Shown one piece after another: positions 1 to 37,053 of a stretch of 37,053 bases of DNA. How positions within the stretch are numbered: the stretch's first letter is position 1; each line of letters starts with the position of its first letter. This DNA is from Rhodobacteraceae bacterium PARR1 (GTDB lineage Bacteria; Pseudomonadota; Alphaproteobacteria; Rhodobacterales; Rhodobacteraceae). Under the pieces are notes generated by a model. The model was not told the origin of the DNA. It made no database searches and worked only from the letters and a program-made list of their open reading frames with translations. The translations under genes and the position numbers were made by a program. Location: NCBI GenBank assembly GCA_002256185.1, contig NKIT01000006.1, forward strand, positions 28,648 to 65,700, given 5' to 3'.

Positions 1-1229
1 GTCCCGACCGCCGCGCCATCACCGAAGCGGCAGTTCTGCTCAAGACCGCGAAGAAACCGCTGATCATCGCAGGCGGAGGCGTGCGCTATTCGGGGGCAGA
101 GACCGAAGTCGCCCGCTTTGCGGCGGAACGCGGTATTCCGGTCGTCGAAACCCTTGCCGGCAAGGGCGGGCTGACCCATTACCACCCGGTCCATGCGGGC
201 TCGCTTGGCATCATCGGCTCCACCTCGGCCAACGCGCTGGCGGCTGAGGCCGATGTCATCATCGCGATTGGCACCCGCCTGCAAGATTTCACCACTGGAT
301 CGTGGACGGCATTTGCGAAGGATGCGCGCTTCATCTCGATCAACGCCGCGCGCTTTGACGCGATCAAGCACCGCGCCCTTGCCGTGGTGGGCGATGCGCT
401 GGAATGTGTCGATGAACTCGACGCGGCCCTTGGCGCATGGAAAGCCCCCGCAGGCCACCTGCCCCACGCCAAGGCGCTGTTCGCGGAATGGGATGCGCTG
501 CTCGACAGCCATCAGGCACCGAGCAACACCGCCATCCCAACCTATGCGCAGGTGGTGAACGTGGTGAACCGCGCGGCGGGTGAAAAGGACACTCTGATCG
601 CCGCCGCAGGAGGCATCCCGGGCGAGGTGGCCAAGGGCTGGCGCGTCAAGGCCCCGAACAGCTTTGACCTAGAGTTCGGCTTCTCCTGCATGGGCTATGA
701 AATCGCGGCAGGCTGGGGATGCGCGATGGCGCAAAGCGGCCCCGGCGCCGTTGGTGGCACACCCATCGTCATGCTGGGCGACGGCACCTATATGATGATG
801 AATTCGGACATCTATTCGGCGGTTCTGTCGGGCCACAAGATGATCGTCATCGTCTGCGACAACGGCGGCTACGCGGTCATCAGCCGGTTGCAACAGTTCA
901 AGGGCGTGCCGGGCTTCAACAACCTGCTCAAGGATTGCCGCATCCAGAATGCCGATGCGCCGCTGCATGTCGATTTCGCCGCCCATGCCGCCGCGATGGG
1001 GGCCGCCACCCGCAACGTCGAAAGCCTGACCGATCTGGAAGCCGCCATGGCTTGGGCGCAATCCAACGACCGCACGACCGTCATTTCCATAACCACCGAC
1101 GCCTATTCCTGGGTTCCCGGTGATGCCGATTGGGATGTCGGCGTGCCCGAAGTATCCACCCGCGAGTCCGTGCAAAAAGCCCGTGACAGCCAAATCGCCA
1201 TCCGCGCCAAACAGCGCATCGGAGTCTGA
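1..1229 (+). CDS. iolD: 3D-(3,5/4)-trihydroxycyclohexane-1,2-dione hydrolase IolD, 3' part
   Basis: ThDP-dependent enzyme of myo-inositol catabolism in the cytoplasm; it opens the ring of trihydroxycyclohexanedione to 5-deoxyglucuronate. The frame is open from base 3 to the stop at 1227-1229, so 408 codons are visible and the first roughly 200 residues of a usual 610-640 residue IolD lie outside the window. The visible part begins in the central domain (KKPLIIAGGGV, then ETLAGKGGLTHYHP). It carries the C-terminal ThDP/Mg motif: GDGTYMMMNSDIYSAV starts near base 777 and ends in CDNGGYAVI about 30 residues later. An internal GTG at 81 is in frame but is not the start. iolE follows after 3 bases, which supports one iol operon. 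The family call is secure; only the missing 5' end limits it. Confidence 0.93.
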   Translation, partial: PDRRAITEAAVLLKTAKKPLIIAGGGVRYSGAETEVARFAAERGIPVVETLAGKGGLTHYHPVHAGSLGIIGSTSANALAAEADVIIAIGTRLQDFTTGSWTAFAKDARFISINAARFDAIKHRALAVVGDALECVDELDAALGAWKAPAGHLPHAKALFAEWDALLDSHQAPSNTAIPTYAQVVNVVNRAAGEKDTLIAAAGGIPGEVAKGWRVKAPNSFDLEFGFSCMGYEIAAGWGCAMAQSGPGAVGGTPIVMLGDGTYMMMNSDIYSAVLSGHKMIVIVCDNGGYAVISRLQQFKGVPGFNNLLKDCRIQNADAPLHVDFAAHAAAMGAATRNVESLTDLEAAMAWAQSNDRTTVISITTDAYSWVPGDADWDVGVPEVSTRESVQKARDSQIAIRAKQRIGV

Positions 1230-1232
1230 AGA

Positions 1233-2126
1233 ATGAAAGCCAAACTTGGTATCGCCCCCATCGCGTGGTGGAACGACGATCTTGCGGAACTGTCCGACGA
1301 TGTCAGCCTAGAGGAATGCTTGCGCCAAGCCTCGGTCGCGGGCTTCACCGGCATGGAAACCGGACGCCGCTTTCCCATGGACATGGCGGAACTCGGTCCG
1401 ATCCTGCAGAAATACGGCATCTCGGTCTGCGGCGGCTGGTTTTCCGGCCTGCTGCTCGATGGCGACATTGAGATCGAAAAGGACCGCGTCGCCGCACAGC
1501 ACGCGTTCTTCAAGGCGGCAGGTGCGCCCTGCATCGTCTATGGTGAAACCGCACGTTCGGTGCAGGGCATCAAGTCCGCACCTCTGGCGACCAAGCCAAA
1601 ACTGACCGAAGCCGAAATGGCCGCCTATGGCCGCAAGGTCAGCGACTTTGCCGATTGGTGCGCCGCGAATGGCATGCCGATCAGCTATCACCATCACATG
1701 GCTGCGGCCGTCGAAACCGAGGCCGAGCTTGACCTGTTCATGAAACACTCCACCGTGCCGCTGCTGTTTGATGCGGGGCACATGGCCTTTGCCGGGGGTG
1801 ACAACCTGCGCGTCATCGACACTCACTGGAAGCGCATCACCCATGTCCACACCAAGGACATCCGCCGTTCGGTAGTGGATGGCCTGGACCGCAGCCGCGA
1901 GTCCTTCCTTGACGCCGTGGTGAAGGGCGCCTTCACCGTGCCGGGCGACGGTTCGCTGGACTTTGAGGCCATCGTCAAGGCGCTGGCGGGCAAAGGCTAT
2001 GAGGGCTGGTTTGTGGTCGAGGCAGAGCAAGACCCAAAGGTCTCGCCCCCGCTGGAAATGGCGCAAAAGGGCCACAAGGAACTGCTGCGCGTCATGGCCG
2101 CCGCCGGATATGAGGTCGTGCAGTGA
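1233..2126 (+). CDS. iolE: myo-inosose-2 dehydratase IolE
   Basis: Dehydrates 2-keto-myo-inositol (inosose) to the dione that IolD cleaves; cytoplasmic, cofactor metal bound in a TIM barrel of the AP-endonuclease-2/xylose-isomerase-like superfamily. The protein is 297 residues, the usual family length. The N-terminus (KLGIAPIAWWNDD) and GFTGMETGRRFP at 38-48 are typical IolE segments. Likely metal and substrate ligands sit in SYHHHMAAA (151-159), LLFDAGH (177-183), THVHTKD (203-209) and VVEAEQD (261-267). ATG at 1233 has GGAG inside the iolD end (1220-1223) as a ribosome site. The downstream SDR overlaps its stop, which implies cotranslation. Confidence 0.94.
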   Translation: MKAKLGIAPIAWWNDDLAELSDDVSLEECLRQASVAGFTGMETGRRFPMDMAELGPILQKYGISVCGGWFSGLLLDGDIEIEKDRVAAQHAFFKAAGAPCIVYGETARSVQGIKSAPLATKPKLTEAEMAAYGRKVSDFADWCAANGMPISYHHHMAAAVETEAELDLFMKHSTVPLLFDAGHMAFAGGDNLRVIDTHWKRITHVHTKDIRRSVVDGLDRSRESFLDAVVKGAFTVPGDGSLDFEAIVKALAGKGYEGWFVVEAEQDPKVSPPLEMAQKGHKELLRVMAAAGYEVVQ

Positions 2127-2944
2127 CCCCGTTTTCCGCAAACCGCATGGATGGTAAAATCTGCGTCGTCACCGGGGCGACGCAGGGCCTTGGTGCCGCC
2201 ATTGCCCGCAGACTGGCCGCAGCGGGAGCGGCGGGCATCATCATCACCGGCCGCAACGAGACCAAAGGTAAGGCGGTCGCTGCAAGCCTGCCCTGCCCCG
2301 CCTTCTTTGTTCAGGCTGATTTCGGCAAAGTGGCCGATTGCCAAATGGTCATCGCTGAAACTGACCGCCGGTTCGGACGGATCGACGTTCTGGTGAACGC
2401 CGGTGCATCGACCGCGCGCGGCACCATCGTCGACACCTCACCCGAAACCTTTGACGAGTTGTTCTTTACCAACGTGCGCGGCCCCTATTTCCTGATGCAG
2501 GAAGCGATCAAGCTGATGATCGCCAAGGGCATCCAGGGGGCCATCTGCAACATCGGCTCGATTTCCGCACTGTCGGGGCAACCCTTCATCAACGCCTATT
2601 GCGCCTCCAAGGGCGCATTGACCACGCTGACCGCCAACACCGCTTTTTCCGTCATGGCCAACCGCATCCGCGTCAACCAGTTGAACGTCGGCTGGATGTC
2701 GTCGGACCATGAACGCGAGATCCAGGCCGCAGGCGGCGATGCCGACTGGGAAGCAAAGGCCGCAGCGAACCTGCCCTTCGGTCGCCTCGTTGATCCGGCC
2801 GAGGCAGCGCGGGCGGTCAACTTCCTCGTCTCCGACGATGCAGGGTTGATGACCGGCGCAATCGTCAACTTCGACCAGTCGGTCTGGGGGGCCGCCGCAG
2901 GCGGCATGCCCGTGCCCGATGGACCGATGCAATTGCCATCCTGA
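2123..2944 (+). CDS. SDR-family NAD(P)-dependent oxidoreductase in the iol operon
   Basis: Classical short-chain dehydrogenase of 273 residues. Visible are the cofactor motif VTGATQGLG (16-24), NAG at 92-94, Asn117, a catalytic-Ser region around NIGSIS (143-148), and the catalytic pair in YCASK (Tyr159, Lys163). The C-terminus VNFDQS is typical of sugar/polyol SDRs. The GTG start at 2123 overlaps the iolE stop and has GAGG at 2112-2115 eight bases upstream. An ATG at 2147 is an alternative start but lacks a visible ribosome site. Its position inside the iol operon suggests it oxidises or reduces an inositol isomer or ketone (for example a scyllo-inositol or inosose redox step); the substrate cannot be read from the sequence. 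Confidence 0.88.
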   Translation: MTPFSANRMDGKICVVTGATQGLGAAIARRLAAAGAAGIIITGRNETKGKAVAASLPCPAFFVQADFGKVADCQMVIAETDRRFGRIDVLVNAGASTARGTIVDTSPETFDELFFTNVRGPYFLMQEAIKLMIAKGIQGAICNIGSISALSGQPFINAYCASKGALTTLTANTAFSVMANRIRVNQLNVGWMSSDHEREIQAAGGDADWEAKAAANLPFGRLVDPAEAARAVNFLVSDDAGLMTGAIVNFDQSVWGAAAGGMPVPDGPMQLPS

Positions 2945-2946
2945 CC

Positions 2947-2980
2947 AAAAGGGGCGCGGGCGACCGCGCCCTTCGTCTTT
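2947..2980. terminator. Bidirectional intrinsic terminator between SDR and RpiR genes
   Basis: A perfect 8-bp stem, GGGCGCGG (2952-2959) and CCGCGCCC (2964-2971), has a four-base loop. It is flanked on the left by AAAA and on the right by CTTCGTCTTT. The two neighbouring genes converge on it from opposite strands, with 34 bases between their stop codons, so one hairpin can serve both. Confidence 0.7.
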
Positions 2981-3848
2981 ACGGCCCCGTCACCACCGGA
3001 ATACGCGGGTCGCTACTGTTCTTCTGCAACCGCGAGGCCAAGGCCACGCAAAGCGCCTGCGCCAGACACATGGGCGCGGCAAGGCTACGTGAAAAGGTAT
3101 ATTCGTGCTCGGGAACGGCGAAGAGGATCTTCGCCATCTTGGCAAAGGGCGACAGCGTGCTGTCGGTAATCGCAATCACCGGCACCCCCCTGTTGGCGGT
3201 TTCCTCGGCAACGTTCACCACTTCGGTCGCGTAAAACCGGAACGACACGACGAACAGCATATCGGTCGGCCGCGCGACCTTGGCCATATGCGTCGCAAGC
3301 CCCCCGCCCGCATCGAGAAGCACCGTCCGCTTGCCCAGCATCGTCAGCACATAACGCAGCAACTCGACCACCGGGGCCGACCGGAGTTGCCCGACGAGGT
3401 AGATCGTATCCGACGCCTCCATCAGCGCCGCCGCCTCGGCCAACTGCCCCGCATCCATATTGGCCAGCAAATCCTGCAATGACGCGACATCCCGCGTCAC
3501 GAGATCGGCAAGGAATCCCAACTCCCCTTCCCGCGCGCCCCCCAGTTCCGCCTCGAGCGCCCTCACCCGCGCATCGAACCCCGGTGCCGCCGTCGAAAGG
3601 CGACGCTGGAACACCGCCTGAAGTTCCTTGAAACCTTTGTAGCCCAGCGACTGCGCGTATCTCACAAAGCTCGACGCATGGATCCCGCACTTCTGCCCGA
3701 TCGCGTTGACCGACAGCACCGCGACATCGTTCGGGTTCTGTGTAAGATAGAGCGCAATCCGCTGATAGGATTTGCTCATATCCTCGTATCGGTCGTGGAT
3801 CAGCTTGATCAGCTCTTCATAAGATTCCGGCGGGCGGTAAGAAGCCAT
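2979..3848 (-). CDS. RpiR/MurR-family transcriptional regulator (HTH + SIS), probable iol repressor
   Basis: A 289-residue protein with the RpiR layout. Residues about 1-85 form the N-terminal helix-turn-helix (LSVNAIGQKCGIHASSFVRYAQSLGYKGFKELQ at 45-77, with the typical SSFVRYAQSLGYKGF). A helical linker follows, and a SIS sugar-phosphate-binding domain covers about 130-270 (TIYLVGQLRSA at 148-158; VSFRFYATEVV at 201-211; VPVIAITDS at 222-230). SIS domains of this family bind phosphosugars. Next to iolDE, the expected ligand is an inositol breakdown intermediate and the likely role is control of the iol operon. RpiR-type IolR proteins are established in rhizobia; the assignment here is by context. 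ATG at 3848 has GGA ten bases upstream. It converges with the SDR gene. Confidence 0.88.
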   Translation of the reverse strand: MASYRPPESYEELIKLIHDRYEDMSKSYQRIALYLTQNPNDVAVLSVNAIGQKCGIHASSFVRYAQSLGYKGFKELQAVFQRRLSTAAPGFDARVRALEAELGGAREGELGFLADLVTRDVASLQDLLANMDAGQLAEAAALMEASDTIYLVGQLRSAPVVELLRYVLTMLGKRTVLLDAGGGLATHMAKVARPTDMLFVVSFRFYATEVVNVAEETANRGVPVIAITDSTLSPFAKMAKILFAVPEHEYTFSRSLAAPMCLAQALCVALASRLQKNSSDPRIPVVTGP

Positions 3849-3912
3849 GTGTCACGTCCAAAGTCGCAGGAGAGAGGTTTCTCCGTTCCTCCCATCAATC
3901 CACCATCCGAAG

Positions 3913-3963
3913 TGAAACTTGTCAAACGGATTGCAATGCATTTTTCGCTGCATTGCGGTTTCA
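3913..3963. promoter_or_regulatory. Nested inverted repeat, candidate operator of the RpiR regulator
   Basis: GCAATGCA (3933-3940) and TGCATTGC (3949-3956) are perfect 8-base arms around an 8-base spacer. They are enclosed by TGAAAC (3913-3918) and GTTTCA (3958-3963). The site lies 65-115 bases upstream of the RpiR start codon, where an autoregulatory operator would be expected. Its use by this protein is an inference. Confidence 0.4.
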
Positions 3964-4278
3964 TCGAAGGGCAGCTTTGGGCCGAACTCGTCGTGCTGCG
4001 CTTGCGAAGGGTGGCCGCGCCACACCCTGTTTGAACGGCAGCTTTAAGCTCATTACGGCTCAGTCGACCCAGCGCAGTGTTTGGTGATGATCGACATGTT
4101 GATTTCCCAGACCGCTCTACCTGCTAGCGAAGCGCAGTCCAAGGAACGGTTGGTCAAAGCGGAAAAAACTTCAACGATATCAATGAGTGATTAGTAAGAG
4201 GTTGGACAGGCCAACCCATTGAAAAAAAATAAACTATTACACTACCCTACGGGCTGCCAATTTGATCCATGCCGCAAG

Positions 4279-4322
4279 CAAAATCAATGGCTTGCTGAGC
4301 AGACAAAATCAATGGCTTGCTG
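4279..4322. repeat. Two 19-base direct repeats
   Basis: CAAAATCAATGGCTTGCTG occurs at 4279-4297 and again, identical, at 4304-4322, a spacing of 25 bases. GCAAGC just before the first copy can also pair with its GCTTGC. The array ends nine bases before the terminator-like hairpin. No function is recognised. Confidence 0.75.
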
Positions 4323-4330
4323 GGCGGATT

Positions 4331-4363
4331 TGACTAACCTTTCGGAAAGGTCAGTCAGTTTTT
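4331..4363 (+). terminator. Orphan rho-independent terminator-like hairpin
   Basis: TGACTAACCTTT (4331-4342) pairs with AAAGGTCAGTCA (4346-4357) at 11 of 12 positions around a CGG loop, then G and TTTTT follow (4359-4363). This is the form of an intrinsic terminator read rightward, yet no protein gene on the + strand ends before it; the nearest + strand stop is 1.4 kb to the left. It may close a small RNA transcript or a leader, or be a relic. Confidence 0.55.
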
Positions 4364-4615
4364 GTTCCTGAAACCTTCCCCAACTTTGCCATTCCGCTGC
4401 TCGCCTGTGGCGCCCTGTTCGCCTTGCGAACATGGGTCACCCTATCAGATAGGCAGCCCACCGAACTCGGGCAAAGCAGGGTTCACCCCAGTCTCTTGCC
4501 AGCTTCGCACTGTGTCGCCCACCGCAAAAGGGTCACCGAAATTTCACGCACCAGACGGCGACTCGTTACAGCGCGCAAAGATGGTGGGGCATGTGAAACG
4601 CAACGGACAATAGCC

Positions 4616-5434
4616 ATGACACAACGCCCCATCCTTGGTGCTGCGCTAGACCACGATAGCCTTGCTGCGCATCGTGACTGGCTGCTGGAAGCGCCGCGCG
4701 ACCTTGAACTTCAGGCCTTCGTCACAGCCGAGGTGCTGGAGTCGGACTGGCAACCACTGGCGGCCGAGACGCTGCGCCTTCTGGATGGCCATGAGGGCCG
4801 CCTTGGCATCCACGGCCCGTTCTGGGGGTTCACGATCAACTCGTGGGATCCGGCCATCCGCGCCATTGTGACGCGCCGCTTCTTGCAGGGCCTTGATGTC
4901 TGCGCGGCGGTGCGCGGGACACACATGGTGATCCATTCCCCCTTCACCACATGGGGCTACAATCATCGGGGCCTTTATGCGGGGGACCGCGAACGCATGA
5001 TCGCCGCCACGCAACAGACTTTGGCCCCGGTTCTGGCCCGTGCGGCGGACATGGGCGTGACGCTGATGCTGGAAAACATCGAAGATATTGATCCGAACGA
5101 CCGTGCCATGCTGTGCGAGGCCTTGGACTGGCAGGCTTTGGCGCTGTCGGTCGACACGGGTCATGCCCATTACGCGCATGTGTCAACGGGTGCACCGCCG
5201 GTCGATTTCTTCATCCGTGCCGCGGGGGCCCGTCTGGGGCATGTGCATTTGCAGGATTGCGACGGCTATGCGGATCGGCATTGGCAGATCGGTCAGGGCA
5301 ATATCCTGTGGCCGTCGGTCTTTGCCGCGCTGGCGGAAACGGGGGCCACGCCGCGCCTGATCCTTGAGTTGCGCGACAAGGCGGGTGTGATCCCTTCGGC
5401 CCGGCATCTGGCAGCGCTGGGGCTTGCCGAATGA
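4616..5434 (+). CDS. Sugar phosphate isomerase/epimerase-like TIM-barrel protein
   Basis: A 272-residue cytoplasmic protein of the xylose-isomerase-like/AP-endonuclease-2 TIM-barrel superfamily. Conserved acid and His positions of that fold are visible: LENIED (Glu153), SVDTGHAHY (Asp180, His183), LGHVHLQDCDG (His211) and LILELRD (Glu251), with IHGPFWG and HMVIHSPF in earlier strands. These are typical divalent-metal ligands. ATG at 4616 is chosen because family-like sequence starts there (MTQRPILGAALDHD). The same frame runs open to 4424, but that part looks non-coding; no strong ribosome site is seen. Its stop overlaps the next gene, and it precedes the ugp transporter, so it probably handles a sugar- or polyol-phosphate made from the imported substrate. 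Exact reaction unknown. Confidence 0.8.
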   Translation: MTQRPILGAALDHDSLAAHRDWLLEAPRDLELQAFVTAEVLESDWQPLAAETLRLLDGHEGRLGIHGPFWGFTINSWDPAIRAIVTRRFLQGLDVCAAVRGTHMVIHSPFTTWGYNHRGLYAGDRERMIAATQQTLAPVLARAADMGVTLMLENIEDIDPNDRAMLCEALDWQALALSVDTGHAHYAHVSTGAPPVDFFIRAAGARLGHVHLQDCDGYADRHWQIGQGNILWPSVFAALAETGATPRLILELRDKAGVIPSARHLAALGLAE

Positions 5435-6237
5435 TGCCGCTGAAATTCATCGTCCTGTCGGACCTGCATCTGGGGGCTGCGGTTGGTGGGGCCGTCAACG
5501 GTCTTGATACCACCGCCCGTCTGGCCGAAGCGGTAAAGGTCATCAACCGCGACCACGCCGACGCGGCCCTTGTGCTGGTCGCGGGCGATCTGGCAGACCA
5601 AGGGGAGCCCGGGGCCTATCTGCGCCTGCAGGATTTGCTGTCGGCGCTGACCATGCCGGTGCATCTGACGCTGGGCAATCACGACGACCGTGCCGCGTTC
5701 CTTTCGGTTTTCGGGGCGGACCTTGACGATCCTCGCGGTCGGGTGTCGCGGGTGGTCGATCAGGGCGGCTATCGGGTCATCTTGCTGGACACGTCAGAGC
5801 CCGGCCTGATCGGCGGGCATCTTTGCCAAGGGCGGCGCGATTGGTTGGCCGCCCGCCTGGCCGAGGCGCGGGGAAAACCTGTGATCATCGTCCAGCATCA
5901 CCACGCCAATCCGCTGTGGGTGCCGGTGGACAAGATCAATCTTGCCGACCCCGAGGCTTATGTCGCCATCCTGAAGCAGCATGACGATGTGCGCCATGTC
6001 ATCGCCGGTCATGTCCACATGCCGACGTCTTCGGTGTGGCGGGGAATCCCCATGTCCACCCTGTCGGGATCACATTACGCCGTGTCGCCACATGTTCCGG
6101 GCGTTCCGGGCCAGCAGCGGCATTTCGAAGGCCCGGCTCAATTTGCCATCGTGCTGGGTTTCGAAGATGGCGTGACCGTCCATTTTCAGGACCATTCCGA
6201 ACGGCATCTGACCTTGGCCTCTGGCCTGTTCCACTAA
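5431..6237 (+). CDS. Calcineurin-like class III phosphodiesterase (GpdQ/CpdA type)
   Basis: A 268-residue dinuclear-metal phosphodiesterase without a signal peptide. All motifs of the family are present in order: SDLHLG (Asp11, His13), GDLAD (Asp53), GNHDD (Asn83, His84), QHHH (155-158) and GHVHMP (His194, His196). The GHVH-to-C-terminus part resembles CpdA/GpdQ enzymes. Starts at 5431 and 5434 (ATGATG) both overlap the stop of the TIM-barrel gene. Family members cleave cyclic nucleotides or glycerophosphodiesters. The ugp genes immediately downstream favour glycerophosphodiester hydrolysis to glycerol-3-phosphate plus an alcohol. That substrate is inferred; cAMP cleavage remains possible. 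Confidence 0.85.
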   Translation: MMPLKFIVLSDLHLGAAVGGAVNGLDTTARLAEAVKVINRDHADAALVLVAGDLADQGEPGAYLRLQDLLSALTMPVHLTLGNHDDRAAFLSVFGADLDDPRGRVSRVVDQGGYRVILLDTSEPGLIGGHLCQGRRDWLAARLAEARGKPVIIVQHHHANPLWVPVDKINLADPEAYVAILKQHDDVRHVIAGHVHMPTSSVWRGIPMSTLSGSHYAVSPHVPGVPGQQRHFEGPAQFAIVLGFEDGVTVHFQDHSERHLTLASGLFH

Positions 6238-6257
6238 GGAACCGAAGATCTTTTCGT

Positions 6258-6305
6258 CATGCCTTGTCAGCCAAGTTACTTGGCCGACAAGGCATGTATT
6301 TGTTT
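6258..6305 (+). terminator. Strong intrinsic terminator after the phosphodiesterase gene
   Basis: CATGCCTTGTCAGCCAAG (6258-6275) and CTTGGCCGACAAGGCATG (6279-6296) are inverted repeats matching at 17 of 18 positions around a TTA loop. They are followed by the T-rich TATTTGTTT. It lies 21 bases after the phosphodiesterase stop and separates this pair of genes from ugpB. Confidence 0.8.
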
Positions 6306-6329
6306 AAGTATCTGTAAATATTATATAAT
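6300..6329 (+). promoter_or_regulatory. Candidate sigma-70 promoter for the ugp operon
   Basis: A perfect TATAAT at 6324-6329 has TTGTTT at 6300-6305 as a weak -35 with an 18-base spacer, in an AT-rich segment about 90 bases before ugpB. A Pho-box half-site-like CTGTCAC occurs at 6349-6355 but its partner half is poor, so PhoB control is not shown. Confidence 0.45.
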
Positions 6330-6380
6330 TTTCAACACCTTTGCGTTCCTGTCACCGAATCCCCGCATAAGGACGGCGCG

Positions 6381-6396
6381 CTGCGATCGAACGCAG
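6381..6396. promoter_or_regulatory. Imperfect palindrome in the ugpB leader
   Basis: CTGCGATCGAACGCAG matches its own reverse complement at 14 of 16 positions. It lies between the candidate -10 box and the ugpB start codon and could be an operator or a leader stem. No regulator is identified. Confidence 0.3.
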
Positions 6397-6419
6397 GGTT
6401 CCATTCGGAGACAGGGAAG

Positions 6420-7751
6420 ATGACCCAGAAACTCGCATCTGCCGTCGCGTTGGCACTTTTGGCCACCGCCGGTTCGGCCTCGGCCGAGAAGATCAAATTC
6501 GAATACTGGTATGGCCTGACCGGCGACCTTGGCGCGGTCGTGGCTGAAACCTGCAATCGGTTCAACACCAGCCAAGACATGTTCGAGGCCGTTTGCGTTG
6601 GCCAGGATGGCTATGAAAAGGCCGTGCAGAACACCATCGCCGCCTTCCGCGCGCAAAAGCATCCGACGCTGCTGCAATCGTTCGACGCGGGCACCGCTGA
6701 TCTGATGCTGTCGGGCGAATTCTATCCGGTGCACAAGCTGATGCAGGACACCGGCGTGACGGTGGACTGGTCCGACTATTTCCCCGGCATCGCCAACTAC
6801 TATTCGGCATCAAGCGGTGAGTTCTTCTCGATGCCGTGGAACTCTTCGACCCCGGTCTATTACTTCAACAAAGCCCAGTTCGAAAAGGCCGGCATCACCG
6901 AAGCGCCTGTGACCTGGGAAGGTCTGGAAGCCGCCTTCGTCAAGCTGAAAGAGTCGGGTCAGGCGTGCGGGCTGGCCTATGCCCCGTCGTCCTGGATCGA
7001 CCTTGAGCAGTTTTCGATGGCGCACAACATCCCGGTTGCGTCGAACGACAACGGCTATACCGGGCTGGACACCGAATTGCTGTTCAACACCACGCTGCAC
7101 CTCAAGCACATGGAAAACATCCAGCGCTGGATCACCGAAGGCTATGCGATGATCCGCACGCAGGCCGCTGGCAAGACCGCGCGCGACAGCTTTGTCGAAG
7201 GCGAATGCTCGGTTTTCTTCTCGTCCATCGCGGACCACAACACCATCCACAAGCTGGCTCCCGAAGGTCTGGCTTGGGACGTGCAGATCATCCCGACCTA
7301 TGAAGGCGTTGAGCGTCACAACACCGTCGTCGGCGGCGCATCGCTTTGGGTTCTGTCGGGCAAGACCGAAGACGAATACAAGGCCGCCGCTGCCTATCTG
7401 GCCTTCCTTGCGACCAAGCCGGAACAGCAGTTCCTGTTGGAAAACTCGGGCTATATCCCGGTGACCAAGTCCACCTATCAGGCGCTGCTGGACGAAGGTT
7501 TCTACGCCAAAGAACCCTTCATCCACCGCGACATCGCGATGAAGTCGCTGACCTGGACCGAACCGACCAACCTGACCAAGGGCCTGCGTCTGGGCGGTAT
7601 GATCCAGATCCGTGCCGAATGGCAGGCAGAGGTCGAGGCCGCGCTGGCCGGTCAGAAAACCATGAAAGAGGCGCTGGATACCGCCGCATCGCGTGGCAAC
7701 GAAATCCTCGCCCGCTTTGCCAAGACCTACGAAGGCAAGATGTTCCCCTGA
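6420..7751 (+). CDS. ugpB: sn-Glycerol-3-phosphate/glycerophosphodiester ABC transporter substrate-binding protein UgpB
   Basis: Periplasmic binding protein of 443 residues, close to the 438 of E. coli UgpB. A Sec signal peptide (residues 1-22, Ala-rich, cleavage after GSASA) precedes mature EKIKFEYWYG. Segments that match UgpB closely are WNSSTPVYYFNKAQFEKAG, GGASLWVLSGK, KGLRLGGMIQIRAEW and the C-terminal ALDTAASRGNEILARF. It captures glycerol-3-phosphate or glycerophosphodiesters for the UgpAEC permease. GGGA lies five bases before ATG 6420. A hairpin separates it from ugpA, as is usual where the binding protein is made in excess. Confidence 0.93.
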   Translation: MTQKLASAVALALLATAGSASAEKIKFEYWYGLTGDLGAVVAETCNRFNTSQDMFEAVCVGQDGYEKAVQNTIAAFRAQKHPTLLQSFDAGTADLMLSGEFYPVHKLMQDTGVTVDWSDYFPGIANYYSASSGEFFSMPWNSSTPVYYFNKAQFEKAGITEAPVTWEGLEAAFVKLKESGQACGLAYAPSSWIDLEQFSMAHNIPVASNDNGYTGLDTELLFNTTLHLKHMENIQRWITEGYAMIRTQAAGKTARDSFVEGECSVFFSSIADHNTIHKLAPEGLAWDVQIIPTYEGVERHNTVVGGASLWVLSGKTEDEYKAAAAYLAFLATKPEQQFLLENSGYIPVTKSTYQALLDEGFYAKEPFIHRDIAMKSLTWTEPTNLTKGLRLGGMIQIRAEWQAEVEAALAGQKTMKEALDTAASRGNEILARFAKTYEGKMFP

Positions 7752-7765
7752 TCTTGCCTGACCTC

Positions 7766-7797
7766 GCGTGGCGGCTTCGTGCCGCCACGCCGCCTTT
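7766..7797 (+). terminator. Intercistronic hairpin between ugpB and ugpA
   Basis: GCGTGGCGGC (7766-7775) and GCCGCCACGC (7781-7790) form a perfect 10-bp stem with loop TTCGT, followed by CGCCTTTT. It lies 14 bases after the ugpB stop. It is probably an attenuator or a 3'-end stabiliser that sets the ratio of binding protein to permease. Confidence 0.65.
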
Positions 7798-7817
7798 TAC
7801 CGCGACTGGAGGCCAAG

Positions 7818-8699
7818 ATGCGCCGCGCCCATTTCAAGACAAGCTGGATCGTCGCGGCCTTGCTGGCCCCGCAGCTATTGGTGATCTTCGTCTTCTTTTA
7901 CTGGCCATCGGCGCAGGCGCTTTATTGGGCCTTTACCTTGGAACAGCCTTGGGGTGGCGGGAACACCTGGGTCGGTTTCGACAATTTCCGCGAGGTGTTG
8001 TCTGACCCTTATTACTGGGCCTCGGTCCGTGTGTCGGTGATCTTTGCGCTGGCGACGACTGCCCTGGCCATGTTCATGGCCTTGACGCTGGCGCTGTTCG
8101 TGGACCGCCAGCTTGCCGGGTATCGGCTCTATCGCGTCGGGCTTATCTGGCCCTATGCCGTGGCGGCACCTGCCGTGGGGCTGGCCTTTCAGTTTGTGTT
8201 CAACCCGGGCGCAGGCATCTTTTCCTACATCAACACCGTGTCACCGGGCCTGTGGGACCCGTCGCGCTTTCCGGTGCAGGCGGTGCTGTCCATCATCATT
8301 GCCGGGGCGTGGAAACAGGTGGCCTACAGCTTTGTGTTCTTTCTTGCCGCCCTGCAATCCATCCCCCGCAGCCTGACCGAAGCCGCCGCGATGGATGGCG
8401 CGCGGCCGTTGCGGCGCATGCTGGACCTGCAACTGCCGCTTCTGACGCCCACGATCTTTTTCCTGATCGTCATCAACATCGCCGACAGCTTTACCGACAG
8501 TTTCGGCATCGTCGATACGCTGACGGGCGGTGGTCCGTTCCGGGCGACCGATCTGATGGTCTACAAGATTTACGCCGATGGCTTCCGGGGCTTCGACTAT
8601 TCCGGTGCCGCCGCGCAATCCATCATCCTCATGCTTCTCGTCATGGCGCTGACCTTCGTGCAGTTCCGATATGTCGAGCGGCGCGTGCACTACAGCTAA
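7818..8699 (+). CDS. ugpA: Glycerol-3-phosphate ABC transporter permease UgpA
   Basis: Inner-membrane permease subunit, 293 residues (E. coli 295). Six hydrophobic segments are visible, from SWIVAALLAPQLLVIFVFFYW near the N-terminus to the last, AQSIILMLLVMALTFVQF. The cytoplasmic EAA loop reads EAAAMDGARPLRRMLDLQLP, the docking site for the UgpC ATPase. The start at 7818 is preferred over an upstream in-frame codon at 7779 because GGAGG (7808-7812) stands five bases before it and the upstream codons fall in the intercistronic hairpin. ugpE follows after 11 bases. Confidence 0.92.
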   Translation: MRRAHFKTSWIVAALLAPQLLVIFVFFYWPSAQALYWAFTLEQPWGGGNTWVGFDNFREVLSDPYYWASVRVSVIFALATTALAMFMALTLALFVDRQLAGYRLYRVGLIWPYAVAAPAVGLAFQFVFNPGAGIFSYINTVSPGLWDPSRFPVQAVLSIIIAGAWKQVAYSFVFFLAALQSIPRSLTEAAAMDGARPLRRMLDLQLPLLTPTIFFLIVINIADSFTDSFGIVDTLTGGGPFRATDLMVYKIYADGFRGFDYSGAAAQSIILMLLVMALTFVQFRYVERRVHYS

Positions 8700-8710
8700 G
8701 GGTCACCAAA

Positions 8711-9640
8711 ATGATCGAACGCACGCCGGTTTTGAATATCCTGACCCATCTTATCCTGATCAGCGGACTGGTGCTGATCCTGATCCCGATCTGGCTGGCC
8801 TTTGTCGCCGCAAGCCATACCCTGCAGGCGGTCAACGCCGCCCCGGTAGAGTTCTGGCCGGGTGATCAGTTGCTGATCAACCTGCGCGAGGCATGGACGC
8901 AATCGGATTTTGGCCCGAAATTCGTGAACACGCTGATCGTCGCCATTGGGGTGGTGGTCGGCAAGATCACCTTTGCCTGCATCACCGCCTTTGCCTTGGT
9001 GTTCTTTGATTTCCGTGGCCGGATGCTGATTTTCTGGATGGTGTTCATCACGCTGATGCTGCCCTTGGAGGTGCGGATCGTGCCGACCTATGCAGTGGCT
9101 GCGAACGCGCTGTCGCCGTTTCAGACGATGCTGGATGTCACCGGTCTGACGTGGCTGATCGCCACGCTGTCGGGCATCGAAGTGGCGCTGGAATGGAACC
9201 TGCTGAATTCCTACACCGGGTTGATCCTGCCTTTGGTCGCCACAGCGACGGGGACGTTCCTTTATCGGCAGTTCTTCCTGACCATCCCCGATGAATTGGT
9301 CGAGGCGGCGCGCATGGACGGGGCGGGGCCGCTGCGTTTTCTGTGGGACGTGCTGATCCCGCTGTCGCGCACCAACATCGCGGCCTTGGCCACAATCATG
9401 TTCGTCTACGCTTGGAACCAGTATCTCTGGCCGCTTCTGGTGGTCACGGACCGGGCCAATTACGGTATGGTCGTCGTGCAGCTTTCCGACCTTGTGCCCG
9501 ACCAATTGACCACGGGGGGCGGAACACCGACGTGGCATCTTGCCATGGCAGGCACGCTTTTTGTCATGCTCCCCCCGATTGCCGTCGTCATCCTGATGCA
9601 GCGCTGGTTTGTGCGCGGCCTGATCAACACCGACAAATGA
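8711..9640 (+). CDS. ugpE: Glycerol-3-phosphate ABC transporter permease UgpE
   Basis: Second inner-membrane permease subunit, 309 residues (E. coli 281). It begins with a membrane segment ([28 protein letters not shown]) and contains the EAA loop [20 protein letters not shown]. It ends with a hydrophobic segment before [13 protein letters not shown], the common C-terminus of this family. The start is ATG 8711; the frame is open further upstream but overlaps ugpA. The pair UgpA/UgpE forms the channel for the substrate delivered by UgpB. ugpC starts 8 bases downstream. Confidence 0.92.
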
Positions 9641-9647
9641 GGCGAAA

Positions 9648-10763
9648 ATGGCCGAAATCCACATCCGCAACGCTGCAAAGACCTATGGCAAGACCACGAT
9701 CATGCAGGGGATCGACCTGCATGTGGCAAATGGCGAATTCGTCGTCATCCTTGGGCCGTCTGGCTGCGGGAAATCCTCGCTTTTGCGGATGATCGCGGGG
9801 CTAGAGGACATCAGCGAAGGCGAGATCGACATCGGCGGCACTGTGGTCAACGCGCTGGAACCGCGCGAGCGGGGCTGTGCGATGGTGTTCCAGAATTACG
9901 CACTTTATCCCCATATGACGGTCGCTGAAAACATCGGTTACGCGCTGAAGGTGGCGCGGGTGCCAAAGGCCGAACGTCAGGCCCGCGTGGCGGCGACAGC
10001 CGCATCGGTGGGATTGGCCGACCTGTTGGACCGCAGGCCGGGGCAGTTGTCGGGCGGGCAACGGCAGCGGGTGGCCATGGCCCGTGCCATCATCCGCGAG
10101 CCGAAGGTCTTTCTGTTTGACGAGCCGCTGTCGAACCTTGACGCCAAACTGCGGGTGCAGATGCGCCACGAAATCCGCAAGATCCACAACCGCATCGGCG
10201 CGACCAGCATCTTTGTCACCCATGACCAGCACGAAGGCATGACGCTGGCGGATCGTCTGGTGGTGATGAACAAGGGCACCATCGAACAGGTGGGCACCCC
10301 GGCCGAGGTTTATGATCGCCCCGCCTCGCTTTATGTCGCGGGTTTCATTGGCAGCCCTGCGATGAATTTCCTGCCGGGGCGCTATGACGCGGCCCGTCGC
10401 GGGGTGGTGCTGGAGGATGGCCGCTGCCTGCCGATCTCGTCCGTGCATGGGCTGGCGGATGGCCAGCTTGTGCACTTGGGCATCCGCCCGGAACATGCCC
10501 GTCTGGTGCCGCAGGGACAGGGGTTGTTCGATGCGCGCGTCGATTTGATCGAAGAACTCGGCGCGGCGCGGCTTTGTAATCTGATGTTCGAGGACATCCC
10601 TTTCTGCGTGCTGACCGATGACCGGCCTGACCTCAGGGCCGGTGCCGCTGTCGCAGTGCAGTTCCCGCCCGAGAAAGCGCATATCTTCGACGCTGTGACG
10701 GGCCGACGTCTGGACCAAAGCGGTGTTCGCGACAGCCGGATGGCACCATCCTTGACGGTTTGA
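9648..10763 (+). CDS. ugpC: Glycerol-3-phosphate ABC transporter ATP-binding protein UgpC
   Basis: Cytoplasmic ATPase, 371 residues (E. coli 356). It has all motifs of the MalK/UgpC class: Walker [10 protein letters not shown] (36-44), Q-loop Gln82, signature LSGGQRQRV (134-142), Walker B VFLFDEP (154-160) and the switch His192 in VTHDQHEG. The C-terminal regulatory domain (TOBE type, from about 240: [12 protein letters not shown] onward, then [10 protein letters not shown]) is complete. It powers transport by UgpA/UgpE. It is the last gene of the operon and converges with the small Hint-like gene, 83 bases away. No clear terminator is seen in that gap; a 9-base direct repeat GCGCGCAAC occurs there at 10771 and 10791. 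Confidence 0.93.
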
Positions 10764-10846
10764 CCGACTGGCGCGCAACCGGATCAGGCCGCGCGCAACT
10801 GTGCCCTTGCAGACCAAAACGCTGCCCACATCAAAGCACTGTCCCT

Positions 10847-11461
10847 TTAGCCGTATTGGCGCTGGTCGGGGCGGTGGTCGGGGCGGTGGCGGTGCATGAC
10901 GAATTGGAAGCTGCCGACCAGCGCCGCCTCATGCGCGTCCAGCACCGGAAGCGGCATGATCCGCCGGGGCGTCGCGAAGGGAGAGGCCTGCTCCAGACAC
11001 AGGCGCAGGCCCTGCACCGACACCAGCGCGGGGTGGTCGGTTTCGATCTGCACGATCTCGCCCTCGGTCAGGATCTCGACCGTGATCCCGTCGATCAGAC
11101 CGAAATCGGCGGCATAGGCCAGCATGCTTGCCTCACCAAACAGCGGCGCGCAGACCCAATGGTCAATCAGGACCGGCACACCATGGGACAGGCACACATC
11201 CGCCTCTGCCCCCAGCACCCCTGCAGCAAAACGCAGGATGATGGCGGGAAACGACGGGGTCGCGGCACGCTTGAGCACCCGCCGCACCGATACGACATCG
11301 CCGGTGATGCAGATGATCTGCTGCTGCGGCCCCAGTTCCCGCGCCTCGACAGGGCCATCGGGCGTGGGCAACACGGCATTGCCCTGCAGGTAGGCCGCAC
11401 CGACGCGGGCAAAGGTGGTTCTGGCGAAACGCTCGTCGGCGCCAATCGGATCGAGTTTCAT
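10847..11461 (-). CDS. Small protein resembling a degenerate stand-alone Hint domain
   Basis: A 204-residue protein of unknown function without a signal peptide. Its start ATG at 11461 overlaps the stop of the RTX/Hint gene (ATGA), which implies translational coupling. The sequence can be aligned with the Hint domain of the preceding protein: [19 protein letters not shown] (27-45) matches the opening [28 protein letters not shown] (91-99) matches VSPQHRMLI, and [17 protein letters not shown] (135-151) matches [14 protein letters not shown]. The Cys nucleophile that opens an active Hint domain is absent (Gly-Asn instead). It may be an inactive paralogue, a regulator or partner of the active Hint domain, or decaying. 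The relationship is my alignment by eye. The C-terminus is rich in His, Arg and Asp. Confidence 0.7.
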
Positions 11462-14400
11462 GCTGTGGCCCATCCTTCGACCAGTTGAATGTCATTGCGC
11501 TGATGCCGTTCCACCAGTTTTCGGCCGATGCGCCCGGTGACCTCGGTCCGGGCGAGGGGGCGCTGGCTGAGTGCGTCGATGCTGCCGCTTTCGGGAAAGA
11601 GCGACAGGATTTGCGCGACCGACGCCCGGTCCAGCGACCGCAGCGCCTGCGCGCCGGTGTGCAGCGTTTCCGAAACCGTGCCCTCGGCCCAGACCAGTTG
11701 GTGGCGGTCGAACAGGATGTGCCAGTAGTCCACGGCGCTGTGGTCCTGCACCTGCGCAATCCCCGCAAGGCCTGTCAGGTGTTTGGCCGCGATCAGGATT
11801 TCCGCCTGCCCCGTCATCCGCGCGACGATGCGCGAGCGGATCAGCATCCGGTGCTGCGGCGATACGAACAGGTCGCGCCGCGGCACCCCCTCGCCAAGCG
11901 CGCCCGCGCGGATGTGGATCGGGGCAAGGTGGGGGTGCAGCGCGATCTCGGCACTGCCCAAACGCCGCGCGCCGATCCAGCGGATGGGTTGCGCGCCATG
12001 ATCCACGGTCAGGACGCGCTGGCCGGGGGTCAGGCTTTCGACTGGCTGTTCGCCATATTCGGTGCGGATCAGCGTGCCCCGGCAGAAGCAGACGATCTGT
12101 TCGATGTTGGAAAAGCTGACCGTCCCGGTCACGGCCCCATTGGCATCCAGAAACTGGACCGTGCCGTTTTCCGGGTTGACGGGATCACGCAGCAGGCGGC
12201 GGGGACCGCTGCCGTGCAGGTCCAGAACGTCCCAGTCATCGCCCGTCTCGCCGCCATCGACCCGCGTGTCCGACAGGCGCGCCGCAGCAAAGCCGTCAAG
12301 GCTGTCGCGCCCCGCTCCGCCCGACAGCGTGTCATTCCCCGCGCCCGCCGTCAGCAGGTCGTTCCCGTCGCCGCCCGCCACAAGGTCGGACCCGTCGCCA
12401 CCGGCAAGGACGTCATTGCCCGCCCCGCCCGTCAGCGTATCCGCGCCCATGCCACCCAGCAGCGTATCCGCCCCGGACCCGCCGGTCAGGCTGTCCGCCC
12501 CCGCGCCGCCCTCCACCCGCATCGACGCGGCCGAGGCAGCCCCATCCACCGTATCGGCCCCTGCGCCCAGAACGAAAACCTCGATCCCGGTAAAGGTCGC
12601 AAAGTTCTGTGGCGTCACGGCATCGGTGATGCGCCCCGATTCCGATCCGTCATGGGTGATCCTGACCGCCGTCTGCATCCCGGACAGGTCCACGACATCG
12701 CCGGTGGTTTCACCCACCTCACCGCCGATGATCTGGTCGTGCAGGGCATCCACGGTGGTGGCGACGTTGATCACGCCGCTGGTGACCGCGCCGGTGCCGC
12801 TGCCATCGGTCTGTGACACCCATGCCAGCTTGAAGGCATTCGGCCCGGTGACGAGGATCTGCACATTGTCCCAGTCGAAACCGTCAAGGTTCGACACCCC
12901 GTTCACATTCGCCGCCGTGACCAGCGTCTGCTGTGTCAGGGGTTTGCCGAAGGAGTCGTAGACCCGGTAGTAAAGCTCGTTCGTCGTAGTGTTGCCGTCC
13001 ACCCAGACCGCGACGAAATTGCCGCTGGGGCCAAGCGCCGCAAGGATGGGCGGACCAACCTGGGTGTTGGTGGTGAAATCGTTGATCTGCACGTTCGAGA
13101 TGACGGCAAAGCCCGGCGTTCCGGGGGCTTTGGTCGGGTCGATGATGGAAAACTGCGGCCAGTCGCGCCCGGCGACAGACCAGCTTTGCACCGTGCCCAC
13201 GACAACCTTGCCATCGCCAAGCGTGCGGATCACCAGATTGTCGGAGTCATAGAAATCCGACCCGTCGATGGCCTGCTGGCCGATCTGGAACTCCGCCGTC
13301 ACGGGGGTGCCATTGGCGTTGAAGATGCGGCCCTGCACCGTCATCGTGGGCGTGTCATCGGCCAGCCCGTTCTTGACCCAGACGCCCATGAAGCGCCCAT
13401 CCGCCAGTGCGGTGATCGCGGGCGGGGACTCAAAGGTGGTCGTGTCGGTCTGCTGGAATTCCACATCCGACAGCACCGGCTGCCCGCTGGGCGAGACGAC
13501 GGAAAACACCGGCGTGTCATCGCCCGCCTCTGCCCCGTTGCGAACGTAGCCGATCACGACATTGCCGCCCGCCAGTTGCGTGACGGTCAGACTGTCCAGG
13601 TCATAGCCATCCGCCCCGTCCACCGCCCATGTGCCGACGCGGAACTCGTTGGACAGCGGGGTGCCATCGGGCCGGAAGATGCGCCCTTGCACCGCCATCG
13701 AGGTGCTGTCATCGGACAAGGCATCCTTGGACCAGACGAACAGGATGTTCCCGTCCTGCAGCACCGTCGTCACCGGGGGGGATTCAACGCCCGTGGTATC
13801 GGTCTGCTGCACCTCGACATTGGTGACGGCGAAAAAGCCCGGTGCAGTTGGGGCGAGGTTGGGGTTGAGGATGGAAAAGACCGGCTCATCCCCGCCCGTC
13901 ACGGCATTGCTGCGCACATAGCTGACCACCACCCGCCCATCGGGCAGCGCGTCAAGGTCAAGGCTGTCCCAGTCGTAACCATCCGACCCGTCCACCGCCC
14001 AAAGCCCGGTCAGCGGGAATTGCGCGGTCAGAGGCAGTCCGTCCGCCCCGAAGATGCGGCCCTGCAAGGTCAGCGTCGTGGTGTCATCGGCCAGCGCGTT
14101 GTCGGTCCAGACGTAAAGCACCCAGCCTTCCGGCAAGGCCACCATCTTGGGTGGGGACTGATCGCCCGCCGCCGTTGTGTTCACCCGGATCGGATCGACG
14201 TTGTAATACTGCAACTGATTGGTGGTGACACTGCCCGCCACACCGGCAAGGTCGGTCAGGACAAAGCGGTCATCCCCGCCCTCGCCATAAAGCTGATCCG
14301 CGCCGCTGCCTGCGGCGATGGTGTCATTGCCCGCCCCTGCCCGGACGTAATCATCCGCGCCATCGGTGCCGTCGATCTGATCGCCCTGCGCATCGACATA

Positions 14401-15927
14401 ACCCGCGCCGATCAGCTCCGCGCCCGCCGTGCCATCGACGATGTTCACCCCGAACTCGACCGCACCCGCTGCCATCGGCCCGGTCGTGAAGATGCCGGTG
14501 CCACTGCCATCGGTGGTGCCGACCCAGGACACCGCGAAAGTGTCATTGGTCGCGTTGTAAACGACCGAGACGTTGTTCCAATCAAAGCCGTCCGCGACGG
14601 TGACCCCCGTGTTTCCCGCCGTGGTCAGAAAGCTTTCGGGCGTCAGGGGTGTGCCATCGGCGCTGTAGATTCGGTATTTCAGCGCATTCGCCCCGGCGCT
14701 GTCGCCATCCACCCAGACCGCGACAAAGCGGCTGCCATCGCCCAAGGGTTCGATCACAGGCGGCCCGATGATCGCGCTGTCAGGGGTGGACAGGTCATTG
14801 ATCTGCCGATCCGCCACCACCACCTGCCACGGCGACCCGTTGGCCGGCGAGGTGTCGATGATGGAAAACATCGGGTAATCCGTGCCATCCCCGGCATGGC
14901 TGTCCACGAAACCGACGACGACCCGGCCATCCGACAAACGCTCCAGCACCAGATTGTCGGTGTCAAAGAAGTCCGACCCATCCACGGCGCGCGTGCCGAT
15001 CTGGAACTCGGCGGTCGACGGGGTGCCGTTGGCGTTAAAGATGCGCCCTTGGATCGTCATTGTCAGCGTGTCGTCTGATGCGCCATTGCGGACCCAGACC
15101 GCCATGAACCGCCCGTCGTCCAGCGCGACGATGGCGGGCGGACTTTCGGTCGCGGTGACGTCGTTTTGCTGGACCTCCACCCCACCGACAATCGGAATGC
15201 CATTGGCCGAGAGGATGGAAAACACCGGCTCATCCCCGCCCGTCTCAGCCCAAGAGCGGACATAGCCGATCACGATATTTCCGCCCGTCGTCTGGGTAAC
15301 GGTCAGGTTCGGCATGTCGAAACCGTCGGTGCCGTCGATGGCCCAGGTTCCGGCGGCGAATTCGGATGTGGCAGGGGTGCCATCGGCGTTGAAGATACGC
15401 GCCCGCAGCGTCATCGAGGTGGTGTCATCGGACAAGCCGTTGCGCGCCCAGACAAACAGGATGCGCCCATCCTGCAAGACCGTGGTGACGGGCGGCGATT
15501 CATACGTTGTGACGTCGAACTGCTGGACCTCGACGTTGCGGGCGACGAAAAAGCCGGTCTGGTTGGGCGTGATTGCCGGATCGACAATGGTGAAGACCGG
15601 CTCGTCCCCGCCCGTTTCGGCGGTGTTGCGGACATAGCTGATGACGACCTTGCCATCGGGCAGCACGTCCAAGGACAGGTTGTCCCAGTCATAGCCATCC
15701 GCCCCATCGACCGCCCAAATGGCGTTAAGGGTAAACTGCCCCTGCGAGATGGTTCCGTCGGCATTGTAGATCATGCCGCGCAGACCCATCGTGGTGCTGT
15801 CATCGGCCAGACCGTTTTCGGCCCAGACATACATCACCCGGCCATCGGGCAGGACCGTCGCGACGGGCGGCGACTGGTCGCCCCCGGTGATCCCATTCAA
15901 GCGTTGGACGGTAAAAGTCGTAGCCAT
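11458..15927 (-). CDS. Large secreted RTX calcium-binding protein with C-terminal Hint (hedgehog/intein) domain
   Basis: A 1489-residue protein. ATG at 15927 is chosen because GAGGA lies a few bases upstream; an in-frame codon at 15957 has no such site. There is no Sec signal, as for type I secreted RTX proteins. Layout: four repeats of about 110 residues (to about 490) with the pattern ESPPxxTxLxDGRxxxVW...RIFNADGTP...DGxDxDNLxV...VVIGYV; a first RTX stretch (495-555, [20 protein letters not shown]); a second block of four such repeats (about 587-1050); an RTX nonapeptide array (about 1138-1212); and a Hint domain opening at Cys1280 ([13 protein letters not shown]) with VSPQHRML and HQLVWAEG motifs. 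Each repeat has two DG-x(3)-V halves, suggesting beta-propeller blades. Hint domains can cleave themselves, so processing is possible. Secretion genes are not adjacent. Confidence 0.85.
12290..12515 (-). repeat. RTX nonapeptide array in the large Hint protein
   Basis: About eight consecutive glycine- and aspartate-rich nonapeptides of the form GGxGxDxLx (for example [27 protein letters not shown]). These fold into a calcium-binding parallel beta-roll. A shorter array of the same type lies at 14262-14440. Confidence 0.9.
12770..15900 (-). repeat. Duplicated four-repeat block in the RTX/Hint gene
   Basis: Two blocks of about 1.4 kb, about 15900-14480 and 14185-12770, encode the same order of four repeats. 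The landmark GDQSPP lies near 15880 in block 1 and 14165 in block 2, about 1.7 kb apart. The fourth repeat of each block diverges in the same way: GPPxxxxLG...FVAVWVDG and later [12 protein letters not shown] or [12 protein letters not shown]. The whole block was therefore duplicated as a unit. Confidence 0.8.
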
Positions 15928-16090
15928 GTCATCCTCGTTCCTGATCGGGCAAGGCATGACTCATCGGCCCGGCAAACGGGTGCCGGTGCGTGCCGCGGTC
16001 TTTCCTGCGCCGGACGTGATGCCCCCACGCCGTGCCAAAAGCCCTAGTTCGACCCCGTGCTTTCGGTCATTTCGAATGCCGCAAATGGAT

Positions 16091-16165
16091 GGCCCCGGTC
16101 ACGAGCGGCGGGCAAAATCCGTTCAGGACACGGGAACGGTGGCCCCCTGTCATGAACGGTCGGGG
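16091..16165 (+). promoter_or_regulatory. Direct repeats in the divergent RTX/LytTR intergenic region
   Basis: The segments starting GGCCCCGGTCACGAGCGG (16091) and GGCCCCCTGTCATGAACGG (16141) are similar over about 23 bases and lie one after the other 50 bases apart. A further CGGTCAT is at 16064. LytTR proteins bind paired direct repeats, so these are candidate sites for the adjacent regulator. The 328-base spacer (15928-16255) shows no other gene and no clear -10/-35 pair. Confidence 0.4.
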
Positions 16166-16255
16166 CCTTGGCACGAATGGCTGGCGCGGGGGCTTGTCGA
16201 AATGGCGGCGGAATCCGAGTCTCGCCCCCGCAATGCGGCGGTTGGGGACAGGGCT

Positions 16256-17089
16256 ATGCGGATCATCTTTCTGTCGGGACGGCGGGTCAGCCTTGTGCCG
16301 CGCGATGTGCTTGCCCTGCTGCGGGAACCCGCCGTGGTAATCTTTATCGCCGTGGCCGTGTTCCTGAGCTTTTACGTCAACCCGCATGACGATGTGCGCG
16401 TCATGGCCCCGCTTCCCCGTGCCATGTTCATCCTTGCAACGGCGGCAGTGACGGTGCTGATGCTGGTCCTGCCGCTCTTGCTCATGGGCCGTTTTCTGGC
16501 GCGGTTGCCGATGCCGCTGCCCAGTGCCGTGCTCATCGTCTTTTCGGCCCTGATGACCGAGGTGTTTTCGCAATGGCTGCTGCGCGGTCTGCTGCACCAT
16601 CCCACAGGCGGCTGGGCGACATGGGGGCCGACGCTGTTGGCCAATCTGGTGATGCTGGCGATCTTCGACCTGATGTTCTCGTTATTCGTGCTGCCAACGA
16701 CGGGATGGTATCGGGACCGTGCCAGATCGGCCGCCGTGCCGGTAACCAGCGCCCAGCCCGCTGCCACGGTGCGGATCGGCGGACAGGCCTTTGCGCTGCG
16801 CGCCATCCTGTCGATCGAGGCCGAAGAGCATTACGTCCGAGTCAAGTTCGCGGACCGCAGCCTGATGTTGCGCGACAGGTTTTCTGGCGTGATCGGCCAG
16901 CTTGACGCGGCGCAGGGCCTGCAAACCCACCGCTCTTACTGGGTAAACATCGATCACGTCGATCAGCTTGTCACCGACCGCAAAGGCCAGACCGAACTGC
17001 GCCTCTCCAACGGGGATTGCATCCCGATCTCCCGCCGCCGCCGCAAGGACTGTGCCGCGGCACTGGCCCGCCGCGACACCGGCACCTAA
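16256..17089 (+). CDS. Membrane-anchored LytTR-family transcriptional regulator
   Basis: A 277-residue protein with four hydrophobic segments (about 25-41, 56-77, 85-105 and 125-147 from ATG 16256) followed by a LytTR DNA-binding domain (about 168-268). The domain shows IEAEEHYVRVKF, RSYWVNIDHVDQL and the basic tail ISRRRRKDC. It probably senses a membrane or envelope signal and controls transcription directly, without a separate kinase. ATG at 16256 is chosen because AGG lies close upstream and the protein pattern starts there. An in-frame ATG at 16202 would add 18 unlike residues, and the frame is open back to 15773, where it overlaps the RTX gene. It is divergent from the RTX/Hint gene and convergent with the SecA-like gene, making both plausible targets. 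Confidence 0.83.
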   Translation: MRIIFLSGRRVSLVPRDVLALLREPAVVIFIAVAVFLSFYVNPHDDVRVMAPLPRAMFILATAAVTVLMLVLPLLLMGRFLARLPMPLPSAVLIVFSALMTEVFSQWLLRGLLHHPTGGWATWGPTLLANLVMLAIFDLMFSLFVLPTTGWYRDRARSAAVPVTSAQPAATVRIGGQAFALRAILSIEAEEHYVRVKFADRSLMLRDRFSGVIGQLDAAQGLQTHRSYWVNIDHVDQLVTDRKGQTELRLSNGDCIPISRRRRKDCAAALARRDTGT

Positions 17090-17335
17090 GGATCAATCTG
17101 AATAAATCACCTCAAATATCAGGCAAGGCGACCTATCAGATGACATCGTGGGAATTGCCGACGTCGCGATCACAGAGCCGGGATCATGGGTCGCGTTCAC
17201 CACTGTGGGCGGGGATGCAACACTGATCTATTCGAAACCGCAGCGCTTGGCGGTGATCTTTTCTAGCTATCGCGACTGACACGCGTTGGTCGTTGAGAAC
17301 CGCCCGATCAGGTTGATCACTTCGGTCAAAAACTC
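17090..17335 (+). pseudogene. Short orphan coding-like fragment without start codon
   Basis: Between stops at 17103 and 17277 one + strand frame reads 57 codons with ordinary protein character, including DLSDDIVGIADVAITEPGSW and FTTVGGDATLIYSK. It has no ATG and no ribosome site. It could be the C-terminal remnant of a deleted gene, perhaps a calcium-binding type protein, but I do not recognise the family. The rest of the 246-base gap shows nothing definite, and no clear terminator for the SecA-like gene was found. Confidence 0.3.
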
Positions 17336-19318
17336 TCACTCCGTCGGCCCCGTAAACGCCAGCGACTTCTCCAACTGCTTGTCCATCGCCGTCTGGTCGC
17401 GGCGGGTTTTGGCGTGTTCGGCTTCGGCCCGCGCCTGCGCCATGCGCGGCAGCAGCCAGCGGAGCGGCGGTATGGGCGCATAGCGCACCAGATGCGCCAG
17501 CCACGGGGCAAAGCGGGTGAAGAGTTCATCCCGCGCGGTCACAATCGCCTCGGTCGTGCCGGGGTTGCCTTGGCGACCTGTGCGGCCATAAAGCTGGCGG
17601 TCGATGCGGGCACTTTCGTGGAATTCGGTCAGGATGACATGGATGCCGCCCGCCGCCAGCACCTCTGCCGCCGGGTGAATATCCGTGCCGCGCCCGGCGA
17701 TATTGGTGGCCACGGTCACGGCCCCCGGCTGACCCGCTTGGGCGATGATGTCCGCCTCGGCCCGGTCTTGCGTGGCGTTCAGCACCTCATGCGGCACATC
17801 GCGTTCCAGCAAGACAGCGGCACAGGCACGCGACGCCTCAACCGAGCGTGTGCCCACCAGCACAGGCCGACCCTTGGCGCGCATCTCAACCACCCGATCC
17901 GCCACGGCCTGCCATTTCGCACCCTCATCCGCCACAAAGCGCGTGCCCATGTGGCGGCGCTGCATCGGGCGGTGGCGGGGGATGCGCACTGTGGTCAGAT
18001 CAAAGGTGTCGCGGAATTCGCCCGCCAACTCCATCCCGGTCCCGGTCATCCCCGACAGGCGCAGAAAGCGGCGGAAGAAGCGTTGATAGGTGATCCGGGC
18101 GAGCACCTCTTTGCGGCCCGTCACGGCGACGCCTTCCTTCGCCTCGATCATCTGATGCAGACCGCCTTGCCACGACCGATCCGGCATGATGCGGCCGGTG
18201 TATTCGTCGACGATCTGCACCTTATCCTCCTGGATCACATAGTCCCGACCGAGGGCAAACAGGTGAAACGCCGACAGCGCCTGTTGCGCCAATTCTTCGC
18301 GCGCAAGACGCACTTGCCACAGGCCGGGCAAGTCCTTGGCGAGGACCGCCAACCGGTCCTTGCCCGCGTCCAACACCTCAATCTGGCGGTTCATGCGGTC
18401 GATGCGGAAATCCCGGCCTTCGGTCAATGCGCGCACCAGACGCAGGGCATCGGCATAGATCGCCGCCGCCTCTGGGTCATCGGCGGTAGAGGACAGGATC
18501 AGTGGCGTCTTGGCCTCATCCACGAACACACTGTCCGCCTCATCCACGATCGCAAAGGCGAGGCCGCGCAGCATCAGCGCCCCGGCGGCACCGTGGGACA
18601 AGGCCAGCGCCCGATGGCGCGCCCTGCCCCGCCGTGCCTTGAGCGCGATACGGTCGCGCAGATAGTCAAAGGTCAGGTTGGCGTTCGACACATAGGTGAT
18701 GTCGCAGGCATAGGCGGCACGCCGCGCCTCGGGGTCCATTTCGGTATCGATAACACCCAAGGTCAGGCCGAAGAACGCGTAAACCGGCTTGCATTCCGCC
18801 GCATCCCGGGCGGCGAGGTAGTCGTTCACCGTCACCACATACACGGGATCGCCTGCCAAGGCCGCCACCACAGCCGCAGGGGCGGCGGTCAGGGTTTTGC
18901 CCTCACCTGTTGCCATTTCGACCATGCGGCCTTCGTACAGGCCCAAGGCCCCCATGATCTGCACCTTGTAATGCCGCTTGCCCAAGGTGCGGGCCGAGGC
19001 TTCGCGCACCAGCGCAAAGGCGCGGATAAGCGCCGCGACATCGCTGCGCCGATGGGCCAAAAGCCGGGGCCGCAACGCCTGTGCCTGCAGGCGCAGGGCG
19101 TCGTCGGTCAGCGGTTCCAGTTCCGCCTGCAAGGCCAGCACGGCATCGGCACGGCGCGACAGGCGACGGCGGATGAAGGGGCTGCGCGATTGCAGCCAAC
19201 CCAAGCGGCGTTCCAACCACAGGTCCACCACATTGCCCTTGGGGTCGGCGCGTTCGGCATAGGGGCTGACCCCAAGGCGCGGGCCATGAAGGCCAAGGAA
19301 CCCCTGCACCTCAGGCAT
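17336..19318 (-). CDS. Short SecA-like (accessory SecA2-type) translocase ATPase
   Basis: A 660-residue SecA homologue against about 900 for housekeeping SecA. The motor is intact: Walker A in EMATGEGKTLTA (134-145), VTVNDYLAARDA (162-173), Walker B and following motif IVDEADSVFVDEAKTPLILS (257-276), the crosslinking-domain segment with VDEYTGRIMPDRSWQGGLHQ, LSGMTGTG, TNIAGRGTDI and GRTGRQGNPG. After these motifs the protein soon ends; most of the C-terminal scaffold and wing region and the zinc-binding tail are missing. The first 50 residues (GFLGLHGPRLGV) are not SecA-like. Its ATG overlaps the stop of the M50/HlyD gene by 8 bases, so it is translationally coupled to the export-type genes. 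It probably drives export of the giant protein encoded by this operon; it is not the general SecA. Confidence 0.88.
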   Translation of the reverse strand: MPEVQGFLGLHGPRLGVSPYAERADPKGNVVDLWLERRLGWLQSRSPFIRRRLSRRADAVLALQAELEPLTDDALRLQAQALRPRLLAHRRSDVAALIRAFALVREASARTLGKRHYKVQIMGALGLYEGRMVEMATGEGKTLTAAPAAVVAALAGDPVYVVTVNDYLAARDAAECKPVYAFFGLTLGVIDTEMDPEARRAAYACDITYVSNANLTFDYLRDRIALKARRGRARHRALALSHGAAGALMLRGLAFAIVDEADSVFVDEAKTPLILSSTADDPEAAAIYADALRLVRALTEGRDFRIDRMNRQIEVLDAGKDRLAVLAKDLPGLWQVRLAREELAQQALSAFHLFALGRDYVIQEDKVQIVDEYTGRIMPDRSWQGGLHQMIEAKEGVAVTGRKEVLARITYQRFFRRFLRLSGMTGTGMELAGEFRDTFDLTTVRIPRHRPMQRRHMGTRFVADEGAKWQAVADRVVEMRAKGRPVLVGTRSVEASRACAAVLLERDVPHEVLNATQDRAEADIIAQAGQPGAVTVATNIAGRGTDIHPAAEVLAAGGIHVILTEFHESARIDRQLYGRTGRQGNPGTTEAIVTARDELFTRFAPWLAHLVRYAPIPPLRWLLPRMAQARAEAEHAKTRRDQTAMDKQLEKSLAFTGPTE

Positions 19319-21461
19319 TGAAGCGGCTCAGGAACAATTGCCGCACACGGCGCCAGATTTGCGCCCCGGCAGGTTCGGTGCCGTGGTCAAAGCGCACCAG
19401 AACCCGCGCGCCAAAAGGCGCATCGGCCAACCCCTCGGGCAAGGCGAGGTCAAAGACAAACCCCTGTTGCAGCAGGCGCTTGCCCTCGGGGTCGGTGGGA
19501 TCAGTCAGAAACGGCCCACCCCCTGCGTGCCCCAACGCGGGCGCAGGCAGGTCAGAGGTGGCTTGCGGCACAGCGCGGATCATCTGCGCCTGAAAAGGCG
19601 ACTCCAGATGGCCCGCCAGTTTCACCTCAACCCCGGTCAGATGGTCGCGCACCAGCGCGATATCGGCCTGTGACACCAGCACCCGCGCCACATCGGCACG
19701 CGGCGGCAGGATGTGGCCCAGAACATCGCCCTCGGCAATCCAGCGGCCTGCGAGATCGCCTTCGGCCATCACCGGGCGAAAGCGGCCCGCCAGACCCGCC
19801 GTCAGATGCTGCCGCGCCAGACGGTCTTGTTCGCGCGCCAGTTTCGCCTGCGCTTCGGCCAGTTCGACGCGGGCGGCCTCAAGCTTCGCGCGTTCGGTGA
19901 CGCTGGCCTGTTGCAGGCGCGTTTCGGCCTCTGTCACCGCCGCTTGCAAGGCCGCGATGCGTGCGCCAAGGCCGGGGTCAGTCAACACGGCGACCGTCTG
20001 ACCCGACACAACCCCCGCCCCTTCGGCCACCGGCAATTCCGCGACAAAGCCGCCCGCACCTGCGCGCAAGGTCGCAGCCTCGGGCAGCCAGATCACGCCT
20101 TCGGTATCGGTCCGCAGTGGCAGGGGGACAAAGGCCATCGCCGCCAGCAGAACCCCGATGCCGCCAAAGGTGATCCACCCCGCCCGCTTGCGCACCTTTC
20201 GCAGGCTGGAGGAGGTCGCGACATGGTGCAGCGCCTTGGCGACGGGTTTCACCAGCGACGTGAACACCGACCAGAGCGCCAACAGCACCCCCAGCAGGAA
20301 ATAGCTTTGCGCCACTACCAGCGCGATGCCCACCATCACCACCATGCGGTAGACAAAGGCCGCCGGGGCATAAAGCGCGAACCAAACCCGCTCTCCCACC
20401 GTCGAGGGGTCCGCCCGCAATTGCCGCGCGTTGAAAAGGCGGCGCTGGACCACATGGCCCCACCATTTGTTGGCACGTTGCGCAAGGTTCGGCACCTCGA
20501 TCACGTCCGAGAACACATAGTAGCCGTCGAACTTCAGCAAAGGATTGCCGTTGACGATCAAGGTGGACAGCCCGCCGATCATCACAAGGTTAAACGCCAC
20601 CGCCCGCACCAACCCCGGTTCCGCCGCCGCCCAGACCATCACCGCAATCGCGGCGACAAAGGTTTCGGCAAAGATGCCCCCCGCCGCCACCGCCGCACGA
20701 TGCCATTTCGACGGGAAAGCCGCAGCGGCAGAGGCATCGACATAAGGCACCGGAAAGAAGACCAGAAACATCACCCCCATTTCCCGCACCGCACCGCCCC
20801 GCGCCTTGGTCAGCCAGCCGTGTGTGAGTTCGTGCAGCGCTTTCAGGCAGGGGTAAGTCAACGCCGCGATCAGCAGGTTTTCGGCGGCGAGCAGACTGTC
20901 GGCGACGTCATTTGTCAGCGGCTCCCAGTGTATCCCCGCCGTCACCAAGCCTGCCAGCACCACGCAAAACCACAGTGCAAGGCCAAACCAGCCGGTCAGC
21001 CAGCGCACAAAAGGCATGGTCCGGGTCAGAAAGGCATCGGGGTCCCAGAGCGGCAACCGAAAGCTCATGGGATTGGTCAGGTTCTGTTTGACGATCTGAC
21101 GCGCGTTGCGTTCCTGCCGGTCCAAAAGGTCGGCGACATCGGGACTGCCGCGATACTGGATCAGGTCGTTTTGATGCAGTTGGGACAGCAGGCGGATCAC
21201 CTCATCCTGTCCCGGAGCGGCGGCGTCATGGCTGGCGGCCAGCTTTTGCCACACCTCATCCACCGTGCGTTCGCCATCAAAGCCGCCCACAATCATCCAT
21301 GCCGCAGGGGTGAAGCGGTGGATGCGGCCGGAGGAAGGATCATGCAGCACATACCACGCTTGCCCGCGATAGCGATGCCGAGTGATCCGCACATGGGCAC
21401 GAAGGCGCGGGCGCAAGGGGGCCACGCGATACCAAAGCGTTGAGAGGAACCCTTCCGCCAT
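19311..21461 (-). CDS. PqqD-like / M50 metalloprotease / HlyD-like fusion membrane protein
   Basis: A 716-residue membrane protein of three parts. Residues 1-110 resemble a PqqD-like peptide-binding fold (WYVLHDPSSGRIHRFTPAAW at 36-55, then TVDEVWQKL). Residues about 150-445 are a polytopic membrane domain with the site-2-protease zinc motif HELTH (210-214) and the second motif NGNPLLKFDGYY (304-315, Asp312), the latter close to NPxxxxDG of M50 enzymes. After a membrane segment (430-447), residues 450-716 form an HlyD-type adaptor: a lipoyl-like half, a coiled coil (about 500-550, AALQAAVTEAETRLQQA) and a barrel. The expected site is the inner membrane with the HlyD part periplasmic. M50/YydH-like proteins act on peptides; here it may process or translocate the giant protein. 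It starts 9 bases after the GAF-HlyD stop. Confidence 0.85.
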   Translation of the reverse strand: MAEGFLSTLWYRVAPLRPRLRAHVRITRHRYRGQAWYVLHDPSSGRIHRFTPAAWMIVGGFDGERTVDEVWQKLAASHDAAAPGQDEVIRLLSQLHQNDLIQYRGSPDVADLLDRQERNARQIVKQNLTNPMSFRLPLWDPDAFLTRTMPFVRWLTGWFGLALWFCVVLAGLVTAGIHWEPLTNDVADSLLAAENLLIAALTYPCLKALHELTHGWLTKARGGAVREMGVMFLVFFPVPYVDASAAAAFPSKWHRAAVAAGGIFAETFVAAIAVMVWAAAEPGLVRAVAFNLVMIGGLSTLIVNGNPLLKFDGYYVFSDVIEVPNLAQRANKWWGHVVQRRLFNARQLRADPSTVGERVWFALYAPAAFVYRMVVMVGIALVVAQSYFLLGVLLALWSVFTSLVKPVAKALHHVATSSSLRKVRKRAGWITFGGIGVLLAAMAFVPLPLRTDTEGVIWLPEAATLRAGAGGFVAELPVAEGAGVVSGQTVAVLTDPGLGARIAALQAAVTEAETRLQQASVTERAKLEAARVELAEAQAKLAREQDRLARQHLTAGLAGRFRPVMAEGDLAGRWIAEGDVLGHILPPRADVARVLVSQADIALVRDHLTGVEVKLAGHLESPFQAQMIRAVPQATSDLPAPALGHAGGGPFLTDPTDPEGKRLLQQGFVFDLALPEGLADAPFGARVLVRFDHGTEPAGAQIWRRVRQLFLSRFNA

Positions 21462-21470
21462 CCCGCGCCC

Positions 21471-23315
21471 CTACGGCTGCCATGTCCACAGCGTGCGGCG
21501 CGCCCAATCCACCATCCGCCGCGACCAGACCCAGACCACGCGGGCCTGTCCCACCTCCAGCTTCGCCGCCCCTTCCATCCCCGGACGCAGGCCCTGCGGC
21601 GGGGCGTCCAAGGCAGCCTCGACGCGGAAGGTATTGGCACCTTCGCGCGCCTCGGCCAGTGGGGTGATGCGGGTGACGGTCAGCGCCAGACCGTCGGATG
21701 GCTGCCCCGCCAGCGCCACCACGCCACCCATCCCCGCCGTCACATAGCGCAGGTCACGCTCATCGACGAAGATATCCACGCGGTAACGGTCCAAGGGGGC
21801 CACCTCAAACAGCACTTCCCCCAACTGCACGGGCGCGCCGAGCTTTTGGCTCAGATCCCCCGTCACGATCACCCCGTCGATGGGGGCAAGCAGCCTTGAC
21901 CGGGAAAGCTGCGCTTCGGCGAGGTCTGATTGCGCGCGGGCTTGGGCGATTTGCGCCTCCAAGAGCGCCACCTGTGCGCGGTCTTTCTTGGCCAAAGCCT
22001 CACGCGATTGGCTGGACAGGCGATCCATCTCGGACCGCCAGCGCAGCGCCTCAAGCCGCAGGTCGGCCTCATCCAGTTGCACCAGAACGTCGCCCTTTTG
22101 CACCTGATCCCCGGCACGCAAAGGCGCTTCGGCGATGAAGCCGGCATAGGGGGCGACGACGGCGCGGTTGACCTCTCCGCGCAAGACCGCATCGGCCTGC
22201 ACGCGGAATACCCCCGTGGCGGTGGCCCCACCGACGATCACCCCCAACGCGACCAAAGCGCCCAGCTTCCACGACATATGGCGCGGCCCCAGCACCCGGC
22301 CCAGCACATGCCCCAGCCCATCCACCAGACGCCCACCGATCCAGCGGCGATTGCGGCGTTTGAGTTCCAGCACCGGGCCGATCAGGGCGGCAATCGCCTC
22401 GGCCATCGCCTTGTCATCTTCGGTAAAGGGGCGGTCGTCGCGGCGTTCGACACTCATCGCGCCCACGGGGCCGTTCGCTTCCGACAAGGGCACCGTCAGC
22501 ATATTCCGGGTGCGCGATCCCCTGACGTGGTCCGCATGCGCCACCGAAATCGCGGTGGACAGCGACGCCAAGGGGGGATGGCTGACCGGGGCCATCTGGT
22601 CAAAGCATTCCTCCATCGCGGCTTCAACCGAATCCACGATCTCGGCCCGTTTTCGAAACCACGCCGAATAGGACAGCGCGAGCAGCCGCACGCGGGGATG
22701 CCGCGCCCGCCCACGGACCATGCCGATGCTGACCTGATCCGCACCCAAGGCCGTCTGCGCCTCATTCACGATGGCCATGGCGGCGGCTTCGGGTTTGGCA
22801 TGTTCCGACGCCACCGCCAGAATATCCAAGGCCACCGCAGACCGCCGCAACCGCGCCGCTGTTTCCGTGGCCGCATGTTCCCAGCCATGCGCCGCCAGCC
22901 AGCCAGAGGCCCAATGCGCCTCGCGCAGCGCCAATTGGGCTGTCTCATCGCTGCCGCCCGGCAGGTCCAGCACCACCACGGCAGCAGGGGCTTGGCCCGG
23001 ACCCATCTGCACCGGATAGGCGGCGACCATCCCGCCCTCCACCACCAGCGCGGCAGGACGGCCCGAGGACAGCACCTTTTCCGCCGCCGGGGCAAAGCGG
23101 CTGACATCGCGGCGCGGGTCGGGGACGATGGCCACCGGGGTAAAGGCCCCCCCCTGCGGCAGCATCAAGACGCCCAAGGTGCAGCCCGGAACCCGGCCCA
23201 TCAGAATGGCCAGCCATGCGGTAAAGCGCGCCGCATCATTGCGCGCGGTGACGAAAGCGGACCACAGGCTGCGGTCCAGCCCAACTGGCGCGCGCAGGTC
23301 GGCGGCAGTGCTCAT
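21471..23315 (-). CDS. GAF-domain / single-TM / HlyD periplasmic adaptor fusion
   Basis: A 614-residue protein. The cytoplasmic N-terminal half has a region about 20-140 of GAF-like size and a clearer GAF domain at about 165-315 (ALDILAVASEHAKPEAAAMA, then MLTVPLSEANGPVGAMSVER). One membrane helix follows (about 350-370, LGALVALGVIVGGATATGVF). The periplasmic half is an HlyD/RND adaptor: lipoyl motif AVVAPYAGFIAEAPLRAGDQ (385-404) with VQKGDVLVQLDEADL, a coiled coil (about 415-475), the returning lipoyl half RLLAPIDGVIVTGDLSQKLG, and a beta-barrel. A sensor domain fused to an adaptor is unusual and suggests that a cytoplasmic ligand gates assembly. It starts 15 bases after the DUF3467 stop and ends 9 bases before the M50 gene. 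Confidence 0.85.
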   Translation of the reverse strand: MSTAADLRAPVGLDRSLWSAFVTARNDAARFTAWLAILMGRVPGCTLGVLMLPQGGAFTPVAIVPDPRRDVSRFAPAAEKVLSSGRPAALVVEGGMVAAYPVQMGPGQAPAAVVVLDLPGGSDETAQLALREAHWASGWLAAHGWEHAATETAARLRRSAVALDILAVASEHAKPEAAAMAIVNEAQTALGADQVSIGMVRGRARHPRVRLLALSYSAWFRKRAEIVDSVEAAMEECFDQMAPVSHPPLASLSTAISVAHADHVRGSRTRNMLTVPLSEANGPVGAMSVERRDDRPFTEDDKAMAEAIAALIGPVLELKRRNRRWIGGRLVDGLGHVLGRVLGPRHMSWKLGALVALGVIVGGATATGVFRVQADAVLRGEVNRAVVAPYAGFIAEAPLRAGDQVQKGDVLVQLDEADLRLEALRWRSEMDRLSSQSREALAKKDRAQVALLEAQIAQARAQSDLAEAQLSRSRLLAPIDGVIVTGDLSQKLGAPVQLGEVLFEVAPLDRYRVDIFVDERDLRYVTAGMGGVVALAGQPSDGLALTVTRITPLAEAREGANTFRVEAALDAPPQGLRPGMEGAAKLEVGQARVVWVWSRRMVDWARRTLWTWQP

Positions 23316-23330
23316 GTCACGGCGGCCCGG

Positions 23331-23663
23331 TTATTCCCCAAGCGGCCCATGGCGTTTCTCATGCTCGTCGATCAGGCGGACCATCATGTCGCGCAACCGC
23401 TTGGCGGCATGGGGCGACATCACGATGCGGTGGTGCAACTGCACCTTCAGCCGTTCATTCCCCATGTCCCAACTGTCATTCAGGCCAAAGTTCAGCACCA
23501 CCTCTTCGCGGGTCGAAGTGCCGTTGGTCACGTTGCAATAGCTGGATTTCAACTGCGAGGTGTCGAATTGCACCTGACTGGGCGGCAGGGTCGTCGCGCG
23601 GGTCACGGGCGCGGCGGCAGGTTCAGCTTCGGTCTTGGCCGCGGGTTGCGGGGTCTTTGCCAT
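23331..23663 (-). CDS. DUF3467-family protein
   Basis: A 110-residue protein. An Ala/Pro-rich, apparently disordered N-terminus (1-28) precedes the DUF3467 core: SQLKSSYCNVTNGTSTREEV (36-55), VLNFGLN, and LKVQLHHRIVMSPHAAKRL (72-90). The ATG at 23663 is preceded by GGAAGA. The biochemical role of the family is not known to me. Its place between the giant gene and the two adaptor genes suggests a small cytoplasmic partner, perhaps a chaperone or targeting factor. It starts 17 bases after the giant stop codon. Confidence 0.85.
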   Translation of the reverse strand: MAKTPQPAAKTEAEPAAAPVTRATTLPPSQVQFDTSQLKSSYCNVTNGTSTREEVVLNFGLNDSWDMGNERLKVQLHHRIVMSPHAAKRLRDMMVRLIDEHEKRHGPLGE

Positions 23664-23680
23664 GGGTCTTCCTTTGGTCT

Positions 23681-26600
23681 TCAACGGTCGGGCATGTGCA
23701 GCGGGCTGGCCAGCGGCACGGTCGTTTGCGGCGCGGCTTGCGCGAGGGTCGTCGTGTTGGGCTGGTCGATCCAGCCGACCGTGCCATCTTCCAGCGGAAT
23801 ATCGGCCCCGTCCAGCGACAAGGACTTGATCCTGATCTTGCCGGTGCCGCGCCCGGTCCCGGCAGGCCGGGCAAAGGCGATGCAAGCCAGCACCGCAAGT
23901 TCCGGCAAAAGCGACGGCAGACCCGTCACGCGCAATTCTGCCTCACCCACGTCAGGGCGGTCGTTCAGCGTCACCTCAGCCCCTTCGACAGTGCCCAAGA
24001 CCCCGCCCAAGGACAGCGCGCCCCGGTCATAGTCCAGCACCAGCCGCACATCGGATGCGGCCCCCCCAAGGCCCGAGAAGCGGAAGCCGACGTAGCCGCC
24101 AGACAGCGCGGCGGGGTCGATCAGCCGCGTGCCGGGAGTGGATGCGCCAAAGCCCGACACCACCACATCCATCAGCGCCGGGGGCTCCTCGGCCAGACCA
24201 AGCTGCACGCCAAGATCAATCCGCACCGGACCCGACGGGCCATCCGGCGTCACGGCGGGGGCATCGGTCACAGGCTGGCCGTTGATCGACAGGGTGCGCA
24301 CCGTCAGCCCTGCGCCTGCAATCTGATCGCCTTGCAAGACCCGGATGCGGAACAGGTCCAGCGTCCCGGCGGGCAGCGGTTGTTCTGACCGCACCGTCAC
24401 GCGCATCACCGGGGGCTTGCCCTCAGCGGTCGCGACATTGCTTTCGACGGTGATGCCAAAGGGCAGGCACACGCCCTGCACCGCATCAATCAAGGACAGG
24501 GTGCCGGAACGATGCGTCACCTCAAGGATGATCTCGCGCACGCCGCCATCCGACAGGAACAGCACCGGCACGATCTGGGCCAATGCGCCCATCGACGGGC
24601 TGCCACCGGGGACAGAAGCCAACGCCCCCGGCCCGGTGACCCGCGTCAGGCGCAAGGCGGGCAAGGTCACGGGTGGCACCTGCACGGGCTGGCTTTGAGG
24701 GCGCGCAAATTCGGCGAGGATCGGCGTCTGGCGCAGCGGCAGCGCAGCCTGCGGGGCCGTCACGGCTATGTCGAACCGCGCGATCCCGGTCAGGCCATCG
24801 GCATCGCGCACCTCGACCAGCACCACCGTTGCGCCTGTGCGGCCTGTCGTATCGGCGCGCAGGGTGCCCGTCACCGGGTCAAGCGTGACCCAATCCGGGG
24901 CCGACAGCAGGCGATAGGACAGCGCCGCAGCGGGGGTGTCATCATCCTGACCCAGCAGCGCCAGTGCCAACGGCTCACCTTCGACAAAGGCCAGACGGCG
25001 GCTGGCCAACACGGGGGCCGCGCGGACGGTGACGGTCAGGGATTGCTCGGCGCTCAGCCCATCGGCATTGGTGACCGACAGGGTGACGCGGAACGCCCCG
25101 GCGCGGCCTGTGCTGTCACCCGACAGACGGCCTGTCGCCGGGTCAACCACGATCCACTCCGGCCCCGACACCATGCGGAACACTAGACGATCCGCCGGAT
25201 CGGGACGCGCGGGCGCAATCACATCCAGCGACAGCGCATCGCCGCGCACCAGCGTGACATCGGCCACGGACAGCACCGGGCGCACGTTGACGTCTATGGT
25301 CAGCGTGATCTCATCGGTCAGCCCATCGGGGTCGGTGACGCGGAAGGTCGCGCGCTGTTCGCCGCCCCTGCCGGTGCTGTCGCCGGTGACAAGGCCGGTC
25401 TTGGGATCAACGCTGATCCATGCAGGCCCCGCGACCCGTTCAAACCGCAACGCCCCTGCGCCAAGGTCAAGGTCCGTGGCACTCAGCGGCAGGGACAGCG
25501 TCTGGCCTTCGATCAGGGTGACCGACGAGCCCGCCAGCACAGGCCGCGCGTTGATGTCGACGGCCACATCGGCCTCGGCGCTCAGGCCATTCTGGTCGGT
25601 GACGGACAGGCGCACCACCGCCTCGCCGGGGTGGCCACGGCTGTCACCGGACAGCGCCCCGGTCGCGGGATCAACGGTGATCCATGTGGGACCAGAGACC
25701 TTGGCAAAGGTGAATTGGGCAGACGTTGAGTCTGCATCGCGGACAGTGGGCGCAAAGGCCAGCGCCGCGCCTTCGGTCAGGGTGACAGCGCCACCCGTCA
25801 GGACCGGCACGGCAAGAACGGTGACCGTCAGCCTGCCCATGCTGGTCAGACCGTCACGGTCGGTGACGGATACCACAACCTCATGCCGCCCGACGCGGCC
25901 CGCGCTGTCGCCGCTGACCTGACCCGTCACGGGGTCGAAGGTGATCCACGTGGGGGCCGACACCAGAGCCAAGGTCAGATCGGCCACAGGCCCGTCCGCA
26001 TCGGTCGGGCTAAAGGTAAAGGCCAAGGCCCCGCCTTCGACCAAGGACAGGCCACTGTCCGTCACACGCGGCACAGCGTTGACGTCCACAATGACGTCAG
26101 CCTCAGCACTCAGCCCGTTTTGGTCGGTCACGGACAGGCGCAGCGTGGCCACGCCGGAATTGCCGGTGCTGTCGCCGCTGAGCGCGCCAGTGACTGGGTC
26201 AACGCTGATCCATGCCGGGCCTGACACCTTGGCAAAGCGGAATTGGCCTGCGACCGAATCCGCATCGGTGACGCCGGGAATAAAGGCCAGCGCGGCCCCT
26301 TCGGTCAGGGTGACAGCGCCGCCCGTCAGTTGCGGCTGATCCTGCACCAAAACCGTGATGTCGGCCTGCACGGACAGCTTGTCAGCGTCCGTCACCTCAA
26401 CCCGCAGGACATGCGTGCCGGTGCGCCCGGTGCTGTCGCCGCTGATCGCGCCGGTGGCGGTATCAACCGTGACCCAATCGGGACCGGACAGCTTGCGGAA
26501 GGTCAGGGCAGACACCGGCGCATCGGCATCGCTGGCGGCGATGGTTTGCGTCAGGGCCGCGCCTTCGATCACGGTAAAGGTCTGGGCAGCCAGCACGGGG

Positions 26601-29600
26601 CGGGCGTTGACGTCGACGCGGAACGTTCCCTCAGCGCGTAGTCTATCGCCATCGGTCACCGCCACAGTCACGGTCACAGCGCCGGGGTGGCCTGTGCTGT
26701 CACCCGTGACTGCCCCCGTCACGGCATCAACCGAAATCCAATCCGGCCCCGCCACTTTGACGAACCGCAGGTCAGCGGTCGGGCCATCCGCATCCGTCGC
26801 GCTGACAGAGTGGGCCAAGGCATCGCCCATCACCAGCGATGTGTCGGTCAGCACCAGCACAGGGCGGGCGCGGACGGTGATCTTGGCCTCAGCCTCGGCC
26901 GACAGGCCTTGGGCATCGGTGACGCGCAGACGCAGCGTGGCAAGACCGACCTGCCCTGTCGTATCGCCGCTGATCACGCCTGTTGCCGCGTCAACGCTGA
27001 TCCATGCAGGACCAGAGACTTTCTCAAACCGCAGGTCCGCCGCCGGGCTGTCGGCATCAGTGACCGCAGGGGTCAGGGCCAAGGCCGCGCCTTCGACCAC
27101 AATCTGATCGGTCAGCGACACTAGCGGCACCGCATTGACGCGGACGCTCAGCGTGCCCTCAGCCGCCAGACCATCGGGGTCCACCACCCGGATCGTCACT
27201 GGCACCGTGCCGACATGGCCCGTCGAATTGCCCGACAAGGCCCCGGTCAAGGCATCGACGCTGATCCAATCCGGCCCCGCAATCTTGCTGTAGCGCAGGC
27301 TGGCGGGGGCAGAATCCGCGTCAGTGGCGCTGATCGCATGGGACAATGTCGCCCCTTCGGTCAGGCTGGTATTGGTCAACGCCAGCACAGGCCGCGCGCG
27401 GACCGTGACGGTGACCGTGGTGCTGGCGGACAGACCCGCCTCATCCATCACGGTCAGCCCAAACGAGACGGCCCCGACCTGCCCCGTGGAGTCGCCCGTC
27501 ACCTCACCCGTCGCGGCATCCACGATCAGCCATGCGGGCGCTCCGGCAGCCAAGGCAAAGGTCAGATTGCCCGCCGCGCTGTCAGGGTCAACAACCAGCG
27601 GCGTGATCGACAACGCCTCACCCGCCACCAGCGTGACATTGCCCGCGCTGATCTGCGGCGCGACGTTCACATCGACAGCAAAGGTCCGGGTTGCGGTCAG
27701 GCCATCCGGATCGGTCACGGTCACGGTGACATCGAACACGCCCACCTGACCCGCCGTGTTGCCGGTCACCGCACCCGTCACCGGGTTGATGCTGATCCAA
27801 TTCGGCCCTGCCGTCTTGGCGAAGAGCAGCCCTGCCCCGCCATCCTCATCGCTGGCCGAGACGGCATGGACCAAGGGCGCGCCTTGGGTCACCGCCACAT
27901 CCGACACCGACAACACCGGGGCCGACCGGACGGCGATGACATAAGACCGCTCACTGCTGGCCCCCACCGCATCGCGCACCGAAATCCGTACGGTCCGGTC
28001 GCCCACGGTGGTGGGGGTCCAGTCCAGACGGCCCGTCGCCGGGTCAAGGGTCGCATCCGACGGCCCATCTTCCAGCGTAAAGCGCAACTCCCCTGCCGCG
28101 GCATCGGGATCACGCGCCACGGGCGTGACCGTAACCGGCGTGCCCCGGGCAACCACGCGCCGCGCGATGGCATCAATCGTGGGCGCATCGTTGACCGGAT
28201 CAATCGTGACCGTCAGCTTGGCGGTGTTCGACCGGTCCACGCCATCAAACAGGCGATAGTCAATCTCGACCGTCCCGGTCTGGTTCGGCGCGGGGGTGTA
28301 GCGGAACACCCCATTGCCCAAGGCAAGCAGACGCGCGCCGCCAAGGTCAGACAGAACCTCAAGGATCAGGGGATCGCCTTCGGCATCGCTGTCATTGCCA
28401 AGGATGTTGATGTCAACCTGCGTATCCTCATCCGTCCGGGCCGTTTCCCCTGCCGCGACAGGGGCCGTGTTCGGCGCTAGACCGAGCAGACGCACATCAT
28501 CCACCCGGGCCGAGGCATCGCGCGCGCCCAGACCGATCAGGTCAAAGGACAGCGTCACCGCATCAGGCCGCACCGCCAGCCCAGTCAAGTCCAGCGTAAC
28601 CACCAATGCGCCGCCCACATCGGCAATGCCCACCGCGGCAGAGGTATGGCGCGTGCCATCGGCCTGAATGTTCAGCACCGCATCAGTGCCGGTCAGGCTA
28701 GCGATGGCGGGCAGGATCGGGGTCGTCGTCCCGGCCTCAAACAACGCAACCTCAAAGGCATCGGGGGCGGACCCGGCAATCGCCTTCAGCGTCAGCCCCG
28801 ACAGGCGGAACTGGATCGCGGTTGCTGCGGCGGGCAGCTTGAAGGTCTGGCTCAGCCCCGACATGGCGCCAAGGTCTTCGGTCATGACCACCGCACCCCC
28901 CGTGACGGCCACATTGCCGCTGGTGGTCCAGCCGGTCAGGCCGCCCGCGAAATCGCCGTTCTGGAAGTCGGTGGCCACCACAGCCGCCGCAGCAATGGGG
29001 GCCGCCGCAAAGGCTGCCGCCACGGCACCGGGGGCCACGCCAAGGCCAAAACTTTCGGGCTTGGCCTCTGGCACCACCACAGGGGTCGCACCGATATCGC
29101 TGGCCGAGGGTGCGCGGCGCATTCCGGTATCGAGGATGCCCGTCATCAGATACCCCGGCCCCGTCGGATCGACGAGATCGGATAGACCCATGACGTTGCC
29201 CATCTCGTGCATCAGGACGGTCAGCAGGTCCACACGCCCCGCCGCAGCCCCCCCCGCCAGCGCCTGCCAGACATGCGGCGCGCCGGGAACGGGGGCGAAT
29301 TCCTCTGCCGTGCCGGGGGTGGCGTCGATGAACCAGCCGTTGCCGGCTGCATCCCGGTCCAGCGTGATGATCCGGCCTTCGGAATAGGCCAGCTTGTCGC
29401 CCTCAAGATCAGCCACCCGGATTTCAAAACCATCGAGCAGGTCGGAAGCGCCGCCCACCAGCGCCTTGTCGATCCAGATGCCCTCGGCCACTTCGGCCAG
29501 TGCCTGTGCCTCGGCCACCGTCAAGGCGACCTGCCCACCCGTGCCGACTGTGGCGGCAGTCTGGTTCGAACCAACGGCCACAAGGCGGATGTCATCGACC

Positions 29601-32600
29601 ACCATGACAACGGACACGGCATCGCCAAGTCCCAAAAGCTGCGCGCTTTCAAGGAAGTCGAGCAGCACGCCCGCCGGTGTGGTCGCGGGTTTGCGTTCCA
29701 GCCCGATGTTCTTGATCGTGACGTTGGCGACTTTGCCGATCACCTCTGGCGGGATTTGGAAGGTGGCGGTCTGACTGGAGAACAGGCCCGGCTGGAAGAT
29801 GAAGTGGTTCGCCGTGGCAGGTGTATCGGTCTTGGGATCAATATAGGTCGCCTGCGCGACATAGCTGGCCCCGTCGACCAGTTGGAACGTCACCTCGGCC
29901 CGGAAATCATCGTTGACGTTGACGGGGATGAAGGCGTCAAACTTCAACTGCTGCACACCCGTCGGGATATACATGCGGTTATGGGTGATCTTGTCCACCT
30001 GACCGACAGCGTCGATCATGTTCAGGATCGCCTTTTGCGGGTCGAAGTGGTTGCCAAGGACCGTGAAACCGCCATCGGGGGTGAAGGTCTTGACCAGTTC
30101 CTTCAGCGCCTGACTGCCGCCCATCACCAGACCGAAATCAGCCTTGGTGTCCACTGTCGGGAAAAGCTGCGACAAGAAGGTGCCAAGGTTCTTCTGGCTC
30201 AGCGACGTCACGCCCGAAACATGCTTCAACCGCGCCTCACGGTCGGTTTCGGTGTTCAGGGGCGTGTCGGTCCGCACCGGGGTCTTGAAGATCAAGGCCA
30301 GCGGTCCCGCCCCGCCTGACAGGGTAAAGGCCCCCAGATCAAAGGCGGGCTTCTTCGGGTCCGTCTCGCGCGCCTTGTCCCAGTCCTTCTTGAACTCGGC
30401 CAGATACTCTTTGACAACATCGGTGCCCGAGGCCCATTTCAGCACGCCGTCCAGTATCTTGATCAAAAGATCCAACTGCGCCTGATCGTCGATGATGAAA
30501 TCCACCAAGGCATCTGCGGTGGCCCCGAACTTGGCGGCAGTCATCAACTCGTTGCCGTCATCGTCGACCAGCGAGAATATCTTCTTGCCGTCGGCATCCA
30601 AGGCTTCCTTGATCGTGCCGCCTTTGACCTTGGCCACGTTCTGGCGCGCCATATCGGCCTTTTTGTCCGGATCAAGCGAGAATTCCCAAGCCGGATTCTT
30701 CACGCGGTCCAAGGCCTTGGTCAGCCAGCGGTCAATCATCGGCTTGGCCGCACGGCCCGCTACGTCCAGAACCTCACCGATCCAGTTCTGGTTCATCAAG
30801 AACAGGCCAGTGATGTCGATCGGGCCATCCAGACCCATGTTTTCCGGCATCTTGCCGGTGAACAGGTCGAAGGTGAAGCTGACACCTTCATCCACCTTGT
30901 CGCCATCGTCGATGCCGCCATGCATCGACCACCCCGGCAGGTCGTAATGCAAGGGGAAGCGGCCCAGATCGGCGGGCAGGTCGGGAATGGACCCTATGGC
31001 CTTTTTGGCACTGCCAAAGAAGCCGCCTGACTTTTCCAGCTTTTGCTTGGCATCTGCCAGTGCGGCGGCTTTCGCGGCCTCTGGCGTGGCCTGGCTGGTC
31101 CGGTACTTGCCATAGATGTCATCCAGCAACCATTTCAGGTAGTTGGAAAACGCATGCCGCGTGCCTTGGCTGAAATCGCCGTTGAACACGCTGGGCACGG
31201 CGGCATAGGGCACAGGGATCTGCTTGGTCGGATCGGCCGGGTCTTTCATGAAACCCAACGAGGGGCGGTCCACCTCGGTGTTGTCGAAATCAAGCGGAGT
31301 GCGGACCTTGTCGGTCACCGCGTCCAGAATTTTCGGATCGCCCGCCACGCGCGAGAAGTAGAAGCCCACGCCCAGTGCCTCGTTCCGGTTGGTCGAGGTG
31401 TAGGTTTCGTTGCCATAAAGCGGATTATACCCCGCCGCCGGGAAATAGCGGTCAAGCTGGGATTTGATAATGGTCCACGAGCCCGTCTCGAACGTGATGG
31501 GATCGACGCCATACCAAGGCTGCTTGGTGAACTTGTTCGAGAAGAGCGCGGTAAACTCTTCCATGATCCCCGGATCAGCCGACGCGCCCACGGGCACGCC
31601 CTCATCCCCGGCGGTGCGCCAGATCGCCTCGCCGCCAAGATAGAGCGCGTTGACATCCGCCGTGCCCATATACCAGTTCGTGATCCGGCTGTGGGGGGTG
31701 GCAAAGAGGTCATCGGAAATGAAGCCCGGCACGTTCAGCGGCTTGTCGGCGGCATCCTTGGTAAAGCGGATTTCGACATCCGGCACGCCCTTGGGGCTGG
31801 GCAGTTTGTCCTTGCCGTCCTTTTCGGTCGGAATGGCGGTCCCGTTCGGCGTGGTGGTCTGGGTCAGCTTGATCGACCCTTCGACCGCTGCCCGCACGGT
31901 CCCGGCACTTTCCTCAGCGGTTTCCTGGAAATAGTTGTCGGCGAAGTCGATGTTGGACCAGACCTGAACGTTCGGGTCCTTGAAATCATCCCAGGCAATT
32001 TCCGCGATTTGCAGACCCATGAGGCTGGCAAGCTTGTAAAAGACGGTGGACACCGCCTCGGCAGCCTCGGCCCCCTTCAGGATCAAACCGCCCAGGAACG
32101 GGTTGGCGACCGTGACCACCCTGCCCACCACCTTGGCCACCTTGAGGTAACTGTCGACGATCTTCTTGAACTCGACCTTCAGCGTGTCCTGCTTGAAGTC
32201 ATGCGGGTCCAGCGTGGTCATGTGAATGTCGATGTTTTTCCCAGCCGATTCCGGGAAATAGGTGCCGATCCGCTGGATCACCTCAGAGTTCACCACCGTG
32301 CCACGGCTGTGGCCGATAAAGTGCATCGGGCTGTCAAAGATATTGGTCTTTTCGTTCAACCACACGAGCGAGGCAAAGAACGCATCCGCCGCCGCCTCAG
32401 CAAAGCCTGCGTCAGATATGTCGCTTTCGCGATACCAATCCATCACGAGCGTCAACGCCGTGCCGCGTGGCAACGAGGCGGGCACGGCAGGCGCAGTGGC
32501 AATCCGCCCGCCGACCGGCTTGGTCGGATCATATTCGTGGAATCTGCCGGTCTGGCGGTTGTAGACAAGGATGGTTCCGCCGCCCGAACCCTCGCTCACC

Positions 32601-35600
32601 ACCTCGGCATTGGCCAGCCAGGCGGCCAGCGTGGACTCGTTCAGTGGCGTGTTGGCGTAATCCGGCATCGGGCTGATCTGGAAACCGTGGGTCAGCACGT
32701 TGACGGTGGAAAACTGTGTCAGATTGTCAATCACCGGTGGCGTTTCAAACACGGCATCGGCGCGCAATTCGCCGCCCGCCCGCGCGACGGCGACGCCCCA
32801 GTGATAGTCTTGGCTGCCAGTCAGAATCCGGCTCAGGCCCTTGGACACCTCAATGACCACGGCGGTCCGCAACTCTGCCCCGCCGGTCACATCGGCGGCG
32901 GTCAGGGCGCGTTCGGACTCGATCTTGCCGTTCGCGCCAAGCACGTAATACTTGCCGCTTTCAAAGGCGAATGACCCGATGCTTTGGCGCGTGTTGATCA
33001 AGCGCCATGTGTTGTAATCCTCGGCCTCGGTCGGGCTTGAGGCGAGGAACGCCCGATCCCGCGCCGCGTCACCGGGGAACAGCCCCGCGCCCGGCCCTTG
33101 GGTGGACACAAACAGATCCAGCTTGAAGGTGTTGGACCCGATCTTGCGCGGATCAAGATGCGCCTCAAACTTCAGGGGATCGACAGTGCCGGTGCCATTG
33201 ACCACCGTCACGCCGGTTGGGCGCACCAGTTCCACCAAGGCTTCGTCCTGAATGTCCAGACCGCGCCCGTAGAACAGGATGTCCAGCGGCGTGCCGTAAA
33301 TGTCCCGGCGTTGGTCGGTGAACACGCCCTGAAGCTCGTGATACCCAAGCTTCAGGTCAATCGGAACGATCCGGTTGCGCCCAAGGGTGCCGCCCTGCAC
33401 TTGCAGGTCCGAGGCCTTGATCGCCTCTTCCACCCGCAGCGTCACCAGCGATCCAGAACGGCGGAAGTTCGCGATCAACTGGCTGCCATCCGGCCGCATC
33501 GCCAGTTCGGTCAGGAATTGCCCGTTGATCGGGCTGGTCGATCCGACCAGCCCCGCCGTGCCGTATTCATATTGGTAGGTGTGGGCCTTGTTGGCGTCGG
33601 CCCATGCCTTCTGGTCAAGATTGAACGGGTTGCGGATCAGGCCGATCTTGTTGCCCAACTCGTGCCGGTTCTCGATCTCATAGGCCAAAAGATAGTCGGT
33701 CATCGTCAGATAGCGCGACAGATCGTAGTCGGCGACAAAGGCATAGGTCATGTCGGGCGACAGTTCGACCGCCACCGGATAGCGGATGTCCAGATCATAC
33801 CGCTGCGGGGTGGCGCGGCGGTAACTGTCGATGATAAACTCCCCGATAACAATCGGTGAATACGCCACCCCGATGGTGCGCGCGTTCAGTTCCAGCGGTT
33901 GACGGGTGTCGCTGGAAGTGTCGGTCAGAGCCGGAACCTTGGTCACCGTGGCCGCGTAGTTTTCGGGATCGTCGCTGGTCACCTGGATCGTATAGAACCC
34001 GCTGCGGAAATCGCCGCGCGACACAAAGACCAGCCGGTTCGGATCACTGGACGCGTCGATGTCATAGGGGTCAAGCCCGGCGTCCAACGCCTTGATGACC
34101 TTGTGGAAGGTGGGCTTGCCGCGATCCGACGGATCGACGTTGACCACATAGATCTTGCCCTGCGGCGCGGTCGTGCGGTTGCGCGCCCAGCTTTGGTTGC
34201 CGAACATGCCAGAGAAGGGCACCGCCACATAAAGCTTCTTGCCATCGGCTGACAGTTCCAGATCGTTGATCTTGCCCTGCACATTGGCGATGGCTTCTGC
34301 CGGGATCGGCAGGCTGATCTGTTCACCCTTGAGGTAAGTCGACGATCCGGGGCGCAGGTCGATGACATGCACCTTGCCTGCGCCTGCAGCATAAAGGAAA
34401 TTGCCGTCACCCGACAGCGTCAGCTTCCCAACCTCACCGCCCGGCACCTTGATCATGCTCATGCCGGTGTCGTCGGGGTTCACGTCGAATTGCCGCAGCA
34501 TCAGCATGTCAACGACCGCGATGCCCTCTTTGGTCGAGATGAAGGCCGCCGAATTGTCGGCGGCAAAGACGACATCGTTCGGCCAATAGTTCAGAACACC
34601 GCCCTGCCCCCAGATCGGGATATTCTTGACCAGTTCGGTCTGTTCCGGCCCGGTGGGCGAGGCCCCTTCGGGCGCGACGTCGAACACCTGCAACACCATC
34701 TGCGACACGCCACCCATTGGCGTTGTGCCGCCCACCGCCGCATAGCCGCGCGTGTTCTTGATCTGGATGGGTTGGCTTGCCGTGCCCTTGCTGCCTTCGG
34801 TCCAGCCATTGAAAGACCCGTTGGCGGCACCCGGATCAGGCCGTTCAAAGGTGATGCGGGCCTTGGTCAGCAGGATGTCCTGCGGCACTTCGATCGAGAA
34901 ACTGGCGATGCCGGTGGTCTGGTCCATCGTCACATTCTTGAAATCCGCCCCGGTGACGTAGCGGGTGAAATTGCCGATGGCGAACTTGATCCGGCCATCC
35001 TTGACGTCCGACCCGAAGAACCCGCCCAAGGCGCTGTTGTCGGGGTAGAACATGTTCTGGCCGGTAAACTTCAGCGTGACGGCAGAGCCTGAAATCTGCG
35101 GCGTGACCGATTGGATTTGCGGGTCCGCGCCTTTGGCCGGGGTCAGGCTGCCCTTGGGCGACACCACGCTGAGGGTGATTTTGTCCGCCGGATTGCCCGC
35201 CGGAATGTCACGCTCCAGCGCTTTCTCGTAATCGGCCCCGTCAAGGTATTTTTCGTAAATCTTCACCCGGTCGGTCTGGCTGAGCGCATAGAAGGCAACG
35301 CCCACGCCGATCAGACCGATGCCCACCGCAGCCCCGGCCAGACCGCCCGTCGCGGCAAAGGCGATGCCCAGACCCACCGACACCCCGGCCATCGCCAGCC
35401 CTGCGGCAGAGGCCCAGGCAAAGCCGTCACGGATCGGCTGGTTGGCCTTGGCGACAAGGATCGACCCTTTTTCCGACAACCCCGGGAAGGGCGGCGAGGC
35501 TGTGCGCGCCACGCCGTTTTCATCCACGCGGCCCGTATCGACCAGACGCCAGATCTTGCCGTATTCCCCGCCCGAAATCTGGGTGAAGTCATCCAGCACA

Positions 35601-37053
35601 AAGAACAGCACCTGATCGCCGGGTGCGGCAACAGAGGCATCGACCTTGGCCCCCATCTGGATGGGGCCAGACAGGTTGCCGCCCGCAATCTCCAGCGTTG
35701 CGGCTTGCAGGAAGGTAAAGGCGGGCGGCACCGCAACCTCAAGCGCCGCCTCTTCAACCGCCGTGACCGTGACCGTTGGCGTGCCGTCCAACTGCCCCGC
35801 GCCAAAGGCCATCTCAATGCCTTCTGGCGTCAGGATCGCGCCGCCCGTGGCGGGGATGGCGGCAGAATTACCCTCAACCGGGGGGGCGACGGTGACTTCG
35901 ATCACCTCTTCCGCGCCACGGTAGATGATGGTGACGCAGGTCTTGCCTGTGCCCACCGCCCGAATCAGGCCGGTGTCACTGACGCTGATGATGTCGTCAT
36001 TGCCGCCGACATAGACCACGCCATCGGCCTTGTTGATGTAATCCAGCAGCCCTTTGCCCAATTCGGTGACGATCTGCCGCTTGCCGCCCGAGGGCAGAAT
36101 GGTGACCGCGTCAGGATAGGCATCAATCCCGAAAATCTGCGCGATGGCCCCGTTGGCGTCTGTGGCGCTGCCCACCGACATGGCCGTCGCCGCCGCCACC
36201 CCACCACGCCGGGCAGTGATGTAACCATCACCATCGGCAATCGCGGTCACAAGGCCAGCGTCGGACACCCGCACGACATTCGGGTTCGACGAAGTGACGC
36301 TGACATAGTCAAACGGCAGCACCACATCGGCCTGATCGGCGAATTGGCCGATGACGACGATGGGGCTGACCTCACCCGCCGCGTCAAAGGCATAGTCGCG
36401 CATCAGGAAGGACAGCTTCAGCAGTTCCGCATCAGAAACTGTCAGGTCCAGCGCGATTTCCCCGGTGGCGGCAAAGCCATCATCTGCCACCAGCGTGATC
36501 CGCGCCACCCCGGCAAAACCCGCATCCGGCCGCACGCGCAGGAATTGGCCATCGGGGGTGAAACTCGCCGTCACATGCTCGGTCGAGGCGATGCGGAAGA
36601 ACACCGGATCGCCGTCCGGATCACGCGCGACGTCGGAGAGTGTGACCAGTTGCGCAAGGTCCACATGTGTAAACAGCACCGGCAGGTTGGCCGCGACCGT
36701 TGGGGCCGCATTGCGACGGATGCCGAAGTTGACGTTCAACACCTGACGGTCCTGCGCGTTCACCGCGCCATTGCCGTCGATGTCCGTGCCAGCCCCCGCC
36801 AGACGCAAGAGGTCACTGTCCAACCCATCCACCGCGCCATCGGCGTTCAGATCGCCGCCAAGGCCGAGCGTCAGGGTAAACGCCCCTGTCCCGCCGATGT
36901 CCAGCCGATGCAAACCACCCGTGGTAAAGCTGTATAGCGCCACATTGCCGCCCGGACCGCTCCGCTGCGACAAAAGCTGCGCCCCGGTGATGACCGGCAC
37001 CGCGCCCGCCGCATCAGTGGCCACGCGCAGGATCAGACGGCCACCGGCGGCGG
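23681..37053 (-). CDS. Giant multidomain surface/secreted protein, 5' end beyond the window
   Basis: At least 4456 residues, open to the window edge; numbering here starts at an internal GTG at 37024. Visible modules from the N-terminal side: dockerin-like calcium pair (57-101); an Ig/cadherin-like domain (107-200); Big2-like domains (215-400); a Gly/Ala hydrophobic stretch (534-581); a propeller-like region (about 810-1205); an alpha/beta hydrolase with THG, GHSRG (Ser1573), LDPHD (Asp1606) and His1778; a Lys-rich unknown region near 30300-30800; a matrixin-like site HEMGNVMGLSD (2606-2616); a jelly-roll/CBM-like module (28490-28980); a VCBS/cadherin-like domain; thirteen 88-residue Ig-like repeats; and two cohesin-like modules (24600-24250 and 24180-23800). 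Dockerin and cohesin in one chain suggest self-association. It is the likely cargo of the downstream export genes. Whether an LEPR-XLL-type N-terminus exists cannot be seen. Confidence 0.9.
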   Translation of the reverse strand, partial: AAGGRLILRVATDAAGAVPVITGAQLLSQRSGPGGNVALYSFTTGGLHRLDIGGTGAFTLTLGLGGDLNADGAVDGLDSDLLRLAGAGTDIDGNGAVNAQDRQVLNVNFGIRRNAAPTVAANLPVLFTHVDLAQLVTLSDVARDPDGDPVFFRIASTEHVTASFTPDGQFLRVRPDAGFAGVARITLVADDGFAATGEIALDLTVSDAELLKLSFLMRDYAFDAAGEVSPIVVIGQFADQADVVLPFDYVSVTSSNPNVVRVSDAGLVTAIADGDGYITARRGGVAAATAMSVGSATDANGAIAQIFGIDAYPDAVTILPSGGKRQIVTELGKGLLDYINKADGVVYVGGNDDIISVSDTGLIRAVGTGKTCVTIIYRGAEEVIEVTVAPPVEGNSAAIPATGGAILTPEGIEMAFGAGQLDGTPTVTVTAVEEAALEVAVPPAFTFLQAATLEIAGGNLSGPIQMGAKVDASVAAPGDQVLFFVLDDFTQISGGEYGKIWRLVDTGRVDENGVARTASPPFPGLSEKGSILVAKANQPIRDGFAWASAAGLAMAGVSVGLGIAFAATGGLAGAAVGIGLIGVGVAFYALSQTDRVKIYEKYLDGADYEKALERDIPAGNPADKITLSVVSPKGSLTPAKGADPQIQSVTPQISGSAVTLKFTGQNMFYPDNSALGGFFGSDVKDGRIKFAIGNFTRYVTGADFKNVTMDQTTGIASFSIEVPQDILLTKARITFERPDPGAANGSFNGWTEGSKGTASQPIQIKNTRGYAAVGGTTPMGGVSQMVLQVFDVAPEGASPTGPEQTELVKNIPIWGQGGVLNYWPNDVVFAADNSAAFISTKEGIAVVDMLMLRQFDVNPDDTGMSMIKVPGGEVGKLTLSGDGNFLYAAGAGKVHVIDLRPGSSTYLKGEQISLPIPAEAIANVQGKINDLELSADGKKLYVAVPFSGMFGNQSWARNRTTAPQGKIYVVNVDPSDRGKPTFHKVIKALDAGLDPYDIDASSDPNRLVFVSRGDFRSGFYTIQVTSDDPENYAATVTKVPALTDTSSDTRQPLELNARTIGVAYSPIVIGEFIIDSYRRATPQRYDLDIRYPVAVELSPDMTYAFVADYDLSRYLTMTDYLLAYEIENRHELGNKIGLIRNPFNLDQKAWADANKAHTYQYEYGTAGLVGSTSPINGQFLTELAMRPDGSQLIANFRRSGSLVTLRVEEAIKASDLQVQGGTLGRNRIVPIDLKLGYHELQGVFTDQRRDIYGTPLDILFYGRGLDIQDEALVELVRPTGVTVVNGTGTVDPLKFEAHLDPRKIGSNTFKLDLFVSTQGPGAGLFPGDAARDRAFLASSPTEAEDYNTWRLINTRQSIGSFAFESGKYYVLGANGKIESERALTAADVTGGAELRTAVVIEVSKGLSRILTGSQDYHWGVAVARAGGELRADAVFETPPVIDNLTQFSTVNVLTHGFQISPMPDYANTPLNESTLAAWLANAEVVSEGSGGGTILVYNRQTGRFHEYDPTKPVGGRIATAPAVPASLPRGTALTLVMDWYRESDISDAGFAEAAADAFFASLVWLNEKTNIFDSPMHFIGHSRGTVVNSEVIQRIGTYFPESAGKNIDIHMTTLDPHDFKQDTLKVEFKKIVDSYLKVAKVVGRVVTVANPFLGGLILKGAEAAEAVSTVFYKLASLMGLQIAEIAWDDFKDPNVQVWSNIDFADNYFQETAEESAGTVRAAVEGSIKLTQTTTPNGTAIPTEKDGKDKLPSPKGVPDVEIRFTKDAADKPLNVPGFISDDLFATPHSRITNWYMGTADVNALYLGGEAIWRTAGDEGVPVGASADPGIMEEFTALFSNKFTKQPWYGVDPITFETGSWTIIKSQLDRYFPAAGYNPLYGNETYTSTNRNEALGVGFYFSRVAGDPKILDAVTDKVRTPLDFDNTEVDRPSLGFMKDPADPTKQIPVPYAAVPSVFNGDFSQGTRHAFSNYLKWLLDDIYGKYRTSQATPEAAKAAALADAKQKLEKSGGFFGSAKKAIGSIPDLPADLGRFPLHYDLPGWSMHGGIDDGDKVDEGVSFTFDLFTGKMPENMGLDGPIDITGLFLMNQNWIGEVLDVAGRAAKPMIDRWLTKALDRVKNPAWEFSLDPDKKADMARQNVAKVKGGTIKEALDADGKKIFSLVDDDGNELMTAAKFGATADALVDFIIDDQAQLDLLIKILDGVLKWASGTDVVKEYLAEFKKDWDKARETDPKKPAFDLGAFTLSGGAGPLALIFKTPVRTDTPLNTETDREARLKHVSGVTSLSQKNLGTFLSQLFPTVDTKADFGLVMGGSQALKELVKTFTPDGGFTVLGNHFDPQKAILNMIDAVGQVDKITHNRMYIPTGVQQLKFDAFIPVNVNDDFRAEVTFQLVDGASYVAQATYIDPKTDTPATANHFIFQPGLFSSQTATFQIPPEVIGKVANVTIKNIGLERKPATTPAGVLLDFLESAQLLGLGDAVSVVMVVDDIRLVAVGSNQTAATVGTGGQVALTVAEAQALAEVAEGIWIDKALVGGASDLLDGFEIRVADLEGDKLAYSEGRIITLDRDAAGNGWFIDATPGTAEEFAPVPGAPHVWQALAGGAAAGRVDLLTVLMHEMGNVMGLSDLVDPTGPGYLMTGILDTGMRRAPSASDIGATPVVVPEAKPESFGLGVAPGAVAAAFAAAPIAAAAVVATDFQNGDFAGGLTGWTTSGNVAVTGGAVVMTEDLGAMSGLSQTFKLPAAATAIQFRLSGLTLKAIAGSAPDAFEVALFEAGTTTPILPAIASLTGTDAVLNIQADGTRHTSAAVGIADVGGALVVTLDLTGLAVRPDAVTLSFDLIGLGARDASARVDDVRLLGLAPNTAPVAAGETARTDEDTQVDINILGNDSDAEGDPLILEVLSDLGGARLLALGNGVFRYTPAPNQTGTVEIDYRLFDGVDRSNTAKLTVTIDPVNDAPTIDAIARRVVARGTPVTVTPVARDPDAAAGELRFTLEDGPSDATLDPATGRLDWTPTTVGDRTVRISVRDAVGASSERSYVIAVRSAPVLSVSDVAVTQGAPLVHAVSASDEDGGAGLLFAKTAGPNWISINPVTGAVTGNTAGQVGVFDVTVTVTDPDGLTATRTFAVDVNVAPQISAGNVTLVAGEALSITPLVVDPDSAAGNLTFALAAGAPAWLIVDAATGEVTGDSTGQVGAVSFGLTVMDEAGLSASTTVTVTVRARPVLALTNTSLTEGATLSHAISATDADSAPASLRYSKIAGPDWISVDALTGALSGNSTGHVGTVPVTIRVVDPDGLAAEGTLSVRVNAVPLVSLTDQIVVEGAALALTPAVTDADSPAADLRFEKVSGPAWISVDAATGVISGDTTGQVGLATLRLRVTDAQGLSAEAEAKITVRARPVLVLTDTSLVMGDALAHSVSATDADGPTADLRFVKVAGPDWISVDAVTGAVTGDSTGHPGAVTVTVAVTDGDRLRAEGTFRVDVNARPVLAAQTFTVIEGAALTQTIAASDADAPVSALTFRKLSGPDWVTVDTATGAISGDSTGRTGTHVLRVEVTDADKLSVQADITVLVQDQPQLTGGAVTLTEGAALAFIPGVTDADSVAGQFRFAKVSGPAWISVDPVTGALSGDSTGNSGVATLRLSVTDQNGLSAEADVIVDVNAVPRVTDSGLSLVEGGALAFTFSPTDADGPVADLTLALVSAPTWITFDPVTGQVSGDSAGRVGRHEVVVSVTDRDGLTSMGRLTVTVLAVPVLTGGAVTLTEGAALAFAPTVRDADSTSAQFTFAKVSGPTWITVDPATGALSGDSRGHPGEAVVRLSVTDQNGLSAEADVAVDINARPVLAGSSVTLIEGQTLSLPLSATDLDLGAGALRFERVAGPAWISVDPKTGLVTGDSTGRGGEQRATFRVTDPDGLTDEITLTIDVNVRPVLSVADVTLVRGDALSLDVIAPARPDPADRLVFRMVSGPEWIVVDPATGRLSGDSTGRAGAFRVTLSVTNADGLSAEQSLTVTVRAAPVLASRRLAFVEGEPLALALLGQDDDTPAAALSYRLLSAPDWVTLDPVTGTLRADTTGRTGATVVLVEVRDADGLTGIARFDIAVTAPQAALPLRQTPILAEFARPQSQPVQVPPVTLPALRLTRVTGPGALASVPGGSPSMGALAQIVPVLFLSDGGVREIILEVTHRSGTLSLIDAVQGVCLPFGITVESNVATAEGKPPVMRVTVRSEQPLPAGTLDLFRIRVLQGDQIAGAGLTVRTLSINGQPVTDAPAVTPDGPSGPVRIDLGVQLGLAEEPPALMDVVVSGFGASTPGTRLIDPAALSGGYVGFRFSGLGGAASDVRLVLDYDRGALSLGGVLGTVEGAEVTLNDRPDVGEAELRVTGLPSLLPELAVLACIAFARPAGTGRGTGKIRIKSLSLDGADIPLEDGTVGWIDQPNTTTLAQAAPQTTVPLASPLHMPDR
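24761..28195 (-). repeat. Thirteen tandem 264-bp repeats encoding Ig-like (He_PIG/cadherin-like) domains
   Basis: Each unit is 88 residues (one has 89). It begins with a joint such as NARP or RARP, followed by LTEGxxLxxxxxxxDAD, then SGPxWISVDPxTGxxSGDSTG and VxVTDxxGLSAEA. Boundaries at 25552, 25288 and 25024 are exactly 264 bases apart. Joints starting with Asn and with Arg partly alternate. Such domains form stiff rods that carry adhesive modules away from the cell. Confidence 0.92.

Follow-up and report, generated by a model that had tools for sequence, protein, structure and literature searches.

What is the function of an operon in which a SecA-like motor, a membrane protease with an HlyD arm and a second HlyD-type adaptor are encoded next to a giant surface-type protein? 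The operon lies in the window, by which we mean the whole stretch of 37,053 nucleotides of Rhodobacteraceae bacterium PARR1 that was analysed. The window forms the terminal 37 kb of contig C207 (65,700 bases) in a 4.1 Mb assembly of 285 contigs, and its final base is the final base of that contig. Five genes lie on the minus strand in the order giant, DUF3467, GAF-HlyD, M50-HlyD and SecA-like. The first-pass annotation had read them as one operon, and the gene coordinates bear this out, with intergenic spacings of 17, 15 and 9 bases and then an 8-base overlap. A pattern scan of positions 15500-26000, which is a weak test, found no terminator-like site on the minus strand. Beyond the operon, on the same strand, is a 1,499-aa protein (11458-15957) with RTX-type repeat matches. 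Its C-terminal part, from about position 12090, looks Hint-like by eye. A LytTR-type regulator (15773-17089, plus strand) points toward the 3' end of the operon; its frame overlaps the 1,499-aa gene, and the regulator itself probably begins further into the frame. We consider it fairly probable that the operon codes for a machine dedicated to the export, and probably also to the leader processing, of very large surface or secreted proteins.

The four small proteins of the operon

Most of the domain identities assigned earlier from motifs were recovered by Pfam; the exceptions, cohesin and dockerin, concern the giant. The SecA-like protein (660 aa, 17336..19318, minus strand) matched SecA_DEAD (1.6e-100), P-loop_SecA (5e-47) and SecA_PP_bind (4.3e-24), and Pfam gave no match to SecA_SW, the wing-scaffold part. 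A profile of 20 SecA-like homologues scored 675 bits to solved SecA. Residues G138, G140, K141, D259, E260 and D262 are invariant in all 20 aligned sequences, and the translation contains the Walker A motif TGEGKT at 18893..18910 (minus). The closest relatives of this protein in the genome scan are from Rhodobacteraceae.

The M50-HlyD protein (716 aa, 19311..21461, minus) matched PqqD (2.3e-6), HlyD_3 (3.5e-6) and Peptidase_M50 (1.5e-4; 21.6 bits, under the Pfam cut-off of 27.2). Its zinc-protease motif HELTH is located at 20820..20834 (minus). H210, E211 and H214 of this motif, together with N306 and D312, are invariant in 20/20 aligned sequences, and HExxH was found in 20/20 and 11/11 sequences of two alignments. 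The protein scored 137.8 bits to the NCBIfam model of the daptide_HExxH intramembrane metalloprotease, below the cut-off of 300. The AlphaFold2 model of M50-HlyD has a pLDDT of 85. Its head (residues 16-105, 21147..21416, minus), the proposed leader reader, is predicted to fold like the leader-binding RRE domains; the comparison was made with VIA-align as a second look at Foldseek's top chains. In this respect the head resembles RiPP RRE machinery such as lasso-peptide B1 and PqqD, although the proposed cargo of the module is thousands of residues long and not a small peptide. The head is kept in relatives that lack the SecA-like protein (hhalign probability 97.4). Counting against its reading as a leader reader, it aligns equally well to GdmN and to a methyltransferase.

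The GAF-HlyD protein (614 aa, 21471..23315, minus) matched GAF (1.4e-9), HlyD_3 (2.5e-21) and HlyD_D23 (2.2e-14). The DUF3467 protein (110 aa, 23331..23663, minus), whose start codon was picked by homology, matched Pfam DUF3467 (1.4e-15). We tried the idea that it is a chaperone and set it aside: its AlphaFold2 model (pLDDT 55) was too poor for a fold search, and a sequence search of the PDB gave one weak match (E 0.018). We guess that DUF3467 may be an accessory protein.

Conservation of the gene set and its relation to known systems

Scanning genomes with the SecA-like protein gave 258 relatives, and 80 loci were kept. The M50 gene was beside the SecA-like gene in 72/72 relative loci that extend 2.3 kb or more upstream and so have space for it, and GAF-HlyD was present in 63/63 loci with 4.6 kb of room. 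Rougher counts, which took blastp matches anywhere in a locus with room, gave DUF3467 in 18/53, a small HlyD of the HlyD/biotin_lipoyl type in 40/69, and OEP in 11/49 relative loci. Five of six OEP candidates tested near the module in relatives proved to be OEP. The 14 Rhodobacteraceae-type loci in which the whole stretch is visible (L042-L047, L049, L050, L052, L054-L058) have the window order of giant, DUF3467, GAF, M50 and SecA; in L052 and in L056, which is from Pseudooceanicola batsensis HTCC2597, an additional frame separates DUF3467 from GAF. The gene set of the window is beyond chance association. The comparison across genomes also did not overturn the link with the giant, which the first-pass annotation had said would fall if the four genes were common without a giant protein. 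Two loci of relatives contain unusual neighbours. A TolC-family OEP protein in L214 (869-2677, plus) has a C-terminal He_PIG Ig-like domain, and in L218 a DUF3467 relative (8534-8827, plus; 30.7 bits) precedes a GAF-HlyD/M50-HlyD pair that lacks SecA.

This gene set is not new. Kamneva, Poudel and Ward described in 2015 (PMC4452313) loci with SecA_DEAD, M50-HlyD and GAF-HlyD. The window operon resembles the secondary SecA_DEAD locus in the accessible part of that paper, in which SecA_DEAD without SecA_SW, M50-HlyD and GAF-HlyD occur in one locus, and to which some genomes add OEP and another HlyD/biotin_lipoyl protein. Methylobacterium extorquens AM1 is listed there among the carriers. Its authors proposed a type-I-like system with SecA as the ATPase and called the broader role completely unknown. 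The same part names no cargo, LEPR leader, RRE function or DUF3467. To that account the present analysis adds a cargo rule, the proposed reading by RRE and the versions without SecA. A search of the open literature, with most subscription journals outside its scope, found no published cargo of such a machine.

The operon is like the type I system (HlyB-HlyD-TolC) in its HlyD-type adaptors, in the OEP channels of its relatives and in giant repeat adhesins as likely cargo. It differs in that the conserved cargo mark is N-terminal and that the operon has no ABC exporter: Pfam found none among the five genes, as the first-pass annotation had said. The ABC gene of the window (9648-10763) is MalK-like and has sugar-transport neighbours. 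The claim that TolC is lacking was right locally, in that no TolC-family protein was found among the window genes scanned; it does not extend to the relatives with OEP near the module or to the rest of the source genome, which has three OEP genes, all on other contigs. One reading would follow the 2015 suggestion and take the operon as a general type-I-like exporter in which SecA replaces the ABC ATPase, with no special class of cargo. The HlyD adaptors and the OEP near some loci fit it, as do the loci in the available part of PMC4452313 for which no ABC exporter is reported.

The giant protein next to the operon

The frame of the giant (23681..37053, minus) is open to the contig end, and the C-terminal 4,456 aa only are in view. 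Pfam found 13 He_PIG, 8 Big_9 and cadherin repeats. This part is 44% identical to residues 8589-11628 of a 12,229-aa giant of Pseudooceanicola batsensis, with further matches up to residue 12205. Since it matches the C-terminal third of this homologue, the window probably holds about one third of a protein of about 12,000 aa. Its N-terminus is out of view because the 5' end is beyond the contig end. The P. batsensis giant stops ahead of the DUF3467, GAF, M50 and SecA genes. Laminin_G_3, CARDB, PPC and He_PIG domains were found in its first 7,420 residues, and it starts with ..HVETLEPRILLSADL.., in which the LEPR motif is present.

The first-pass annotation had called the giant a cohesin/dockerin protein, and this identity was searched at the genome, whole-protein and segment levels. 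Cohesin found no support, as Pfam gave no match in the whole giant or in its last 368 aa. There was no dockerin match in the whole giant or the genome. An isolated 81-aa segment with calcium repeats (36695..36937, minus) scored 21.1 bits to Dockerin_1 against a cut-off of 22.9, and its best match in a PDB search was a dockerin (E 0.01). The segment is thus dockerin-like at most. By eye, a lipase-like GHSRG (32300-32314, minus) and HEMGN (29195-29209, minus) suggest possible enzyme domains among the repeats.

The sole LEPR-8K start (defined below) of the source genome is on contig C117 (L017, 9733-15348), where a 1,872-aa frame runs off the contig. That this start is on another contig counts against the proposed tie. 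We do not claim that it joins the window giant, because by eye its N-terminal sequence does not resemble the start of the P. batsensis homologue. The source genome has a second set of GAF-HlyD, M50-HlyD and SecA-like genes on contig C282 (L019, 1092-16696). This set directly follows a further giant frame, 3,153 aa or longer, whose repeats differ from those of the window giant.

An N-terminal LEPR motif marks the putative cargo

Giants beside module genes tend to start with a basic stretch and the motif ..E.LEPR.LLSAD. The motif corresponds to LEPR-8K, the NCBIfam model NF012209 (LEPR-XLL, 24 positions), whose name denotes the short motif at the start of the cargo and gives it no function. We chose 37 of the 80 loci for a search with this model; two were not included, which left 35 genomes reached via module loci. 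LEPR-8K matched in 31 of them, in frames of up to 14,574 aa.

To compare genomes with and without the module, we used M50+ for genomes with an M50-HlyD profile match. The class sample centred on Rhizobacter sp. Root404 (G305, locus L065) has 293 genomes, among them G305 itself and G312, both already known to carry the module. M50-HlyD was found in 43 (at E 1e-20 or better) and LEPR-8K in 26 of these genomes. LEPR-8K occurred in 22/43 M50+ against 4/250 M50- genomes (P = 1.6e-17 by Fisher test, which here and below treats genomes as independent although they are related by descent; the assemblies compared include incomplete ones). In the window's class (289 genomes) the figures were 2/12 and 4/277 (P = 0.02), a poor separation if taken alone. 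Two sets of genomes count against the tie. Twenty-one of the 43 M50+ genomes of the G305 class had no LEPR-8K match, and LEPR-8K without a detected M50 gene was found in G399 and G535, plus G442 and G559, which were counted as positive in the two-by-two table and have frames of 99 and 168 aa that are probably due to chance. A relaxed search of these four genomes and of G567, G608 and G445 gave generic HlyD matches only.

The LEPR frame is also physically linked to the module. In 11 of the 22 LEPR+ M50+ genomes, a LEPR frame and the M50 gene are no more than 15 kb apart, in all 11 on the same strand. This count took in 34/36 LEPR matches (G442 and G559 left out) and 30/47 M50 matches; none of the M50 genomes omitted has a LEPR match. 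We then asked whether the giant beside the module is itself the LEPR protein, by checking if its stop coincides, to within 400 bases, with that of a LEPR frame from the genome concerned (genome, strand and coordinates were compared, not contig names). It was LEPR-headed in 15 of 22 loci that we picked, with frames of 7,850-14,138 aa. It was not in the other seven (L042, L044, L046, L050, L058, L061 and L113), several of which are on short contigs. Among long frames near modules with a visible start, the nine taken as giants have the motif, which the pattern found in six and inspection by eye in three (L108, L111 and L116). Frames near the module without it are L113 (1,312 aa, giant-like and perhaps a fragment) and two of about 1,000 aa in L120.

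The starts picked by LEPR-8K (54 distinct starts from 58 loci) are conserved outside the fixed pattern, with glutamate at -2 (47 starts), proline at +2 (43), alanine at +8 (43) and aspartate at +9 (46). On average, the stretch of up to 60 residues ahead of the motif carries a net charge of +5, with values between -1 and +15. These statistics describe the leader rather than test it, because LEPR-8K itself selected the starts. The comparison of N-terminal sequences supports a putative cargo class marked by a basic stretch and then hydrophobic-E-x-L-E-P-R-x-L-L-S-A-D, without a Sec hydrophobic core. Some module genomes have several LEPR-8K starts (8 in G322, 6 in G313, and 5 each in G308 and G314); with five to eight in one genome, one machine may serve many cargo proteins.

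The tie to the LEPR giants could also arise if the module acted in maturation and not in transport. The giants would then cross by another route, such as ordinary type I, and the module would recognise LEPR to cut, anchor or check them. In favour of this, the M50 active site is invariant, GAF suggests sensing, and the M50 gene is absent from some LEPR genomes. The available part of PMC10868602 reports a giant of some 8,000 aa from Vibrio, with LEPR-XLL at its N-terminus and RTX and serralysin domains at its C-terminus. Such a C-terminus would fit ordinary type I, so LEPR and type I secretion may overlap. On the other hand, the HlyD arms and the OEP partners are parts of a conduit.

DUF4347 proteins as a natural control

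LEPR-8K misses leader variants such as LEELESRQLFSGG and LEPRMMFDAAG. We therefore dropped it as the only marker of cargo and used DUF4347 proteins as a natural control. DUF4347 was found in 24/43 M50+ and 9/250 M50- genomes of the G305 class (P = 1.7e-16), and in 8/12 M50+ and 8/277 M50- genomes of the window's class (P = 5.3e-9). Thirteen of the 43 M50+ genomes of the G305 class lack both LEPR-8K and DUF4347, which again counts against the tie. N-termini were examined at 30 loci of 37 matches in the G305 class and for 28 of 31 matches in the window's class, in which 30 loci were given and L279 (internal stop) and L289 (internal second domain) were dropped. With one uniform pattern, which superseded earlier looser patterns read partly by eye, a LEPR motif was found upstream of DUF4347 in 27/29 M50+ but only 4/17 M50- genomes (P = 1.9e-6). 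The same pattern was found in 0.13% of shuffled N-termini and in 0/59 module proteins.

The exceptions were inspected individually. The M50- genomes with a motif ahead of DUF4347 are G567, G608, G445 and G193, the last of which is 64% complete. Of the two M50+ exceptions, G580 has a variant motif by eye and was counted as motif-less, and the DUF4347 protein of G312 has a strongly hydrophobic N-terminus (14-residue mean 2.57). Motif-bearing N-termini had hydrophobicity of 1.66 or less. The G305 class has six M50- DUF4347 proteins that lack the motif: four start with a hydrophobic, Sec-like stretch (1.7 to 2.45), and the remaining two do not. Their counterparts in the window's class mostly have very short N-termini. 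Together, the counts and the N-terminal hydrophobicity indicate that the DUF4347 family usually has LEPR with the module and sometimes a Sec-like signal without it. The leader tends to occupy the position at which M50- relatives have a Sec-like hydrophobic start, which argues against a role in maturation without transport.

Optional nature of the SecA-like motor

In the G305 class, 16 of 30 loci have a SecA-like gene next to M50. We searched with the SecA-like profile in 22 genomes that we had chosen mostly for having no such gene beside M50. Canonical SecA, which served as the control, was seen in 21 of them. Proteins that outscore canonical SecA were found only in G000 (the source genome), G305 and G403; the other 19 genomes have none, and 17 of these are M50+. 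The SecA-like motor is thus optional. Some loci without SecA have OEP, a small HlyD, GAF-HlyD, M50-HlyD and a LEPR giant together (for example G601, G546, G441 and G484); this is not so in all.

These results bear on three readings. No ATPase was found near the modules without SecA in the searches made, which fits maturation, but the SecA-like motor is present in many versions (the 16/30 loci above) and, with the conduit parts and the exchange of leaders, leads us to regard maturation without transport as unlikely. A general exporter driven by SecA is harder to reconcile with 17 M50+ genomes that lack the SecA-like gene and with the strong tie of the module to LEPR giants; we give it little credence. 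The third reading is an accessory Sec route like that of Gram-positive SecA2, in which the SecA-like protein would read the cargo and push it through SecYEG with the HlyD proteins as helpers. What the two share is an additional, divergent SecA next to a large surface protein, and the 675-bit family profile and the retained SecA_PP_bind agree with it. The module differs, however, in its HlyD adaptors, in the undetected SecA_SW and in the motor missing from some versions, and Pfam found no second SecY among the operon genes. LEPR-8K genomes also account for 10/14 loci of this gamma set without an adjacent SecA-like gene, against 12/16 with one. An accessory Sec route therefore appears very improbable, and the genomes without SecA make it unlikely that the SecA-like protein is a necessary reader of LEPR.

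Proposed model and significance

Export by a dedicated machine remains our preferred explanation. The RRE/PqqD-like head of M50-HlyD would bind the LEPR leader at the cytoplasmic face, in the way that RiPP enzymes bind leader peptides, and the M50 part in the membrane would pass or cut the leader. The conduit would be formed by the HlyD arms of M50-HlyD and GAF-HlyD, by the small third HlyD of many relatives, which was not found in the window operon, and by an OEP channel of the TolC family. For the window version, we suggest that the SecA-like motor, with its ATPase and preprotein cross-linking domains kept, feeds the chain in. Versions without it may use housekeeping SecA or another energy source. 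The earlier proposal of a dedicated route that joins a Sec-type motor to type-I-like adaptors thus gains strong comparative support, with export itself as the proposed activity, but the SecA-like motor is not obligatory and the gene set has been known since 2015. More tentatively, and with somewhat less than even confidence, we suggest that this is a separate secretion system outside the numbered types, in which a RiPP-like LEPR leader on proteins that reach about 14,000 residues would be read by an RRE-protease-HlyD fusion and the protein passed through HlyD and OEP, with a SecA-like motor in some lineages only.

Joining the module to the LEPR leader would bring together a machine described in 2015 with its role unassigned and the unexplained LEPR-XLL motif of some very large bacterial proteins, so that the machine gets a cargo and the motif a function. 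It would explain how proteins of about 10,000 residues get to the surface with no Sec signal peptide, and the link lets the cargo be predicted from sequence.
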